A DNA stretch of 64,000 bases from NCBI RefSeq assembly GCF_012676905.1, contig NZ_CP051428.1:1169001-1233000 (forward strand). Direction: 5' to 3'. Under the pieces are notes generated by a model that ran no database searches, was not told where the DNA came from, and saw only the letters and a list, made by a program, of their open reading frames with translations. Numbering within the stretch: position 1 is the stretch's first letter; every line of letters begins with the position of its first letter. This stretch comes from Paenibacillus albicereus. Its GTDB lineage: Bacteria > Bacillota > Bacilli > Paenibacillales > Paenibacillaceae. Of the stretch, positions 1 through 64,000 are shown piece by piece. The translations under genes were made by a program, and so were the position numbers.

Positions 1-590
1 ATTTCGATGCCGCTACGACGCTGGCATTCCTGCAAAAATACGGCATGCAGGACCGCTTCAAGCTGAACCTCGAAGCGAACCATGCCACGCTCGCCGGCCA
101 TACGTTCGAGCACGAGATTCGCGTCGCCGCCATCAACGGGGCGCTCGGCTCGCTGGACGCTAACCAGGGCGACCTGCTGCTAGGCTGGGATACCGACGAA
201 TTCCCGACCGACCTGTACGCGACGACGCTCACGATGTACGAGGTGCTCAAGGCCGGCGGCCTCGGACGGGGCGGCGTCAACTTCGACGCCAAGGTGCGCC
301 GGGGCTCCTACGAGCTGGATGACCTGTTCATCGCCCACATCGCCGGCATGGACAGCTTCGCGTGGGGCCTGAAGGCGGCCGCCAAGCTGATCGAGGACCG
401 CGTCATCGACGGCATCGTCGAGGAGCGCTACGCGACGTTCAAGCAAGGCATCGGCGCCGACATCGTCAGCGGCAAGGCGACGCTCGCCTCGCTGGAGCAG
501 TACGCGCTGCAGAACAACCCGATGAACAACCGCTCGGGCCGCCTGGAGCAGATCAAGGCGAAGCTCAACGAAGTGATCTACCGTGTCTGA
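1..590 (+). CDS. xylA: Xylose isomerase, C-terminal part (start outside window)
   Basis: Converts D-xylose to D-xylulose in the cytoplasm, the first step of xylose use. The reading frame is open from base 3 and gives about 195 C-terminal residues of a family usually near 440. The metal-binding signatures of xylose isomerases are visible: [17 protein letters not shown] (metal-ligand His), [17 protein letters not shown] (paired Asp ligands) and [11 protein letters not shown] (final Asp ligand). The stop overlaps the GTG start of xylB by 8 bases, so the two are translated as a unit. Only the 5' part is missing, cut by the window edge; no damage is seen. Confidence 0.97.
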
Positions 591-2097
591 GTTCGTCATC
601 GGCATCGACCTCGGCACGAGCGCGGTCAAGGTCCTGCTGGTCGGCAGGGACGGCCGCATCGCCGCCGAGGCTTCGCGCGAATACCCGCTCTCGAGCCCGC
701 GTCCGGGCTGGAGCGAGCAGCGGCCGGAGGATTGGGTGGAGGCGACGCTGGCGGCTCTCGGCGAGCTGTCGGCCGCTCCCGGCCTGCCGCAGGGCTGGAC
801 GGTGGAGGGCATGAGCTTTTCCGGGCAGATGCACGGCCTCGTGCTGCTCGGCGACGACCTGAAGCCGCTGCGGCCGGCCATCCTCTGGAATGACACGCGC
901 ACGACGGCGCAGTGCCGCGAGATCGAGCGCATCCTAGGGACGAGGCTGCACGACATTACCCGCAATCCGGCGCTCGAGGGCTTCACGCTGCCCAAGCTGC
1001 TGTGGGTGCGCGAGCAGGAGCCGGAGACGTTCGCCCAGGCGCGCGTCTTCGTCCTGCCGAAGGATTACGTCCGGCTGCGCCTGACCGGCGAGCTGCATAT
1101 GGATCTTTCCGACGCCGCCGGCACGCTGCTGCTCGACGTGCCGAACCGGCGCTGGAGCTCCGAGGTGCTTCAGGCGCTCGATCTCGGCGCCGAGCTGTGC
1201 CCGCCGCTCGTCGAGTCGACCGGGCAGACGGGCACGCTGCTGCCGGAGCTGGCCGAGCGCACCGGGCTCTCGGGCCAGCTGCGCGTGTACGCCGGCGGCG
1301 CGGACAATGCGTGCGGCGCGATCGGCGCCGGCATCCTCCAGGAGGGCGAGGCGCTCTGCAGCATCGGCACGTCAGGGGTGCTGCTCTCGTACGAAGGCGA
1401 GCAGGATCGAGACTACGGCGGCCGGGTCCATTTCTTCAACCACGGCGCTCCGGGCGCGTTCTACTCGATGGGCGTCACGCTTGGCGCCGGCTACTCGATG
1501 AGCTGGTTCAAGCGCGTCATGGGCGGTGCGGACTACAGCGAGCTGCTGGACGGCGCGGGCGACGTGCCGCCGGGCTCCGGCGGCCTGCTGTTCGCGCCGT
1601 ATCTGGCGGGAGAGCGCACGCCGTATGCGGATGCCGACATCCGCGGCAGCTTCATCGGGCTCGACGGCAGCCATCGCCGCGAGCATCTGGCGCGGGCCGT
1701 CATGGAGGGCATCACGTTCTCGCTGAACGATACGCTGACGATCTACCGCGAGGCGGGACGCGACATCCGCTCCATCGTCTCGATCGGCGGCGGCGCGAAA
1801 AATCCCGACTGGCTGCAGATCCAGGCCGACCTGTTCGGCCTGCCGGTGACGGCGCTCGAGAACGAGCAGGGACCGGGCCTCGGCGCGGCGATGCTGGCCG
1901 CGGCCGGCAGCGGCTGGTTCCCGGATCTGGCGTCCTGCGCGGCAGCCTTCGTGCGGCGAGGCCGCACGTACGAGCCGCGTCCGGAGGCGGCGGCCTCGTA
2001 CCGCGAGCTGTATCCGCTGTACCGCCAAGTGTACGAGGCGACGCGCTCGCTCAGCGCCGGCCTCGGCCGGTTCCGCGCGGGGCTCGCCCAGGGCTGA
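583..2097 (+). CDS. xylB: Xylulokinase
   Basis: Phosphorylates D-xylulose to xylulose 5-phosphate using ATP, feeding the pentose phosphate pathway. The 504-residue length is normal for the FGGY kinase family. The N-terminal phosphate loop [13 protein letters not shown], the substrate motif [11 protein letters not shown] and the catalytic Asp in [10 protein letters not shown] (about residue 241) are present, as is the C-terminal nucleotide motif [12 protein letters not shown]. It starts with GTG inside the last codons of xylA, typical of translational coupling. A strong terminator follows only after a repeat-filled stretch. The substrate is assigned from the xylA neighbour and the sequence class. 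Confidence 0.96.
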
Positions 2098-2128
2098 CCG
2101 AGGCATCGGGTCCTGGCGCCGGCGTGAT

Positions 2129-2468
2129 GCGAAGCGGCGCGAGGCGAAGCGGTGCGTAGCGAGACGGCGCGAGGCGATGCGGTGCGTAGCGAGGCGGCGC
2201 GTGGCGAGACGGCGCGTAGCGATGTGGCGTGGGGCGAGGCAGCGCGTGACGATGCGGCGCGTGGCGAGACGGTGCGTAGCGAGACGGCGCATGGCGAGGC
2301 GGCGTGGGGCGAGACGGCGCGTAGCGAGGCGGCGTGGGGCGAGACGGCGCGTAGCGAGGCGGCGCGTGGCGAGACGGCGCATGGCGAGGCGGCGCGTGGC
2401 GAGACGGCGCGTAGCGAGGCGGCGCGTGGCGAGACGGCGACTAGCGAGGCGGCGCGAGGCGAGAAAGC
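2129..2468. repeat. 15-base imperfect tandem repeat, about 22 copies
   Basis: Directly after xylB lies an array of a GC-rich 15-base unit close to GCGTAGCGAGACGGC, with variants in a few positions. Because 15 is a multiple of three, all frames stay open and long artificial ORFs appear on both strands, translating to five-residue repeats such as ARSEA and ARGET. No ribosome binding site suits them, so I treat the array as non-coding minisatellite DNA between xylB and its terminator. Confidence 0.85.
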
Positions 2469-2592
2469 GCCGCATGCCGCAGCGAGGCCACGACGAGTTA
2501 CGCGGGCTCGGCCGCCAGCCTGCCTGCGCGGGCAGAGGCGGGAAGCTCTGCGGAGACACCCTTTCGGCACGCAACTCGGCGGGGCTGTCTTG

Positions 2593-2642
2593 AAAAAAAA
2601 GCGGGAAGAAGACGGATGGTTCCGTCAGCTTCCCGCTTTTTT
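2593..2642 (+). terminator. Rho-independent terminator after xylAB
   Basis: A run of A is followed by the stem GCGGGAAG (2601-2608) paired with CTTCCCGC (2629-2636), an inner stem GACGGA/TCCGTC, and a T run at 2637-2642. The flanking A and T runs extend the pairing, so it could stop transcription from either side. Confidence 0.9.
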
Positions 2643-2775
2643 GATGGGGCAAAGGATCGACTGGCTGCGGACGGTTCTGCTCGTCCTGTGCGGGCGGCGT
2701 CCGGCAGCGGCCTGTGCGGCCATCCGTCGTCCTGAAAGAAGCCGATCCGGCGTGGCAGTCAGAGACTTGAACGGG

Positions 2776-2960
2776 CTAACGAAACAGAGAAACGCTATTC
2801 CGCTCGAAATCGCCTTTTCTGACGCCTAACGAAACAGAGAAGCGCTATTCGGTCAAATGTGCACCAAAATGGCCCCCATGCCCGTCGATAGCGTTCGTGA
2901 GTTTCGTTACGATTCCAAAACGCTCTTTTTTGAGTCAATAGCGTCGTAGAGTTTCGTTAG
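2776..2960. repeat. Four copies of a ~25-base element, two direct then two inverted
   Basis: Copies at 2776-2800 and 2826-2850 begin CTAACGAAACAGAGAA and end CGCTATTC. Copies at 2887-2910 and 2937-2960 are the reverse complement type, ending GAGTTTCGTTA. Spacing is about 50 bases between neighbours, so the block is a symmetric two-plus-two arrangement that could fold on itself. The layout resembles REP/BIME-type intergenic elements. The local base composition is lower in GC than the surroundings. Confidence 0.75.
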
Positions 2961-3019
2961 AGTCCGAGCCACCCGCCGCGCCGGAGCACTTTCGCGAGCC
3001 GCAGCCTGATGCTCGTCCA

Positions 3020-3348
3020 ATCGCCGCGTCTGCTAAGCGACAAGTGCCGCTGCTGGCTGTCCAATGGCCTCGTCCGCAAAGCGACAAGTGCCGCTGCTAG
3101 CTGTCCAAGCGCCGCGTCCGCCAAAAGACAAGTGCCGCTCGCTGGCTGCCCAACTGTGCTGCCAAGCGCCCCGACCCCCGTGTCCGCCAAGCGTCCCGCC
3201 CGTTCAGTCCCCCGTGTCCACCAAGCGCTCGTCCGTTCAGTCCCCCCGTGTCCACCAAGCGCTCGTCCGTTCAGTCCCCCCGTGTCCGCCAAGCGTCCTG
3301 CCCGTTCAGACCCCCGTGTCCACCAAGCGCTCGTCCGCCCCGTCGCGG
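3020..3348. repeat. Two tandem arrays: 44-base unit x3, then 34-base unit x5
   Basis: The motif GACAAGTGCCGCT recurs at 3039, 3083 and 3127, a period of 44. Next, GTGTCC followed by CCAAGCG recurs at 3180, 3214, 3248, 3282 and 3316, a period of exactly 34. The arrays end about 90 bases before the next gene. Open frames through them are a by-product of the repeats. Together with the preceding features this accounts for most of the 1.3 kb without a gene. Confidence 0.85.
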
Positions 3349-3440
3349 CCGCCGCTCATAAACCGCCGCGCCGCTGGTTATCGTATGGAAGAGCCGGCAA
3401 AGACCGGTTCGATCCGTTTCGAGCAGAGGAGACTGAAGCC

Positions 3441-3824
3441 ATGACCGACCGCCGCTTGCTGTTCCGATTCCACGACGCGGAGTCCGCCTCTGTCGCGGCC
3501 GCTACGCTGCTGGAGCTCGGCTATGACGCCGCCGCCCAAGGCGCGCAGGAAGTAGGATTGTCGCTGCGCGGCAGCGACCTGACGTCGGCGCTGGAGATCG
3601 CGTTCGCCCACGGGGGCGAGCTGGACGTTCCGGAAGAGGACGTGATTCCGATTCCGGCCCATATCGTCAACGAAGACTTCGTCGCATGGGAAGACGGCTT
3701 CGGCCAGACAACCGGTTCCGAAGCGTCCGGCCTGCGCAACCGCGACGAAGCGACCGAGGGCGAGCCGGCATTCCCGGAGCAGGCCGCTACGCTCAGCTAC
3801 TTCTCGGGCGACGTGCACGGCTGA
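3441..3824 (+). CDS. Hypothetical protein, 127 residues
   Basis: I do not recognise this gene. The ATG at 3441 was chosen because it follows AGGAGA at a sensible distance and because upstream frame extensions lie in repeat DNA. The protein starts MTDRRLLFRFHDAESA and its first 75 residues look like a small alpha/beta fold that alternates short helices and strands. The C-terminal 40 residues are acidic and low in complexity. There is no signal peptide or membrane segment. It stands alone between a repeat region and a convergent flavoprotein gene. Function is unknown. Confidence 0.7.
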   Translation: MTDRRLLFRFHDAESASVAAATLLELGYDAAAQGAQEVGLSLRGSDLTSALEIAFAHGGELDVPEEDVIPIPAHIVNEDFVAWEDGFGQTTGSEASGLRNRDEATEGEPAFPEQAATLSYFSGDVHG

Positions 3825-3948
3825 TCCGAAGGGCATGATCGCAAGCCGAAACGGGTCGAGGGCGCGCATGGCAGCCTCGGCCCGTTCCTGGTTCCGCCCC
3901 GCGGCCTCGGCCCGTTCCTAGTACCGCCTCGCGGCTTCGAGTGGAATC

Positions 3949-5253
3949 CTACCGGCTCCCGAGCGACCCGGCGCGCTCCTCCAGCGCTTGGAGGGCGGCG
4001 CTCCTGCCGGCGTGGCGGCCGGTGGTGAACGCGGCCGTAATGTTGTAGCCGCCGGTGAAGCCGTGCAGGTCGAGCACCTCCCCGCAGAAATAAAGGCCGT
4101 GCACGAGCTTGGAGCCCATCGTCTTCGGATGGATCTCCTTCAAGTGGATGCCGCCGCCCGTGACGAACGCTTCCTCGATGGACAGCGTGCCGTTCACCCG
4201 GACGGGCAGCGCCTTGAGCAGCTTCGCGTAGTCCTGCAGCAGCGAGCGGTTCAGATTGTCGTACGTGACGGTCGGATCGAGTCCGGAGCGCTCCAGCGTA
4301 AACTCCGCCACCCGCTCCTGCATGAGCGGAGACAGCACGTTTTTGAACGCCTTGCGCGGCTCGGCCGCAGCAAGCGACAGCAGCTCCGCGCACAGCTCGT
4401 CGGCGGAGCGGTCGGGGTATAGATCGGCGGTGATCCGGACTTCCGGAGCACCGCTTTTTCTGCGCTCCTTGACGACGAACTGGCTGCATCTCAGCGCGGC
4501 CGGACCGGACAGGCCGAAGTGGGTGAAGATCATGTCGCCTTCCTGCTCCGTGAGCCGCTTGTCCTTGGCGCTCCATACCGTGAGGACGACGCCCCGCAGC
4601 GACAAGCCCTGCAGCCTGCGGTCGCGGATGAACGGCTCGGCTGACGTCAGCGGAACCTCGGTCGGATACAGCTCCGTCACCGAATGGCCCGCCGCTTCCG
4701 CCCAAGGATAAGCGTCGCCGGTCGAGCCGGTGTGGGGCACCGACTTGCCGCCGGTCGCCACGACGACCGCCGCCGCGAGCAGCTCCTGGCCGTCGCTCAG
4801 CCGGACGCCGCGGACGCGGCCGTCCGCCAGAAGCAGCCCGGCCGCCTTTTCGTTCGTCCGGACCTCGACTCCGCTCGACTTCACGGAGGCGATGAGCGCG
4901 TCGACGACCGTCTTGGCCTTGTCCGAGACGGGGAACATCCGCCCCCGGTCCTCCTCCTTGAGCCGGATGCCGAGCGCCTCGAAAAAGCCGATGATCTCCC
5001 GGCTGCCGAATTCCGAAAGGGCGCTGTGCAGAAACTTGCCGTTGCCCGGAATATAGCGGATCAGCTCCTGCGGCTCCTTGTTGTTGGTGACGTTGCAGCG
5101 TCCGCCGCCGGATATGGCCAGCTTGCGTCCGAGCTTGCTGCCCTTGTCGAGCAGGAGCACGCGAGCTCCTTCGCGGCCCGCCGCCGCGGCGGCCATGAGG
5201 CCGGACGGTCCCCCTCCGATGATGATGACGTCGAATCTATGCTGGCTTGCCAT
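3949..5253 (-). CDS. BaiN/HI0933-family FAD-dependent oxidoreductase
   Basis: A 434-residue flavoprotein of the BaiN/RdsA (HI0933-like) family; members are NAD(P)/FAD-dependent oxidoreductases and most have no proven substrate. The N-terminal FAD-binding Rossmann motif DVIIIGGGPSGLMAAAAAG is followed by the family signature SGGGRCNVTN. The C-terminal end carries GGYNITAAFTTGRHAG, which closes the FAD site. The ATG at 5253 is preceded by AAGGAGAG and fits the family length; an upstream extension of the frame runs antisense through the neighbouring hydrolase repeats and was rejected. It is divergent from the hydrolase gene and convergent with the preceding hypothetical gene. Confidence 0.92.
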   Translation of the reverse strand: MASQHRFDVIIIGGGPSGLMAAAAAGREGARVLLLDKGSKLGRKLAISGGGRCNVTNNKEPQELIRYIPGNGKFLHSALSEFGSREIIGFFEALGIRLKEEDRGRMFPVSDKAKTVVDALIASVKSSGVEVRTNEKAAGLLLADGRVRGVRLSDGQELLAAAVVVATGGKSVPHTGSTGDAYPWAEAAGHSVTELYPTEVPLTSAEPFIRDRRLQGLSLRGVVLTVWSAKDKRLTEQEGDMIFTHFGLSGPAALRCSQFVVKERRKSGAPEVRITADLYPDRSADELCAELLSLAAAEPRKAFKNVLSPLMQERVAEFTLERSGLDPTVTYDNLNRSLLQDYAKLLKALPVRVNGTLSIEEAFVTGGGIHLKEIHPKTMGSKLVHGLYFCGEVLDLHGFTGGYNITAAFTTGRHAGRSAALQALEERAGSLGSR

Positions 5254-5336
5254 TCGCGACGCTTCTCTCCTTTTGCAGATATAGGCTACAATCAGTGTAC
5301 CAAATGCGGAGCAAAAGCGAAAAGGAGCGGATGGCG

Positions 5337-6527
5337 ATGCGGGAGCTGGCGCTGACGGCGAAGGACGGCACGCGGCTGCAGGGATGGACCCTGGAGCCGA
5401 GGAACGAAGGGGACGGCCGGCAGCCGGGCGGTCCGGCGGAAGACCGGGGCCGCGAGGGAGAAGCCTCGCAGCCTGGCGGTCCGGCGGAGGACCGAGGCCG
5501 CGAGAAAGAAGCCTCGCAGCCGGGCGGTCCGGCGAAAGACCGAGGCCGCGAGGAAGAAGCCTCGCAGCCGGGCGGTCCGGCGAAAGAGCGGGGCCGCCAG
5601 GGAGAAGCCTCGCAGCCGGACGGCATGGCGCGGCGCCAAGGCCCGCAGGGAGAAGCGCCGCAGAAGTCCGCCCAAGCGGAGGGGCAATTCCGCCACCAAG
5701 AGCCCTCCCGGCCGGACGGCCATGAACGAGCTCGAAGCCGCCCGGAGGCGGCATCGCCGCTGCGCGCCAAGCCGCGGGCGGCGGTCTGCCTCGTGCACGG
5801 CATGGGCGAGCATAGCGGCCGCTATGCGGAGCTCGCGCAGGCGCTGGCGGCGGAAGGCATCGCCGTGCTCGCCTACGACCAGCGAGGCCACGGCCGCTCG
5901 CCGGGCCCGCGCGGCCACGCGGACAGCATGGAGACCTTGACGGCCGACGCGGAGCGGGCCGTCCGCGAGGCCGTCCGCCTATGGCCGGAATCGCCGATTA
6001 TCCTCTATGGGCACAGCATGGGCGGCGCGGTTGCGCTGGCGGCCGCTCTCGGCCGCGAGCTGCCGATCGCCGGCCTCATCCTGACGAGCCCGTGGCTGCG
6101 CCTCGCCTCGCCGCCGTCCAGCCTCGCCCGGGCGGCGGCGGCCTGGATCGGCCGCATCCGGCCGGCCTTCGCGCTGCCGAGCGGCATCAAGCAGCGGGAC
6201 CTGTTCCGTCCGGGCGCCCATGCCGTCGCCGGCGGCGCGCTCGATCCGCTTTGCCACACCCGGATCACCGTCTCGACCTATCTGGCGGTGACGTCGTCCG
6301 CCGCCCAGTCGCTCGCGTCCGCCGGCTCCCTGGCCGTGCCGACGCTGCTGCTGCACGGCACGGAGGACCGCGTGACGTCGCTGCAGGCGAGCGAGGAGCT
6401 GGCGGCGGCGCTCGGCCCGCTCTGCTCGTTCCGGCGCTGGGAGCGGGGCTTCCACGAGCTGCATCACGACGAACGCAGAGAGGAGGTCATCGAGACGGTC
6501 CGGATGTGGATTTATGCAAACTCTTGA
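5337..6527 (+). CDS. Alpha/beta hydrolase (monoacylglycerol-lipase-like) with N-terminal repeat insert
   Basis: A serine hydrolase of the Hydrolase_4/monoacylglycerol lipase type, probably an esterase or lysophospholipase-like enzyme in the cytoplasm. The core shows CLVHGMGEHSGRY (oxyanion region), YDQRGHGRSPGPRGH, the nucleophile elbow GHSMGG (Ser about 227), the acid in HGTEDRVTS and the His in GFHELHHD. The ATG at 5337 sits nine bases after AGGAG; ATG 5331 is the alternative. The first strand (MRELALTAKDGTRLQG) is separated from the core by about 110 residues that include five 16-residue repeats (QPGGPAEDRGRE type). The family norm is 260-300 residues, so the 396-residue length comes from this insert. 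Substrate unknown. Confidence 0.88.
   Translation: MRELALTAKDGTRLQGWTLEPRNEGDGRQPGGPAEDRGREGEASQPGGPAEDRGREKEASQPGGPAKDRGREEEASQPGGPAKERGRQGEASQPDGMARRQGPQGEAPQKSAQAEGQFRHQEPSRPDGHERARSRPEAASPLRAKPRAAVCLVHGMGEHSGRYAELAQALAAEGIAVLAYDQRGHGRSPGPRGHADSMETLTADAERAVREAVRLWPESPIILYGHSMGGAVALAAALGRELPIAGLILTSPWLRLASPPSSLARAAAAWIGRIRPAFALPSGIKQRDLFRPGAHAVAGGALDPLCHTRITVSTYLAVTSSAAQSLASAGSLAVPTLLLHGTEDRVTSLQASEELAAALGPLCSFRRWERGFHELHHDERREEVIETVRMWIYANS
5421..5660 (+). repeat. 48-base in-frame tandem repeat, five units
   Basis: Units start at 5421, 5469, 5517, 5565 and 5613, each encoding a 16-residue hydrophilic Gly/Arg/Glu-rich segment; the fifth unit is diverged. The array lies inside the hydrolase reading frame, between its first beta strand and the catalytic domain. 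Confidence 0.9.
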
Positions 6528-6602
6528 TTGTCAAAAATCTCCTGCTGTGCTTTAATCGGAGGTATCCAAGACGGCTCGCAAAGGGGGGAACCTTCTGCGT
6601 CA

Positions 6603-8300
6603 ATGGGGGAAAAATTAATTCTGCAGGCGTTCATCTCCTTGTTGCCCGTATTCCTCTATCAGCTGTGGATGTACCGCCTGAACCAGGGCCGCAGCTCGAT
6701 TCCGTTTTTCTGCGCCGCCTACGGGGTTTCGCTGGCGGCGTGCTTCCTGCTTACCGAGACGACCCGGTTCGGCTTCGACCTGAACCTGCGGTACATCCCC
6801 TTCCTCATGGGATCTCTGTACGGAGGCGTGCCCGGTCTGGCCACGATGTCCGCGATCTACGCGGTCCTGCGCCTGCCTCAGCTCGACGACGGCTGGGAGA
6901 CGTTCGGCTTCGTCATGTTCCTGGCGGCCGCGATCCCGGTGCTGCTGCTGACGATCCGGCCGTTCCAGCTTGCGCGGCTCAAGGAGAAGTTCAAGATCCT
7001 GTTCGTGCTGCTGACGCTCGGCGGAGCCTACCACGCGCTGCTCTACGTCCTCTACCTCAGAGAGTTCGAGCCGGAGCGCCTCGTCACCGCCACCGGCACG
7101 ATCGCCCTTATCACGATCATCAGCTACGCCGCAGCCGCGCTTACCCTGTACACGATCCAGCAGGTCAACCAGCACCATCAGCTGCAGCATCAGCTGAGGC
7201 GGATGTCGTCCAACTATATGAACGAAGTCCACAAGCTCCAGCAGTTCATCGACCAGATGGCGATGGGCACGATGGGGACCGTCCTCGTGGACGCGGACGG
7301 CCGGATCTCGCATCTGAACGATGCCGCGATCCGGCTCAGCGGCCATTCGCTCAAGGGCCGCAGCAAGCTGGAGTTCTCCGGCATGCCGTACGAGCGGTTC
7401 TTCCGCAGCCAGGAGCAGCTCAAGCGGCAGTTCGACCAGGCGATCCGCGGCAGCATGTCTCCGCCTGCGATCCTCGCCGAAGGGGAGCGCTCCTACTTGA
7501 CGACGGCGTTTCCGATCCGCAACCTGCAGGCCGGCATCGTGACGGGCGCCGCGATGGTCGTGCAGGACGTGACCGAGCTGAGCCAGCTGAAGGACGAGCT
7601 CGGACGGATGGAAAGGCTGAGCCTCGTCGGCCAGATGGCCGCGAGCATCACGCATGAGATCCGCAATCCGATGGCCGTCATCCGCGGCTTCGTGCAGCTG
7701 ATGCGCGAACGGAGTCCGGACAGCCAGCAGGAGTATTTCCGCATCGTCATCGACGAGCTCGATCGCGCCAACGCCATCATCAACGACTTTCTCTCGCTTG
7801 CCCAGAACCGCGTCATCGCCAAGGAGCAAGGCTCGCTCCACGATATCGTGCACGAGCTGCTGCCGCTTCTATGGGCCGACGCCAACCTGCGCGGGCAGTC
7901 GATCGAGCTGAGCCTCGCCGACCAGATCCCGCCGCTCGAGCTGAGCAGCAAGGAGATCAAGCAGCTCATCCTCAACCTGGCTCGCAACGGCATGGAGGCG
8001 ATGGGGGACAAAGGGGTGCTCCGGATCGCGACCCGCATGATCGGCTCGGCCGTGGAGCTGTCGGTGGAGGACGACGGAGACGGTATTCCTTCGGACAAGC
8101 TTGTCCGCCTGTTCGAGCCGTTCTATACGACCAAGGCTCGCGGCACCGGCCTCGGCCTGCCGCTCTGCCTCAGCATCGCGGAGCGCCACAACGGCCGCAT
8201 CGACGTCGATTCGGAGCCGGGCCGCGGCACCGTGTTCAAGGTGGTCTTCGAGCGCCCGGAGCAGGAGGAGCTCCGCCTGCGAGAGCCGGATGCCGGCTAG
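6603..8300 (+). CDS. Sensor histidine kinase: 5TM sensor, PAS, HisKA, HATPase
   Basis: A 565-residue membrane kinase. Residues 1-190 hold about five hydrophobic segments and the motif FGFDLNLRYIPFLMGSLYGG, typical of the 5TM-LYT sensor family. A short linker leads to a PAS domain (about 205-330, LVDADGRISHLNDAA). The phospho-accepting His is at about 351 in SITHEIRNPM, and the ATP-binding domain shows NLARNGMEAM, DDGDGIP and GTGLGLPLCLSI. The layout matches the sporulation-type kinases such as KinB. No response regulator lies next to it, so it is an orphan that may feed a phosphorelay. The ATG at 6603 was chosen for the family-like N-terminus; the G-rich Shine-Dalgarno at 6582-6588 is rather far away, and an upstream extension from TTG 6526-6530 is less likely. 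Confidence 0.9.
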   Translation: MGEKLILQAFISLLPVFLYQLWMYRLNQGRSSIPFFCAAYGVSLAACFLLTETTRFGFDLNLRYIPFLMGSLYGGVPGLATMSAIYAVLRLPQLDDGWETFGFVMFLAAAIPVLLLTIRPFQLARLKEKFKILFVLLTLGGAYHALLYVLYLREFEPERLVTATGTIALITIISYAAAALTLYTIQQVNQHHQLQHQLRRMSSNYMNEVHKLQQFIDQMAMGTMGTVLVDADGRISHLNDAAIRLSGHSLKGRSKLEFSGMPYERFFRSQEQLKRQFDQAIRGSMSPPAILAEGERSYLTTAFPIRNLQAGIVTGAAMVVQDVTELSQLKDELGRMERLSLVGQMAASITHEIRNPMAVIRGFVQLMRERSPDSQQEYFRIVIDELDRANAIINDFLSLAQNRVIAKEQGSLHDIVHELLPLLWADANLRGQSIELSLADQIPPLELSSKEIKQLILNLARNGMEAMGDKGVLRIATRMIGSAVELSVEDDGDGIPSDKLVRLFEPFYTTKARGTGLGLPLCLSIAERHNGRIDVDSEPGRGTVFKVVFERPEQEELRLREPDAG

Positions 8301-8407
8301 GGGCCGCTTCCGGGCATAGTTCGCCGCCAGGGACGGCATACTAGCCCCATGGCGGCGCCAGCATGCGGCCGCGTCCATCCTTTACCGACAGGAGCTGAAC
8401 GCATACG

Positions 8408-8536
8408 ATGGCCAATCCGGGCAACGACGACTCCAAGGAGCAGAAGAAGCAGCAGCAAGAGGAGCGCAAGGGCACGGCCGCAGGCTCGCCGGGCTTCGAC
8501 AAGAAGCTGGACGGTCCGAACCGTCCGTCGATCTGA
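8408..8536 (+). CDS. Small hydrophilic protein, 42 residues
   Basis: This short gene begins MANPGNDDSKEQKKQQQ and ends DKKLDGPNRPSI. It is highly charged, Gln/Lys-rich and has no membrane segment. AGGAG at 8390-8394 precedes the ATG by 13 bases. The Pro/Arg-rich ending looks like that of small conserved Bacillales proteins, but I cannot name it. Its stop is one base before the GTG of the next gene, so the two are probably co-translated. Small size and charge would fit a spore-associated peptide, which is a guess. Confidence 0.65.
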   Translation: MANPGNDDSKEQKKQQQEERKGTAAGSPGFDKKLDGPNRPSI

Positions 8537-8537
8537 A

Positions 8538-8873
8538 GTGGCGGGCGATCCGCGGCTGGATCCGTTCGAGATCGAGTTTCTTCCCCGCTTCCGCAGCGGC
8601 AGGGGACCGCGCGCGCCGTTCGTGAACCGGCATGGCGTCACGATCGGCGACCACGAGTACGCCTCGCCGGACTCGCCGCTGGAGCAGTGGTCGGAGGAGA
8701 CGGATCCGGCCGTCATGGCCGGCGACGAATGGGTGCACCCGTACAAGGACATCGGGTTCCTGACCGCGCAGAACCGCGCCCTGTTCGAGCAGGGCGACGA
8801 GCCGGACCCCGGTCCGCTCCGCCATCCCGAGCATTCGGCCGAGAGCGGCGTGGAGCCGCCGCAGGAGCCTTGA
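8538..8873 (+). CDS. DUF3905-like protein, 111 residues
   Basis: The sequence starts VAGDPRLDPFEIEFLPRF from a GTG one base after the stop of the preceding small gene; without a clear Shine-Dalgarno of its own it probably depends on coupling. The central part (PFVNRHGVTIGDHEYASPD, then EETDPAVMAGDEWVHPYKD) is well ordered and rich in acidic and aromatic residues, resembling the uncharacterised DUF3905 family of spore formers. The last 25 residues are a low-complexity Pro/Glu tail. There is no catalytic motif I recognise. A strong terminator follows ten bases downstream. Function unknown. Confidence 0.7.
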   Translation: MAGDPRLDPFEIEFLPRFRSGRGPRAPFVNRHGVTIGDHEYASPDSPLEQWSEETDPAVMAGDEWVHPYKDIGFLTAQNRALFEQGDEPDPGPLRHPEHSAESGVEPPQEP

Positions 8874-8882
8874 GCGCGCCGA

Positions 8883-8919
8883 GCCGCCCCTTCCCGAGCG
8901 GGGAAGGGGCGGCTTTTTT
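8883..8919 (+). terminator. Rho-independent terminator
   Basis: A 13-base perfect stem GCCGCCCCTTCCC (8883-8895) pairs with 8901-8913 across a five-base loop and is followed by six T. It ends the small-gene pair. Confidence 0.95.
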
Positions 8920-8962
8920 CGCGGCTGCCCCGGCCGGGGGCCGCAGGCCGGAGCGGACGGCG

Positions 8963-8991
8963 TTTCCCTCGCGGCGGCAATCAGGTATAAT
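8963..8991 (+). promoter_or_regulatory. Candidate sigma-A promoter for the bacilliredoxin gene
   Basis: A perfect -10 box TATAAT lies at 8986-8991, 44 bases before the start codon. The -35 position 17 bases upstream reads TTTCCC, which is weak. The perfect -10 just after a terminator makes a promoter here likely. Confidence 0.6.
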
Positions 8992-9035
8992 AGCGGGGAT
9001 AATGCCAATCCAATCCCCGAAAGGTGTGGGTTTAA

Positions 9036-9470
9036 ATGTCGATGTCTTTTGAGAGATACATGTTCGATATGGTGCAGCCGATGAGGGACGAGCTGACTCG
9101 TCTGGGCATCCAGGAGCTGCGGACGCCGGAGGAAGTCGAGGAGAAGCTGCCGACGGCCAAGGGAACGGCGCTTGTCGTCGTCAATTCCGTCTGCGGCTGC
9201 GCCGCGGGGCAATGCCGTCCGGGCGTCGCGGATGCGCTCGCCCACGACATCACGCCGGATCACCTGTACACGGTGTTCGCCGGCCAGGACAAGGAAGCGA
9301 CGGCCAAAGCCCGCGAATACTTCGCGCCGTACCCGCCTTCTTCTCCGTCCATCGCCCTCATGAAGGACGGCGAGCTCGTGCACTTCATCGAGCGCCATCA
9401 GATTGAAAACCGTTCCGCCGCAGACATTTCGGCCGAGCTGACGGGCGCGTTCGACCGTTACTGCCGCTAA
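9036..9470 (+). CDS. Bacilliredoxin, BrxA/BrxB family
   Basis: A cytoplasmic thiol-disulfide protein that removes bacillithiol from S-bacillithiolated proteins after oxidative stress, so it points to a bacillithiol-using member of the Bacillota. The 144-residue length and the thioredoxin-like fold match the YphP/YqiW family. The active site CGC lies at residues 53-55 in NSVCGCAAGQCRPG, preceded by the strand ALVVVN. AAAGGTG precedes the ATG, and a perfect TATAAT box lies upstream. BrxA and BrxB cannot be told apart by eye. Confidence 0.95.
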   Translation: MSMSFERYMFDMVQPMRDELTRLGIQELRTPEEVEEKLPTAKGTALVVVNSVCGCAAGQCRPGVADALAHDITPDHLYTVFAGQDKEATAKAREYFAPYPPSSPSIALMKDGELVHFIERHQIENRSAADISAELTGAFDRYCR

Positions 9471-9506
9471 CCGTCCCGCCCGATTTTCCGAAGGAGGAAT
9501 AGAGCC

Positions 9507-10316
9507 ATGAGCTTGCAGCAGGACATCATCGCCGCGCTCGGCGTCAAGCCGAGCATCGATCCGGAGCAGGAAATCCGCCGCAGGGTGGACTTCCTCAAGG
9601 AATATGTCGTCGGCGCCGGCGCGTCGGGCCTGCTGATCGCGATCAGCGGCGGCATCGACAGCGCCGTCGCCGCCGGCTTGTGCAAGCGCGCGACGGACGA
9701 GCTGACGCAGGAGAAAGGCCGGGAGTACATGACGCTCGGCGTATTCCAGCCCTATGGCGAGCAGTCTGACATCGCGCACAGCTACGAGGTCGCCGAAGCG
9801 TTCGAGCTCAAGCACCGCGTCGAGACGAACATCGCGGAGGCGGTCGACGAGATCGCGCTCGAGGTCGAGCATGCCTTGAAGTCGATCGGCCTCTCCCGCC
9901 ATGTGAACCGGGGCGTCAAGGGCAACATCAAGGCGCGCACGCGGATGGTGACCCAGTACGCGCTGGCCGGGGAGCTGAACCTGCTCGTCGTCGGCACCGA
10001 CCACGCCTCCGAAGCGATCACCGGGTTCTACACCAAATGGGGCGACGGGGCGGTCGACATCACCCCGCTGAGCACGCTCAACAAGCATCAGGTGCGGCAG
10101 GTGGCCGCGGCGCTCGGCGTGCCGCAGAGCGTCCTCGACAAGGCTCCGACGGCGGGGCTCTGGGAAGGCCAGACCGACGAAGGCGAGCTCGGCATCAAGT
10201 ACGATGACAACAGCGCTTACCTGGAGGGCCGCGAAATTCCAGAGGCCGCGCGCGAGCTGCTGGAAAAGCAGTATCTCAAGACGCAGCACAAGCGCTCCCC
10301 GATCCCGGGCATCTGA
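9507..10316 (+). CDS. nadE: NAD+ synthase, ammonia-dependent type
   Basis: Makes NAD+ from nicotinic acid adenine dinucleotide, ATP and ammonia, the last step of NAD synthesis. The 269-residue length matches the short NH3-dependent form without a glutaminase domain. The ATP pyrophosphatase loop SGGIDS is at residues 47-52; VVGTDHASEAITGFYTKWGD and PTAGLWEGQTDEGELG are family landmarks. AAGGAGGAAT precedes the ATG. The gene follows the bacilliredoxin gene by 36 bases and precedes acpS by 12, so the three may share a transcript. Confidence 0.97.
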   Translation: MSLQQDIIAALGVKPSIDPEQEIRRRVDFLKEYVVGAGASGLLIAISGGIDSAVAAGLCKRATDELTQEKGREYMTLGVFQPYGEQSDIAHSYEVAEAFELKHRVETNIAEAVDEIALEVEHALKSIGLSRHVNRGVKGNIKARTRMVTQYALAGELNLLVVGTDHASEAITGFYTKWGDGAVDITPLSTLNKHQVRQVAAALGVPQSVLDKAPTAGLWEGQTDEGELGIKYDDNSAYLEGREIPEAARELLEKQYLKTQHKRSPIPGI

Positions 10317-10328
10317 GGCGGCTCGTCC

Positions 10329-10718
10329 ATGATCGCCGGCATCGGCCATGACTTGTGCGACATCAGCCGGGTGGAGCGGATGCTCGCGGGCGAAGCGGGC
10401 CCGCGCTTCCTTCGGCGCATCCTGACCGAGGAGGAGCTGGATCTTGCCTCGGCGCTCGGCGGACGCAGGCAAGCGGAGTTCGTCGCCGGCCGCTTCGCCG
10501 CCAAGGAGGCGGCCGTCAAGGCGCTCGGCTGCGGCATCGGCGCGAGCGCCGGCTTCCGCGACGTCGCGATTCTGCGCGGACCGTCCGGCAGGCCGATCTG
10601 CCGGCTCTCCGCCCGCTCCGCCGCCGTGCTCGGACTCCATGCCTCGGCGGCGCTGCATGTCAGCATTACCCACGAGCAGCAGCTCGCTTCCGCTTTCGTA
10701 GTTCTGGAGACCCAATGA
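10329..10718 (+). CDS. acpS: Holo-[acyl-carrier-protein] synthase
   Basis: Transfers 4'-phosphopantetheine from CoA to the serine of acyl carrier protein, activating it for fatty acid synthesis. It is 129 residues long. The Mg-binding Asp is at residue 8 in GIGHDLCDISRVERM, and the second signature FVAGRFAAKEAAVKALG is intact, including the conserved Glu. It is the usual small trimeric AcpS type and lacks the Sfp duplication. It follows nadE closely and is ended by a terminator 18 bases downstream. As the housekeeping form it is not evidence for a carrier-protein pathway in the cluster that follows. Confidence 0.96.
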   Translation: MIAGIGHDLCDISRVERMLAGEAGPRFLRRILTEEELDLASALGGRRQAEFVAGRFAAKEAAVKALGCGIGASAGFRDVAILRGPSGRPICRLSARSAAVLGLHASAALHVSITHEQQLASAFVVLETQ

Positions 10719-10735
10719 ACACGCACGATCCAACG

Positions 10736-10766
10736 ACCCTGCACGCTTCGGCGCGCAGGGTTTTTT
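10736..10766 (+). terminator. Rho-independent terminator after acpS
   Basis: ACCCTGC at 10736-10742 pairs with GCAGGGT, extended by CGC/GCG across a TTCG tetraloop with one mismatch, and followed by a T run at 10761-10766. Confidence 0.9.
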
Positions 10767-10788
10767 GACATCTAAAGGACCAAATTCA

Positions 10789-10812
10789 GACATTTAAATT
10801 AAAATTTATGTC
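10789..10812 (+). promoter_or_regulatory. AT-rich imperfect palindrome, possible operator
   Basis: GACAT at 10789-10793 and ATGTC at 10808-10812 flank an AT-only core. A further GACAT lies at 10767-10771. The 100 bases before the LuxR-type gene are far lower in GC than the rest of the window, as expected for a control region. I could not settle a -35/-10 pair. Confidence 0.35.
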
Positions 10813-10921
10813 ATTCGACAGTTTTTTCAGCTTCAGCTTGGTAGTATTCTTTTAATCCGATGCGAAAAGGAGGAAGTCTGCTGCTGGCAACATGCGATCG
10901 ACACCGATAGAGGAGGAAGCG

Positions 10922-11701
10922 ATGAGGAGAATGGAAGCAGGAACCCGCGCGCGGCGCAAGCAAGGCAAGCCTTGGTGCACCGTCGACGACTTCGATGGAA
11001 AGCGCTGGCCGCTGGACAAGCAGGCGCGGGGAGAGCAGGCGGCGTGGAGGCCGCATGCCGAGCAGGCGGAAGCGATCCGTCTGCTTGCCGGAGAGATTCA
11101 GGAAATGACGCTCGTCAAGCCGCATCTGTTCCTCTATGCGGATGAGGCGGGCATCGTCCGCCATATCCAAGGCGAGGCGGAGCTGGCGCGCCGGCTGGGC
11201 GAAGCCGGCCTGCGCGCCGGGGTCAGCCTGGCGCGGGAGCAAGCGGGGCGCAATGCGGTCGCGCTGGCGCTGGCGACCGGCCGGCTGTCCGTCGTCGAAG
11301 GGCTGGAGCACGACAAGCCGGCCTTCGGGGGGCTGTCCTGGGTGTGCGCGCCGCTGCGGCGGGACGACCGGGGCTGCGGGTATGTGGCGCTCGGGAGCAC
11401 GCCAGGCGGGGAGCTCGCGTTCCGCGTGCCGCTGCTGCAGCAGCTGGCCCGTGCCGTCGAGGGCCGGACGGAGCGGACGGCGTCCGCTCCGGATTCGGTT
11501 CAAAAACGGCTGGAGGAGCATCGGCTGACCTTTCGCGAGATGGAGGTCGCCGGCAGCTGGCTGGAGGGGCTGGCCGTCGCGGAGATCGCGGAGCGGCACG
11601 GCATCACCGAGCAGACGGTGCGGACGTTCATTAAAAAAATATATGCGAAGACCGGCGTGAGCCACAAAGGGGAGTTCTTCATCCGGTTTTTGAAGCGATA
11701 A
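10922..11701 (+). CDS. LuxR-type regulator with GAF-like sensor domain
   Basis: A 259-residue transcription regulator. Residues 45-165 resemble the GAF-type sensor of acetoin-operon activators: DEAGIVRHIQGEAELA, then AGRNAVALALATGRLSVVEG and LSWVCAPLRRDDRGCGYVALG. Residues 200-259 form a LuxR helix-turn-helix (LTFREMEVAGSWLEG, IAERHGITEQTVRTFIKKI). There is no receiver domain. AGGAGG is five bases before the ATG at 10922; an earlier ATG at 10892 is worse placed. It lies 199 bases upstream of the trpC-led operon on the same strand and is the natural candidate to control it in response to a small molecule; that link is inference from position. Confidence 0.8.
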   Translation: MRRMEAGTRARRKQGKPWCTVDDFDGKRWPLDKQARGEQAAWRPHAEQAEAIRLLAGEIQEMTLVKPHLFLYADEAGIVRHIQGEAELARRLGEAGLRAGVSLAREQAGRNAVALALATGRLSVVEGLEHDKPAFGGLSWVCAPLRRDDRGCGYVALGSTPGGELAFRVPLLQQLARAVEGRTERTASAPDSVQKRLEEHRLTFREMEVAGSWLEGLAVAEIAERHGITEQTVRTFIKKIYAKTGVSHKGEFFIRFLKR

Positions 11702-11760
11702 GCGCTTGTCCCGCCTGATGCCGCGGGAATGCGGCTCGGGCAATACCCAATTTAGGGCAT

Positions 11761-11788
11761 TTGACGAAGCGGCTGTTTTGACTATGAT
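11761..11788 (+). promoter_or_regulatory. Sigma-A-type promoter for the trpC-led operon
   Basis: TTGACG at 11761-11766 and TATGAT at 11783-11788 are separated by 16 bases. The leader of roughly 105 bases to trpC shows no T-box or obvious TRAP-type triplet array. No other promoter this good was seen until the end of the 17 kb gene run. Confidence 0.6.
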
Positions 11789-11900
11789 GGACGCAGTTTC
11801 CCCATCCTTTTACATCAGCAGGCAAGAGCCGCGCCGAAACGCGCGCAGGACGGCCGGAAGCGGCGGACATCCGCCTATCGGAAGGAGCTGGAATAGAGAC

Positions 11901-12743
11901 ATGTTCATGCTGGACGAAATCGTCGCTCATAAGCGCATCGAGCTGGAACGCAAGAAAAAAGAGGCGAGCGCCGCCCGGCTGCGGGACAAGCTGGCGCAGG
12001 CGAGGGCGCCGCGGGATTTCCGGGGGGCGCTGAAGGCGCCGGGCATCTCGCTGATCGCCGAGATCAAGCGCAAGTCGCCGTCGAAGGGGGAATTCCGCGC
12101 GGAGTTCAAGCCGGAGGAGCTGGCGCTGGCGTATGAGGCTGGCGGCGCCAGGGCGATCTCGGTGCTGGCGGACGAGGCGTTTTTCGGCAACGGGGCGTCG
12201 GTCGTGGAGCAGGTGGCCAATCTCGGCGGGCTGTCGCTGCCGGTCATGTACAAGGACTTCATCGTGGACGAGTACCAAATTCTCGAGGCCCGCGCGGTCG
12301 GCGCGGACGCGGCGCTCGTCATCGTGCGCTCGGTGCCGGACGACAAGCAGCTGGCCGAGCTGCTCGCGCTGGCGGGAGAGCTCGGCATGGGCGTCATCGC
12401 GGAATGCTTCACGCCGGCCGACGCCGAGCGGGCGCTCGGAGCGGGGGCGGGAATCATCGGCATCAACAACCGCGACCTGCAGACGTTCGAGGTGGACATC
12501 CGGCGGGCCGGCCAGATCCGGGCGCTGCTCGGAGGGGACATCGTCACGGTAAGCGAAAGCGGCATGCACTCCCGCTCTGATGCGCTGCAGGCGCAAAGCG
12601 AGGGATTCGACGCGATGCTCGTCGGCGAGGCGATCCTGAGCGCCGCCGACCCGGGCGCGGCGGTACGACGGTTCGTCGGACGAGAGGCGGAAGGAACGGC
12701 GGCCGGAGAGGCTGCGGCAGGAAAGGAAGGGGTGCCTGGATGA
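11901..12743 (+). CDS. trpC: Indole-3-glycerol phosphate synthase
   Basis: Closes the indole ring from carboxyphenylamino-deoxyribulose phosphate to indole-3-glycerol phosphate. The 280-residue TIM barrel shows the N-terminal family start [28 protein letters not shown] (substrate phosphate and carboxylate contacts), [13 protein letters not shown] with the catalytic Lys, and [16 protein letters not shown]. The ATG at 11901 follows GAAGGAG by 13 bases; ATG 11907 is a possible alternative. The last 20 residues are an Ala/Gly/Glu tail. Its stop overlaps trpB by four bases. The usual upstream trpE, trpG and trpD and the trpF expected between C and B are absent here. Confidence 0.95.
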
Positions 12744-13933
12744 ACGAGTTCTACGGTCCGTTCGGCGGGGCGTTCGTGGCGGAGACGCTGATCCGCAATC
12801 TGGAGGAGCTGAAGCGGGAGTATGCGGCCGTCCGCGGGGACGAGGCGTTCCTCGCGCAGGTCGACCGCCTGCTCAAGGAGTTCGTCGGCCGGCCGACGCC
12901 GATCACGCCGCTGGAGCGGCTGAGCGGAGAGCAGGGCGGAGCGAGCGTGTACCTCAAGCGCGAGGACCTGACCCATACGGGGGCGCACAAGATCAACAAC
13001 GCGCTGGCGCAGGCGCTGCTGGCCAAGCGCATGGGCAAGAAGCGCATCGTCGCGGAGACGGGAGCGGGACAGCATGGCGTCGCCGTCGCGACCGCCTGCT
13101 GCAAGCTCGGCCTCGAGTGCGTCGTCTACATGGGCGCGGTCGACGCGGCCCGGCAGGCGCCGAACGTGCAGCGCATGAAGCTGCTCGGAGCCGACCTGCG
13201 GCTCGTCACGCTCGGACAGCAGACGCTCAAGGACGCGATCAGCGAAGCGATCCGCGACTGGATCGCGAACGTCGACACGACGCACTACCTGCTCGGGTCG
13301 GCGGTCGGTCCGCAGCCTTTTCCCGAGATCGTGCGCGATTTTCAGTCCGTCATCGGACGGGAAGCCCGCGAGCAGCTGCTGCGGGCGGAGGGTCGGCTGC
13401 CGGACGCGGTCGTCGCCTGCGTCGGCGGCGGCAGCAACGCGATCGGCATCTTCAGCGGCTTCCTGGACGATCCCGAGGTGCGCCTGATCGGCGTGCAGGC
13501 GGCGGGCGAGGGGCTGGAGTCGGGCAAGCACGCGGCTCCGCTCGTCCAAGGCACGCTCGGCATCATCCAGGGCAGTCTGACCTACATGCTGCAGGACGAG
13601 CACGGCGGCATCCGCGAGACGCACAGCATCGCGCCAGGCCTCGATTATCCGGGAGCCGGGCCGCAGCACAGCTACCTGAAGGACAGCGGACGCGTGGAGT
13701 ACACGTCGGCGACCGACCGCGAGGCGCTGGAGGCGTTCCGCTACCTGTGCCGGACGGAGGGCATCCTGCCCGCGCTGGAGTCGTCCCATGCGGTGGCGCA
13801 CGTGCTGAAGCTGGCGCCGGCGATGGAGCCGGGGCAGATCGTGCTGGTCAACCTGTCGGGACGAGGAGACAAGGATCTCAGCCAGGCCATCGAGGCGCTG
13901 GACAAGCTGGAGCTGGAGGGAGCGCGCGCATGA
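12740..13933 (+). CDS. trpB: Tryptophan synthase beta chain
   Basis: The PLP enzyme that joins indole and serine to form tryptophan, working with TrpA. It has 397 residues, normal for TrpB1. The PLP lysine is about residue 84 in [28 protein letters not shown] and the phosphate loop [10 protein letters not shown] are intact, as is the C-terminal serine motif NLSGRGDKD. The ATG overlaps the trpC stop and its own stop overlaps the trpA start by four bases. The first residues ([15 protein letters not shown]) are shorter than in many TrpB proteins but keep the FGG(A/R)FV start of the fold. Confidence 0.97.
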
Positions 13934-14739
13934 GCCGGATCGAAACGATGTTCAGCAGGCTGAAGGAGCGCGGCGAGAAGGCGCTCATCCCTTATCTGCC
14001 GTGCGGCTATCCCGAACGGGGCAGCACGCCGGGACTGATCCGCGCGATCGCGGATGCGGGCGCGGACATGATCGAGCTCGGCGTGCCGTACGCCGATCCG
14101 CTCGCCGACGGCCCCGCCATCCAGGAGGCGAGCCTGCAGGCCGTGCTTGGCGGCACGAGGCTGAGCGATTGCCTGGAGACGGTCGCCGGGCTGCGGCGCG
14201 AAGGGCTGGAGCTGCCGGTCGCGCTGATGGGCTACGCGAACTCCTTCCTCGCCTACGGCCTGGAGAAGCTGGCGCATGACGCGGCTCTGGCCGGCGTGGA
14301 CGGCTTCATCATCCCCGATCTGCCGTCGACGATGGCCGGGCCGTGGGTCGACGTGTTCCGTCCGCAGGGGCTGGACCTGATCTTCTTCATCGCGCCGACG
14401 ACGACGCCGGAGCGGGCGCAGGCGGTCGTCGAGCAGGGCAGCGGCTTCCTCTATTGCATCTCGGTCGCCGGCGTCACCGGCGAGCGGGAGCGGATGCCGG
14501 TGGAGCTGGAAGGCTTCCTGAACGAGGTCCGCCGCCGCACGGATCTGCCGCTCGCCGTCGGCTTCGGCATCTCCCATGCCGGCCACGTGGAGGAGGTCAG
14601 CGGCTACGCCGACGGCGCGATCGTCGGCAGCGCGCTCGTCAACCTGATCCGCCGCACGCCGGCGGACCGGGTCGTGGCCGAGGTCGGCCGGTTCATCGGC
14701 GAGCTCAAGCAGGCGACCGGCAAGGCTCAGCATGTCTGA
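13930..14739 (+). CDS. trpA: Tryptophan synthase alpha chain
   Basis: Cleaves indole-3-glycerol phosphate to indole and glyceraldehyde 3-phosphate and channels indole to TrpB. It is 269 residues long. The catalytic residues are Glu 49 in [12 protein letters not shown] and Asp 60 in [11 protein letters not shown], at the same numbers as in the enteric enzyme. The phosphate-binding end [13 protein letters not shown] and IVGSALV is present. Its stop overlaps the next gene, a sugar-type dehydrogenase, by eight bases. That overlap ties the trp genes to the cluster that follows, unlike a standard trp operon, which ends with trpA. Confidence 0.96.
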
Positions 14740-15775
14740 GCCGCTGCGTTCGCTGCTCGTCGGCTTCGGCCGCGCGGGCCGCGAGCTGCATCTGCCCTGC
14801 CTGCGCAAGGCGGCGGCGCTGCCGTCGCTGCGCGGTCGGCTGCAAGGCCCGGTCGGCGTGCTCGATCCGGGACTGACGGGAGCGGAGGGGACTCCGCCGG
14901 ACGCGGCGCTGCTGGCGGGATGGCCGGAGGCGGTGCGCGACTACCCGCCGGAGCGGACCGTCGTGCATGTGTGCACGCCGCCGGGCCAGCATGCCGAGGC
15001 GGCGGAGCAGGCGGCGCGGCACGGCTACTCCCGGCTGATCGTCGAGAAGCCGCTGGCCGGCACGCTGGAGGACGCGGATGCGATCCTCGCGCTGCAGCGG
15101 CGCTGCGGGCTGGACCTGCTCGTCGTCGCGAACTGGCTGTCCAGCTCGCTCTACAAGACGATCCGCGAGCGGATGGACGGCGGCCGCCTCGGGCGGCTGC
15201 GGCGGATCGAGGCGTGCCAGAACAAGGCCCGCCTCTCCCGCAGCCTGCGGCAGCCGGGCCACGACAGCGCGTTCGACGTCGAGCTGCCGCATCTGGCCGC
15301 GCTGGCGCTCGCGCTCGGCGGCGAGGAGGCGCAGGTGACAGGCGCGGCGGCCGAGGACATGGTCGTCGGCGAGCGGCAGCTGCCGCTGCTCGGACGGGCC
15401 GAGCTGACGCTGAAGCATGCTGCCGGAGCCGTTTCCCGCATCCGCTCCGATCTCATGAGCCCGGTGCGCGAGCGCAGGCTCGAGCTGGAATTCGACGACG
15501 CGGCCGTGACGGGCTATTTTCCGGCCAGCGGCGACGACAGCTACTCCTGGCTGGAGGTGCGGGGCAAGGACGGCCGGATCGTCGAGCGGCTGTGGCTGGA
15601 GGACGATCCGCTGACGGCCGTGATGGAGGAGTTCTATCTCCATTACGCCGGCATCGGACCGAGTCCGCTCAGCGGCGCCGCGTTCAACCGGGCGGTCATG
15701 AAGGTTCTGGAAGAAGCCAAGGCGATTCCCGCCCGCGAGCGGGCCGATCGCCACGCGGCCGCCGCCGGCGGCTGA
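14732..15775 (+). CDS. Gfo/Idh/MocA-family oxidoreductase 1
   Basis: An NAD(P)-dependent dehydrogenase of the Gfo/Idh/MocA superfamily, 347 residues, cytoplasmic. The dinucleotide motif GFGRAG is at residues 11-16, the strand motif VVHVCTPPGQH follows, and the hallmark EKP is at 105-107 in IVEKPLAGT. The C-terminal half should form the open alpha/beta substrate domain; AFDVELPHLAALAL may carry the His usually found near the catalytic site. Such enzymes oxidise a sugar or cyclitol hydroxyl to a ketone, often to feed a DegT aminotransferase, and two DegT genes follow directly. It is translationally coupled to trpA. Substrate unknown. Confidence 0.88.
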   Translation: MSEPLRSLLVGFGRAGRELHLPCLRKAAALPSLRGRLQGPVGVLDPGLTGAEGTPPDAALLAGWPEAVRDYPPERTVVHVCTPPGQHAEAAEQAARHGYSRLIVEKPLAGTLEDADAILALQRRCGLDLLVVANWLSSSLYKTIRERMDGGRLGRLRRIEACQNKARLSRSLRQPGHDSAFDVELPHLAALALALGGEEAQVTGAAAEDMVVGERQLPLLGRAELTLKHAAGAVSRIRSDLMSPVRERRLELEFDDAAVTGYFPASGDDSYSWLEVRGKDGRIVERLWLEDDPLTAVMEEFYLHYAGIGPSPLSGAAFNRAVMKVLEEAKAIPARERADRHAAAAGG

Positions 15776-15817
15776 GCAACGAACAAGAAGCATAGACGCC
15801 AGAGAGGGGCATCGATC

Positions 15818-16948
15818 ATGAGCATTGCCTTTTATACCGGAGCGCGCTCCTTCGAGGAGGCGTGGCCCCGGCTGTCGGAGCGGCTGGACCGGGTCATCGG
15901 CTGCGGCCAGTTCACGAACGGACCGGAGGTCGAGCAGCTGGAGCGGGCGCTGGAGCGCTACACGGGAGCGCGCCACGCGGTCGCCGTCGGCAACGCGACC
16001 GACGCGCTCATCCTGCTGCTGCAGGCGGCCGGCATCGGCCCCGGCGATGAGGTGATCGTGCCGGGCTACTCGTTCTTCGCGACGGCGTCCTGCGTCGCCC
16101 ACGCGGGCGCGACGCCGGTGTTCTGCGACATCGATCCGGCCACCTACGCGATCGATCCGGCCGGGATCGAGGCCAAGATCACCGAGCGCACGCGGGCGAT
16201 CATGCCGGTCCATCTGTTCACGCAGATGGCGGACATGCCGGCGATCCTCGACATCGCGCGGCGCCATGGGCTGCAGGTGCTGGAGGACAGCGCCGAGGGC
16301 ATCGGCATGTTCAGCGGCGGCGTGCACGCCGGGCTGCATGGACGAGGCGGCGTGCTGTCGTTCTTCCCGACGAAGACGCTCGGCGCGATCGGCGACGCCG
16401 GCATGATCCTGACGGACGACGACGCCCTGGCGGCCTCCGCCCGCCGGCTGCGCAGCCACGGCCAGGAGGCCGGCCAGCCGTACATCCATCATGAGATCGG
16501 CTGGAACAGCCGCATGGACGACGTGCAGGCGGCGGTCATCGCCGTGCGCCTGGAGTCGCTGGCGGCGAACATCGCCCGCCGCGCCCATCTGGCCGCGCTG
16601 TACGACCGCGAGCTGGCGGCCGTGCCGCAGGTGTCGACGCCGGTCATCAAGGAAAGCACGGAAGCGGCCAACGCCGTCTATTACGTCTATCTGATCGAAG
16701 CGGACGAGCGGGACGGACTCGTGGAGCATCTGACGGCGAGGGGCATCGGCACGGAGGTGTATTATCCGCTGCCGCTGCATCTGCAGCCGGTGTTCGCGGA
16801 GCTGGGCGGACGCCCGGGGCAGCTCCCCCATGCGGAGCGGGCGGCCGGACGCGCCGTCGGCCTGCCGATGTACCCCGATCTGACCGACGAGGAGGCGAGG
16901 CTCGTCTGCCGGACCATCCAGGACTTTTACGCGGAGGTGAAGTCATGA
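15818..16948 (+). CDS. DegT/DnrJ/EryC1-family aminotransferase 1
   Basis: A PLP-dependent sugar aminotransferase, 376 residues. The family signatures are GNATDALILLLQ (cofactor phosphate), VPGYSFFATA, LEDSAEGIGMF (Asp contacting the pyridine ring) and FFPTKTLGAIGDAG with the PLP lysine at about 186. The late motif GWNSRMDDVQAA and TEVYYPLPLHLQ are typical of the group acting on keto-sugars or keto-cyclitols. AGAGAGGGG lies before the ATG and the gene starts 42 bases after the dehydrogenase. Its stop overlaps the second DegT by four bases. WbpE-type nucleotide-sugar and kanosamine-type enzymes share these motifs, so the keto substrate is not fixed. Confidence 0.92.
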   Translation: MSIAFYTGARSFEEAWPRLSERLDRVIGCGQFTNGPEVEQLERALERYTGARHAVAVGNATDALILLLQAAGIGPGDEVIVPGYSFFATASCVAHAGATPVFCDIDPATYAIDPAGIEAKITERTRAIMPVHLFTQMADMPAILDIARRHGLQVLEDSAEGIGMFSGGVHAGLHGRGGVLSFFPTKTLGAIGDAGMILTDDDALAASARRLRSHGQEAGQPYIHHEIGWNSRMDDVQAAVIAVRLESLAANIARRAHLAALYDRELAAVPQVSTPVIKESTEAANAVYYVYLIEADERDGLVEHLTARGIGTEVYYPLPLHLQPVFAELGGRPGQLPHAERAAGRAVGLPMYPDLTDEEARLVCRTIQDFYAEVKS

Positions 16949-18075
16949 TGAACGTGCCGTTCTTCAACTACAGCGCCCGGTTCGCGCCGGACAAGGACGT
17001 CATCAAGGAGCTGGTGTACCGCTCGGGAACGACGGACCAGTTCATCCTCAAGGAAGACGTGCGGCGGCTGGAGGAGGCGATCTGCGCCTATACCGGGGCG
17101 GCCCACGCGGTCGCGGCGGCGAACGGCACGTCGGCGCTCGTCCTGCTGCTGCGGACGATGGGCGCAGGGCCCGGCGTCGACGTGCTGACGCCGGCGTTCT
17201 CGTTCATCTCCACGGCGAGCGCGATCCGGCTGCTCGGGGCGAACCCGGTGTTCGTCGACGCCGATCCGCGCACCGGCATGATGGATCCGGCCGATCTGGA
17301 GCGGCGCATCACGCCGCAGAGCCGGATCGTCATCCCGACGCATCTGTTCTCCGTCATGGCCGACATGAAGGCGATCCGCGCCGTCGCCCGCGAGCACGGG
17401 CTGCTCGTGCTGGAGGACAGCGCGGTCGCGCTCGGCGCGTCCCAGGACGGCGTGCCGGCGGGGCGCCACGGCGACGCGGGACTGTACTCCTTTTTCCCGG
17501 CCAAGCCGCTCGGCGGCATCGGCGACGGCGCCGTCATCGTGACCGACGACGAGGAGCTCGCCCGCGGCTGCCGCATGCTGCGCAACCACGGGCAGGACGG
17601 CGTCACCCGCTTCCTCCATCATCAGCTCGGCTACAACAGCCGCATGGACGAGGTGCTGGCCGGCTATCTGCTGCACAAGCTCGGCCGCATCGACCGGCTG
17701 CTGGATCGCCGCCGCGATCTGGCGGCCCGCTATCACGAGGCGTTCGCCGGACTCGACGTGCGGCTCGCCGTAACGGTCGACGACCACGAGAGCCGCATGT
17801 ACTATACCTATGTCGTGCAGGCCGAGCGGCGCGACGAGCTGCGCGCGGAGCTGGAGGAGGCCGGCGTGGAGACGCAGGTGTACTATCCGGCGGCGCTGCC
17901 GCTGCAGCCGGCGTTCGCGGACCTCGGCGCGCGTCCGGGCGACTATCCCGGAGCCGAGCGGTTCGCGAGCCGCTCGCTGGCGCTGCCGCTCTATCCCGAG
18001 ATGCCGGACGGCGACGTCGATGAGGTCATCCGCGCGGTCGTGTCGTTCCTGGCCAAGGAGCCCCAGCATGCTTGA
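16945..18075 (+). CDS. DegT/DnrJ/EryC1-family aminotransferase 2
   Basis: A second 376-residue PLP aminotransferase, clearly different from its neighbour in sequence, so not a recent duplicate. Signatures: ANGTSALVLLLRTM, LTPAFSFISTAS, LEDSAVALGASQDG and FFPAKPLGGIGDGAV with the PLP lysine at about 187. GYNSRMDEVLAGYL and TQVYYPAALPLQPAF close the active site. It starts four bases inside the first DegT gene and overlaps the following TIM-barrel gene by eight. Two aminotransferases suggest that the product has two amino groups or that two different keto units are built. Confidence 0.92.
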   Translation: MMNVPFFNYSARFAPDKDVIKELVYRSGTTDQFILKEDVRRLEEAICAYTGAAHAVAAANGTSALVLLLRTMGAGPGVDVLTPAFSFISTASAIRLLGANPVFVDADPRTGMMDPADLERRITPQSRIVIPTHLFSVMADMKAIRAVAREHGLLVLEDSAVALGASQDGVPAGRHGDAGLYSFFPAKPLGGIGDGAVIVTDDEELARGCRMLRNHGQDGVTRFLHHQLGYNSRMDEVLAGYLLHKLGRIDRLLDRRRDLAARYHEAFAGLDVRLAVTVDDHESRMYYTYVVQAERRDELRAELEEAGVETQVYYPAALPLQPAFADLGARPGDYPGAERFASRSLALPLYPEMPDGDVDEVIRAVVSFLAKEPQHA

Positions 18076-18976
18076 GCGGGGGGGCATCGCCCTGTCGGGC
18101 ATCGGAGACGAGGCGTCGGCCTCGCTGGAGGAGCAGGCGCGGGTCCACGCGGAGCTCGGCTGGACGGAGCTGGAGCTGCGCTCGGCGGAGGGGGCCGCGT
18201 TCGCCGACTGGGACGACGCCCTGACCGGCAAGGCCCGGCGGCTGCTGCTGGGCGCGGGGCTGAAGGCGTCGATCGCCGACTCGCGCATCGGCAACTGGGA
18301 GCGGCCGATTACCTATCCGTTCGAGCGGGAGCTGGAGGAGCTGGAGCGCTGCGCCGAGCGGCTGCTGCGGCTCGGCGGTCGCGGCCTGCGGGTCATGTCC
18401 TGGCCGAACGACGGCTGGAGCGAGACCGACTGGGAACAAAGCGTGCTGGAGCGGATGGACCGGCTCGCCGAGCGGGCCGGCCGCTGCGGCGTCACGCTGC
18501 TGCATGAGAACTGCGCCGGCTGGGCCGGCAGCGACCCCGAGCGGGCGCTGCGGCTCGTCGGGACCGTGAACCGCCCGTCGCTGCGCCTGCTGATGGATAC
18601 CGGCAACGGCATCGCCTACCGCTATTCGGCGCCGGACTACCTGCGCCGGGCGCTGCCTTACGTCGAGCATGTGCATGTCAAGGACGGGCGGCTGCAGGAC
18701 GGCAAGGCGGTGTACACGCCGCCCGGGCGCGGCGACGCCGGCGTCGCCGAGTGCCTCGGCCTGCTGCTGGACGCCGGCTACGCAGGCCTGCTCGCGATCG
18801 AGCCGCATCTGCATGTCGTGCCGCATCTGGGCGAGCGCGGCGGCGGCGCGGGACAGCTGGAGGCATACGCGGCGTACGGCCGCGAGCTGGAGCGGCTGCT
18901 CGCCGAGGTCCGGGCGGACGCCCGCGCCGAAACGGCCGCCGCCGAAGCGGCCGCCGCCGGGGAGGCGGGAGCGTGA
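18068..18976 (+). CDS. Sugar phosphate isomerase/epimerase-like TIM-barrel protein
   Basis: A 302-residue AP-endonuclease/xylose-isomerase-like TIM barrel. The metal-site residues are visible in order: LLHENCAGW (Glu), LLMDTGNGIAYR (Asp), EHVHVKDGR (His, Asp) and AIEPHLHVV (Glu). Members isomerise, epimerise or dehydrate sugars, keto-sugars and inososes. It starts eight bases within the previous gene and its stop overlaps the GTG of the M20 gene by four. The C-terminal 20 residues are Ala/Glu-rich, like the ends of several genes here. In this setting it could rearrange the keto-sugar made by the dehydrogenases; no substrate can be named. Confidence 0.85.
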   Translation: MLERGGIALSGIGDEASASLEEQARVHAELGWTELELRSAEGAAFADWDDALTGKARRLLLGAGLKASIADSRIGNWERPITYPFERELEELERCAERLLRLGGRGLRVMSWPNDGWSETDWEQSVLERMDRLAERAGRCGVTLLHENCAGWAGSDPERALRLVGTVNRPSLRLLMDTGNGIAYRYSAPDYLRRALPYVEHVHVKDGRLQDGKAVYTPPGRGDAGVAECLGLLLDAGYAGLLAIEPHLHVVPHLGERGGGAGQLEAYAAYGRELERLLAEVRADARAETAAAEAAAAGEAGA

Positions 18977-20301
18977 GCAAGGCGAGGCTGTTCACGGATG
19001 AGCATGCCGAGCTGCTGCTCGCGCTGCTGCGGCTCGACACCGTGTCGCCGCTCGAGTCCGACGCTCCCGGGCGGCTACCGGAGGCGCAGCGGGCGTACGC
19101 CGCGTTCGCGGCAAGGCGGACCGGGGCGGAGCAGGCGCTGCTCGAGCCGGCTCCGCCCGAGTCGCTGCGGCGGGAGGGCGTGCCGCTGAGCGTGCTGCGG
19201 CGGGCGGAGCGGACGGGCGAGCAGGCGTTCCTCGCCGCCCAGCCGAACCTGCTGCTGCGCATCGGCGGGCAGCGGCCGCGCGAAGAGACGATCCTGTTCA
19301 ACTTCCACATGGATACGGTCGCGGACGGCGGGCAGGAGATCGGCTTCGACGGCATCCGCTTCTACGGCCGCGGCAGCGCCGACATGAAGGGCGCCGGAGT
19401 CGCGCTGCTGGCCGGCATCGAGGCGGCGCTCGCGGAGGCGCCGGAGCTGGCGGAGCACTGCTCGGTGCTCGTGCAGAGCGTCAGCGGCGAGGAGGGCGGC
19501 GCGATGGGCGTCTACGGCACGCGGGAGCTGGCCGAGCTCGGGCATGTCGGAGCGCTGAACGTGTTCGCCGAGCCGTCGGGCGGGGTCTGGTTCGACCGCT
19601 CGACGACGTCGATGACGGCGCGGCTCGAGATGTTCGGAGAGGACGCGACCGACGACGCCCCGCAAGCCGGGCACAACGCGACGCTGCTGCTCGGGCAGGT
19701 CGGCGGGGCTCTGCTGCGAGGCCTGTCGGAGCCGGCGCGCGAGCTCGGCGGCAAGGTGTGCCTGGCCGGCCTGCATACGGGCGGGATGCACAACAAGGTC
19801 TACGGCACCGGCTCGCTGCTGCTGAACGTCGCGTACCCGTCGGCCCATGCGGGCGAAAAGCTGCGCTTGCTGACGGAGCGGTGCGCGCGCGACGCGCTGC
19901 TGCGCTTCGCGGACGAGTGGGCGGACGTGCCGGAGGCGCGCCGCACGGCGCGCGACGCCTCGCGGCTCTGCCGGCTGAGCTGGGAGAAGAGCGGACTGCC
20001 GGTGCTGGACAACCGCCATCCGTCCTGGGAGCGGCTGCTGGCCGGCCTCGGCTGGGCGCGCAATCCGGACGACCGTCCGGAACGCGCCTTCACCTGCGAC
20101 GCGATGTGGACGATGGCCAAGGGCTGCTATACGGTCGTTTACGGACCGGGCAGCCTGGAGGGGAACGGCGCGCATACGGCCCGCGAGAGCATGGAGCTTG
20201 CGGAGCTGGAGCGGTACGCCGGCCAGATCAAGGAGCTGCTGCTCGCGTTCGCCCGTACGGCGCGCAAGAAGCGGCAGCCGGAGAGGACGGGAAGCGCATG
20301 A
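18973..20301 (+). CDS. M20-family metallohydrolase
   Basis: A 442-residue zinc hydrolase of the M20 (ArgE/DapE/carboxypeptidase) family. The first zinc motif is FHMDTV (His about 112, Asp about 114), the bridging Asp follows in GRGSADMKG, and the catalytic Glu pair is in VSGEEGGAMG. The GTG start overlaps the TIM-barrel stop by four bases, and the ATGA at its end opens the next gene. Members remove acyl groups from amino acids or split dipeptides. In a biosynthetic run it could deacylate an N-protected intermediate or trim a precursor. The late conserved His has not been placed with certainty, so inactive variants cannot be excluded. Confidence 0.85.
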   Translation: MSKARLFTDEHAELLLALLRLDTVSPLESDAPGRLPEAQRAYAAFAARRTGAEQALLEPAPPESLRREGVPLSVLRRAERTGEQAFLAAQPNLLLRIGGQRPREETILFNFHMDTVADGGQEIGFDGIRFYGRGSADMKGAGVALLAGIEAALAEAPELAEHCSVLVQSVSGEEGGAMGVYGTRELAELGHVGALNVFAEPSGGVWFDRSTTSMTARLEMFGEDATDDAPQAGHNATLLLGQVGGALLRGLSEPARELGGKVCLAGLHTGGMHNKVYGTGSLLLNVAYPSAHAGEKLRLLTERCARDALLRFADEWADVPEARRTARDASRLCRLSWEKSGLPVLDNRHPSWERLLAGLGWARNPDDRPERAFTCDAMWTMAKGCYTVVYGPGSLEGNGAHTARESMELAELERYAGQIKELLLAFARTARKKRQPERTGSA

Positions 20302-21410
20302 CAAGCGTTACAATCGTGCCTGCGCAGGAGCTGCGGCGGTTCGCGGAGGAGGCGTTCCGGGCCTGCGGGGCTCCGGAGGCGACGGCCCGGACGGCCGCCG
20401 AGGTGCTCTGCTACGCCGACGAGAACGGCTTCGACACGCATGGCGTCGCCAATCTCGAGCGCATCTACGTCGCGCGGATGCTGGACGGCCGCATCGACCC
20501 GCAGGCGGAGTTCGAGCTGACGGCGGAGACGGCCTCGATCGCGGCGCTGGACGCCCGCGGCGGGCTCGGCCTGGCGGTCGGAGCGCGGGCGATGGAGCTG
20601 GCGATCGACAAGGCGGCGCAGACCGGCATCGGCTGCGTCGCGGTGCGGCGGTCGTCGCATTTCGGCAGCGCGGGCTACTACACGCAGCAGGCGGTGCGCC
20701 GGGGCATGATCGGCATCGCGATGACGAACCTCGGCTCGCAGGCAATCGCCCGGCCTCCGGGCGGCTCGGCGGCGATGCTGGGCACGAACCCGATCGCCAT
20801 GGGCGCGCCGGGAGAAGGACATCCGCCGTTCCAGCTCGACATGAGCACGACGGTCGTCGCCACCGGCAAGATCAAGGCGGCGCTGCGCCGGGGCGAGCCG
20901 ATCCCGGAGGGCTGGCTCGTCGACGGCGAGGGACGGCCGGTCACCGATCCGGCCGCCTACGAGGAAGGATGGGGCCATCTGCAGATGCTCGGCGGCGATC
21001 TGTCGACCGGCGGCGCCAAGGGCTTCGGCCTCGCGCTCCTGGTGGACATCCTCTGCGGGGCGCTGTCCGGAGCGGAGATGGGGCCGCATGAGCGGCTGCT
21101 CTCGCCGGAGGGCCGGGCGGCCGGCGCGGAGGACGTAGGCGTCGGGCATTTCTTCCTGGCGATCGATCCGGCGCGCTTCCGCCCGGACGGAGGCTTCGAG
21201 CGCGACATGGGCGGCATGCTCGGTGCGCTGCTCGCTTGCCCGCCGGCTCGCGAGGGCGGCAGGGTCGTCTATCCGGGCTATCTGGAGGCGGCTCGGGCAA
21301 GGCGGGAGCAGGTGGAGCTGGACGAGACGCTCGCGGCGCAGCTGTTCGAGCTGGCCGGGCGGCTCGGACTGGCCCCGCTGCGCGAGCGGGCGGGGGCCGA
21401 ACGCGCCTGA
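20298..21410 (+). CDS. Ldh_2-family (malate/lactate-type) oxidoreductase
   Basis: A 370-residue NAD(P)-dependent dehydrogenase of the Ldh_2/MDH2 family, which reduces or oxidises 2-keto or 2-hydroxy acids, including ureidoglycolate, sulfolactate and related compounds. The family start has the conserved ENGFDTHGVANL with the His at about 48; RSSHFGSAGYYTQQAV and MGAPGEGHPPFQLDMSTT bind the cofactor, and STGGAKGFGLALLVDI is the C-terminal landmark. It starts with ATGA on the previous stop. It may provide or process an alpha-keto or alpha-hydroxy acid building block. A 66-base gap with a good ribosome binding site follows. Confidence 0.88.
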   Translation: MTSVTIVPAQELRRFAEEAFRACGAPEATARTAAEVLCYADENGFDTHGVANLERIYVARMLDGRIDPQAEFELTAETASIAALDARGGLGLAVGARAMELAIDKAAQTGIGCVAVRRSSHFGSAGYYTQQAVRRGMIGIAMTNLGSQAIARPPGGSAAMLGTNPIAMGAPGEGHPPFQLDMSTTVVATGKIKAALRRGEPIPEGWLVDGEGRPVTDPAAYEEGWGHLQMLGGDLSTGGAKGFGLALLVDILCGALSGAEMGPHERLLSPEGRAAGAEDVGVGHFFLAIDPARFRPDGGFERDMGGMLGALLACPPAREGGRVVYPGYLEAARARREQVELDETLAAQLFELAGRLGLAPLRERAGAERA

Positions 21411-21476
21411 CCGGAGGGCGGAGAAGCGGACAACACTCATAATCAACGGCTCGGCATATGAAGGAGGCAATCGGCA

Positions 21477-22394
21477 ATGGCACGGAAAGTCGGATTGATC
21501 GGAATGGGCGTCATCTCTAAATTCTATGTGCACGCGATGAAGAATGAAGCGGGCCTGCCGCAGCTGGCGGCCGTCTGCGATCTCCATCCCGAGCGCATCG
21601 CCGCTTTTCAGGAGGAAGGGCTGCATGCCTATACGGACTACCGCGAGCTGCTGCGCCAGCAGAATCTCGACGCGGTCATCGTCAACGTCCCGAACGACAA
21701 GCATTACGAAATCTGCCGCGAGGCGATGCTGGCGGGCAAGCATGTGTGCTGCGAGAAGCCGATGACGCTGACGCTGCAGGAAGCCGCGGAGCTCGCCGCC
21801 TGGTCGCGCAGCACGGGCAAGACGATGTTCACCGCGTTCCACCGCCGCTACAACGTGCATTTCCAGCAGGCGCTGGAGCGCCTCTCGACCCGCGACCAGA
21901 TCGCCTCGGTCGAGGCGTGCTACCTGGAGAAGATCGAGGAGCATGCCGGGGAGGACCGCTGGTACCTCGATCCGGCGCGCTGCGGCGGAGGCTGCATCGC
22001 CGACAACGGCCCGAACGTGTACGATACGCTCGCCTACTTCCTCGGCCGGCTGGACGTCGTCTCGGCGGACATCTCCTGGACCGGCAAGGCCGATACCGAG
22101 GCGCGCGTGGAGCTCGTGTCCGAGACGGGCGTTCCGGTAACGGTGCATCTGGACTGGGCATACCCTCACGGCGAGAAGAAGGAAGTGCTCATCCGGCTGA
22201 AGGACGGCACGGAGCTGCGCGTCGACATGCTGGCGGGCTTCGAGGCGTTCAAGTCGTCGCTGTTCCACGAGTACGCGGAAATCCTGCGCGACTTCGACGC
22301 CAAGATCGAGGCGGGCGGCTGCCACGGGGAGGACGGGCTGGACGCGGTGCGGCTCGTGCGCGACACGTACTTGGCGGAGACGGTCCGCTCGTGA
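21477..22394 (+). CDS. Gfo/Idh/MocA-family oxidoreductase 2
   Basis: A second superfamily member, 305 residues. The dinucleotide motif is LIGMGVISKFY (about 7-17), the middle strand is VIVNVPNDKHYEI and the EKP signature is at 93-95 in CCEKPMTLT. GGGCIADNGPNVYDTLAYFLG looks like the active-site segment with an Asp-Asn pair in place of the more usual Asp-x-x-x-His. GAAGGAGG precedes the ATG. WbpB-type enzymes of this superfamily oxidise C3 of UDP-GlcNAc-uronate before a DegT enzyme aminates it; a nucleotide-sugar 6-dehydrogenase two genes downstream makes this model worth testing. Substrate unknown. Confidence 0.88.
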   Translation: MARKVGLIGMGVISKFYVHAMKNEAGLPQLAAVCDLHPERIAAFQEEGLHAYTDYRELLRQQNLDAVIVNVPNDKHYEICREAMLAGKHVCCEKPMTLTLQEAAELAAWSRSTGKTMFTAFHRRYNVHFQQALERLSTRDQIASVEACYLEKIEEHAGEDRWYLDPARCGGGCIADNGPNVYDTLAYFLGRLDVVSADISWTGKADTEARVELVSETGVPVTVHLDWAYPHGEKKEVLIRLKDGTELRVDMLAGFEAFKSSLFHEYAEILRDFDAKIEAGGCHGEDGLDAVRLVRDTYLAETVRS

Positions 22395-22801
22395 AGCTCG
22401 CCGACAAGCGGGTCGTGCGCGGCCGCTTCGTGAAGCTGCTGCATCACAAGCGCACGGACCGCGGCATGCGGCTGATGGAGGAGCGCACCCGCTGCATCCG
22501 GCAGGGCGACATCCATGAGCTGGTCACGACGACGCAGGCGTCGGCTGTTGCCGGCGATGCGATCGATCGCGTCGGCTTCCTCGGCTTCGCCGAATTCGAG
22601 GCCGGCGGCGTCGTCCAGCGCGGGGATCGCGTCGTTGCCGGAGGACGGGTGCTCGGCGAGGTGCTCGGCTTCGACGAGTGTCATTTTCCGAACCATTACA
22701 ACATCCTGATCGCAGCCGCGGAGCTGCTGGCGTCAGGCGATGTCGGGCTGGAGGTCGAGCAGGCGGTACGATTCGAGCCGGGAGAAGAGATCGGCGATTG
22801 A
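22391..22801 (+). CDS. Uncharacterised 136-residue cluster protein
   Basis: I do not recognise this protein with confidence. The GTG at 22391 overlaps the previous stop by four bases, the same coupling seen through the cluster. It begins VKLADKRVVRGRFVKLLHHK and has a compact, strand-rich look, with repeated Val/Gly turns (DRVVAGGRVLGEVLGFDECHF) reminiscent of a small beta barrel. No Cys pair, P-loop or membrane segment is seen. FDECHFPNHYNIL is the most polar conserved-looking stretch and could be an active or binding site. The close coupling says it is part of the pathway. A new enzyme, carrier or binding protein are all possible. Confidence 0.75.
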   Translation: MKLADKRVVRGRFVKLLHHKRTDRGMRLMEERTRCIRQGDIHELVTTTQASAVAGDAIDRVGFLGFAEFEAGGVVQRGDRVVAGGRVLGEVLGFDECHFPNHYNILIAAAELLASGDVGLEVEQAVRFEPGEEIGD

Positions 22802-22817
22802 AGGAGGAGAACCCCAT

Positions 22818-24164
22818 ATGGAGCTGCTTTCGAAGCTGGAGAGCCGGCAGGCGCGGATCGGCGTCGTCGGCATGGGATATGTCGGGCTGCCGCTGGCGCT
22901 TGAGTTCGCCGGGGCGGGCTTCGCGGTGACGGGCATTGACCTGTCCGAGGACAAGGTCGCCCGCTTGAGGCGAGGAGAGTGCTACATTCCCGACGTCCAG
23001 GAAAAGATGACGGCGGCGGCGCTGGCCCGCTTCGAGGCGACGACGGACTTTGCCGCGATCGCCGGCCTCGACGCGGTCTGCATCTGCGTGCCGACGCCGC
23101 TGACGCGCAATCAGGAGCCCGATCTGAGCTGCATCACGTCGGCGGTCGAGCAGCTCGGCGCCTATCTGAAGCCGGGGGCGCTCGTCGTGCTCGAGAGCAC
23201 GACGTATCCCGGCACGACGGACGAGCTCGTCGCCTCGGCGCTCGCGCCGGACGGGCGGCAGGCGGGCCGGGACTATTTCCTGTGCTACTCGCCCGAGCGG
23301 GTCGATCCCGGCAACAAGACGTACCGCATCCGCAACACGCCCAAAGTCGTCGGCGGCAGCACGCCGCGCTGCCTGGAGCTCGGCGTCAAGCTGTACGAGT
23401 CGATCGTCGAGCGCGTCGTGCCGGTCAGCTCGACGCGCGCGGCCGAGATGTCCAAGCTGCTTGAGAATACGTTCCGCAGCGTCAATATCGCCTTCATTAA
23501 CGAGATCGCCCAGCTGTGCGACCGCATCGAGGTCAACGTCTGGGAGGTCATCCAGGCGGCGGCGACAAAGCCGTTCGGCTTCATGCCGTTCTACCCCGGT
23601 CCCGGCATCGGCGGCCACTGCATTCCGCTCGACCCGATGTATCTGTCGTGGAAGGCCAAGGGCGAGAACTTCTTCAGCCGCTTCATCGAGCTGTCGCAGG
23701 ACCTCAACCGCAACATGCCGCGGTACGTCGTGCAGAAGACGGCCGATCTGCTCAACCGCTCCGGCAAGAGCGTCAAGAATTCGAGCATCCTGCTGCTCGG
23801 CATGGCCTACAAGCCGGATGTCGGCGACTGGCGCGAGTCGCCGAGCCTGGAAATCTACGATCTGCTGCATGAAAAAGGAGCGCGGCTCACCGTGCACGAC
23901 CCGCACTGCGCCGGCGTGCGCACGGAGAAGGGGCATCGGCCGGAGCAGGCGGCGGAGCTCGACCCGCACCGTCTCGCCTCCTACGACTGCATCCTGCTGC
24001 TGACCGCGCACTCGGCGTTCGACCTGGGGGAGATCGCCCGCTCCGGCGTGCCCGTGCTCGACACGCGCAACGCCTTCGCCGGCTACGACGCCGCCTCCAT
24101 CGTGAGGATCGGCGACGCCATGCCGGGACCGGACGAGCGCGAGCGCGCGCTCGCCATCGTCTGA
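22818..24164 (+). CDS. Nucleotide-sugar 6-dehydrogenase (WbpA-like)
   Basis: A 448-residue UDP-glucose/GDP-mannose dehydrogenase family enzyme that oxidises C6 of a nucleotide sugar twice to a uronic acid with two NAD+. The NAD motif is GMGYVGLPLALEF; ICVPTPLTRNQEPDLS and SPERVDPGNKTYRI match the UDP-N-acetyl-hexosamine branch rather than UDP-glucose. The catalytic Cys is about residue 268 in PGIGGHCIPLDP, and TRAAEMSKLLENTFRSVNI supplies the structural Lys/Asn. AAGGAGGAG precedes the ATG. Together with a Gfo/Idh enzyme and a DegT enzyme it recalls the WbpA-WbpB-WbpE route to a 3-amino-uronate. No glycosyltransferase accompanies it. Confidence 0.92.
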   Translation: MELLSKLESRQARIGVVGMGYVGLPLALEFAGAGFAVTGIDLSEDKVARLRRGECYIPDVQEKMTAAALARFEATTDFAAIAGLDAVCICVPTPLTRNQEPDLSCITSAVEQLGAYLKPGALVVLESTTYPGTTDELVASALAPDGRQAGRDYFLCYSPERVDPGNKTYRIRNTPKVVGGSTPRCLELGVKLYESIVERVVPVSSTRAAEMSKLLENTFRSVNIAFINEIAQLCDRIEVNVWEVIQAAATKPFGFMPFYPGPGIGGHCIPLDPMYLSWKAKGENFFSRFIELSQDLNRNMPRYVVQKTADLLNRSGKSVKNSSILLLGMAYKPDVGDWRESPSLEIYDLLHEKGARLTVHDPHCAGVRTEKGHRPEQAAELDPHRLASYDCILLLTAHSAFDLGEIARSGVPVLDTRNAFAGYDAASIVRIGDAMPGPDERERALAIV

Positions 24165-24197
24165 CTTCACGCATCCACCGCAGAAAGGGAGATCCTC

Positions 24198-24869
24198 ATG
24201 TTCACAGCCATCCATGTCGCTGAACAAGTCCGGCGCGAGCTGGGCGAGGTCGAGGTGTACGGGCGCGAGATCGGCCTGGACGAAAGGGCGGCCGCCGCGC
24301 CGCCCGACACCGCCGCCTGGAACGAAATCCATGCCCGCTGGCGCGGCCGCAGCAAGGCGGACGTCGCGGACGATCCGCGCATCCGCGCCTACAGCGAGTT
24401 CTACCGCAGCATCGGGCTTGATCCGAAAAAAACGCCGCCGTCGGTGCAGAACCTGCTGCAGCGGTTCTTCATCAAGGACGAGCTGGCGCGGCTGCCGCTG
24501 ATCCATCCGGCCGTCGACGCGGTCAACCTGGCCGCGCTCGAGCACCGGATTCCGCTCGGCGCGTTCGACTCCGGCGCGGTCGTCGGCAGCCTGCGGCTCG
24601 ACTTCACGCAGGGGGGCGAGCCGTTCCAGGGACTCGGCGAGCCGGAGGCGGCCGAGCTGCCTGCCGGCGTGCTCGTGCTCGCCGACGGCGAGAAGGTGCT
24701 CTCGCGCTTCTGCTACCGCGACGGCGAGGCGCAAAAGGTGACGGCGGCGACGCGCTCCGTCTGGCTGCTCGGCTGCCAGGTGCCGGGCATCCCGCGCGCC
24801 GAGGTGGAGGCCGCGCTCGACGCGGCCGCCGCCCGTCTGGAGCGGACCGGCGTTCGGACGGCCGGATGA
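24198..24869 (+). CDS. B3/B4 domain protein (PheRS-beta editing-domain-like)
   Basis: A 223-residue free-standing B3/B4 domain. In phenylalanyl-tRNA synthetase beta chains this domain hydrolyses wrongly charged tRNA; stand-alone relatives occur widely in bacteria with little known function. The core reads IRAYSEFYRSIGLDPKKTPPS, then PLIHPAVDAVNLAALEH and LGAFDSGAV, followed by AELPAGVLVLADGEKVLSRF, which fits the family closely. GAAAGGGAG precedes the ATG. It ends in an ATGA overlap with the exporter gene. In this setting it could clear tRNA charged with a toxic amino acid analogue, a form of self-protection; that is inference. Confidence 0.85.
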   Translation: MFTAIHVAEQVRRELGEVEVYGREIGLDERAAAAPPDTAAWNEIHARWRGRSKADVADDPRIRAYSEFYRSIGLDPKKTPPSVQNLLQRFFIKDELARLPLIHPAVDAVNLAALEHRIPLGAFDSGAVVGSLRLDFTQGGEPFQGLGEPEAAELPAGVLVLADGEKVLSRFCYRDGEAQKVTAATRSVWLLGCQVPGIPRAEVEAALDAAAARLERTGVRTAG

Positions 24870-26260
24870 GCGGCCGTCTCGGCTCTCCCCTCGCCCGCGC
24901 CGGCGGCTTGATCCGGCGCTATGACTCGGCGCTCTGGATCCGCATCTGCGGCAACGCCGTCACGGCGACGACGACGTTCCTGATCCGCCCGTTCCTGGCG
25001 CTCTACCTGTACGAGCAGTCGGGCGGCTCGCTGCTGCTCGCGATGCTCGTCATCGGCCTGCAGCCGTTCGCCTCGATGGTGACCAGCTTCGTCGGAGGCG
25101 GGCTGAGCGACCGGCTCGGCCGCCGCCCGGTCATGATCGGCGCGCTGCTGCTGCAGGCGGCGTGCATGGGCGCGTACGCCTTCGCCGAGCAGGTGTGGAC
25201 ATTCGCGGCCATCACCGCCGTCATGGGCGTCGGCTCGGCGCTGTTCAACCCGGCCGCCAACGCGATGGTCGCGGACGTCGTCCCTGGCGAGCGGCAGCGC
25301 GAGGTGTTCGCGCTGCTGCACACCGCCTCCAACGTCGGCGCCGCCTTCGGCCCGGCGGTCGGGCTGCTGCTGCTGCGCGCCGGGGAGAACGTCGTGTTCG
25401 CCGCCGGAGCGGCGCTGCTGCTCGCGTACCTCTTCCTCGTGCTGTCCAAGGTGCCGGAAACGAGGCCGGGCTCGGCCCGGAGGCAGGCGGGCGCGGTCGC
25501 CCGAGGAGCGGACGCGGAGCAGCAGGGCGCGTCGCCCGGAGCCGCCGATGGGGCCGATGCGGCCGAGGGCAGGACGCCGGCCGTGCCGGAAGCCGCCGAT
25601 GCGGCCGATGCGGCCCGGGGCAGGACGCTGTCCGCGCCGGATGCCGCCGCGCGCCGCCGGGCGCTGCTCGGCATGACATCGCTGGCGATGCCGATCGGCC
25701 TCGTCTTCGCGCTCGTCATCTCGATCCTGCCGTTCCACTTCGGCGAGTCGTTCGCCCGTCCCGAGGACGTGCTCGCCTCGCTGATGACGTTCAACGGCAT
25801 CCTCGTCATCTCGCTGCAGCTGTGGATCATCGCGCGCACGAAGCGGATGTCCGCCTCCTTCGCGGCGGCCGTCTCCTACGGCATGTTCGCCGCCGTGTCG
25901 GTCGGCTACGCATTTTCGACCGTCCTGCTGCTGCTGTTCGTCGTCGAGCTGGTGTTCTCCGTGGCGGAGATGCTGATCGGGCCGCATCTGCAGAACACGG
26001 TCGCCGAGCTCGCTCCGGAGCAGGAGCGCGGCTATTACTTCGCCATCTTCGGCCTGCACATGCACGTTCCGCTCGCGATCGGCCCGGTGCTCGGCGGCCT
26101 GCTCTACTCCGCGACGGACGGCGCCGTGCTGTTCTCGGCGCTCGGCGCGCTGTTCGTCGCCTGCGGCATCCTGCAGGCGCTGCTCATCCGCCGCATCCGC
26201 AGCGGCGGCCTGGGCGCCGCGCGCCGCGCCGGCTCCGCCGCCATCGACGCCTCGGCCTGA
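24866..26260 (+). CDS. MFS transporter, probable product exporter
   Basis: A 464-residue major facilitator with 12 predicted membrane segments. Motif A is visible as GGLSDRLGRRPVMIG between helices 2 and 3, and a helix-4/5 motif as GPAVGLLLLRAG. The central cytoplasmic loop between helices 6 and 7 (about residues 203-260) is stretched by Ala/Asp/Gly-rich near-repeats (AADAARGRT type) and encoded by GC-rich DNA. It is coupled to the B3/B4 gene by four bases. Drug-efflux relatives such as MdtH-type proteins share this layout. Placement in the operon next to ligases suggests export of, and resistance to, the cluster product. Confidence 0.9.
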   Translation: MSGRLGSPLARAGGLIRRYDSALWIRICGNAVTATTTFLIRPFLALYLYEQSGGSLLLAMLVIGLQPFASMVTSFVGGGLSDRLGRRPVMIGALLLQAACMGAYAFAEQVWTFAAITAVMGVGSALFNPAANAMVADVVPGERQREVFALLHTASNVGAAFGPAVGLLLLRAGENVVFAAGAALLLAYLFLVLSKVPETRPGSARRQAGAVARGADAEQQGASPGAADGADAAEGRTPAVPEAADAADAARGRTLSAPDAAARRRALLGMTSLAMPIGLVFALVISILPFHFGESFARPEDVLASLMTFNGILVISLQLWIIARTKRMSASFAAAVSYGMFAAVSVGYAFSTVLLLLFVVELVFSVAEMLIGPHLQNTVAELAPEQERGYYFAIFGLHMHVPLAIGPVLGGLLYSATDGAVLFSALGALFVACGILQALLIRRIRSGGLGAARRAGSAAIDASA

Positions 26261-26327
26261 AGCCGGGGCGGCTTTCCGTTTGACCGCAAGCGCAGAACAT
26301 CCCCAAGAGGGCATAAGGAGGAGCATT

Positions 26328-27587
26328 ATGACCACATCCCGGAAAATCGCCGTCATCCACCGCTTCGGCGACGTTGTGCTCGGCGGCTTCGTCGACTACT
26401 CCCGCGTCATCGACCACTCCCGCGACCAGGTCGTCTATTTCGTCAACGCGCGGGGACGCAAGGACATCGCCGCCGTCGAGCCGCTGGCGGCCGAAGTGCA
26501 CGAGCTGGCCGAGCTGGAGGCGTTCGAGCCGCTGCGCGCCGCGTTCGAGGGCGCTTCCGAGCGGCTGGGCGGCTTCGACCTGCTGCTCGCGCTGTCGGAG
26601 TTCGACCTGAGCCATGCGGCGCGGCTGCGCTCCGAGCTCGGCATTCCCGGCGTCGGCTTGGACCGCATCTCCCTGTACCGGGACAAGATCGTCATGAAGG
26701 AGCGGCTGCGGCGGGACGGCATCCGCGTGCCTCGCTTCCTCGATGGAGCGGAGGAGGACGCGGCGGTCGCGTTCGCCCGCGAGACCGGCTATCCGGTCAT
26801 CGTCAAGCCGCGCCGGGGCGCGGCGAGCCAGGGCGTGCGGAAGGCGGAGGACGAGCGGCAGCTGCGCGAGGCGCTGCGCGCCGTGCATGAGGCGGGCACG
26901 GCCGGGGACTGCCAGGTGGAGGAGTTCGTCGCCGGCCCGATCTTCCATATCGACGGACTGGTCAAGGACGGCGAGCTGGCGTTCTACGCGCCGTCGCAGT
27001 ATGTCGGAGGCTGCCTCGGCTTCGCCGAGGGGCGGCCGAACGGATCGTTCATCGTCACCGACCGGCAGGAGCTGCGGGACCGCCTGCAGCGCTTCACGGA
27101 GGAGGTGCTGCGCTCGCTGGAGCTGAGCGACGGCTGCTTCCATCTGGAGGTGATCGACCGGGACGGCCGCGAGGCGGTGTTCCTGGAGATCGGCGCGCGC
27201 ATGGGCGGGGCGGAGACGCCTTTCCTGACCGTCGATCTGTACGGCGTCAACCTGTGCGAGGAGTGGATGCGCATCGAGCTGGGCACATTCGAGCCGCTGC
27301 AGGCTCCGCAGGAGGGCGTGCACGGCGGGCTGATCCAGTTCCCCGAGCCTCCCGGCACTCCGGCCGAGGTCGTCTCGGTCTCCTCGCTGCTCGGCGTCGT
27401 ACCGGAAATCTATGACGAGTGGACGCCCAAGCCGGGCGAGATTCTCGACGGCAAGGGCTCCTACTACCATATCAGCGGGCGCTACCGGCTGCGCGGCGAG
27501 AGCGAGGCGGCGGTCGAGAAGGCGATCCTTCGGGCGATGGGGCTGTTCCGCATCGAAGCGCGGCCGCTGGCGGCCGTGGAGGGCTAG
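26328..27587 (+). CDS. ATP-grasp ligase 1
   Basis: A 419-residue ATP-grasp protein, likely a carboxylate-amine ligase that forms an acyl phosphate and joins it to an amine. The pre-ATP domain is residues 1-115; the ATP-grasp fold follows with SLYRDKIVMKERLRRDGIRV, YPVIVKPRRGAASQGVRK (ATP lysine and glycine loop), CQVEEFVAGPIFHIDG and VFLEIGARMGGAETP (metal-binding Glu and Arg). The ATG at 26328 is behind AAGGAGGAG. It lies 67 bases after the exporter gene and five bases before a second ATP-grasp gene. The enzymes known to look like this join amino acids into dipeptides or attach them to sugars; the partner here is unknown. Confidence 0.9.
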   Translation: MTTSRKIAVIHRFGDVVLGGFVDYSRVIDHSRDQVVYFVNARGRKDIAAVEPLAAEVHELAELEAFEPLRAAFEGASERLGGFDLLLALSEFDLSHAARLRSELGIPGVGLDRISLYRDKIVMKERLRRDGIRVPRFLDGAEEDAAVAFARETGYPVIVKPRRGAASQGVRKAEDERQLREALRAVHEAGTAGDCQVEEFVAGPIFHIDGLVKDGELAFYAPSQYVGGCLGFAEGRPNGSFIVTDRQELRDRLQRFTEEVLRSLELSDGCFHLEVIDRDGREAVFLEIGARMGGAETPFLTVDLYGVNLCEEWMRIELGTFEPLQAPQEGVHGGLIQFPEPPGTPAEVVSVSSLLGVVPEIYDEWTPKPGEILDGKGSYYHISGRYRLRGESEAAVEKAILRAMGLFRIEARPLAAVEG

Positions 27588-27592
27588 GACGG

Positions 27593-29215
27593 ATGGAGCA
27601 GACGAGGAAGAAGCTGCTCGTCGTGGCCGATCTCGGCGGCTCGCCGCCCGATCTCCGGACGCTCGCGGAGCTGGCGGACGTCTACGTGTACATCCCGCGC
27701 CCGAGCGCTGTTACGGCCCGCTACATGGAGGACGTCGGGCGCTACGCGCACGGCGTGCTCAAGGAGCGTACCGCCTGCCCTCCCGGCGGCTACGAGCATC
27801 CGGCCAGCGTCACGTTCACCGGAGCGCGTCCGTACACGCTGACGGAGGAGCAGCTGGCGGACCGGATCGCCGAGGCCGCCGTGCTGTTCGGCGCGGACGG
27901 CATCCTGTTCGGCGGCGCGGAAAATATCGTGCTGTCCGTCGCCAAGGCGGCGGAGCGGCTCGGCCTGCGCTCGGCCGGCGTGCACGGCGCCGTGCAGGCG
28001 CGCGGCAAGCTGGAGATGCGCCAGGCGTTCCGCGCCGGCGGAGCGCCCGGCCCGGACTTCCGGCCGATCTACGGCGAGCGCGATCTGGCCGCGGCCGCGC
28101 GGGAGCTCGGCTATCCGCTCGTGCTCAAGCCGACGTATCTCGCCTGCTCGATCGGCGTCACGCGGCTCGACGGCAGCCGCGATCCGGCGGAGGTGTTCCG
28201 CGAGGTGCAGGCCAGCCTCGGCAGCTCGGAGGAGGACCGGCTGCTGTTCGGCGGCGAGTGCCTGTTCCTCGCCGAGACGTACATGGAGGGCTGCGCCGAG
28301 GATTGGTACGGCGAGCTGGCGCCGCTGTACGGCGACTACGTCTCCGTCGAGGGCATGATGGTGGACGGCGTCTACCATCCCGTGGCGATCACGGACAAGG
28401 CGCCGCAGCACAGCGAGTTCACGGAAACGGCGCATCTCGTGCCGTCCGCGCTCGATGCCGAAGCGCAGCGGATCATCGTGGAGGCGTGCCGGCTCGCCAA
28501 CGAGGCGCTCGGCCTGCGCACCTGCCCGACCCACACCGAGGTCAAGCTGCTGAAAGGCCGCCGCGTCGGCATCATCGAGACGGCCGCCCGCTTCGGCGGC
28601 TGGAACATCGTGCCGCAGCTGCGCGACGTGTACGGCATCGATATGACGCGCGCCTGGGCGCTCGCCGTGCTGTACGGCTCGGCGAACGGCCTGCCGCCGT
28701 CGGCACTGCGCGAAGCGCCGTCCGCGCGCTGCAACCTGCGCCTCTATCTGGAGGACGACGCGCGCACGCAGGTCGGCGGCGCGTACGTCTATGCGGGCTA
28801 CGAGCGGGAAGGGCTGCTGCCGGACGGCGTGCGGCTCGCGGCGGAGCAGGAGCTGCCGGTCGGCAGCGTCGTGCGGCGCGTCGCCGGGCAGAACGCGATG
28901 AGCTTCGTCTCGACGCTGCAGCTCGAGGCGGAGCGGCCGCAGGCGCTTGCGGCCGCCGTGCGCCGCATCCGTTCCGCCGTGCGGCTGCGGCTGGCGGCGG
29001 CGGACGGGGCGGCCGGACTGGCCGCGGCGGAAGCGCCGGGCGAAGGGGCGGCAGCGGAAGCGTCGGCCGGCGCGGCCGGACTGGCCGCGGCGGAAACGCC
29101 GGGCGAAGGGGCGGCAGCGGAAGCGTCGGCCGGCGCGCGGCCGGCAGCCGCTGCGGAAGGCGAGCCGGAGCCCGCTCGCGACGGGCAGCCGCTGCAGGAG
29201 TCGTTCTCGTTCTGA
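27593..29215 (+). CDS. ATP-grasp ligase 2 with C-terminal repeat tail
   Basis: A 540-residue ATP-grasp ligase, more distant from ligase 1 than a recent copy would be. Landmarks are KLEMRQAFRAGGAPGPDF, YPLVLKPTYLACSIGV (ATP lysine), FLAETYMEGCAEDWYG and the metal-binding pair THTEVKLLKGRRVGIIET followed by AARFGGWNI, as in BacD-like amino acid ligases. The catalytic part ends near residue 470. The last 70 residues are Ala/Gly/Glu-rich and include two copies of a 21-residue repeat, an unusual tail for this family. It is the last gene of the run, five bases after ligase 1. Two successive ligases could build a tripeptide-like or doubly acylated product. Confidence 0.88.
   Translation: MEQTRKKLLVVADLGGSPPDLRTLAELADVYVYIPRPSAVTARYMEDVGRYAHGVLKERTACPPGGYEHPASVTFTGARPYTLTEEQLADRIAEAAVLFGADGILFGGAENIVLSVAKAAERLGLRSAGVHGAVQARGKLEMRQAFRAGGAPGPDFRPIYGERDLAAAARELGYPLVLKPTYLACSIGVTRLDGSRDPAEVFREVQASLGSSEEDRLLFGGECLFLAETYMEGCAEDWYGELAPLYGDYVSVEGMMVDGVYHPVAITDKAPQHSEFTETAHLVPSALDAEAQRIIVEACRLANEALGLRTCPTHTEVKLLKGRRVGIIETAARFGGWNIVPQLRDVYGIDMTRAWALAVLYGSANGLPPSALREAPSARCNLRLYLEDDARTQVGGAYVYAGYEREGLLPDGVRLAAEQELPVGSVVRRVAGQNAMSFVSTLQLEAERPQALAAAVRRIRSAVRLRLAAADGAAGLAAAEAPGEGAAAEASAGAAGLAAAETPGEGAAAEASAGARPAAAAEGEPEPARDGQPLQESFSF
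29009..29134 (+). repeat. Two 63-base direct repeats inside the ATP-grasp 2 gene
   Basis: Copies at 29009-29071 and 29072-29134 differ at one or two bases and keep frame, each encoding 21 residues of the Ala/Gly/Glu-rich tail. The near identity points to a recent duplication. Confidence 0.9.
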
Positions 29216-29519
29216 GCGCTCCCGGCAGCGGTTCCAGTCGTCGTAAGGGCTCCTCGTAGAAGATCGGGGTGCTGACGACGAATCAGCTCGTTAGGAGGCT
29301 GGAATCGGGGTGCCGATCGAGCTAACGACGTGTGGCGAGCTTAGCCGCAAAAAAGTCAGGCAAAACGAGCTGAATGAGGGCGTTTCAGACGTGCAAGCGT
29401 CTGACGCGTCGCTAGCTTGTCATAAGCGCGACAAAAGGGCCGCTAAGCGTACCAGGAATCGTAAGCTTAGAACGGACTCAGCTCGCGGACAGCATTCCAC
29501 TGCTCAAACGGACGTCCAG
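29216..29519. other. Gene-free stretch after the biosynthetic run
   Basis: No convincing gene, promoter or hairpin was found. A 73-codon open frame at 29310-29531 lacks a Shine-Dalgarno and has a random-looking Arg/Ser-rich composition. The motif TCGGGGTGC occurs twice and AGCTCGTTAG / GAGCTAACGA occur in opposite orientation, hinting at a decayed inverted repeat. Confidence 0.5.
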
Positions 29520-29787
29520 CAGCTAGCGTGATGCAACGCGCTGCTTGCAGGGGTGCGTCCGCCAGCTAGCGTGATGCAACGCGCTGCTTGCAGGGGTGTG
29601 TCCGGCAGCTAGCGTGATGCATCGCGCTGCTTGCAGGGGTGTGTCCGGCAGCTTGCATGATGCAACGCGCTGCTTGCCGGGATGCGTCCGGCAGCTAGCG
29701 TGATCCAATGCGCTGCTTGCCGGGAGGCGTCCGCCAGCTTGCATGATGCAACGCGCTGCTTGCAGGGGTGTGTCCGGCAGCTTCGGC
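29520..29787. repeat. 43-base tandem repeat, six full units
   Basis: Six units of exactly 43 bases run from 29520 to 29777, followed by the first bases of a seventh. Each begins CAGCTAGCGTGAT or CAGCTTGCATGAT and ends near GTGTCCGG. The period is not a multiple of three, so short ORFs overlap in all frames and none looks real. Confidence 0.92.
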
Positions 29788-29890
29788 AATGCTTAACCCG
29801 CACTGAGCCGTGAGCCGCTTGCAGCTGCCTGCAGGCGGCGTCCTGACGATAGCCGTCAGCGCAAAAGCTTTCCGAACCGGAGCTTGCAAA

Positions 29891-29939
29891 GCAAACGAGA
29901 CGAAGCCGGAATCAACCGGCTTCGTCTCGTTTGCTTTTT
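29891..29939 (+). terminator. Strong terminator closing the biosynthetic operon
   Basis: A perfect 19-base stem (29891-29909 with 29916-29934) around a six-base loop is followed by five T. It lies 676 bases past the last ligase gene and before a convergent gene. It is the first terminator seen downstream of trpC. Confidence 0.92.
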
Positions 29940-30075
29940 AGGCCGATGGACTTCTTAAAACGATCTGGAGTCCACGTTTCCCTCCATTGTTTAGACGCCT
30001 TCCATATATGCCAAAATTACCGCCGTCGGCGGCAATGAGGTGAAAATGGCATTCCTACAGGCGGGCGAGCCGTTC

Positions 30076-30201
30076 CCGCCGCCGCTTGCTCGCTTTTGCC
30101 GAGGCCGGACAGCCCGCCCGCCGCCGCTTACTCGCTTTTGCTTAGGCCGGATAGCCCGCCCGCCGCCGCTTACTCGCTTTTGCCGAGGCCGGACAGCCAG
30201 C
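30076..30201. repeat. 42-base tandem repeat duplicating the 3' end of the cytochrome gene
   Basis: Three units of 42 bases start at 30076, 30118 and 30160. The third covers the last ten codons and stop of the reverse-strand cytochrome c gene (ends 30170). The other two lie just beyond the stop and are near copies of that gene end, so the array seems to have grown outward from the coding sequence. Confidence 0.85.
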
Positions 30202-30508
30202 CCGACAGGACGCGGATCTCATCGGCCGTCAGCCGCTCGCCGAAGGCGGGCATGGAGGCTCCGCCTTGCTCGATCTGACGCGTGATCTCCGGCTCCGACA
30301 GCCGCGCTCCGACGTCATGGAGGTCACTGGCCGGCCCCATGCGCCCTTTGAGGTCGGTGCCGTGGCAGCTGATGCAGCTTTGCTTGTACAGCGCGACCGC
30401 CTCCTCTGGACCTTCAAGGCTCGCTTCTCCGCGCTCGGCGCTGCTTCCGCAGCCTGCGAGCAGGGCGAGAATCAGCGCGGCCGAAGCCGCTGCCCAAGCT
30501 GTTTTCAT
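30170..30508 (-). CDS. cccB: Small membrane-anchored cytochrome c (c551 type)
   Basis: A 112-residue lipoprotein cytochrome that carries electrons on the outer face of the membrane, likely between the bc complex and cytochrome c oxidase. A signal peptide of about 19 residues ends in the lipobox LLAGC, with Cys 20 as lipid anchor. Haem attaches at CISCH (Cys 45, Cys 48, His 49), and the axial Met is about 86 in ASMPAFG. The layout matches cytochrome c551 (CccB) of Bacillus; the exact orthology is by resemblance. AAGGAAGGAG precedes the ATG. It is divergent from the araC-type gene. Confidence 0.88.
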   Translation of the reverse strand: MKTAWAAASAALILALLAGCGSSAERGEASLEGPEEAVALYKQSCISCHGTDLKGRMGPASDLHDVGARLSEPEITRQIEQGGASMPAFGERLTADEIRVLSGWLSGLGKSE

Positions 30509-30540
30509 GGAATGGAAGCTCCTTCCTTCGTTTAGAATGA

Positions 30541-30569
30541 TTTCAATTTTAGAGTTTATTTCGTATAAT
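30541..30569 (+). promoter_or_regulatory. Promoter for the araC-mutY-eda group
   Basis: A perfect -10 TATAAT at 30564-30569 is 17 bases after TTTCAA at 30541-30546, in an AT-rich gap between divergent genes. Confidence 0.65.
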
Positions 30570-30623
30570 ACCCGAAACGGGATCTTCGGCTGGCCCGGAG
30601 CCTATGGACAGGGAGCTGAGCGG

Positions 30624-31592
30624 ATGGATCGGAATGAATCGGTTATTATTAGGCACCGGCTGAGGCAGCTGCACGCCACGTTTTCGATGGCATCCGCCAG
30701 CGAGCTGCAGCCGGGGAAGCACGGAGAGCTGCTGCTTCACGACCAGCATTGTCTCGTCCTGCCCGTTACGGGACGCTGCGAGATTCAGATCAAGGGCAAA
30801 AGCTCGCATGTCGCCGAAGCCGGCGGCCTCTACTACTATCGCGAGGGCGTCCAGACGAGCTGCGTCGTGCGGGAAGGAGAGCCGTTCCGCTTTTATTGGA
30901 TCTCCTTCCATCTCGATGCGGGCAGCACGGAATTCATCCGCCTGCTGAAGCTGCCGATCCGCTCTCGGATCGACGACCCGGAGCGGGTCAAGACGCTGTT
31001 CCGGCAGCTCGCCGACAGCCGCAGCCGAAGAACGCTGTCCGACGAGCTCAAGGCGCGGGCGGTCGTGATGGAGCTGGTCGCCTTTTTCCTGGAGGAGGGC
31101 CTCCGCTCGGGGGAGATGCTGTCCGAGCATCCCGAGCTTCAGCTGCTGTCCGGGGTGCTGAGCTACATCGACGAGCATCTGATGGATGCCCTGACGGTGG
31201 AGGAGCTGGCGAAGCTCGCCTACCTCCATCCCAATTACTTTATCACGTATTTCCGCAGCCTGACAGGACTGACGCCGATTCAATACGTCAACCAGAGAAA
31301 GATCGAATACGCCCGGGAGCTGCTCGACAGCGGCGAGCTGCCGGTGCAGGAGGCGGCGCGCGCGATCGGCCTCAACAACCCCTATTTCTCCCGCCTGTTC
31401 AAGCAGCAGATCGGCCTCTCGCCGAGGCGCTACCGCCAGCTGATGGCCGAGCGCAGGGAACATCTGGAGCAGCAGGAGAAGCAGCAGCCCGCGCTGCCCG
31501 AAGCCGGACCGTGGCTGGAGGAGTTCGCTTGGCTGGACGAGCCTCAGGCGAGTCCCCATGCCATCGCGCGTCCGATCGCCAGCCTGGCCTAG
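30624..31592 (+). CDS. AraC-family transcription regulator
   Basis: A 322-residue regulator. The N-terminal 150 residues form a cupin-like effector domain (HCLVLPVTGRCEIQIKG, GGLYYYREGVQ, RFYWISFHLD). The C-terminal domain has two helix-turn-helix motifs: LTVEELAKLAYLHPNYFITY and VQEAARAIGLNNPYFSRLF, ending LSPRRYRQL. The ATG at 30624 follows GGGAG by eight bases. It lies 12 bases upstream of mutY, and mutY overlaps eda, so the three are probably co-transcribed, although a control link is not obvious. A sugar or sugar-acid effector would fit eda. Confidence 0.9.
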   Translation: MDRNESVIIRHRLRQLHATFSMASASELQPGKHGELLLHDQHCLVLPVTGRCEIQIKGKSSHVAEAGGLYYYREGVQTSCVVREGEPFRFYWISFHLDAGSTEFIRLLKLPIRSRIDDPERVKTLFRQLADSRSRRTLSDELKARAVVMELVAFFLEEGLRSGEMLSEHPELQLLSGVLSYIDEHLMDALTVEELAKLAYLHPNYFITYFRSLTGLTPIQYVNQRKIEYARELLDSGELPVQEAARAIGLNNPYFSRLFKQQIGLSPRRYRQLMAERREHLEQQEKQQPALPEAGPWLEEFAWLDEPQASPHAIARPIASLA

Positions 31593-31604
31593 AAGGAGAA
31601 CGAC

Positions 31605-32924
31605 ATGAACCCAACGACCAAGACGGATACGCCGGCAACGTACTTCAGCCGCGAGCTGCTGGCCTGGTATCGCGCCAGCAAGCGGACGCTGCCCTGGAGG
31701 CGCGACCGGGACCCCTACCGGGTCTGGGTATCCGAGATCATGCTGCAGCAGACGCGAGTCGATACCGTCATTCCTTATTACGAGCGCTTCATGGCCCGCT
31801 TCCCGACGCTCGAAGCGCTGGCCGAGTCGCCTGAAGCCGACGTGCTCAAGCACTGGGAGGGCCTCGGCTATTATTCGCGCGCCCGCAACCTGCAGGCCGG
31901 AGCGCGCGAGGTCGCGGAGCGCTATGGAGGCCGGGTGCCCGACGACAAGGCCGCTGTATCCTCGCTCAAAGGAGTCGGCCCGTACACGGCCGGAGCGATC
32001 ATGAGCATCGCGTTCAACCGGCCTGAGCCGGCCGTCGACGGCAACGTGATGCGCGTCCTCTCACGCTATTTCAACCGCGACGAGGACATCGCCAAGCCGT
32101 CCACCCGCATCGGCATGGAAAAGCTCGCCGCCTCGCTCATTCCCGAGGGAGCGGCGGGCGACTTCAACCAAGCGCTCATGGAGCTCGGAGCGCTTGTCTG
32201 CACGCCCCGTACGCCGGGCTGCCTGACCTGTCCGGTCATGGTCCTCTGCGCGGGACGGCTTGCCGGGCGCGAGACGGAGCTGCCGGTCAAGGCCAAGGCG
32301 AAGCCGCCGAAGCCGGAGCTGCGCGTCGCCGCGATCATCGAGGGCGCCGGAGCGCATGCCGGCAAGGTGCTCGTCCGGCAGCGGCCGGACAGCGGACTGC
32401 TGGCGAGCCTATGGGAGCTGCCGCATGTGCTCTTGGACGAGCCGGCGGTCAAGCCGCGCGGCCGCGAGGCGAAGCTGGCCGCCGCGGCGCAGCCGCCGGT
32501 GGAGCGGCAGGCCGCGGACGCGGCCGAGCTGCTGCGCCGGCTGGAGGAGGAGACGGGGCTGCGCGCCGTCGCCCGACGCTGGCAGGCGACGGAGGAGCAT
32601 ACGTTCAGCCATCTGCACTGGCTGATGCGCGTGTACGCGGCGGAGCTGGACCTTGGCGGTGACGCCGCTCGCGGGGCGGCCGCGCGGCTGCGCTTGCCGG
32701 CCGCGCGCGGCGGAGTCCCGAATCTCGGCGCGGCGAGCATCGCGGCCGAAGGCTTGGCGGGAGCCGCGCTCTACGAGGCGGCGGCCGCGGCGGAGCCGCA
32801 GCTGCCTGCGGGCTACGCCTGGATCGGACGGGGGCAGATGCGCGAGCTTGCTTTCCCGAACCTGTTCGCCAAGATTCTGTACGACTATTGGGATTCGATC
32901 GGGGAAGAGGAGGACGAAGGATGA
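31605..32924 (+). CDS. mutY: A/G-specific adenine glycosylase
   Basis: Removes adenine mispaired with 8-oxoguanine. It has 439 residues, longer than the usual 350-370. The catalytic Glu is about 44 in SEIMLQQTRVDTV; the helix-hairpin-helix LKGVGPYTAGAI and catalytic Asp in PAVDGNVMRVLSR follow. The [4Fe-4S] cysteines are in CTPRTPGCLTCPVMVLC. The C-terminal NUDIX-like domain recognises 8-oxoG (LLASLWELPHVLL), and is enlarged by Ala/Arg-rich segments near residues 285-310 and 355-400. AGAAGGAGA precedes the ATG. Its stop overlaps eda by four bases. Confidence 0.96.
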   Translation: MNPTTKTDTPATYFSRELLAWYRASKRTLPWRRDRDPYRVWVSEIMLQQTRVDTVIPYYERFMARFPTLEALAESPEADVLKHWEGLGYYSRARNLQAGAREVAERYGGRVPDDKAAVSSLKGVGPYTAGAIMSIAFNRPEPAVDGNVMRVLSRYFNRDEDIAKPSTRIGMEKLAASLIPEGAAGDFNQALMELGALVCTPRTPGCLTCPVMVLCAGRLAGRETELPVKAKAKPPKPELRVAAIIEGAGAHAGKVLVRQRPDSGLLASLWELPHVLLDEPAVKPRGREAKLAAAAQPPVERQAADAAELLRRLEEETGLRAVARRWQATEEHTFSHLHWLMRVYAAELDLGGDAARGAAARLRLPAARGGVPNLGAASIAAEGLAGAALYEAAAAAEPQLPAGYAWIGRGQMRELAFPNLFAKILYDYWDSIGEEEDEG

Positions 32925-33565
32925 GCCTGCTGCTGGATGCGCTGATGCGCGAGAAGATCGTGGCGATCTTCCGCGGCATCGGACGGGAGGAGGCGGACGG
33001 CGCGGCCCGCGCGCTGGCGGCCGGAGGCGTCCGCCTGATGGAGGTGACGCTCAACACGGACGGAGCGCTGCCGATCCTCGCCCGCTGGCGGGAGCTGCTG
33101 GACGGGCAGGCCCATGTCGGAGCGGGAACCGTGCTCGACGAGCGGATGGCGCGCGAGGCGGTCGCGGCCGGGGCCGAGTTCCTCATCTCGCCCAACCTCG
33201 ACGAGGCGGTCGTCGAGTACGGCGCGAGCCGCGGCGTCTCGGTCTGGCCGGGCGTCATGACGCCGACGGAGATCGTCCGCGCCTGGAAGGCCGGCGCCGA
33301 GGCGGTCAAGATTTTCCCGATGGGCTCGCTCGGACACCGCTATCTGCAGGAGCTCAAGGCGCCGCTGGACCACATCCCGATGATCGCGACCGGCGGCGTC
33401 GACCTGGACAATATCGGCGACTATCTGCGGGCCGGAGCCGACGCCGTCGGGCTCGGCAGCAAGCTCGTCCAGCTCCAGCTCGCCCGCGAAGGGCGATTCG
33501 AGGAGATGGAGCGGCGCGCCGCCGCGTTCGTCGCGGCCGTCCGGGCCGCAGAGCCGCAAGCGTAG
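32921..33565 (+). CDS. eda: KDPG/KHG aldolase
   Basis: A class I aldolase of 214 residues that splits 2-keto-3-deoxy-6-phosphogluconate (or 4-hydroxy-2-oxoglutarate) to pyruvate and an aldehyde. The active-site Glu is at 41 in LMEVTLNT, the phosphate-binding Arg in AIFRGIGR, GAGTVLD follows, and the Schiff-base Lys is in AEAVKIFPMGS. The typical STG phosphate site is ATGGVDLDNIGDYL. It starts with ATGA on the mutY stop. In Paenibacillaceae it usually serves uronate breakdown; no kdgK or uronate gene lies close by. Confidence 0.93.
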   Translation: MSLLLDALMREKIVAIFRGIGREEADGAARALAAGGVRLMEVTLNTDGALPILARWRELLDGQAHVGAGTVLDERMAREAVAAGAEFLISPNLDEAVVEYGASRGVSVWPGVMTPTEIVRAWKAGAEAVKIFPMGSLGHRYLQELKAPLDHIPMIATGGVDLDNIGDYLRAGADAVGLGSKLVQLQLAREGRFEEMERRAAAFVAAVRAAEPQA

Positions 33566-34051
33566 ACGGCTGCGCGGCTTGGCTGCGCCCGGCGTGATGA
33601 AGCATGCGGGCGCAAGGGGCGATGTCCGTGCGGCTAGGCAGAGGCCGGATCGGCGAAGCCTGCTCGTCTGCGCCTTGTACGGCGAGACAGAGCGGGGCTG
33701 TCCGGCTCAAGGCGGGGCGCGCTGGGCGTGCGGCCGAGCGCGGAAGGGGTCGAGACGGCCTTCATGGGGCGCGCTGGGCGCGCGGCCGAGCGCGGAAGGG
33801 GTCGAGACGGCCTTCATGGGGCGCGCTGGACGTGCGGTGGAGCGCTGAAGGGGTCGAGAGGGCCTTCACGGGGCGTGCTGGGCGCGCGGCCGAGCGCTGA
33901 TGGGGTCGAGACGGCCTTCACGGGGCGTGCTGGGCGCGCGGCCGAGCGCTGAAGGGGTCGAAACAGCCTTCATGGGGCGTGCTGGGCGTGCGGCCGAGCG
34001 CTGAAGGGGTCGAGACGGCCTTCATGGAGCGCGCTGGGCGTGCATTCGAGG
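33566..34051. repeat. 52-base tandem repeat, six units, after eda
   Basis: The first 148 bases after eda hold nothing I can name. From 33714 six units of 52 bases follow, starting at 33714, 33766, 33818, 33870, 33922 and 33974, plus a partial seventh from 34026. Each begins GGGGCG(C/T)GCTGG and ends GACGGCCTTCAT or a close variant. Short Met-starting frames through it are repeat artefacts. Confidence 0.92.
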
Positions 34052-34075
34052 CAAAGAATGGAACACCGATCTCAT

Positions 34076-34114
34076 GCAAAAAGCCTTGCCCGTTCAACGG
34101 GCAAGGCTTTTTGC
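34076..34114 (+). terminator. Rho-independent terminator after eda
   Basis: A 17-base perfect stem (34076-34092 with 34098-34114) with loop TTCAA. The stem ends carry A and T runs, so it can act in both directions between eda and the convergent P450 gene. Confidence 0.9.
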
Positions 34115-34128
34115 GATGGCGCAGCTCC

Positions 34129-34271
34129 GCGCCGTACCGTCAGCGCCTACCGCCGTACCGTCAGCGCCTACCGCCGTACCGTCAGCGCCTACCGCCGTAC
34201 CGTCAGCGCCTACCGCCGTACCGTCAGCGCCTACCGCCGTACCGTCAGCGCCTACCGCCGTACCGTCAGCG
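34129..34271. repeat. 21-base tandem repeat, seven units, reaching into the P450 stop codon
   Basis: The core TACCGTCAGCG recurs at 34135, 34156, 34177, 34198, 34219, 34240 and 34261, a strict period of 21. The stop codon of the reverse-strand P450 gene (34266-34268) lies in the last unit. The array extends away from the gene end, as seen at the cytochrome gene. Confidence 0.92.
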
Positions 34272-35810
34272 TCGCAGCCGCAGATTCCGCAGCCGGATGC
34301 GGCTATGCGGCAAGGAAGGGATCTCGCTGAGGCTGAAGCTCAGGTCCTGCTCCGGCAGCTCGTAGGACAGCCGGCTTGCGAGGAAATCGAGGCTTTCCTT
34401 CATGATCTCAAGCGTAATCCACTCGCCGGCGCAGCGGTGGCCCGCATCGTGGCCGCCTCCGCCCTGGGGCACGAACTTGAACGGACTGCCCTGCCAATCG
34501 GCGAAGCGCTCGGGCTGGAACGACTCCGGATCGGACCACAGCGCCGGATGGCGGTTTGTGGCGTACAAGTCGAGCAGGACGAGGTGCCCGGCCTCCAGCC
34601 GGAAGCCGGCCCATTCGGCCGGCTCTCCGGCGCGCGCCGCCGCGACCGGGAAAAACGGGTAGAAGCGCCGAACCTCCTGCACGAACCGCTGAAGCAGCTC
34701 CTCGCGCTTCCCGGTCCTCCACTCCGCCCCGCGCTCGCCATGGTCTTCGTCAATGCGAACCGGCCCATCCGCGTGACGCGACCCGTCACCGCGAACCGGC
34801 GCATCTGCCCGACCCGACCCGTCACCACGATCCGGCCCATCCGCGTGACGCGACCCGTCACCGCGAACCGGCCCATCAGCCCGACCCGACCCGTCACCAC
34901 GATCCGGCCCATCCGCCCGACCCGACCCGTCACCACGATCCGGCCCATCCGCGCCACCCAGCCCGTCCGCCCGACCGAGTGGATCCCCGTCGTTCCGCGC
35001 CAGTCGGGACGCCTCCTCCGGGTGATGGATGACGGCATGCGCGGTAAAAGCGACGTAAACCGCGACGGCGACGATCGGCCGCAGGATGTTGAGCAGCTCG
35101 ACCGCGGCGATCTTCGCCGGCAGCAGCCCGCCCTGCAGATCGCGATGCAGCGCGATCGTACGCAGCGCGGTGCCTTCGGGAACTTCGAGCCTGCCTTCGC
35201 GCACGTCCTCGATCAGGGCGGCGAACCGCTTCTCGCCTTGGCGCCGGCTCCGGCGGCCCTTGACGTAGGCGAGGCCGAGCGAGGCCGGGGCCTCGTACAT
35301 CGCGCCGAGCGATTCGGCCAGCCGCGGAGCGTCCTCGGACTCGAGCGGCACGCCGGCCCAGGCGCAGGCGGCGCGGGCCAGCAGCAGCTTGGCCTCCTCG
35401 TACAGCTCGATGTCGTCGCGGCCCTCCCAGCGGCCGGCGGCCAGCATCCATTCGCGGGCGACGATGTCCCGCATCTCGCGCAGCGCTCCGCGATGCATGA
35501 GCGACATGAACATCGCCTTGCGATGGCGATGCTCCGCCCCGTCGAGCCCCTGCACCCCTTGCTCGCCGGTCAGCGTCTTCTGCACGCGCTTGGGCATGGC
35601 GCCGCTGCGGACGAGCTTGCCGCTGTCGTAAAAGAAGCGAGCCGCCTCTTCCCCGCGCAGGACAAGCGCCTTTTCCCCGAGCAGCCTCGTCTCGAACGCA
35701 TCCGACTGAAAGGCGTCGGCCCGATTCTGGCCGAAGCGGTAGCCCTCTTTCAGCAGAGCCAGCGTATGGTCCAGTCCTTCCTCCCGCGCAAGCGGCTTGG
35801 CGTGATCCAT
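34266..35810 (-). CDS. Cytochrome P450, CYP152 (fatty-acid peroxygenase) type, with repeat insert
   Basis: Members use hydrogen peroxide to hydroxylate or decarboxylate fatty acids without a reductase. The haem Cys is about 460 in VPQGGGGHDAGHRCAGEW, and the I-helix has the CYP152 hallmark Arg-Pro (about 244-245, LRPIVAV) that binds the fatty-acid carboxylate in place of the usual acid-alcohol pair. LLDLYATNRHPALW and FVQEVRRFYPF also match. At 514 residues it is about 90 longer than the family; the excess is a Gly/Asp/Arg-rich 12-residue repeat at about 278-355, between the I-helix region and the EVRR motif. AAGGAGGAG precedes the ATG. All key residues are intact, so the insert may sit in a surface loop. 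Confidence 0.92.
   Translation of the reverse strand: MDHAKPLAREEGLDHTLALLKEGYRFGQNRADAFQSDAFETRLLGEKALVLRGEEAARFFYDSGKLVRSGAMPKRVQKTLTGEQGVQGLDGAEHRHRKAMFMSLMHRGALREMRDIVAREWMLAAGRWEGRDDIELYEEAKLLLARAACAWAGVPLESEDAPRLAESLGAMYEAPASLGLAYVKGRRSRRQGEKRFAALIEDVREGRLEVPEGTALRTIALHRDLQGGLLPAKIAAVELLNILRPIVAVAVYVAFTAHAVIHHPEEASRLARNDGDPLGRADGLGGADGPDRGDGSGRADGPDRGDGSGRADGPVRGDGSRHADGPDRGDGSGRADAPVRGDGSRHADGPVRIDEDHGERGAEWRTGKREELLQRFVQEVRRFYPFFPVAAARAGEPAEWAGFRLEAGHLVLLDLYATNRHPALWSDPESFQPERFADWQGSPFKFVPQGGGGHDAGHRCAGEWITLEIMKESLDFLASRLSYELPEQDLSFSLSEIPSLPHSRIRLRNLRLRR
34743..34979 (-). repeat. 36-base in-frame tandem repeat in the P450 gene
   Basis: About six units of 36 bases encode variants of GRADGPDRGDGS. 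The units differ mainly by GRAD/RHAD and DRG/VRG swaps. The array keeps the P450 frame open. Confidence 0.88.
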
Positions 35811-35946
35811 CCTTGCTCCTCCTTCATCCGGGCGAGCGGTCCGCGCCCGCCCGACGGCCTTGTTTGCTGCTTCTTACCCGCAAGGGCTTCCTTGCAAGCA
35901 TGGGCCAGAGCGGCGGCAATCATACGCTCGCCGACGCGCGGAGCGG

Positions 35947-35976
35947 TTGACATCGCTTCCAAGAGCCCGATACAAT
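35947..35976 (+). promoter_or_regulatory. Sigma-A promoter for glpP-glpK
   Basis: A perfect -35 TTGACA (35947-35952) and TACAAT (35971-35976) are separated by 18 bases, about 32 bases before the glpP start. Confidence 0.8.
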
Positions 35977-36007
35977 CGTGCAGAAGGCGAAGGAAGGAGA
36001 AGCGCGC

Positions 36008-38087
<2,080 letters not shown>

Positions 38088-38146
38088 CGCCGCCATCTGG
38101 TACGCTTGGAGCAACAAGTTGATACGCTCGGCGCTGAGAACGGGAG

Positions 38147-38209
38147 AACGCCGCAAGGACCGGACCGCCTGCATGATGCAGGCCGGACGCGGTTCCTTGC
38201 GGCGTTTTT
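38147..38209 (+). promoter_or_regulatory. glpD leader terminator, probable GlpP antitermination site
   Basis: A 12-base stem (38147-38158 with 38195-38206) is followed by five T. Inside the loop, GCCTGCAT/ATGCAGGC forms a second hairpin. It stands between glpK and glpD in a run headed by glpP, just as GlpP-controlled leaders do in Bacillus. It would end transcription at the glpK end unless glycerol 3-phosphate-loaded GlpP acts. Confidence 0.8.
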
Positions 38210-38286
38210 CATGCCGGGAGGCGGACGGGGGAGCGAAGCGCCCCGATCGCCTTGGCGCCGGAGGGCGGGAAAGCGAGGACGTGCAG

Positions 38287-40188
38287 ATGGCAAGAAGCGG
38301 AACGGACGGACAGAGGGGAACGGACAGCGGGAGGGAAACCGAAATCGGGATGAGAGCGGCGAACGGCCCGCCGCCGGCACGAGGAGCTGCCGGGGGCGGG
38401 CCGGGGACAGCCGGGGCCGGAGAACGAGCGGCAGACAGAGCCGGAGAACGAGCGGCAGACAGAGCCGGAGGCCGAGCGGGGGAGGAGCCTCCGGCGTTCT
38501 CCGCGCTGGAGCGGGAGAGTCTGCTGTCGCGGCTGCAAGGCGAGACATGGGACGTGCTCGTCATCGGCGGCGGCATCACGGGGGCGGGCATCGCGCTGGA
38601 TGCCGCGTCGAGGGGCCTCAAGACGGCGCTCGTCGAGATGCAGGACTTCGCCGCCGGCACGTCGAGCCGCTCGACGAAGCTCGTGCATGGCGGGCTGCGC
38701 TATCTCAAGCAGCTGGAGGTGCGCATGGTCGCCGAGGTGGGGCGCGAGCGGGCGATCGTGTACGAGAACGGACCGCATGTGACCGTGCCGGAGCGCATGC
38801 TGCTGCCGATCTACCGGGGCGGCACGTTCGGCCGCTGGTCGACGTCGCTCGGCCTCGCGCTGTACGACCGGCTCGCCGGCGTGAAGCTGCGGGAGCGGAG
38901 GCGCATGCTCGGCGCGGACCAGACGGCGGAGCTGGAGCCGCTGCTGAAGCGGGACGGGCTGCTCGGAGGAGGCAGCTATGTCGAGTACCGCACCGACGAC
39001 TCGCGGCTGACGATCGAGGTCGCCAAGAAAGCGGCGGAGCTCGGCGCCTGCGCCGTCAACTACGTCAAGGCCGAGGGCTTGCTGTATGACAGCGGGGCGC
39101 ATCCTGCCGGCGGGGCGTCCGCGGCAGAGGACGGACGCCGCAGGCTGTGCGGCATCCGGGCCGTCGATCGGATCGGCGGCAGCGAATTCGAGCTGCGCGC
39201 CCGCGTCATCGTGAACGCGGCCGGCCCTTGGGTGGACGGCATCCGCGAGCTCGACGGCTCGCGGCAGGGCAAGACGCTGCGCCTGACCAAGGGCGTGCAT
39301 CTCGTCTTCGACGGCGCGCGCTTCCCGCTGCGCCAGGCCGTCTACTTCGATACGCCGGACGGCCGCATGATGTTCGCGATTCCGCGCGACGGCAAGACGT
39401 ATGTCGGGACGACCGACACCGACTACGACGGCGATCCGGCTCATCCCCGCATGTCGGAGGAGGACCGGCGCTACATCGTCGATGCGGCGGCGGCGATGTT
39501 CCCGAAGCTGAGGCTGACGGCGGATGACGTCGAGTCCAGCTGGGCGGGCCTGCGGCCGCTGATCTTCGAGGAAGGCAAGGACCCGTCGGAAATTTCGCGG
39601 CGCGACGAGATTTTCCGCTCGGACTCCGGCCTGCTCACGATCGCGGGCGGCAAGCTGACCGGCTACCGCAAGATGGCCGAGACGGTGACGGACCTCGTCG
39701 TCCGGGAGCTGGAGCGCGCGGGGCATGGCCCGTTCGGCCGCTGCCGCACGCGGACGCTGCCCGTCTCCGGCGGCGACGTCGGCGGCTCGGCCGGGCTGCC
39801 GGCTGCCGTCGCGGCTGCCGCGGCGCGAGGCTCGGCGCTCGGGCTGCCGGAAGAGGACGCCCGGCGCATCGCCGAGCGCTACGGCAGCAACGCCGCCGCA
39901 GTGCTGGAGCAGCTGCCGGACGAGGCGTCCGCGCGCTCCGCCGGCTTGCCGCGAGCGCTGATGGCCGAGCTCCGCTACGCGATGCGCAGCGAGATGGCGG
40001 CGCGGCCGGCGGATTTCCTCGTCCGACGCACCGGCCTCGCGCTGTTCGACCGGGAGGCGGCGGTCCGCTGGCGCGAGCCGGCGCTGCGCCTCATGGCGCG
40101 CGAGCTCGGCTGGACGGACGGGCAGCTGCGCTCCGGCGCGGAAGAGCTCGACCGGGAGCTGGCGAACGCGGTGCAGCCTCAGGCTTGA
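38287..40188 (+). CDS. glpD: Aerobic glycerol-3-phosphate dehydrogenase
   Basis: A membrane-associated FAD enzyme that oxidises glycerol 3-phosphate to dihydroxyacetone phosphate and passes electrons to menaquinone. The core starts near 38503 (ALERESLLSRLQG) with the FAD motif DVLVIGGGITGAGIAL; KLVHGGLRYLKQ, NAAGPWVDGI and TIAGGKLTGYRKMAE are family landmarks. With the ATG at 38287 (GAGGA seven bases upstream) the protein has 633 residues, some 70 more than usual; the surplus is a Gly/Ala/Arg-rich head with short repeats (AGERAADR). ATG 38350 is another option. The 3' part after residue 460 is the normal C-terminal helical domain. Confidence 0.93.
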   Translation: MARSGTDGQRGTDSGRETEIGMRAANGPPPARGAAGGGPGTAGAGERAADRAGERAADRAGGRAGEEPPAFSALERESLLSRLQGETWDVLVIGGGITGAGIALDAASRGLKTALVEMQDFAAGTSSRSTKLVHGGLRYLKQLEVRMVAEVGRERAIVYENGPHVTVPERMLLPIYRGGTFGRWSTSLGLALYDRLAGVKLRERRRMLGADQTAELEPLLKRDGLLGGGSYVEYRTDDSRLTIEVAKKAAELGACAVNYVKAEGLLYDSGAHPAGGASAAEDGRRRLCGIRAVDRIGGSEFELRARVIVNAAGPWVDGIRELDGSRQGKTLRLTKGVHLVFDGARFPLRQAVYFDTPDGRMMFAIPRDGKTYVGTTDTDYDGDPAHPRMSEEDRRYIVDAAAAMFPKLRLTADDVESSWAGLRPLIFEEGKDPSEISRRDEIFRSDSGLLTIAGGKLTGYRKMAETVTDLVVRELERAGHGPFGRCRTRTLPVSGGDVGGSAGLPAAVAAAAARGSALGLPEEDARRIAERYGSNAAAVLEQLPDEASARSAGLPRALMAELRYAMRSEMAARPADFLVRRTGLALFDREAAVRWREPALRLMARELGWTDGQLRSGAEELDRELANAVQPQA

Positions 40189-40305
40189 AGCCGGACGGCA
40201 GGCTCAGCTCGGCTTGCGAGGCGCAGCTCTCCCGTCGCGGGGGAAGCGGCCAGCGGGGACCGGGAGCGATCCGCCACCGCGAGAAGCATGCTCCAGCTCA
40301 AAGAA

Positions 40306-40346
40306 GGCAGCCTTCGGTCACGACCATGACCGAAGGCTGCCTTTTT
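40306..40346 (+). terminator. Rho-independent terminator after glpD
   Basis: A 15-base perfect stem GGCAGCCTTCGGTCA (40306-40320) pairs with 40327-40341 and is followed by five T. Flanking AAAG/CTTT makes it usable in both directions between glpD and the convergent mannanase gene. The 117 bases before it show nothing else. Confidence 0.93.
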
Positions 40347-40372
40347 CATGGAGGAAACGGAACCGCCGACGG

Positions 40373-41368
40373 TCAGTACACGCTCGCCTTCACGCTCGTC
40401 TGCTTGATGCCGTTGGCGTTGTTCAAGCCGTATACGACCGTATTGCCCCAATCGGTCAAGGTCCCGCCGGCGCTGCGGGCGAGATCGAGGTAAGCGTAGC
40501 TCGAGCCGTTGCCGTGCCACGACCAGGCCGTCCAGCCGACCTTCTTCTGCTGCGTGTAGCTGAGGATCGTCGCCTCGTCCACGTCGCCGTTCGTATGGTA
40601 CTGGCCGAATTCTCCGATCGTCAGACACAGCCCCTTGTTCAGCACGTTGTCGATGTTCGTCTTGATCGTCTGCGCGTTGCCGCCGGCATACTCGTACATA
40701 TGGATGGAGAACATCGTATTGCGCTGCGGATCGGCGGCGAGCACGCTCTGTCCGTAATCGCGGATGGAATCCGGGTACTGGCCCCAGCCCGCGCCGTCGA
40801 CCATGATCGTATGCGACAGCCCGGCGCTGCGCAGCTTCGGAATGGCGGCTTTATAGCCGTCCGCCCAGCCGCTGCCGTTCCAGGTGCCGTACCACTCGTT
40901 GGCGACGTTGAGGATGACGTACTTTTCCTGGCCGATCAGCGCGTTCTTGATCTCGATCCAGTAGTTCACCGCCTTGTCCAGCTCGGCCGCGCTGTCGCTG
41001 CCGGTCGCGTCATGCACCTCCAGCACCGCGATCATCTTGTATTGCTTGACCAGGGAAATGATGGCGCTTACATTGGCGGCCGTATCCTTGGTGTACTGGC
41101 TGCCGTTGGAAAGGACGACGCGCACCGTATTGGCGCCGGTCGCGGCGATGGCCGGAATCGCCGTGTTCAGGTCATTCTTGAACCACGTGTGGGCGTAGTT
41201 CACGCCGCGCATCACGAAGGGCTTGCCGTTCGCGTCGTACAGCGTCGTGCCGCTGACGTAAAATCCGGAGGCGGCATGGGCGGTGCGCTCCATTCCCGGC
41301 ATCGCCGCGAGGAGCGTCCAGGCGGCCATCAAGGCAAGAACTAGGTTAAGCGCTTTCATCTTCATCAT
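40373..41368 (-). CDS. Secreted endo-beta-1,4-mannanase, GH5 (subfamily 8 type)
   Basis: Cleaves beta-1,4 bonds in mannan or glucomannan outside the cell. The 331-residue protein has a signal peptide (KMKALNLVLALMAAW, cut near AHA-A at 33) and one catalytic domain. The acid/base Glu is about 158 in NVANEWYG, and the nucleophile Glu about 253 in TIGEFGQY. The start GFYVSGTTLYDANGKPF and VRVVLSNG match Bacillus-type alkaline mannanases of GH5_8. Start: ATG 41368 lies eight bases after AAAGGAG; TTG 41371 and ATGs at 41365 and 41359 are alternatives. There is no carbohydrate-binding module. The codon use is less GC-extreme than its neighbours. A cre-like site and a hairpin lie upstream. Confidence 0.93.
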   Translation of the reverse strand: MMKMKALNLVLALMAAWTLLAAMPGMERTAHAASGFYVSGTTLYDANGKPFVMRGVNYAHTWFKNDLNTAIPAIAATGANTVRVVLSNGSQYTKDTAANVSAIISLVKQYKMIAVLEVHDATGSDSAAELDKAVNYWIEIKNALIGQEKYVILNVANEWYGTWNGSGWADGYKAAIPKLRSAGLSHTIMVDGAGWGQYPDSIRDYGQSVLAADPQRNTMFSIHMYEYAGGNAQTIKTNIDNVLNKGLCLTIGEFGQYHTNGDVDEATILSYTQQKKVGWTAWSWHGNGSSYAYLDLARSAGGTLTDWGNTVVYGLNNANGIKQTSVKASVY

Positions 41369-41491
41369 CAATCTCTCTCCTTTGCTGAGGGGGATGGCTA
41401 GAGGATAACACGTCCAGAAAAAGATAAAGATGGAATCGATTTGGATTTCTTGTCTTGTATGATGCAGTTTGTTAGGCGGCCTGTTTGCAGG

Positions 41492-41506
41492 TGCAAGCGC
41501 TTTACA
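41492..41506. promoter_or_regulatory. Candidate CcpA (cre) site upstream of the mannanase gene
   Basis: TGCAAGCGCTTTACA has the palindromic AAGCGCTT core of catabolite-responsive elements with one or two mismatches to the consensus. A second near match (GAAAGCGCTTAAC) spans the mannanase start codons at 41346-41359. Glucose repression of a secreted mannanase would be expected. Confidence 0.5.
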
Positions 41507-41511
41507 TTCAA

Positions 41512-41538
41512 AAAAAAGAGGCCCGCGCGAGGCGCGGG
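41512..41538 (-). terminator. Terminator-like hairpin reading toward the mannanase gene
   Basis: GCCCGCGC / GCGCGGGC with loop GAG. On the reverse strand it is followed by a run of seven T, so it would stop a transcript heading for the mannanase gene. No gene lies upstream on that strand for several kb, so it may be a leader attenuator or an insulator between divergent genes. It shows no T run on the forward strand. Confidence 0.6.
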
Positions 41539-41675
41539 CCCAGAGAGAATATATGAATAAGGGGGGGTCTGCTAGTTACTATAAAGGCGCTAAATGAAAG
41601 CTAGCTGAAGAAAAGATTACAGACAGATTACAAAATTGAAAACAACGCTTCATCAACGCTTCATATAAAAAAGGA

Positions 41676-41704
41676 TTGAACGAAAAATAGCGCCATGATA
41701 TAAT
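41676..41704 (+). promoter_or_regulatory. Sigma-A promoter for the DHA2 exporter gene
   Basis: TTGAAC (41676-41681) and a perfect TATAAT (41699-41704) are 17 bases apart. The AT-rich region from 41540 to 41760 has no gene. The transcript would have a leader of about 200 bases, with AAAGGAGGGGG at 41820-41829 that does not precede a good start codon. Confidence 0.8.
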
Positions 41705-41909
41705 CCATAGCGCGTTGAAGTTTACTTTAACTCACACAGGTCAAACCATTCTTATCCCACTTTAATTGTACCTGCAGAGCTTGAAGTTGTCAACGCTCAT
41801 TTTATTTCCAAAAAAAGGTAAAGGAGGGGGCTTCACCGGCACGGTTGGACCTCGTTGTCCGCCCAAAGTCTCGCCCATCTTACGCTCGCGGAGCAGAAAG
41901 CAGGAGCCT

Positions 41910-43391
41910 ATGCCAGAAACGACGTTCCAACCGGAGCGCAGCGGAGATGATTTTTCGCTGAAAGCGATCCTGATGCCGCTTTTGGCCATCATCATCGGCA
42001 TGATTATGATTATCCTCGACAGCACGGTCGTGAACAACGCCATTCCGAAGCTTGTCGACTACTTCGACACCGATCTGAAGACGATCCAATGGACCGTCAC
42101 CGGCTACACGCTGGCGCTCTCCGCCGTCATCCCGCTTGCCGGCTGGATGGCCGACCGGTTCGGCGCCAAGCAAGTCTTTCTCGTCACGATCGCTCTCTTC
42201 ACGGTCGGCTCCGTGCTGTGCGGCATCGCTCGGACGCCGGAGGAGCTGATCCTCTATCGGGTCATTCAAGGACTGGGCGGAGGCATGGTCGGCCCGATCG
42301 GGCTGGCCATGGTGTTCAAGCTCGCTCCCCCGGAGCGGCGAGGCTCGGTCATGGGCCTCATGGGCATACCGATGCTGATGGCCCCGGCGTTCGGTCCCGT
42401 CCTGTCCGGCTGGCTGGTCGACGCGGTAAGCTGGCACTGGATCTTCATCATCAACCTGCCGATCGGCGTCCTCGCGCTGATCCTCGCCTGGAAGTTCCTG
42501 CCGAGATCCGAGCGCCACGAGGCGCCGCATCTCGATGTGTACGGCATGCTGCTCGCGCCGGTCGCCTTCTCCATGCTGGCGTACGGCTTGACCGAAAGCG
42601 GAACCAGCTGGACTTCGGCCTCGACGATTACGGGGCTCGCCGTCGGCGGCGCCGCGCTCGTCGCCTTCATCTTCGTAGAGCTGTCCCAGAAGCAGCCGCT
42701 GCTGGAGCTGCGGGCGTTCCGCTCGTCCGACTTCACGCGAAGCATCATCCTGACGTGGATCGTGCAGCTCGCGCTGTTCGGCGCGATGCTGATCCTGCCG
42801 CTGTACCTGCAGCGCGTGTTCGGCTACACCGCGCTGGAGACCGGCTGGATCCTGATGCCGTATGCCGTTTGCGCGGGCATCGGCATGCCGATCAGCGGCC
42901 GGCTGTTCGATCGGATCGGCGCCCGGCCGCTTGCTTTTGCCGGCCTTGCCGTCGTATCTGCCGCGTTGTTCCTCCTGTCCGGAATCTCGCTGGATACTCC
43001 GCTCTGGACGATCATCCTCTACATCTCCATGATGGGTCTCGGGATGAGCTTCGCCATGATGCCGCTCAACACGCATGTCCTGAACTCCGCCCCTCGCGGC
43101 CTGGTGAGCCGCGTCACGCCGCTGACGACGGCGGCCCAACAGGTCGTCGTCTCGTTCGCGGCCGCCGGCTTGACGGGATATCTTACGTCCCGCATCGCCG
43201 CCCATGGCGCAGGAGGAAGCACGGATCCGCTTCGCGCCGCCGTCCTCGGCTACGGCGACACGTTCTTCCTGTCGGCAAGCCTCACGGCCGCCGGCGTCGC
43301 CCTGACGCTGCTGCTGCGCAGGCCGAGGCATGAGGCTCCAGGCCCGGCTGCGGGCGAGGCGAGGCCGGGCGAGGCGATGACGGACCGCTGA
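41910..43391 (+). CDS. DHA2-family (EmrB/QacA-type) multidrug MFS exporter
   Basis: A 493-residue proton-driven drug exporter with 14 predicted membrane segments. The family motif LDSTVVNNAIPKL lies in helix 1, motif A-like WMADRFGAKQVFLV after helix 2, and GPVLSGWLVDAVSWHWIFIINLP (written here in its two parts GPVLSGWLVD and SWHWIF) in the helix 5-6 region. The ATG at 41910 follows CAGGAG by only three to four bases; a TTG-started extension upstream is less likely. A good promoter and a terminator bracket it as a single-gene unit. Substrate unknown; it stands apart from the ATP-grasp cluster. Confidence 0.9.
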   Translation: MPETTFQPERSGDDFSLKAILMPLLAIIIGMIMIILDSTVVNNAIPKLVDYFDTDLKTIQWTVTGYTLALSAVIPLAGWMADRFGAKQVFLVTIALFTVGSVLCGIARTPEELILYRVIQGLGGGMVGPIGLAMVFKLAPPERRGSVMGLMGIPMLMAPAFGPVLSGWLVDAVSWHWIFIINLPIGVLALILAWKFLPRSERHEAPHLDVYGMLLAPVAFSMLAYGLTESGTSWTSASTITGLAVGGAALVAFIFVELSQKQPLLELRAFRSSDFTRSIILTWIVQLALFGAMLILPLYLQRVFGYTALETGWILMPYAVCAGIGMPISGRLFDRIGARPLAFAGLAVVSAALFLLSGISLDTPLWTIILYISMMGLGMSFAMMPLNTHVLNSAPRGLVSRVTPLTTAAQQVVVSFAAAGLTGYLTSRIAAHGAGGSTDPLRAAVLGYGDTFFLSASLTAAGVALTLLLRRPRHEAPGPAAGEARPGEAMTDR

Positions 43392-43420
43392 CCGTCCGAC
43401 TCTTTGCCCCTATGCAAGCT

Positions 43421-43460
43421 GCCTTGGACGCGGCCTTCGAGCCGGCCAAGGCTTTTTTTT
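43421..43460 (+). terminator. Rho-independent terminator after the exporter gene
   Basis: GCCTTGG (43421-43427) pairs with CCAAGGC (43446-43452), with an inner CGGC/GCCG pairing, followed by eight T. Confidence 0.9.
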
Positions 43461-43498
43461 GTCCATTCTCGGCTCTCGGCCGCCGTTCTTCCTCCCCC

Positions 43499-43528
43499 TT
43501 GCGCCGCTCCGGCGCCTGCTCCTATAAT
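43499..43528 (+). promoter_or_regulatory. Candidate promoter for yesM-yesN
   Basis: A perfect -10 TATAAT at 43523-43528 with TTGCGC 18 bases upstream. A GCGCC/GGCGC inverted repeat lies in the spacer. Confidence 0.55.
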
Positions 43529-43581
43529 GAGTCACGACTTCACCAAGCGAGCCAAGCTCGAACCGGAAAGGAAGATTCGCG

Positions 43582-45366
43582 ATGAGAACGCGGCTGCGAA
43601 ACGCCAACACGCTGCGGAACCAGATTCTCGCCGTCTGCTTGCTCGTCATGGCGCTCGTGCTGCTGTTCGTCGGCTTCTTCACGTACAGCCGCGTGTCGAC
43701 CGTCATTACGAGCAACGCGGAGCGCCAGCTGCAGCAGACGGCGATCGAGGCGATCGGCCGGATGGAAACGCTTTACCGCCAGGTCGACATGCTCTCCAGC
43801 CAGGTGATGACCGCATCCGAGGTGCAGCAGCTGCTGCTGCAGGAGTCACGCGGACGCCGCTCGACGCTCGGCCAGCGGCAGTCGCTGCTGCAAAGCGTGC
43901 GCACGCTGCAGGTGTATTCCGACGGCATCGCCTCGTTCGACCTGTTCACCCGGGATTACCGCAGCCTGTCTCCGCTGGACGAGAGCCGGCTGACCGACCG
44001 GCTGCAGCCCGAACAGATCGGCCTCGCCGACCGCGGCAGCGGGCGCCTGACGTGGATCGGAGAGGATCCGAAGGACCCGGCCTATTTCCTCGCCGTCCGC
44101 AGCGTGCGGCTGATGGACCATTCGTTCGAGAGCGCGGGCTATCTGCTCGTGCGCATCGAGCGCAGCTACTTCAACCTCGGCGCGGACGAGGCGCAGGAGC
44201 GCCGCGAGTTCATGACGCTGCTGGACGGCGAAGGCCGCGTCATCACGTCCGACTACGGCGGCTCGGCGGAAGCGCTCCTGGACTCGGCCGACCATAACTT
44301 GGACATCGGCGGGGAACCCTACCTGCAGGTGCGCCAGACGTCCCAGCTGACGGGGTGGAGGCTCGTCATCCTGGCCCCGGTGAAAAGCCTGACGGAAGGC
44401 ATCGGCGCGCTGCGCACCGCGATCGTCGTGTCGGGCGCGGTCGGCTTCCTCATCTGCCTCGTCTGCTCGTTTTTCCTCAGCGCGATGATTACGAGGCCGA
44501 TCCTGCGGCTCATCAAGACGATGCGCGGAGCGCGCCTCGGAGAGCTGCGGCCGAGCCCGGAAGTCCACTCGACCGTGGAGATCAACGAGCTGACCAAGAC
44601 GTACAACCAGCTCGTCGGCCATATGAACGACCTGATCCAGGTCATCTACGAGAAGGAGCTCGTCCGCAGCCGCACCGAGCTGAAGGCGCTGCAGGCGCAG
44701 ATCGACCCCCACTTCCTGTACAACACGCTTGAAGCGCTGTTCTGGGCGCTGCAGGACAAGGACGAGGAGGAGCTCGCCAACCTCGTCGTCGCCATGTCCG
44801 ATCTGTTCCGCTATACGATCGGCAGCGAGCACGGGAGCGAGTGGGTGACGCTGCGGGAGGAGCTCGACCATGCGGAGCGGTACATGCAGCTGATGAAGCT
44901 GCGGTTCGGAGACCGTCTCGACTGGAGCATCTCGGCGCCGCCGGACAGCCTCGAGCTGCGCATGCCCAAGCTGCTGCTGCAGCCGCTCGTCGAGAACGCG
45001 ATCCTGCACGGCGTCGGCGCCAAAAAAGGGCCGGGCTCGGTGTCGCTGCGGGTCGAGCCGGCGGGCGAGCCGGATCTGTGGTCGGTCGCCGTCGAGGACG
45101 ACGGCCCGGGCATGGAGGCGGCGCTCGTCCAGGAGCTGGCCTCGTCCCTCGGCGAGGGCGGCTTGCCGGGCGCGGGCGGCAAGGTCGCCGGCATCGACGC
45201 CGGCAGGGAGGGCGGCAAGGGCAGAGGCAGCGGCATGGCGCTCGCCAACGTGAACAGGCGCCTGCAGCTTTATTACAAGGATCGTCCGCCGCGCGGACTT
45301 CGCATCGAGAGCAGGCCGGGGGAAGGCACGACGGTCGGATTCGAATTACCGGGAGGGACAGCATGA
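43582..45366 (+). CDS. YesM-type sensor histidine kinase
   Basis: A 594-residue membrane kinase of the sugar-sensing YesM class. Two membrane helices (about 15-37 and 282-305) flank an extracellular Cache-like sensor, followed by a HAMP domain (RPILRLIKTMRGARLGEL). The His_kinase domain has QAQIDPHFLYNTLEA with the phospho-His at about 377, and the ATPase part has LLQPLVENAILHG and DDGPGM. The loop between the N and G boxes is lengthened by about 30 Gly-rich residues. It overlaps the response regulator gene by four bases. With the ABC importer downstream it probably senses an oligosaccharide. Confidence 0.93.
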   Translation: MRTRLRNANTLRNQILAVCLLVMALVLLFVGFFTYSRVSTVITSNAERQLQQTAIEAIGRMETLYRQVDMLSSQVMTASEVQQLLLQESRGRRSTLGQRQSLLQSVRTLQVYSDGIASFDLFTRDYRSLSPLDESRLTDRLQPEQIGLADRGSGRLTWIGEDPKDPAYFLAVRSVRLMDHSFESAGYLLVRIERSYFNLGADEAQERREFMTLLDGEGRVITSDYGGSAEALLDSADHNLDIGGEPYLQVRQTSQLTGWRLVILAPVKSLTEGIGALRTAIVVSGAVGFLICLVCSFFLSAMITRPILRLIKTMRGARLGELRPSPEVHSTVEINELTKTYNQLVGHMNDLIQVIYEKELVRSRTELKALQAQIDPHFLYNTLEALFWALQDKDEEELANLVVAMSDLFRYTIGSEHGSEWVTLREELDHAERYMQLMKLRFGDRLDWSISAPPDSLELRMPKLLLQPLVENAILHGVGAKKGPGSVSLRVEPAGEPDLWSVAVEDDGPGMEAALVQELASSLGEGGLPGAGGKVAGIDAGREGGKGRGSGMALANVNRRLQLYYKDRPPRGLRIESRPGEGTTVGFELPGGTA

Positions 45367-46154
45367 AAAACCGGCTGACGGTGCTCATCGTCGACGATGA
45401 GCCGAGAACGAGGCAAGGACTGGCCAAGACGCTGGAAGGCTGGGCGGAGGGGCGCTTCGACATCTTCTCCGCCGAGAACGGGGACGAGGCGCTGGAGCTG
45501 GCGGCGGAGCGGCCGATCCATCTGCTGCTGACCGACATCCGCATGCCGGAGATGAACGGGCTGGAGCTGATCCGCGCGATCAAGGAGCGGGGCAGCGATC
45601 CGGTGGCGGTGCTGCTCTCCGGGTATTCCGAGTTCGACTACGCGCAGGAGGGCATCCGGCTCGGCGTCGTCAACTATCTGCTGAAGCCGGTGACGCGCGC
45701 GAAGCTGCTGGAGGCGGTGGAGCAGGCGCTTCAGATCATCGAGGAGCGGCGCCGCCGGGGCGCGATCGAAAAGATCGTCGATCTGGAGCTCGCCGGCATC
45801 AAGGAGGAGGATCGGCTCGTGCCGCAGCCGGTGCAGGACGCGATCCGCTTCATCGAGGACAACGTGCGGGCGCCGCTGACGCTGCGCGAGGTCGCCGAGC
45901 ACGTGCATCTGAACCCGAGCTATTTCAGCTCGCTGTTCAAGGAGAAGACCGGCATGACGTTCAGCCAGTTCGTCGCCCGCAGCAAGCTGCAGGCGGCCAA
46001 GAAGCTGCTTTACTCGACCGGCCTGCCGGTCGGGGAAATCGCCGAGCAGGTCGGCTACCAGACGGCCAAGTATTTCATCACCTTGTTCAAGGAATACGAG
46101 GGCATGACGCCGAGCCAGTACCGCCGAAGCCTGTCCGAGGACGCCGACACCTGA
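45363..46154 (+). CDS. YesN-type response regulator (AraC output)
   Basis: A 263-residue regulator: a receiver domain (VLIVDDEPRTRQGL, phospho-Asp about 58 in LLTDIRMPEMNGLEL, switch Lys in NYLLKPVTR) and a C-terminal AraC domain with two helix-turn-helix motifs (LTLREVAEHVHLNPSYFSSLF and VGEIAEQVGYQTAKYF). At 263 residues it is shorter than many YesN proteins of 350-540 because the spacer domain is small. Coupled to the kinase by ATGA. The expected target is the ABC operon starting 110 bases downstream. Confidence 0.93.
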   Translation: MKNRLTVLIVDDEPRTRQGLAKTLEGWAEGRFDIFSAENGDEALELAAERPIHLLLTDIRMPEMNGLELIRAIKERGSDPVAVLLSGYSEFDYAQEGIRLGVVNYLLKPVTRAKLLEAVEQALQIIEERRRRGAIEKIVDLELAGIKEEDRLVPQPVQDAIRFIEDNVRAPLTLREVAEHVHLNPSYFSSLFKEKTGMTFSQFVARSKLQAAKKLLYSTGLPVGEIAEQVGYQTAKYFITLFKEYEGMTPSQYRRSLSEDADT

Positions 46155-46264
46155 AAATAACGGACTTTTCCCTAATCGCCGTTACCTTATTTCAAGCCGG
46201 GTAAACCGCTATCATTGGAAATGTAACCGCTATCCAAGAGCGATGAAGGGGAGGAACCACCACC

Positions 46265-47617
46265 ATGGCAAAAAAATCGACCTCCGTGCTGGGCGCGGCA
46301 GCGCTGGCGTCCATGCTGGCGCTGACCGCCTGCGGCGGCGGCAACTCGGCCGGAACCAACGGCAATGCGGGCGGCGAGGCCGCGAACGCCGGAGCGGGCT
46401 CGGGCTCGGCCGAAAAGATCACCCTCAAGATGATGCATCTGTGGCCGGCCGGCAGCTCCAAGCAGCAGAACATGATCGTCAACGACATCATTTCCCAGTA
46501 TCAGGCCGACAACCCGAACGTGACGATCAAGCAGGAGATTCTGGAAAACGAGCAGTACAAGAACAAGCTCAAGGTGCTGTCCGCCTCCAACGACCTGCCG
46601 GACGTCGGCATGACCTGGGCTGCGGGGTTCCTGACTCCTTATGTCAAAGGCAATCTGTTCGCTCCGCTCGACGACACGCTGGCCGGCGGCCTGAAGGACA
46701 CATTCGTCTCCGGCACGACCGAGGCGTACGCGGTGGAAAACAAGACCTACGCGCTGCCGCTTGAGCTGAACATCACGCCGGTCTACTACAACAAGGCGAT
46801 CTTCAGCAAGTACAACCTGGAGGTGCCGCAGACGTACGCAGACTTCCAGAAGGCGGTCGACACGCTGCAGCAGAACGGCGTCGCGCCGATCGCGCTCGGC
46901 AACAAGGACCGCTGGACCGGCTCGCTCTGGTACATGTACCTGGCCGATCGGCTCGGCGGGCCGGAGACGCTCAAAAAGGCGATCGACCGCTCCGGCTCGT
47001 TCGAGGATCCGAGCCTCGTGCAGGCGGCGGACGAGGTGCGCAAGCTCGTCGAAGGCAATGCCTTCAACAAGGGCTTCAACGGCCTGTCCAACGACGAGGG
47101 CAAGGCGGAGTTCCTGAGCGGCAAGGCGGCCATGTACCTGATGGGCACGTGGGAGCTGCCGAACTTCACGACGAACGAGTCCATCCCGCAGGAGTTCCGC
47201 GACGAGGTCGGCTTCTTCAAGTTCCCGACGATCGAGGGCGGCAAGGGCGACATCGACAGCTGGGTCGGCGGCCCGGGCGTAGGCCTGTTCGTCTCCGAGA
47301 ACTCCAAGGTCAAGGAAGAGGCGAAGAAATTCGTCAAGTTCTTCGTCGAGAAGTGGGGCGAGCAGTCGGTCACCAAGGCGGGCGTCATCCCGGCGACCAA
47401 GGTCGACACGTCCAAGGTCGACCTGCCGCAGATGTACATCGACATCCTGAACGAGCTCGGCAAGGCCAGCAACATCACGCTGTTCGCGGACGTGCAGATG
47501 AGCCCGGCCGTCGCGCAGGTCCATCTGAACATGATCCAGGCGCTGTTCGGCAAGGAAGTGCCGCCGGAGGACTTCGCCAAGCAGCATGAAGAGGCGCTGA
47601 AGCAGGACGCAGGCTGA
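46265..47617 (+). CDS. Sugar ABC transporter substrate-binding lipoprotein
   Basis: A 450-residue extracytoplasmic binding protein of the family-1 sugar class. The signal peptide ends in the lipobox ALTACGGG (Cys about 24), followed by a Gly/Ala/Asn linker. The mature part starts KITLKMMHLWPAG and has the class features NDLPDVGMTWAAGFL, LPLELNITPVYYNKAIFSKY and KAAMYLMGTWELPNF. GGGGAGG precedes the ATG. The binding-protein gene is first in the operon, then two permeases and a GH43 enzyme, which suggests xylo-, arabino- or manno-oligosaccharides as ligand. No ATP-binding subunit is here; a shared MsmX-type ATPase encoded elsewhere is usual. Confidence 0.93.
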   Translation: MAKKSTSVLGAAALASMLALTACGGGNSAGTNGNAGGEAANAGAGSGSAEKITLKMMHLWPAGSSKQQNMIVNDIISQYQADNPNVTIKQEILENEQYKNKLKVLSASNDLPDVGMTWAAGFLTPYVKGNLFAPLDDTLAGGLKDTFVSGTTEAYAVENKTYALPLELNITPVYYNKAIFSKYNLEVPQTYADFQKAVDTLQQNGVAPIALGNKDRWTGSLWYMYLADRLGGPETLKKAIDRSGSFEDPSLVQAADEVRKLVEGNAFNKGFNGLSNDEGKAEFLSGKAAMYLMGTWELPNFTTNESIPQEFRDEVGFFKFPTIEGGKGDIDSWVGGPGVGLFVSENSKVKEEAKKFVKFFVEKWGEQSVTKAGVIPATKVDTSKVDLPQMYIDILNELGKASNITLFADVQMSPAVAQVHLNMIQALFGKEVPPEDFAKQHEEALKQDAG

Positions 47618-47640
47618 TCCGAGGCCGCGCGGCATCCGAG

Positions 47641-47674
47641 GAGGACCTGTCCCGCGAGGCGGGCGCAGGTCCTC
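47641..47674 (+). terminator. Hairpin between binding protein and permease genes
   Basis: GAGGACCTG (47641-47649) pairs with CAGGTCCTC (47666-47674), with CCCGC/GCGGG inside. Only two T follow. Such hairpins often stabilise the binding-protein message and lower permease expression; full termination is doubtful. Confidence 0.6.
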
Positions 47675-47726
47675 TTCGCTTGCCGCCGCATCCGCCACCC
47701 GAACGTGCGAAGGAGCGTGAACAAGC

Positions 47727-48605
47727 ATGGATAAAGTGATGTCCAACAAGAAGATGATTGCCCTCTACGTGCTGCCGGCGCTGCTGCTCGTGCTCGTCCT
47801 CATCTACGTGCCGATCGTGCTCACCGGCTATTACGGCCTGATGAAATGGGACGGCATCGGCGAGATGACGTTCATCGGCATGGACCAGTACGCGAAGCTC
47901 GTCCGGGACGCGGCGTTCTGGGACAGCGCCGGCCACTCGCTGCTGCTGGCGGCGTTCTCCGCGCTCAGCCTGATCGGCTATCTGGCGGTGGCGCTCGTGC
48001 TCGCCGGCGAGGTCAAGGGCGCGAACCTGCTGCGCAAGCTGTATCTGATCCCGATGCTGCTGAGCTCGGTCGCGATCGCCCAGCTGTGGGCCAAGATCTA
48101 TCACCCGACGAACGGCATCCTCAACACGCTGCTCGGCGCGGTCGGCCTGCCCGATACGGTCGAGTGGCTGTCCGACACGGGCATCGTGCTGGTGTCGATC
48201 TTCATCCCGATCATCTGGCAGTACGCCGGCTTCTACATCCTGATCTACTACGCGGCGCTCAAGAATATCCCGTCCTCGCTCGTCGAGGCGGCGCGGATCG
48301 ACGGCGCGAGCCCGCTGCAGATCGCGCTGCGCGTCAAGCTGCCGCTCATCGCCGGCGTCGCCAAGATGACCGTCGTGCTGGCGGTCGTCGGCTCGCTCAA
48401 GTACTTCGACCTGATCTACGTCATGACCGGCGGCGGGCCGAACGGAGCGAGCGAGGTCATGGCGTCCTACATGTACAAGCAAGCGTTCAGCAGCTACGAC
48501 TTCGGCTACGGCAGCGCGATCGGATTTTTCCTGCTGCTCATCTGCCTCGTCGCCACCTGGCTGATCCGCAAGCTCACCACATCCGAAGAGGTCCAATACT
48601 CCTAA
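47727..48605 (+). CDS. Sugar ABC transporter permease, MalF type
   Basis: A 292-residue inner-membrane permease with six predicted helices. The coupling EAA motif is SSLVEAARIDGASPLQIALRV (shown here within SLVEAARIDGASPLQIALR), which docks the ATPase. LSSVAIAQLWAKIYHPTNG is typical of the MalF/UgpA group. GAAGGAG precedes the ATG. It pairs with the next gene, 19 bases downstream. Confidence 0.94.
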   Translation: MDKVMSNKKMIALYVLPALLLVLVLIYVPIVLTGYYGLMKWDGIGEMTFIGMDQYAKLVRDAAFWDSAGHSLLLAAFSALSLIGYLAVALVLAGEVKGANLLRKLYLIPMLLSSVAIAQLWAKIYHPTNGILNTLLGAVGLPDTVEWLSDTGIVLVSIFIPIIWQYAGFYILIYYAALKNIPSSLVEAARIDGASPLQIALRVKLPLIAGVAKMTVVLAVVGSLKYFDLIYVMTGGGPNGASEVMASYMYKQAFSSYDFGYGSAIGFFLLLICLVATWLIRKLTTSEEVQYS

Positions 48606-48624
48606 GCGAAAGGAGCCAACCGAC

Positions 48625-49506
48625 ATGCCGCAACCCCTCGCCGCGTCTCGTGCAGAACTCCGCTCCGGCGGAAGCTCTGGCGGGAGCCCGGTCCTGAAGA
48701 CGCTCCTGTACGCCGTATTGGCCCTCATCGCCGTCGTGCAGGTGTTCCCGCTGCTCTGGCTCGCCGTCTTTTCCCTCAAGGATACGCAGGAAATCTTCAC
48801 GAAGTCCCCGCTCTCGCTGCCGGCCAGCCCCAAGTGGGAGAATTACGAGAAGGTATGGACCGAGGGCAACATCGGCCAGTACTTCTTCAACAGCGTCTGG
48901 TACACCGTCGTCGCCGTCGCCGCGACCGTGCTTCTCGCGAGCCTCGTCACGTTCGCGCTGACGCGTATGAAATGGGGCTGGAAAAAGCCCGTGCTCGGCC
49001 TCTTCATGGTCGGCATCATGATTCCGATCCACTCGACGCTCATCCCGCTGTTCCAGATGTTCATGAAAGCGAATCTGACCGACCATCCGCTGTCGATCAT
49101 CCTGACGTACACCGCGTTCAACCTGCCGCTGACGATCATGATCCTGCTCGGCTTCTACGAGACGCTGCCGCGCGAGGTCGAAGAGGCGGCCGTCATGGAC
49201 GGCTGCTCCGTGAACCGCATCTTCTTCCAGATCGTGCTGCCGATGACGGCATCCGTGGTGGCGACGACGGTCATCATCAACATGATCTACAACTGGAACG
49301 AGTTCGTTTTCGTCAACACGTTCATCAGCACCGACTCGCTCAAGACGCTGACCGTCGGCATCCAGAACTTCATCGGCCAATACTCGGCCGATTGGGGCGC
49401 GATCGGCGCCACGCTCATGATCAGCATCCTGCCGATCCTCATCGCCTTCTTCGCGCTCAGCAACCAGATCGTCGAAGGCATGACGGCAGGCTCGGTGAAG
49501 GGCTGA
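48625..49506 (+). CDS. Sugar ABC transporter permease, MalG type
   Basis: A 293-residue inner-membrane permease with six helices. The EAA loop reads LPREVEEAAVMDGCSVNRI and the substrate gate segment MIPIHSTLIPLFQMFMK matches MalG/AraQ proteins. AAAGGAG precedes the ATG. With the preceding permease it forms the channel of the importer. A Gly/Ser-rich head of 22 residues lies before the first helix. Confidence 0.94.
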   Translation: MPQPLAASRAELRSGGSSGGSPVLKTLLYAVLALIAVVQVFPLLWLAVFSLKDTQEIFTKSPLSLPASPKWENYEKVWTEGNIGQYFFNSVWYTVVAVAATVLLASLVTFALTRMKWGWKKPVLGLFMVGIMIPIHSTLIPLFQMFMKANLTDHPLSIILTYTAFNLPLTIMILLGFYETLPREVEEAAVMDGCSVNRIFFQIVLPMTASVVATTVIINMIYNWNEFVFVNTFISTDSLKTLTVGIQNFIGQYSADWGAIGATLMISILPILIAFFALSNQIVEGMTAGSVKG

Positions 49507-49562
49507 TCCGCCTGGGCCTGCACGACCCGACGACTCTCGACGACTCCCGAAAGGAAGATACG

Positions 49563-50543
49563 ATGACCGCCAAACCGAGCTTCAACCAGCCGCTCGTCAC
49601 CCATCTCTATACGGCCGATCCGTCGGCCCATGTGTTCGAAGGCAAGCTGTACGTCTATCCGTCCCATGACCTCGACCACGAGCGGACGTCCAACGACAAC
49701 GGCGACCAGTACGACATGGAGGACTACCATGTGCTGTCGATGGACGCCCCGGATGCGCCTTGCGTCGACCACGGCGAAGCGCTGCATGTGTCAGGAGTGC
49801 CGTGGGCGTCCCAGCAGATGTGGGCGCCGGACGCCGCCTTCAAGGACGGCAAGTACTATCTGTTCTTCCCGGCTCGGGACAAGGACGGCGTCTTCCGCAT
49901 CGGCGCCGCCGTCGGCGAGCGGCCGGAAGGGCCGTTCCGCGCCGAGCCGAGCTGGATCGACGGCACGTTCAGCATCGACCCGGCGGCGTTCGTCGACGAC
50001 GACGGCCGCGCCTATCTGTTCTTCGGCGGCCTGTGGGGCGGACAGCTGGAAAAATGGCAGGGCGGCTCGTTCGATCCGAGCGCCGAAGGGCCGGCCGGGA
50101 ACGAGCCTGCGCTCGGGCCTCGCGCCGCCGAGCTGGCGGACGATATGCTGTCGCTGAGGAGCGCTCCCGTCGAGCTGTCGATCGTGGATGCGGACGGCCG
50201 GCCGATCGCGGCCGGCGACGAGGAGCGCCGCTATTTCGAAGGGCCGTGGATGCACAAGCATCAGGGGCGCTACTACCTGTCGTACTCGACCGGCACGACG
50301 CACAAGATCGTATATGCGACGAGCGACAACCCGCTCGGTCCGTTCGTCTACCAGGGGACGATCCTCGAGCCGGTCGTCGGCTGGACGACCCACCACTCGA
50401 TCGTGGAGTGGGACGGCAAGTGGTATCTGTTCTATCACGACAGCTCGCTCTCCGGCGGCGCCGACAACAAGCGCTGCGTCAAGTTCACGGAGCTGCATCA
50501 TGAAGAGGACGGCTCGATCCGTACGATCCGGCCGTACGAGTGA
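49563..50543 (+). CDS. Glycoside hydrolase family 43 enzyme, intracellular
   Basis: A 326-residue five-bladed beta-propeller hydrolase, probably a beta-xylosidase or alpha-L-arabinofuranosidase. There is no signal peptide, so it works on imported oligosaccharides. The catalytic base Asp is about 19 in LYTADPSAHVFEGKLYVYP, the pKa-tuning Asp is in MWAPDAAFKDGKYYLFF or IDPAAFVDDDGRAYLFFG, and the acid Glu is about 226 in RYFEGPWMHK. GAAAGGAAG precedes the ATG. It closes the operon and a terminator follows. Specificity cannot be fixed by eye; in a locus with mannanase and mannosidase, arabinose side-chain removal is one option. Confidence 0.9.
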   Translation: MTAKPSFNQPLVTHLYTADPSAHVFEGKLYVYPSHDLDHERTSNDNGDQYDMEDYHVLSMDAPDAPCVDHGEALHVSGVPWASQQMWAPDAAFKDGKYYLFFPARDKDGVFRIGAAVGERPEGPFRAEPSWIDGTFSIDPAAFVDDDGRAYLFFGGLWGGQLEKWQGGSFDPSAEGPAGNEPALGPRAAELADDMLSLRSAPVELSIVDADGRPIAAGDEERRYFEGPWMHKHQGRYYLSYSTGTTHKIVYATSDNPLGPFVYQGTILEPVVGWTTHHSIVEWDGKWYLFYHDSSLSGGADNKRCVKFTELHHEEDGSIRTIRPYE

Positions 50544-50555
50544 ACTTTACGTCCG

Positions 50556-50594
50556 AAAAACGTCCCGATGGCTCCGAGCCGGCGGGACGTTTTT
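50556..50594 (+). terminator. Rho-independent terminator after the GH43 gene
   Basis: AAAAACGTCCCG (50556-50567) pairs with CGGGACGTTTTT (50583-50594) around a 15-base loop. Confidence 0.93.
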
Positions 50595-50615
50595 AATTTC
50601 AATAAATAGAAACAG

Positions 50616-50643
50616 TTGAATTAAATTTAGTTCATGCTACGAT
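50616..50643 (+). promoter_or_regulatory. Candidate promoter for the GH2 gene
   Basis: TTGAAT (50616-50621) and TACGAT (50638-50643) are 16 bases apart in an AT-rich stretch just after a terminator. Confidence 0.65.
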
Positions 50644-50693
50644 GAAAGGAGCGACGTTCGTTTGGCTTTCTATAGGGAAGGTTGGGGTTCGAC

Positions 50694-53600
50694 ATGGAGA
50701 TGCGGAAGCTGGATGCGGCATGGGAAGTAAAGGGATTCTGGCCGTGGGTGCCGCTGAAGGGCACGAGCATGGAGATCGGCAACGAGCTGCTCGGCGTGAC
50801 GGAGTGGATTCCGGCGACGGTGCCGGGCGGCGTGCATGAGGATCTGTACCGGGCGGGGCATATCCCCGATCCGTATGTGGATAGGAACAGCCTGGCGGTC
50901 GAGTGGGTGGAGAACCGCTGGTGGGTGTATCGCGGCCGCTTCGCGCGGCCGGAGCTTGAGCCGGACTGCCGAATCGAGCTGGTGCTGGCGGGACTCGACT
51001 ACGAGGCGATCGTCTCGCTGAACGGCCGCCGCCTCGGCGAGCATGAGGGCATGTACGAGCCGGCCGTCTACGACGTGACCGAGCTGCTGGGCGAGCGCGA
51101 GTCGGCGGAGCTGCAGATCATCCTCAAGCAGGCGCCGGACGAGATGGGCCAGATCGGCAAGACGAGCGAGACGTTCACGCAGAAGAGCCGCTTCAACTAC
51201 AAGTGGGACTTCTCGACCCGGCTCGTCCACGTCGGCATCTGGGAAGGCGTCTGGCTGCGCGTCCGCCGCGCCGTCTCGCTGGACGAGCTGGCGCTGCATG
51301 CGGATGTGCGAGAGGACGGCACGGGACTGGTTTCCGTGTCGGCCCTGGCGCGCGTGGAGGCAGGGACGGAACGGGCCACGGCGGAGCTGGAGCTGCTCGA
51401 TCCGGACGGACAGGCGGTTCTTCGCTGGAGCGGGCCGGTGGCGGACGGAGAGGTGAAGGCCGAGCTGGAGGTTCCGCGGCCGCGCCTCTGGTTTCCGAAC
51501 GGGTACGGCGAGCAGCCGCTCTACGAGCTGCGGCTGCGCCTGTTCGCGGACGGGCGGCTGGCGGAGGAGACGTGCCGGCGGACCGGCATCCGCCGCCTCG
51601 AGTACCGCCGCAATCCCGGCGGTCCGGACGACGCGCTGCCGTATACGTTCGTCGTCAACGGCCGGCCGGTCTACATCCAGGGCGCGAACCTGACGCCGCT
51701 CGACCATCTGTACGGCAACGTCGGAGCGGAGCGCTACGGCTGGATCGCGCGGCTCGCCCGGCGGGCGAACCTCAATCTGCTGCGGGTGTGGGGCGGAGGC
51801 CTCATCGAAAAGGAAGAGCTGTACGACCTGTGCGATCGGCTCGGCATCCTCGTCTGGCAGGAGTTCATCCAGTCGAGCTCCGGCATCGACAACGAGCCGT
51901 CGAAGAAGCCGCGCTTCCTCGAGCTGCTCGGCCGCAGCGCCGTGCAGGCGCTCAAGACGCGGCGCAACCATGTGTCGCTGGCGGTCTGGAGCGGCGGCAA
52001 CGAGCTGATGAGCGCTCCCGATCGTCCTTCCACCTATGAGGACTCCAATCTGGCCTATCTGCGCGCGCTCGTCGCCGAGCATGATCCGCAGCGGCTGTTC
52101 CTGCCGACGTCGGCGTCCGGGCCGAGGCAGTACATCACGAGCGAGAAGGGCGTCAGCCACGACGTCCACGGCCATTGGAAGTACATGGGCAATCCGGGCC
52201 ACTACCCGCTGTATGCCGAGGCGGACCATCTGTTCCACAGCGAGTTCGGCGTCGACGGCGTCAGCAGCGCGAAGAGCCTGCGCAAGTTCCTGTCGGAGCC
52301 GCACCGGAGGCCGGTCTCGATGGAGAAGAGCCTCGTCTGGCGCCACCATGGCGAATGGTGGGACACGTTCGGCCGCGATACGGAGCTGTTCGGCGGCTTC
52401 GCCGACCTGCAGGCGTTCTCCGACGCGAGCCAGTGGATCCAGGCGGAGGGGCTGCGCTTCATCCTCGAGGCCAACCGCCGCCGCCAAGGCCGGCAGAGCG
52501 GCAGCATCATCTGGCAGCTCAACGAGCCGTGGCCGAACGCCAGCTGCACGAACCTCGTCGACTATTACATGGAGCCGAAAATGGCCTATTACTGGACCCG
52601 CTCCGCCTTCGAGGGCACGCATGCCTCGCTCGACTACCGCTCCCTGGATGCGCCTGCGGGCAGCCGCCTGCAGGCGGCGGTGCATCTGCATCTCGGGCCC
52701 CGGCTGGTCGCGGGCCTGAGAGGCGAGACGGACGGGCTGTACGGAATCGGGCGGCCCGCGGACGCGGCCTCGGAGGCCGGGCGCTCCGCAGGCGCGGCCC
52801 TCCGATCGCCCTGGACGGCGTCGCTTCAGCCGTCGATCCTCGGCGTCCGCGCCGAAGTGCGGGACCTGCGCGGAACGCTGCTGCATGAGCAGGCGTTCAT
52901 GCTGGAGGGGGAAGGCTGGCGGCAGTCCGACGGCGTGGAGCGAGCGGCTGGAGCATCGGACGGCCGGCCGCAGGCGAACGAGGAAGCAGGCGGCGAGCGC
53001 TCAGCCGGTGCCGGTTCCCTCGGTAGCCCATGGCAGTCCGGCGACGGCGCAGGCAGCGGAAGCTCGCTTCGGCTCGGTACGTTCGACTGGGTGGTGCAGG
53101 AGACGTACAACGGCCTGCTCCTCGTCCGGCTGCTGGTGGAAGGGACCGACGCACCGCCAGCGGAGTATTACTTCTCCACCCGGTCGCCGGCGGTCTACGC
53201 GGCCGCGCTGCAGCCGATGGCCGCTGCGCTGCGGGCCGTACCGCTGGGCGGCTGGGAGCAGGCGCCGCCCGAGGCGGGCGGCCCGGCGGCCAGTCCGCTG
53301 CTGCGCCGATCCTACGTCGTGGTCAACGACGGCTCGGAGGCCGCGCTGCATGTGCGGCCGGAGGAGACGACCGACGGCTGGTGGATGGAGGCGAGCGAGG
53401 CGTACTTCACGCTGCTGCCGGGAGAGTCGCGCACGGTCGAGCTCTCCTGCGCGCCTCGCCGCGGCGAGCTGTTCGGCGCCGGGGCGGCGACCCGAGCGGC
53501 GGATGCGGGGAGAGAAGGGGCGGATGCGGACCGTTCCGGCGATGCGCCGGCGGAGCCGACAATCGCCTTCCGCGCGTTCAACCAGCCGCTTCAGGCATGA
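50694..53600 (+). CDS. Beta-mannosidase-like glycoside hydrolase, family 2
   Basis: A 968-residue intracellular enzyme that would release mannose from the non-reducing ends of manno-oligosaccharides. Order: sugar-binding jelly roll (1-180, WIPATVPGGVHEDLYRAG), immunoglobulin-like domain, TIM barrel (from VNGRPVYIQGANLTPLD), then C-terminal beta domains. The acid/base Glu is about 437 in WSGGNEL and the nucleophile Glu about 517 in HSEFGVDG; LNEPWPNAS fits the mannosidase branch. The ATG at 50694 was preferred to TTG 50682 because GGGAAGG would overlap the latter. Two Gly/Ser/Ala-rich linkers enlarge the C-terminal part. It complements the mannanase 9 kb away. Not coupled to the ABC operon. 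Confidence 0.92.
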   Translation: MEMRKLDAAWEVKGFWPWVPLKGTSMEIGNELLGVTEWIPATVPGGVHEDLYRAGHIPDPYVDRNSLAVEWVENRWWVYRGRFARPELEPDCRIELVLAGLDYEAIVSLNGRRLGEHEGMYEPAVYDVTELLGERESAELQIILKQAPDEMGQIGKTSETFTQKSRFNYKWDFSTRLVHVGIWEGVWLRVRRAVSLDELALHADVREDGTGLVSVSALARVEAGTERATAELELLDPDGQAVLRWSGPVADGEVKAELEVPRPRLWFPNGYGEQPLYELRLRLFADGRLAEETCRRTGIRRLEYRRNPGGPDDALPYTFVVNGRPVYIQGANLTPLDHLYGNVGAERYGWIARLARRANLNLLRVWGGGLIEKEELYDLCDRLGILVWQEFIQSSSGIDNEPSKKPRFLELLGRSAVQALKTRRNHVSLAVWSGGNELMSAPDRPSTYEDSNLAYLRALVAEHDPQRLFLPTSASGPRQYITSEKGVSHDVHGHWKYMGNPGHYPLYAEADHLFHSEFGVDGVSSAKSLRKFLSEPHRRPVSMEKSLVWRHHGEWWDTFGRDTELFGGFADLQAFSDASQWIQAEGLRFILEANRRRQGRQSGSIIWQLNEPWPNASCTNLVDYYMEPKMAYYWTRSAFEGTHASLDYRSLDAPAGSRLQAAVHLHLGPRLVAGLRGETDGLYGIGRPADAASEAGRSAGAALRSPWTASLQPSILGVRAEVRDLRGTLLHEQAFMLEGEGWRQSDGVERAAGASDGRPQANEEAGGERSAGAGSLGSPWQSGDGAGSGSSLRLGTFDWVVQETYNGLLLVRLLVEGTDAPPAEYYFSTRSPAVYAAALQPMAAALRAVPLGGWEQAPPEAGGPAASPLLRRSYVVVNDGSEAALHVRPEETTDGWWMEASEAYFTLLPGESRTVELSCAPRRGELFGAGAATRAADAGREGADADRSGDAPAEPTIAFRAFNQPLQA

Positions 53601-53613
53601 GCTAGGCATACGG

Positions 53614-53660
53614 AAAGGGACTTGTTCCGGTTCGTTCAACGAACCGGAACAAGTCCCTTT
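53614..53660 (+). terminator. 21-base perfect hairpin after the GH2 gene
   Basis: The stem at 53614-53634 pairs perfectly with 53640-53660 across loop TTCAA; the outermost pairs are AAAGGG/CCCTTT. It lies 13 bases after the stop. It works as a terminator from the forward side with a short T run of three. Confidence 0.8.
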
Positions 53661-53682
53661 GTCGCGCTAGATGGCTTGGACA

Positions 53683-53985
53683 GGAACCAAGGCGGAAACC
53701 TGCCTTGGATGGTCGGCTGATGGGCTGGATGCCCGGAACCAAGGCATAAACCTGCCTTGGATGGTCGGCTGATGGGGTGGATGCTCGGAACCAAGGCAGA
53801 AACCTGCCTTGGATGGTCGGCTGATGGGGTGGATGCCTGGAACCAAGGCATAAACCTGCCTTGGATGGTCGGCTGATGGGCTGGTTGCCCGGAACCAAGG
53901 CATAAACCTGCCTTGGATGGTCGGCTGAAGGGCTGGATGCCTGGAACCAAGGCAGAAACCTGCCTTGGATGGTCGGCTGATGGGA
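53683..53985. repeat. 52-base tandem repeat with an internal hairpin, six units
   Basis: GGAACCAAGGC recurs at 53683, 53735, 53787, 53839, 53891 and 53943, a period of exactly 52. Each unit holds CCAAGGCA and TGCCTTGG six bases apart, an eight-base inverted repeat. The units are nearly identical and have no variable spacers, so this is not a CRISPR array. It fills the gap between the GH2 gene and the convergent WYL gene. Confidence 0.92.
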
Positions 53986-54026
53986 CGCGCCGCGAGCTTG
54001 CGAGCGAACGAGGACTGAGCGCGCCG

Positions 54027-54968
54027 CTAACCTGTACTCGTCAGTCCCGCCGCCTCGCCGCTGCCGCGCTGCCCGCCGGCCCCGGCCACCGCGCGAGCCT
54101 CCACGCCGGCCTCGGCCTCCACGCCGGCCCCGGCCACCGCGCCGGCCTCGGCCGCCGCCTCGGCCTCCGGCCGAATGCCGTACCGGGCCAGCGCCTTCAC
54201 CGCGCTGGCCCGCATCTGCTCCTGCAGGGCAGCGCCTTCCAAGACGCGTACCCGCTTGCCGAGGAAGCGCAGCTTCTGCAGCAGGAAGCCGCGCTCGTCG
54301 CGCGCATAAGCGAGCTCGATGCGGTAGACGCCCTCGTCGGCATCGTAGCGCACCTCCTGGCGGAAGCAGGAGAGGGCATAGAGGATGCGCGACAGCTCGC
54401 GGTTGTAGCGGGGCACGAGCTCCAGCACCGTCGTTTCGCCCGAACGGGCCGACAGGGCAGCGATGCAGGCGTCCAGCCGATCCGCCTCGCCGGGAGGCAG
54501 CGGCCGCTCCTCCACGCCGTGGACGTGGGTGAGCCGCGTGCGCATGAGCGGCCGGCCGCTGGCGCGATGCCAGAGCAGGTACCACTGCTTGGTCGACATC
54601 GCGTAGTCGAGCCGGTACGGGTAGCCCTCGGCATGGCGGAGCGCGCCGCCGCCCTTGGCGCTGTAGGCGAGCCGCATGCCGCTGCGGCGGGCGACGAGCT
54701 CGGCCAGCTCCGGCAGCAGCGGCGAGAAGAGCCGGCGCTCCCGGCTGCGCGCCTTCTCGACCAGATGCCCCAGCGGCAGCGGCTCCTCCGCCGCCAGCAG
54801 CTCGGCCAGCTTGGCGCGCGCTGCCGCGCCGAGGAAGCCTTCGGCCGCGGGATGCTCCAGCATGAGCCGCAGCCAGGCGCGCTCGCGTCCGGTCACGGCG
54901 ACGGCGCCCGCCTCCGCCATGCGGCGGCTCAGCTCATGATTGTGCGCCTTGTCGAACAGCAGCTCCAT
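54027..54968 (-). CDS. WYL-domain regulator, second of a pair
   Basis: A 313-residue protein related to WYL-domain regulators. There is no clear N-terminal helix-turn-helix, but helical segments in residues 25-90 could be one. The middle part has GYPYRLDYAMSTKQWYLLWHR, which fits the WYL core strand with a ligand-binding arginine, and TRLTHVHGVEE. The C-terminal 45 residues are a degenerate Ala/Gly/Glu repeat (EAGAVAGAGVEAEAG). It starts 35 bases inside the upstream WYL gene, so both are made together. Such pairs act as ligand-responsive regulators, sometimes in defence loci; no defence gene is near. Confidence 0.8.
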   Translation of the reverse strand: MELLFDKAHNHELSRRMAEAGAVAVTGRERAWLRLMLEHPAAEGFLGAAARAKLAELLAAEEPLPLGHLVEKARSRERRLFSPLLPELAELVARRSGMRLAYSAKGGGALRHAEGYPYRLDYAMSTKQWYLLWHRASGRPLMRTRLTHVHGVEERPLPPGEADRLDACIAALSARSGETTVLELVPRYNRELSRILYALSCFRQEVRYDADEGVYRIELAYARDERGFLLQKLRFLGKRVRVLEGAALQEQMRASAVKALARYGIRPEAEAAAEAGAVAGAGVEAEAGVEARAVAGAGGQRGSGEAAGLTSTG

Positions 54969-56256
54969 ACGTTTCCGCCAGCTCCTTCCACTCCTCGATC
55001 ATGTCCTGCCGCAGCTCCTCGGGCTCCAGCACCTCGCAGCTGGAGCCGAAGCTGCGCAGCCACGGCCGGATCTCCCGCGTCCCATTCACGTCGATGTCGT
55101 ACCGGAACGAATCCGGCCCCTCCTCCGTCAGCTCCCCCCACTGGCCCTGCAGCAGCACGCGCTCGCGGACGAAGTCGTAGTCCGCCCCGTCCGGACGGAA
55201 AAACCGCACGGACACGCGCTGCGGCGCGCCTAGCTCGACGAGCCAGCTCGTGCGCAGCCGCGTGCCTAGCTGCTCCTGCCTGCGCGCGAACAGCTCGGGA
55301 TCGGCGGGCTCTCCGATCGTCAGGCCGCTCATGCCTTCCATCCTCCAGGCGCTCCATCCGTGGGCGCGGCTATAGCCGATCGCGTACCACCGGCCGTACT
55401 GGTGGTCGTAGACCGCCCGCAGCGGCAGCATCGCCACCTGGCGCGCCGGGCTGGTCCGCGCATGCAGCGGATTCGTTCCGCGCGCGGCGTAGCGATGCTC
55501 CGATTTTGGCGTCAAGTACTCGAAGCTTGCCATCCGCCGCTCTTCAATCGCCGCCAGCAGCGGATGCAGGTACGCCTCGTCGAGGATGCGGCAGTCGTAG
55601 CGGTAAGCGAAGCCGACGCCCGAGCTGAGCGCTCCGTCCGGGCCGAGCAGGCGGCGCAAGCTGTCCTGCAGCAGAAAGCCGTGCACCGACGGCACGCGCG
55701 TCTGAGCCATCACATGCACGAACAGCTCCAGCCGCCGCAGCTCCTCCGGGTCCAGCGACGTCCACAGCTCGTCGCGCAGCCGGTAGCGCACCGGCCGGCC
55801 GCCCGAGCGCGCGACGATGCCGGCTTTTTCGAGGTAGGCGAGGTCGGAGCGGATCGTCTTCTCGTCCGGCCACGGCGATGCCTCCGGCCAGCCGCCGCAG
55901 CAGGCGTCGAGCAGCTCGGCCGCAGTGCGGCCGCCTCCGTTCAGCTCATCGAGGAGCAGCGCGAGGCGGGCGATCTCCGATTCCTTGAGCGAGCGGGAGC
56001 GGAAAAGAAACAGCAGCAGCGGGTCGCCGACCCGCTCGCGCCGAGCCTGCAGCAGCCGGCCGAGCCCGAGCTCCCCGGCTCCAACCGCTTCCGCGCCGCC
56101 GGACGAGGCGGCGTCCCGCAGCCGCCGCAGCGCCTTGTCGAGCGTATGCACCGAGATGCCGAGCCGCTCCGCCGACTCCTTGCGGCTGAACGCCCCGCCC
56201 GTCAGCGCGAGCAGCCGCAGCAGCTCGATCTCCTTGTCGAAGCTCTCTCTAGCCAT
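54934..56256 (-). CDS. HTH-WYL regulator, first of a pair
   Basis: A 440-residue regulator. An N-terminal helix-turn-helix is visible at about 10-50 (FSRKESAERLGISVHTLDKAL), a second winged-helix-like stretch at 130-165 (DEKTIRSDLAYLEKAGIV), and a WYL domain from about 230 (SFEYLTPKSEHRYAARGTNPL, YGRWYAIGYSRAHGWSAWR). A WCX-type C-terminal extension follows (QRVSVRFFRPDGADYDFVRE). GGAGGAGGAG precedes the ATG. It runs into the second WYL gene by a 35-base overlap. The ligand is unknown; WYL domains are known to bind nucleic acids or nucleotides in some proteins. Confidence 0.88.
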   Translation of the reverse strand: MARESFDKEIELLRLLALTGGAFSRKESAERLGISVHTLDKALRRLRDAASSGGAEAVGAGELGLGRLLQARRERVGDPLLLFLFRSRSLKESEIARLALLLDELNGGGRTAAELLDACCGGWPEASPWPDEKTIRSDLAYLEKAGIVARSGGRPVRYRLRDELWTSLDPEELRRLELFVHVMAQTRVPSVHGFLLQDSLRRLLGPDGALSSGVGFAYRYDCRILDEAYLHPLLAAIEERRMASFEYLTPKSEHRYAARGTNPLHARTSPARQVAMLPLRAVYDHQYGRWYAIGYSRAHGWSAWRMEGMSGLTIGEPADPELFARRQEQLGTRLRTSWLVELGAPQRVSVRFFRPDGADYDFVRERVLLQGQWGELTEEGPDSFRYDIDVNGTREIRPWLRSFGSSCEVLEPEELRQDMIEEWKELAETYGAAVRQGAQS

Positions 56257-57004
56257 GTCTACTCCTCCTCCTTCCGTCCGTTTTCAGCCGAACCTTCTGT
56301 ATTCGTGAACAACCGCGCGAGTTCCTGCTCCGGCGGCGGAGAGGGGCAGCATCATCCGGCAGTCCGATGAGCAGCGGCCGAACGCCGGCGCCGTCTTTTT
56401 TCCGCTGCTTCGCCATACTTCCGCCCTGTTCCGGCGCTCCGCCCGAAGCTATGATGAAGCGGAAAGGTCAGGCGACAGGCGGGAACTTCGGCCGCAGGCC
56501 CTGTTCCGCAGTGCCGGGACGCTGATCCGACTGGCATGCTACGGCCGTCCTTTCTCTCGTTCATTCACCGGGTTCGAATCCCGGACGCTCCGTCCGGAGC
56601 GTTCATGGTCGATGAATTCAAAAAGGCGAAGAGCCTATGAACGCAGTACCCGAGGGACCGGCATCCGATTCCGCCGATCCGCGCCGGCCGCGCCGTCATG
56701 GGCGGCGCCGGGAGCAGGCCATGAAGCCCCTGCGCCGGCGGCGGCACGAAGGACGATTTCCTGAGGCGATCGCCCGCTCGCGATCCACCTTGCGCCACGG
56801 CGCGAGGAAGGCGCGAGCGGGACAGCGGCGGGAGGGCGTCCGGACGCCGCCTGCCCGCAGGCGCTCCGCCTACGCTTCCGGGGCGCGGACGAAACGGACG
56901 GATGCCGCCCTGTCCCGGCTGACAAGAGCCCGAGCAGCTTGCCCATGCGGCGCATCGCCGCCGGGGCGGCTCGCGGCTTGCCCGATAGAGAAGGAGATGA
57001 TCTT
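56257..57004. other. Gene-poor stretch between WYL and SPFH genes
   Basis: No convincing gene was found in 750 bases. An open frame at 56637-57101 would give an Arg/Ala-rich, low-complexity protein with no Shine-Dalgarno, and overlaps the SPFH gene out of frame; I reject it. The only structured element is the tRNA-like hairpin pair at 56568-56602. Promoters for the divergent WYL and SPFH genes must lie here but no good -35/-10 pair was found. Confidence 0.5.
56568..56602 (+). other. tRNA T-arm-like segment plus 7-base inverted repeat
   Basis: CCGGG-TTCGAAT-CCCGG (56568-56584) is a textbook T-arm: a five-base stem and the loop TTCGAAT. It is followed by ACGCTCC, which would be the 3' acceptor strand. 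Its complement GGAGCGT lies downstream, not upstream, four bases on (56596-56602). No D-arm or anticodon arm was found on either side, so no whole tRNA is present. It may be a tRNA scrap left by an integration or loss event, or chance. Confidence 0.4.
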
Positions 57005-58114
57005 ATGTTTGAGACTGCGACGATCAAGCCGACCGAGCGCGGCTTGCTGTACCGGAGAGGAAGCTATGCGGGAGTGCTCCTGCCCGGGACGAAGCGGCTG
57101 AACCGGCTGCGCCGCGAGACCGCGGTCGCCTGCCGCGTCGACGAGCCGTTCCTGCCGCCAGACGGCCCGCTCGCCGTCTACCTGCAGGATGCCAGGCTTG
57201 CCGAGCAGCTGGAGGTTGTGGAGGTCGGCGACGGCGAGTACGCCGCACATCGCATCGACGGGCGCTTCGAGCGGCTGCTGCTGCCGGGCCTGCATGCCTT
57301 CTGGAAGGCGGGCGGCCAGCACGGCTTCCAGCGCATCGATACGCGCGAGCCGGATGTCTCGGCCGCGCTCGAGCCGGAGCTCGCGGACCGGATCGGACCG
57401 TATGCGTCGACGCTGGAGGTGGAGAGCGGGGAGCGGGGCTTCCTTTTTTACGACCATGAGCTGCAGCGCGAGCTCGGTCCGGGACGCTACCGGTTCTGGC
57501 GCGGTCCGGTCAAGGCGTCGATCCAGAAGGTCGATCTGCGACGCCAGCAGCTCGAGCTGCACGGGCAGGAGATGATGACCGCCGACAAGGTGACGCTGCG
57601 GCTCAACTTCGTCAGCACGTACCGCGTCAGCGACCCTCGGCGCACGCTGGAGATCCGCTCGCTGTCCGAACATCTGCACGCCTCGCTGCAGCTGATCCTG
57701 CGCGACATCGTCGCCGCGAGGACGCTCGACCGCCTGCTCGCCGCGCGCGACGAGGCGGCGTCCGAGGCGCTGGAGCGGCTGCGGGCAGTCGGGGCCGCGA
57801 GCGGGGTCGAGTTCCTCGGGACGGGCATCAAGGACGTCATCCTGCCGGGCGAGATGCGCGACATTCTCAATACGGTGCTGCTGGCGGAGAAGAAAGCCCA
57901 GGCGAACCTCATCACCCGCCGCGAGGAGACGGCTTCGACGCGCAGCCTGCTCAACACGGCGAAGCTGATGGAGGACAACGAGACGCTGTACCGGCTGAAG
58001 GAGATGGAGATGCTCGAGCGGCTCGTCGAGCGCATGGACCGCATCACGCTCGACGCGGGCAGTCCGGTGCTGGAGCAGCTTGCCCGGCTTGCCGGCGGCG
58101 CGGGACGGCGCTGA
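57005..58114 (+). CDS. SPFH/Band 7 (slipin-like) protein
   Basis: A 369-residue SPFH-domain protein. The domain spans about 140-310: GERGFLFYDHELQRELGPG, then VRLNFVSTYRVSDP-like sequence (DKVTLRLNFVSTYRVSDPR) and the family helix RDIVAARTLDRLLAARDEA; the C-terminal helix AEKKAQANLITRREETAST is typical of the end of slipin proteins. No N-terminal membrane helix is visible, so it may attach to the membrane by other means. GAAGGAG precedes the ATG. It stands alone, with a terminator following. A scaffold role for membrane microdomains is the family expectation. Confidence 0.88.
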   Translation: MFETATIKPTERGLLYRRGSYAGVLLPGTKRLNRLRRETAVACRVDEPFLPPDGPLAVYLQDARLAEQLEVVEVGDGEYAAHRIDGRFERLLLPGLHAFWKAGGQHGFQRIDTREPDVSAALEPELADRIGPYASTLEVESGERGFLFYDHELQRELGPGRYRFWRGPVKASIQKVDLRRQQLELHGQEMMTADKVTLRLNFVSTYRVSDPRRTLEIRSLSEHLHASLQLILRDIVAARTLDRLLAARDEAASEALERLRAVGAASGVEFLGTGIKDVILPGEMRDILNTVLLAEKKAQANLITRREETASTRSLLNTAKLMEDNETLYRLKEMEMLERLVERMDRITLDAGSPVLEQLARLAGGAGRR

Positions 58115-58124
58115 AGTCCCGAGA

Positions 58125-58156
58125 CGGGCGGTTCCCTGCGAACCGCCCGAATTTTT
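58125..58156 (+). terminator. Rho-independent terminator after the SPFH gene
   Basis: CGGGCGGTT (58125-58133) pairs with AACCGCCCG (58141-58149) across a seven-base loop and is followed by a mixed T run at 58152-58156. Confidence 0.9.
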
Positions 58157-58187
58157 ATTCTTTTGGGAGCATAAGGAAAAGGGAACC

Positions 58188-58215
58188 GTTTCAGGCCTGC
58201 GATCCGTAGTATAAT
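58188..58215 (+). promoter_or_regulatory. Candidate promoter for the membrane/MoxR/DUF58 cluster
   Basis: A perfect TATAAT (58210-58215) stands 16 bases after GTTTCA (58188-58193). The same region also holds GGAACC (58182) and CGTA (58205) 17 bases apart, which resembles an ECF sigma promoter; the two cannot be separated by eye. Confidence 0.5.
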
Positions 58216-58289
58216 GATCGTTGTGCGCCTGAAGGCGAACAGCACTCTATTGACATGGCTTTTTACCTACATAGGGAGGTCGGACAATC

Positions 58290-59333
58290 ATGCAGCAACC
58301 GCAACCACTGAGGCCGATGGGGATCGGCCGCATTCTCGACCGCAGCTTCCAGCTGTACCGCACCCACTTCACGACGCTGGCGATCATCATGCTGGCGCTG
58401 TACGGACCGATGGCGATCGTCTCGATGGCGCTAGCCACCGATTCGTCCAACACGTACTCCGGCCTGATCGATTCGTTGCGCGATGGCGGACTCGACGGCT
58501 ACCTGCAGTCGGTCGAGGCGCAGGAAGGCGCAGGGCTGAGCGGCGGCGCCGTGCTGGCCGCCTTGCTCGGCTTCGTGCTCATGCTGCTGCTCGGACCGGT
58601 CTCGGTCGCGGCGATCGTGCATCTCGTGCAGGCGCATCTGCGGGGCGAGGACATTCCGAGCGCGGGCGAGCTGCTCAAAAAGGGCTTCCGCCGCCTGTGG
58701 CCGTTGACCGGCAGCACGCTGCTGTACGGCATCATCATGATCGGACTTTACGTGCTCGTCGTATTCGCGTTCGCGCTGGTCGGCGGCCTGATGTTCGCCG
58801 CGGCTCTGTCCGGCACGAGCGGTCCTTCCGGCGTAGCCTTCCTGCTGATTTTCGCGGCGTTCATCGGCGTTTTCCTGCTCATCACGTTCTTCGCGATCCG
58901 CTGGGCGTTCTACCTGCCGTTCGTCGCGCTTGACGAGAGCGGCACGGGCGTCGGCGCGAGCTGGCGTCTGACCAAGGGCAGCTTCTGGCGCCTGCTGCTG
59001 CTCTACCTCGTGCTTTCCATTCTGCTCGCCATCTTCACCGGGGTGCTGAACCTCGGCTCGGCCGCCATCTTCGGCGGAGGCGTGCTGAATTCCCTCGTCG
59101 ACGCGCTCGTCTCGATCCTGATCGGCTCGCTCTGGGTGCTGCCGTATGCGATTACGTTCTTCGACCTGCGCGTGCGCCGCGAGGGCTGGGGACTCGATAC
59201 GCTGCTGGACGGAGCGCAGCCGTACGGCGGCCAGGCGCCGCCTCCGCCTCCTGCGAGCTGGGGCGGCGGCTACGGCGCGCCGGACCGTCCGGACCGTCCG
59301 GATGACAGCTCCGGGGGCGGCCCTCGTCCATGA
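58290..59333 (+). CDS. Integral membrane protein, glycerophosphodiester-phosphodiesterase-membrane-domain type
   Basis: A 347-residue membrane protein with about six hydrophobic segments. The N-terminal amphipathic start GIGRILDRSFQLYRTHF and the later LTKGSFWRLLLLYLVL are seen in the GPDPase membrane-domain/YciC-like families, which lack the enzyme itself. The C-terminal 35 residues are a Pro/Gly-rich cytoplasmic tail. GGGAGG precedes the ATG. It leads an operon with DUF4129, DUF4350, MoxR, DUF58 and SpoIIM-like genes. Function unknown; a role in envelope or sporulation control is inferred from neighbours. Confidence 0.8.
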   Translation: MQQPQPLRPMGIGRILDRSFQLYRTHFTTLAIIMLALYGPMAIVSMALATDSSNTYSGLIDSLRDGGLDGYLQSVEAQEGAGLSGGAVLAALLGFVLMLLLGPVSVAAIVHLVQAHLRGEDIPSAGELLKKGFRRLWPLTGSTLLYGIIMIGLYVLVVFAFALVGGLMFAAALSGTSGPSGVAFLLIFAAFIGVFLLITFFAIRWAFYLPFVALDESGTGVGASWRLTKGSFWRLLLLYLVLSILLAIFTGVLNLGSAAIFGGGVLNSLVDALVSILIGSLWVLPYAITFFDLRVRREGWGLDTLLDGAQPYGGQAPPPPPASWGGGYGAPDRPDRPDDSSGGGPRP

Positions 59334-59938
59334 CGGAAAGGGAACAGCTGGAGGAAATCCTCTCCCGCGAAGAATATTCCGCCTATCGCAAGGAGCCGGG
59401 CTTTTCCTTGTGGGACTGGATCGTGGAGAAGCTCGGCAAGCTGCTGGCGGCGATCTTCCCCGACCTGAAGCCCGGGCCAGGCACGGTCAGCTTCCTGTCC
59501 GTCCTGATCGTGATCGCGCTCGCGGCCTTTCTCGGCTGGATGGTCTGGCTGCTGACGCGCCGCTTCGGGCCGAGGGGGCGGCTGCGCCCCGGCGCCTGGA
59601 TGGAGCCGGGAGAGGATAGCCGCTCCTGGCGGCATTACGCTCGGCTCGGCGAGGGCTTCGCCGCTCAGAGAGAGTGGAGGGACGGCGTGCGCGCCGTCTT
59701 TCTCGCTTTTCTGTTCCGGCTGGAGGAGCGCGGGGAGCTGAGGGTCGAGGCGTGGAAGACGAATCGCGAATACTTGGACGAGCTGGCCGCAGCCGGCTCG
59801 CCGCATGCGCCGGAGCTCCGGACGGCGATGTCTCTGTTCGAGCGCATCTGGTACGGCCGGATGGAGGCCGAGCAGGCTCCGTACGACGAGCTCAAGGCGC
59901 TGTTGGACAAAGCGGACGGCAGGGAGGTGCCGCAATGA
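59330..59938 (+). CDS. DUF4129-domain membrane protein
   Basis: A 202-residue protein with one membrane helix (about 54-76). The cytoplasmic part after it carries the DUF4129 features: a helix with FAAQREWRDGVRAVFLAFL and the short motif WKTNREYLDEL, ending with FERIWYGRMEAEQAPYDEL. DUF4129 domains typically occur next to MoxR and DUF58 genes, as here. It starts by ATGA on the previous stop and overlaps the next gene by four bases. No enzyme motif is seen. Confidence 0.88.
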   Translation: MTEREQLEEILSREEYSAYRKEPGFSLWDWIVEKLGKLLAAIFPDLKPGPGTVSFLSVLIVIALAAFLGWMVWLLTRRFGPRGRLRPGAWMEPGEDSRSWRHYARLGEGFAAQREWRDGVRAVFLAFLFRLEERGELRVEAWKTNREYLDELAAAGSPHAPELRTAMSLFERIWYGRMEAEQAPYDELKALLDKADGREVPQ

Positions 59939-61188
59939 GGAAGGGGACCAAGCGCAGCTTCGGGCTGCTCGCCCTGCTGGCGGCCCTGTTCCTGCTGCTC
60001 GGCCTGCTGCTGGGTCGGCCGCAGCTACGGGACGAGTCGCCGAACCTGAGCTTCTCGTCGGACACGGACGGGCTCCAGGCATGGCGGGAGCTGCTTGATG
60101 AGCGGCATCCGCTCGTCGGCGAGTGGCGGCTGCGCTGGGACGAGCTCCCGCAAGGCTCGGGCCGGCTGCTGATCGCAGCGGAGCCGGCCGGCGTCAGCGG
60201 CGTCGAGTGGAAGGCGCTGGAGGAGTGGCTGAAGCGCGGCAATTCCGCGCTGCTGCTCGGAGATTTGCCGGATCAGCCGTTCTGGGAGCTGACGGGAAGC
60301 GGAAGCGCAGCGGCGGAGGACGGCGATGCGGCCGGGGAGGGAGATGCGGCCGAAGAAACGTCGGACGAGGGGTCCGCATCCGACAACAAGGCCGGGTCGG
60401 ACCACGAGGCTTTGCCCTCCGCAGTGGAAGCGGAGGCGCTGCTCGGCCCGGGCGCCTATGAGGCGCTGACCGATACGTCGGTACGGATCGCCGTCCTGGA
60501 CGGCGAAGGCTCCGCGCTCGTCGCTGACGAGCGCGGCACGCTCGCGGCGCGCAAGAGCGTCGGCGCCGGCTCGGTGACGCTCGCCGTAGAACCGCGCTGG
60601 ATGCAGAACGGCACGGCGCTCAAGGGCTCGCATGCGGAGCTGATGGGCGCGCTGCTGGAGGGGAGCTGGACGGAGATGCTGTTCGACGAGCAGCATCACG
60701 GCTATACGTCCGCGCCCGGCGCGTTCGCCGTCCTGCCCCGCCCGCTGCTGCTGGCGAGCGCGCTGCTGCTGCTTGCGCTGCTGCTCGCGCTCTGGAGCGC
60801 GGGCAAGCGCTTCGGTCCGACGCGCGTGCCGCGCGAGTGGACGACGCGGCGCGGCGACGAGACGGTGCGGGCGCTGGCGGCCTGGTACGAGCGCTTCGGC
60901 CTGATGGACGAGGCGCTGGACCGGCAGCGCGGGCGGCTGAGGCAGCAGCTGGCGCAGCGCTGGGGACTGCCTGCGTCGGCATCGCCTGAGCAGGCGGCCG
61001 CGGCCGCCCGCAGCCGCTGGAGCGAGGAGGACGCGCTGCGCCTGCAGCGGGCGCTCGAGGAGCGTCCGCTGCAGGCCGACGGCCGCAAGGCGGCACGGCG
61101 CGAGTTTACGGCAAGATCCAAGGAAGCAAGCGAGCTGGCGGCGCTGCTGCGTGGCGGCGCCGATCCGGGAAGGGGACAGAGAAGATGA
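59935..61188 (+). CDS. DUF4350-domain membrane protein
   Basis: A 417-residue protein with membrane helices at about 9-27 and 260-285. Between them an extracytoplasmic domain of the DUF4350 type shows LSFSSDTDGLQAWRELLDE and LIAAEPAGVSGVEWKALEEW followed by GNSALLLGD, similar to a small alpha/beta fold. An acidic insert (about 123-150, Asp/Glu/Ala-rich) lies in this domain. The C-terminal 130 residues are cytoplasmic and helical. It is coupled to both neighbours by four-base overlaps. The family is uncharacterised, always found with MoxR/DUF58. Confidence 0.85.
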   Translation: MRKGTKRSFGLLALLAALFLLLGLLLGRPQLRDESPNLSFSSDTDGLQAWRELLDERHPLVGEWRLRWDELPQGSGRLLIAAEPAGVSGVEWKALEEWLKRGNSALLLGDLPDQPFWELTGSGSAAAEDGDAAGEGDAAEETSDEGSASDNKAGSDHEALPSAVEAEALLGPGAYEALTDTSVRIAVLDGEGSALVADERGTLAARKSVGAGSVTLAVEPRWMQNGTALKGSHAELMGALLEGSWTEMLFDEQHHGYTSAPGAFAVLPRPLLLASALLLLALLLALWSAGKRFGPTRVPREWTTRRGDETVRALAAWYERFGLMDEALDRQRGRLRQQLAQRWGLPASASPEQAAAAARSRWSEEDALRLQRALEERPLQADGRKAARREFTARSKEASELAALLRGGADPGRGQRR

Positions 61189-62105
61189 ATCACTTGGTCG
61201 AATCGCTGGAGCGGCGGATACACGGACAGAGCCGCAACATCCGTTTGCTCGTCACGGCGCTGGTCGCGGGCGGGCATGTGCTGCTGGAGGGCGTGCCGGG
61301 ACTCGGCAAGACGAGCCTGGCGCGCGAGCTGGCGGCGCTGTCGGGCTGCGGCTGGCGCCGCATCCAGTTCACGCCGGACCTGCTGCCGGGCGACATCACG
61401 GGCAGCGTGACCTACAGCATGCAGGAGCAGAGCTTCTCCGTCGTCAAAGGGCCGGTATTCACGAACGTGCTGCTCGCCGACGAGATCAACCGCTCCGGTC
61501 CGAAGACGCAGGCGGCGCTGCTGGAGGCGATGGAGGAGCGGCAGACGACGATCCAGGGCACGTCATATGAGCTGCCCGAGCCGTTCTTCGTCGTCGCGAC
61601 GCAAAATCCGGTCGAGTACGACGGCACGTATCCGTTGCCGGAGGCGCAGCTCGACCGGTTCCTGTTCAAGCTCGTGCTGGACTATCCCGGCGAGCAGGCG
61701 GAGATCGGCATCCTGCGCTCGCATCGGCGGGCAGGAAGCATCCGCGAAGCCGCTCCGGAGCCGGCCGTATCGCCGGCCGAGCTGCTGGAGCTGCAGCGCC
61801 GGGTCGAGGATGTCGTCGTTCAGGACGCCATCTACGGCTACGTCGCCGCGCTCGTGCGCGCGACGCGCGACACCGACGGCGTGCAGCTCGGAGCGAGTCC
61901 GCGCGCGGGCATCGCGCTGCTGCGGGCGGCGTCCGCTTGGGCGCTGCTGGAAGGACGCGACTACATGACGCCGGACGACATCAAGGAAATGGCGCTCCCG
62001 GTGCTTCGCCACCGGCTGCTGCTGACGCCGCAGGCGGAACTGGAGGGGATGACCGGTGAAAGCATCATCCGGCAAACGCTGGCATCGGTTCCGGTCCCGC
62101 GCTGA
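61185..62105 (+). CDS. MoxR-family AAA+ ATPase
   Basis: A 306-residue AAA+ ATPase of the MoxR class, chaperone-like proteins that activate or insert metal cofactors in partner proteins, usually with a VWA/DUF58 protein. Walker A is GVPGLGKT (36-43), Walker B VLLADEINR, sensor 1 VVATQNPVEYDGTYPLPEAQ with the arginine finger in LDRFLFK, and sensor 2 in LGASPRAGIALLRA. The start overlaps the DUF4350 gene by four bases and its 3' end overlaps the DUF58 gene by 50 bases. Confidence 0.95.
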   Translation: MNHLVESLERRIHGQSRNIRLLVTALVAGGHVLLEGVPGLGKTSLARELAALSGCGWRRIQFTPDLLPGDITGSVTYSMQEQSFSVVKGPVFTNVLLADEINRSGPKTQAALLEAMEERQTTIQGTSYELPEPFFVVATQNPVEYDGTYPLPEAQLDRFLFKLVLDYPGEQAEIGILRSHRRAGSIREAAPEPAVSPAELLELQRRVEDVVVQDAIYGYVAALVRATRDTDGVQLGASPRAGIALLRAASAWALLEGRDYMTPDDIKEMALPVLRHRLLLTPQAELEGMTGESIIRQTLASVPVPR

Positions 62106-63426
62106 CCGGCTGCTGCGGCACGCGCCGCTGCCGACGCCGCGTCTCGCATGGTGGACGGCCGGCGGCGGCGCTGCGGCCGCGCTGTTCGGAGCGGCCGGCC
62201 TCGAGCTCCAAGCCGCCGTGGTTTGGCTGGCCGCCCTTGCCGCGCTGTCGGCCGCCGATCTGGCGCGGCTGCCTCGGGCGTCCGCCTGGTCGGCGCGCCG
62301 CGAGCTGCCGGAGAGCGCGGAGATCGGCCGCGAGTTCGCCGTGCGGCTGGAGCTGACCTGCCGCACGGGACTGCCGCTGCGCGTGGAGCTGGCCGACGAC
62401 ATCCCGGACCGGTTCGACCGTCCGGATGGCCGCAGCGCGTCCGGCATGCTGGAGCGCGGCCGGCTGCAGGCGTCGTATCGCCTCCGCGCGCTGGAGCGCG
62501 GGCGGTTCCGTTTCGGCGAGGTGGACGTGCGCTGGAGCGGCGGACTCGGCCTGTGGCGCAAGCAGGCGCAGCTGGCCGCGGAGGACGGCATCCGCATCGA
62601 TCCCGACCTGTCGGGCGTGCGCGGCGTGCTCGCCTCGGCGCAGGACTCGCTGCTCGTCGACGGCAAGCGGATCCACCGCCGCCAGCGCGGCGGCACCGAG
62701 TTCGACGCGATCCGCGAGTATGCGGCCGGCGACGACATCCGCGAGGTCAACTGGCGGGCGACGGCGCGCTCCGGCCGGCTGCTCACGAACCTGTACCGGC
62801 CCGAAAAGGGCAAGACGCTCGTGCTGCTGCTCGACTGCGGCCGCCAGATGGGCGTCGAGCTGGACGGCCGGGTGAAGCTCGACCGGACGCTGGAGGCGGC
62901 GCTTACGCTGGCCGCCGCCGCGCTCCGGCAGGGCGACCTCGTCTCGCTGATCGCTTATTCGAGCCGCGTCAAGCTGTACATCCCGCCCGGCCGCGGGCTG
63001 GAGCAGCTGCAGGCGCTGACCCGCGCGGCGAGCGGCATCGCGCCGGATTACGCCGAGGCAGGAGCGGCCGTAGGACTCGGCTTCCTGCTGCAGCGCGTGC
63101 GGCGGCGCTCGTTCGCGGTGCTTTTTTCCGATATGGACCACTATCTGCATGACGCCGAGCTGCTCCCGTACGCGGCCAAGCTACGCAAGCAGCATCATCT
63201 CGTGCTGATGTCGCTGCAGAATCCGGCGCTGCGCGAGCTCGAGGAGCGGGTTCCCGAGACGGCTAGCGACGCCTACGTACGGAGCATGGCGGCGTCTTAT
63301 GCGCTGGAGCGGCAACTGCTCGTCCGTCGACTCGGCAGCGGCGGCGTGCCGATGCTCGACGCCTCTCCGGACCAGCTGGCGACGAGCGCGGTGAGCGCCT
63401 ATCTCGACATCCGCGACAAAATCTGA
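62056..63426 (+). CDS. DUF58-domain protein (VWA-like)
   Basis: A 456-residue protein with two N-terminal membrane helices (about 30-70) and a cytoplasmic or surface DUF58 domain. The hallmark AIREYAAGDDIREVNWRATA is intact, followed by RLLTNLYRPEKGKTLVLLLD, the first strand and metal-site region of a von Willebrand A-like fold (DCGRQM). It starts with GTG nine bases after GGAGG, 50 bases inside moxR. It is the expected partner of the MoxR ATPase. Confidence 0.92.
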   Translation: MKASSGKRWHRFRSRADRLLRHAPLPTPRLAWWTAGGGAAAALFGAAGLELQAAVVWLAALAALSAADLARLPRASAWSARRELPESAEIGREFAVRLELTCRTGLPLRVELADDIPDRFDRPDGRSASGMLERGRLQASYRLRALERGRFRFGEVDVRWSGGLGLWRKQAQLAAEDGIRIDPDLSGVRGVLASAQDSLLVDGKRIHRRQRGGTEFDAIREYAAGDDIREVNWRATARSGRLLTNLYRPEKGKTLVLLLDCGRQMGVELDGRVKLDRTLEAALTLAAAALRQGDLVSLIAYSSRVKLYIPPGRGLEQLQALTRAASGIAPDYAEAGAAVGLGFLLQRVRRRSFAVLFSDMDHYLHDAELLPYAAKLRKQHHLVLMSLQNPALRELEERVPETASDAYVRSMAASYALERQLLVRRLGSGGVPMLDASPDQLATSAVSAYLDIRDKI

Positions 63427-63453
63427 TCCGGCAACAATCAGGAGAGGAGCCAT

Positions 63454-64000
63454 CATGGACACGACGACATTCATCCGGCGGCACAAGCCGGCCTGGGCGG
63501 AGCTCGAAGCCCTGCTCGACCTGCTCGGGCGGCGCAAGGCGCGGCCCGGCGCGGGCCAGCTCGACCGTTTCGCGGAGCTGTACCGGAGCGCCTCGGCGAA
63601 TCTGGCCTACCTGCAGACGCATGCGCCCGCGAGCGAGGCGGCGCTGCTGCTCGGCGACCTCGTGTCGCGGGCGCACAACCAGCTCTATGCGGGCGGAGCC
63701 GCAGGGCGCAGCAAGCCGCTCGAGTTCCTGCTCTGGGGCTTCCCGCTGCTGCTGAAGCGGCGGCTGCCGTTCATCGCGCTCGCGGGGGCGCTGCTGCTGC
63801 TCGGCGAGCTGCTCGGCTACCTCGCCGTGCGCGACAATCCGGCGGCGATCCACTCGCTGCTGCCTGCCGGCATGGCGGACAACGTCGATCCCGCGCGCAC
63901 GGCCGACGACCGCGGCGACATCAACAGCGCGGTCGTCTCCGCCCAGATCATGACCAACAACATCCGCGTGGCCGTGCTCGCGTTCCTGAGCGGAGCGACG
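63454..64000 (+). CDS. SpoIIM-like (stage II sporulation M family) membrane protein, 5' part
   Basis: The gene is cut by the window end, and only about 182 residues are seen. The start MDTTTFIRRHKPAWAEL and the stretch LYRSASANLAYLQTHAP match the DUF95/SpoIIM family. A first membrane helix (about 98-118, RRLPFIALAGALLLLGELLG) follows, then a loop with RGDINSAVVSAQIMTNNIRVAV, a conserved family signature, leading into a second helix. AGGAGAGGAG precedes the ATG. It lies 27 bases after DUF58 and completes the MoxR cluster pattern seen in many spore formers and actinobacteria. Relatives act in spore engulfment, but this paralogue may have another job. Confidence 0.88.

Follow-up and report, generated by a model that had tools for sequence, protein, structure and literature searches.

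A sixteen-gene operon of Paenibacillus albicereus predicted to run a parallel tryptophan pathway from a sugar

The genome of Paenibacillus albicereus (GCF_012676905.1) carries an operon of 16 co-directional genes that would constitute, with a probability we put at about 0.6, a parallel tryptophan pathway starting from a sugar and not from chorismate, with a product predicted from the genes. No described pathway with this gene set was found in the literature searched, in keeping with the preliminary description of the locus, and its view of an export-coupled biosynthetic operon combining amino-sugar-type enzymes with ATP-grasp ligases is supported.

Operon Organization

All coordinates refer to the window, that is, the whole stretch of 64,000 nucleotides that was analysed (NZ_CP051428.1, positions 1,169,001 to 1,233,000). 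The operon spans 11901 to 29215 on the + strand, and a re-check of coordinates together with Pfam and NCBIfam searches bore out the 16 genes and families described earlier, in the following order after the regulator gene and promoter-like site.

10892..11701, + strand: LuxR-type (GerE) regulator adjoining the operon; PF00196
11761..11788, + strand: promoter-like site TTGACG-16-TATGAT, 5' of trpC; consensus match only, 10/12 matches
11901..12743, + strand: cluster TrpC, indole-3-glycerol phosphate synthase paralogue, 280 aa; NF001377, 269.4 bits (cut-off 260)
12740..13933, + strand: cluster TrpB, 397 aa; TIGR00263, 594 bits (cut-off 392)
13930..14739, + strand: cluster TrpA, 269 aa; TIGR00262, 233.7 bits (cut-off 102)
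14732..15775, + strand: Gfo1, Gfo/Idh/MocA dehydrogenase; PF01408; neighbour conserved
15818..16948, + strand: DegT1, sugar-type aminotransferase; PF01041, 393 bits
16945..18075, + strand: DegT2, sugar-type aminotransferase; PF01041, 346 bits; PDB matches 8e75, WbpE and QdtB
18068..18976, + strand: TIM, TIM-barrel sugar isomerase/epimerase-like protein (AP_endonuc_2); PF01261
18973..20301, + strand: M20 deacylase-like hydrolase, proposed to remove an N-acetyl group; PF01546
20298..21410, + strand: Ldh2, Ldh_2 oxidoreductase; PF02615
21477..22394, + strand: Gfo2, Gfo/Idh/MocA dehydrogenase; PF01408 and PF22725; PDB matches DgpA and L-arabinose 1-dehydrogenase
22391..22801, + strand: DUF6917 protein, 136 aa, small and mostly beta; PF21891, 174.5 bits
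22818..24164, + strand: NSDH, nucleotide-sugar 6-dehydrogenase; TIGR03026, 423.8 bits (cut-off 189.8)
24198..24869, + strand: B3/4 protein, proposed trans-editing deacylase for mischarged tRNA; PF03483, 72.9 bits (cut-off 29.3)
24866..26260, + strand: MFS exporter; PF07690
26328..27587, + strand: ATP-grasp ligase 1; PF13535/PF02786
27593..29215, + strand: ATP-grasp ligase 2, BacD-like L-amino-acid ligase; PDB BacD 3vmm; repeats in the tail

With the starts chosen, nine of the 15 junctions are overlaps of 4 or 8 bases and six are gaps of 5–67 bases. As also described before, the 16 genes gave no match to NRPS, PKS or glycosyltransferase families (Pfam, E 0.001). The promoter-like site lies between the LuxR-type gene and trpC; a scan of 11500–30200 returned two such sites, against a mean of 1.0 in shuffles.

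A Second Set of trp Genes

The trpCBA genes of the window are second copies, the genome's own trp operon lying at 2.31 Mb, and cluster TrpB and TrpA share 57.5% and 40% identity, respectively, with their counterparts there. Among the 48 loci compared, trpC-B-A is joined to a cassette of sugar-type genes at 17, of which 13 also have trpF and nine trpD, the cluster trpD not being found at the other eight. In the TrpC tree, the 12 cluster copies group together with support 100, separate from 11 of the hosts' own copies; in the TrpB, TrpA and TrpF trees a single cluster clade was neither proved nor rejected. A PF00425 search revealed no TrpE-type (chorismate-binding) gene near the cluster in 16 of the 17 genomes, the window genome included. 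The exception is Pseudomonas zanjanensis, in which a trpE-like/trpG pair is found about 1 kb past the NSDH gene, on the opposite strand, and the trp copies there might therefore make ordinary tryptophan. This pair also borders an apparently separate cluster. A second trpF and a second ordinary-type trpD were not found in the window genome, P. pasadenensis or P. xylaniclasticus, nor was a second TrpRS found in the window genome.

Compared with the ordinary tryptophan pathway (trpEGDFCBA), the cluster TrpC, TrpB and TrpA, as well as the TrpD and TrpF of relatives, belong to the same families, and alignments indicate that the residues we take to be catalytic are kept, with common changes beside them in the cluster TrpCs. 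The clusters differ from it in the missing trpE-type neighbour, the separate TrpC clade, the changed TrpD residues near the presumed anthranilate site and the operon shared with amino-sugar genes. As read from sequence, the cluster trpCBA, with trpF and trpD in relatives, form a parallel tryptophan pathway, for which reason the amino-sugar genes more likely feed that pathway than an aminocyclitol–amino acid product.

In the nine cluster TrpDs (numbering of the window-genome TrpD), A155 is replaced by S or T, A165 by L, and H164 is lost, in comparison with 18 ordinary copies, 17 of which have A165 and H164; this strict criterion was fixed after inspection of the alignment, and a looser one was unremarkable in clade-preserving controls. 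A single clade of the nine copies was rejected (p 0.0013), the Bacillota and Pseudomonadota cluster TrpDs together as a clade gave p 3e-5, and one clade for the two Pseudomonadota copies was not rejected (p 0.14). Since all nine carry the changes and yet do not form one clade, these substitutions near the presumed anthranilate-carboxylate site are read from the alignments as convergent. The GTGGD motif and an Arg at 169 are kept in all nine; this Arg is the presumed equivalent of R193 of M. tuberculosis TrpD. R193 holds the anthranilate carboxylate (PMC9835598). The TrpD of the window genome's trp operon has the ordinary residues. A far homologue at 4.56 Mb in the same genome (28% identity, without the GTGGD motif), which was left out of the 18 ordinary copies, has a Leu aligned at 165, so this residue is not unique to the cluster TrpDs.

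The B3/4 Protein

A B3/4 tRNA-editing-type protein was found at all 17 trpC-B-A loci and at none of the other 31, meaning that its link is with the trp genes and not with the cassette. The protein is a stand-alone domain above the Pfam cut-off, with the canavanyl-tRNA deacylase CtdA as best PDB match (E 5e-15). CtdA removes an amino-acid antimetabolite from tRNA that has been charged with it, and guards tRNA-Arg against canavanine (PMC10018355), whereas the B3/4 gene of the operon, a relative of it, sits inside a biosynthetic cluster and is found only with trp genes. The link with trpCBA and the likeness to CtdA suggest that B3/4 would strip a tryptophan mimic from mischarged tRNA, protecting the producer.

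The Sugar-Type Cassette, Ligases and Export

The cassette comprises Gfo1, DegT1, DegT2, TIM, M20, Ldh2, Gfo2 and DUF6917, usually joined by NSDH. It is the core of the operon. Loci in three phyla, Bacillota, Pseudomonadota and Actinomycetota, carry these genes with their order identical or almost so, which argues that the operon order is not due to chance. The two ATP-grasp ligases around which the operon had been described as built are, with the MFS exporter, the variable part: among the 14 trpC-B-A loci from Bacillota and Pseudomonadota, four have ligases and exporter in the stretch read, and the ligases were not found there at the other ten. Most relatives have an EamA-type exporter.

Some loci, including those of Rugamonas and G369, gave no NSDH in the stretch read, and in Rhizobium sp. 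T136 the cassette is present, with trp, NSDH and DUF6917 not found in the stretch read. The cassette can also stand without trp neighbours, as it does in other actinomycetes, and 13 of 20 such trp-less loci have a UbiA-type prenyltransferase. Because it occurs without trp genes, the cassette would make a separable and probably aromatic building block.

In the PDB, DegT1 matched best with 7b0d (277 bits), an entry named glutamine--scyllo-inositol transaminase, and next with WbpE (268 bits), whose substrate is a 3-keto uronic acid. NSDH matched Cap5O and UDP-ManNAcA dehydrogenase in the PDB, and among the matches listed no sugar-specific equivalog reached its own cut-off. The operon thus shares its 6-dehydrogenase, Gfo/Idh dehydrogenase and DegT aminotransferase families with the WbpA/WbpB/WbpE diamino-uronate pathway, whose enzymes act on UDP-sugar, but has no glycosyltransferase and contains two each of the Gfo and DegT proteins, along with TIM, M20, Ldh2 and DUF6917. 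The last, described before as an unknown protein, shows 17 invariant columns in an alignment of 26 sequences, and its AlphaFold model (pLDDT 94) had no Foldseek match at E 0.001.

Over residues 4–465, ATP-grasp ligase 2 matches BacD (3vmm) with 294 bits, a likeness to bacilysin, in which an amino-acid antimetabolite is capped with an amino acid and then pumped out. The 16 genes include none for anticapsin, however, and the score against the NCBIfam equivalog for the alanine-anticapsin ligase BacD (319 bits) lies below its cut-off of 850. For ligase 1, the score against the equivalog for the dapdiamide synthase DdaF (37 bits) likewise lies below its cut-off of 840.

Proposed Pathway and Product

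In the proposed pathway, NSDH, Gfo1/Gfo2, DegT1/DegT2, TIM, M20, Ldh2 and DUF6917 would convert a nucleotide-activated N-acetyl-hexosamine into an anthranilate mimic, predicted to be an ortho-amino (hetero)aryl carboxylic acid. TrpD would add phosphoribose to the mimic, followed by the TrpF rearrangement, TrpC would carry out decarboxylation and pyrrole ring closure, and TrpA and TrpB would exchange glycerol phosphate for serine, yielding a tryptophan mimic proposed to be toxic; we infer these steps from enzyme identity, paralogy and the convergent TrpD changes. The window lineage, without cluster trpD and trpF, would borrow both enzymes from its own trp operon. There, the two ATP-grasp ligases would couple one or two amino acids to the mimic, and the resulting peptide would leave the cell through the MFS protein, as for the manufacture and release of Ala-anticapsin. 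The end product is probably exported as an antibiotic.

A candidate ring is 3-aminopicolinate (C6H6N2O2) derived from GlcNAc, in which C1 would become the carboxylate, the deacetylated N2 would close onto C6 and the amine would be placed at C3. It would lead to 4-azatryptophan ([M+H]+ 206.092), or to a 5-hydroxy form ([M+H]+ 222.087) if C6 underwent full oxidation. To our knowledge, congocidine uses no Trp enzymes. Its precursor 4-acetamidopyrrole-2-carboxylate is made from sugar (2012 paper cited in PMC4047045) and the molecule is assembled by NRPS (PMC4047045); the likeness, a sugar turned into a heteroaromatic amino-carboxylic acid, is one of idea. The complete scenario, to which we would give slightly less than even odds, is that of a horizontally spread route in which the whole tryptophan pathway below anthranilate is rebuilt around a heteroaromatic amino acid of sugar origin. 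The resulting hetero-tryptophan (e.g., 4-azatryptophan) would poison the translation of rivals, with B3/4 protecting the maker and Paenibacillus releasing an ATP-grasp-made peptide prodrug.

Alternative Explanations

The extra trp genes could instead supply ordinary tryptophan, which the ATP-grasp ligases would attach to an amino sugar produced by the cassette enzymes. The retained catalytic residues, the trpE-like/trpG pair adjoining the Pseudomonas locus, the ordinary TrpD and TrpF of the window genome and the general ability of ATP-grasp ligases to join a carboxylic acid and an amine agree with this explanation, which we nevertheless consider unlikely, given that 16 of the 17 clusters have no trpE-type gene nearby, that ten of 14 gave no ligases, and that the convergent TrpD changes and the B3/4–trp link would be left unexplained.

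The earlier model, in which the two ligases attach amino acids to a di-amino sugar or aminocyclitol and trpCBA is a passenger, gains from the two Gfo/DegT pairs, the ligases and exporter, the resemblance of both DegTs to sugar aminotransferases and the scyllo-inositol transaminase match of DegT1. It is decidedly improbable, as across the three phyla the cassette is accompanied by trpCBA and not by the ligases, with relatives adding trpD and trpF. A parallel Trp pathway did not figure in that description. The trp copies might also be insensitive target replacements protecting the cell from a cassette product that inhibits tryptophan biosynthesis, as the changed residues around the active sites of TrpD and TrpC and the trp-less cassettes of other actinomycetes would allow; such self-resistance, which requires up to five resistant enzymes simultaneously and does not explain a B3/4 gene that goes with trp rather than with the cassette, seems very unlikely.

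Significance

If the sugar-fed pathway is true, it would be a second bacterial tryptophan pathway, built on a non-shikimate starter, and the tryptophan enzymes would have been recruited to one and the same new substrate, TrpD more than once. It would offer a natural source of tryptophan analogues together with a ready-made set of enzymes to produce them, and would define a new class of antimetabolite, an amino acid that comes with its own protection factor. In addition, actinomycete loci with the trp-less cassette close to a UbiA-type prenyltransferase would suggest a further family of sugar-derived aromatic natural products, of a kind that rule-based cluster finders may miss.

The Operon and Its Second Set of trp Genes

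The 16-gene operon of the preliminary description was borne out: its genes, their order and their families were all found. On the + strand throughout, it opens with trpC at 11901 and closes with the second ATP-grasp gene at 29215; 9 of its 15 gene junctions are overlaps of 4 or 8 bases.

11761-11788: predicted promoter-like site, consensus-type match
11901-29215, + strand, families in order: IGPS (TrpC), TrpB, TrpA, Gfo/Idh, DegT, DegT, AP_endonuc_2 TIM barrel, M20
continued after M20 to 29215, + strand: Ldh_2, Gfo/Idh, DUF6917, nucleotide-sugar 6-dehydrogenase (NSDH), B3/4, MFS, ATP-grasp, ATP-grasp

In a Paenibacillus pasadenensis record the same operon is found again, encoding proteins 86-97% identical to the window's. 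Tandem repeats lie past the operon end at 29513-29783 (43-base unit, about 6 copies) and 30075-30204 (42-base unit, about 3 copies), and two genes of the operon contain repeats as well, the MFS gene at 25536-25649 and ATP-grasp 2 in its tail at 28991-29158.

The trp genes of the operon are second copies. The regular trp operon of the host genome (5.17 Mb, single contig), comprising trpE, trpD, trpC, trpF, trpB and trpA, lies near 2.31 Mb, and the two sets share 36% (TrpC), 57.5% (TrpB) and 40% (TrpA) identity. Against the cluster TrpCs, encoded beside the same sugar-type genes, the window TrpC shows 48-60% identity in the remaining Bacillota and in Pseudomonadota, with P. pasadenensis (95%) set aside, and 42-45% in actinomycetes. 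The operon is probably, at about 60%, a sugar-fed parallel tryptophan pathway occurring in three phyla. The preliminary description was right about a non-NRPS, export-coupled operon, for which no description was found in the open-licence literature, but it centred the operon on the ATP-grasp ligases and overlooked this probable parallel pathway fed by sugar, with trp copies and sugar-type genes common to the three phyla.

Distribution of the Cassette

The sugar-type genes (Gfo1, DegT1, DegT2, TIM, M20, Ldh2, Gfo2 and DUF6917, usually with NSDH) are here called the cassette, and DUF6917 served as the marker for finding related loci. In a sample of 392 genomes from the window genome's order it was detected in 12, and 2 of 8 listed congeners had it. 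Within the order of Lentzea it occurred in 29 of 397 genomes, and in the family containing the Pseudomonas hit in one genome of 398, the hit itself. The named genome collection contributed 16 loci. Among 48 mutually non-independent loci compared (tblastn at E 1e-8, stretches of about 7-50 kb), 17 had the cassette joined to trpC-B-A: 11 Bacillota (including Bacillus changyiensis and Halalkalibacter), Pseudomonas zanjanensis, Algicola, Rugamonas and three actinomycetes. These 17 clusters include trpF in 13 cases (in G673 the side where it would sit lies outside the fetched stretch) and trpD in nine; in one genome (G012) a c-di-GMP-I riboswitch lies immediately 5' of the cluster trpD (L047:4008-4099).

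A whole or partial cassette without trp genes was present in 20 loci, 13 of them (actinomycetes, L083-L096) with a UbiA-type prenyltransferase, and DUF6917 stood without any other cassette gene in the remaining 11. Since the cassette occurs both with and without trp genes, it is a separate unit, transferable to different second halves. NSDH and DUF6917 are not in every cassette locus, a weak point of the model, neither being found in the stretch read of Rhizobium sp. T136, a root-nodule isolate. Its conjugative plasmid pT136b (L109) has a cassette-type cluster at 6153-18394, in the order ectB-Gfo1-DegT1-DegT2-TIM-M20-Ldh2-Gfo2-histidine N-methyltransferase-like-MFS-ATP-grasp; cluster trp genes, NSDH and DUF6917 were not found in the stretch searched.

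Other arrangements were also observed. On a Streptomyces sp. NBC_00490 plasmid (L108, 14992-17319), DUF6917 is fused N-terminally to an annotated 1-deoxy-D-xylulose-5-phosphate synthase and adjoins Gfo1-TIM-M20-Ldh2-Gfo2, DegT and trp genes not being found in that stretch. One gene family of nine actinomycete cassette loci is an EF-hand protein in the single copy tested. More distant DUF6917 genes lack the cassette (L037-L040, L024-L029), that of L037 neighbouring ornithine-cyclodeaminase-like, Cys/Met-metabolism PLP and B12-binding genes, and betaproteobacterial bins hold distant DUF6917 genes in another common context.

Starter and Modified Enzymes

When chorismate-binding enzymes were searched in the 17 trp-type genomes, no ANTHRANILATE synthase was found on the cluster contig or within about 150 kb in 16. 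The exception is Pseudomonas zanjanensis, where a second pair, TrpG and a TrpE-like gene (L019:16949-19074, L105), lies about 1 kb beyond NSDH, past a LuxR-type gene on the opposite strand. The TrpE-like protein scores under the TrpE equivalog cut-offs, and farther out lie LuxI-like, AMP-ligase-like and other genes of a seemingly separate cluster (partly read from translations); the pair may belong to either the cassette cluster or this neighbouring set. Retention of up to five post-anthranilate steps while the anthranilate-making step is missing suggests that the clusters start from something other than chorismate-derived anthranilate.

A careful tree rejected a single clade of all nine cluster TrpDs (p 0.0013), with p 3e-5 for those of Bacillota and Pseudomonadota as one clade and p 0.14, no rejection, for the two of Pseudomonadota; that of Rugamonas groups with the same genome's own TrpD (support 96/87). 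Yet all nine have S/T in place of A155, L in place of A165 and no H164 (window-genome TrpD numbering), versus A155 in 18/18, H164 in 17/18 and A165 in 17/18 ordinary TrpDs. The GTGGD motif is retained in all nine, as is an Arg lying 14, 5 and 4 residues C-terminal to these sites, which presumably corresponds to R193 of M. tuberculosis TrpD. R193, on helix alpha-8, holds the anthranilate carboxylate (PMC9835598, PMC5537072). A strict criterion, picked post hoc (a looser column count is not unusual), gave two columns separating cluster from ordinary TrpDs; neither 80 ordinary pseudo-sets nor 5000 shuffles gave any such column, and among 129 mixed sets a single one gave one.

Cluster TrpCs form one clade (support 100; 12 cluster versus 11 own copies). 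Their catalytic residues are retained, and they share changes beside these (15 cluster copies, one partial, versus 11): R before KDF to Y/F, EVH to E(C/T)F and FQG to FGG/FGN in 15/15, and T of VLTD to A in 14/15. The simplest reading of the TrpD and TrpC changes would be a substrate with an anthranilate-like carboxylate on another ring.

Several observations weaken the proposal of a tryptophan mimic. Cluster trpD and trpF were not found in the window lineage, which would thus have to use its own ordinary TrpD, and that protein has ordinary residues at the discriminating sites. A far TrpD-family protein of the same genome (L122, 4.5555-4.5590 Mb) lacks GTGGD and has Leu aligned at 165, which appears to count against the proposal; a similar weak match is found in G223 and G012. 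Confidence is also lowered by the best match of DegT1, a protein named scyllo-inositol transaminase.

Candidate Product and Proposed Self-Protection

The window DegT proteins are similar to the 3-keto-sugar aminotransferases WbpE and QdtB, NSDH resembles HexNAc-type 6-dehydrogenases and Gfo2 resembles DgpA and L-arabinose 1-dehydrogenase; M20 could take off an N-acetyl group. On paper, GlcNAc could give 3-aminopicolinate with its carbon count kept (C1 as carboxylate, C3 bearing the amine, N2 closing on C6, minus three waters), which the Trp enzymes would convert to 4-azatryptophan; alternatively, the ring might be a pyrrole counterpart like that of congocidine.

Of the 17 trpC-B-A clusters, 13 have a recognisable EamA-type exporter. 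The combination of MFS and two ATP-grasp ligases is that of the window and of P. pasadenensis, P. xylaniclasticus and G369, and the actinomycetes G614 and G646 have their own ATP-grasp proteins. ATP-grasp ligase 2 of the window matches BacD across residues 4-465; in bacilysin, an amino-acid antimetabolite is capped with another amino acid.

The B3/4 protein was present in 17/17 trpC-B-A loci versus 0/31 others (Fisher p 1e-10 for 17/17 versus 0/19 cassette loci, inflated by genome kinship). Its best PDB match is CtdA, which deacylates canavanine-mischarged tRNA-Arg and guards cells against this antimetabolite (PMC10018355). Being tied to the trp half and not to the sugar half, B3/4 would fit a product that synthetases take for an amino acid.
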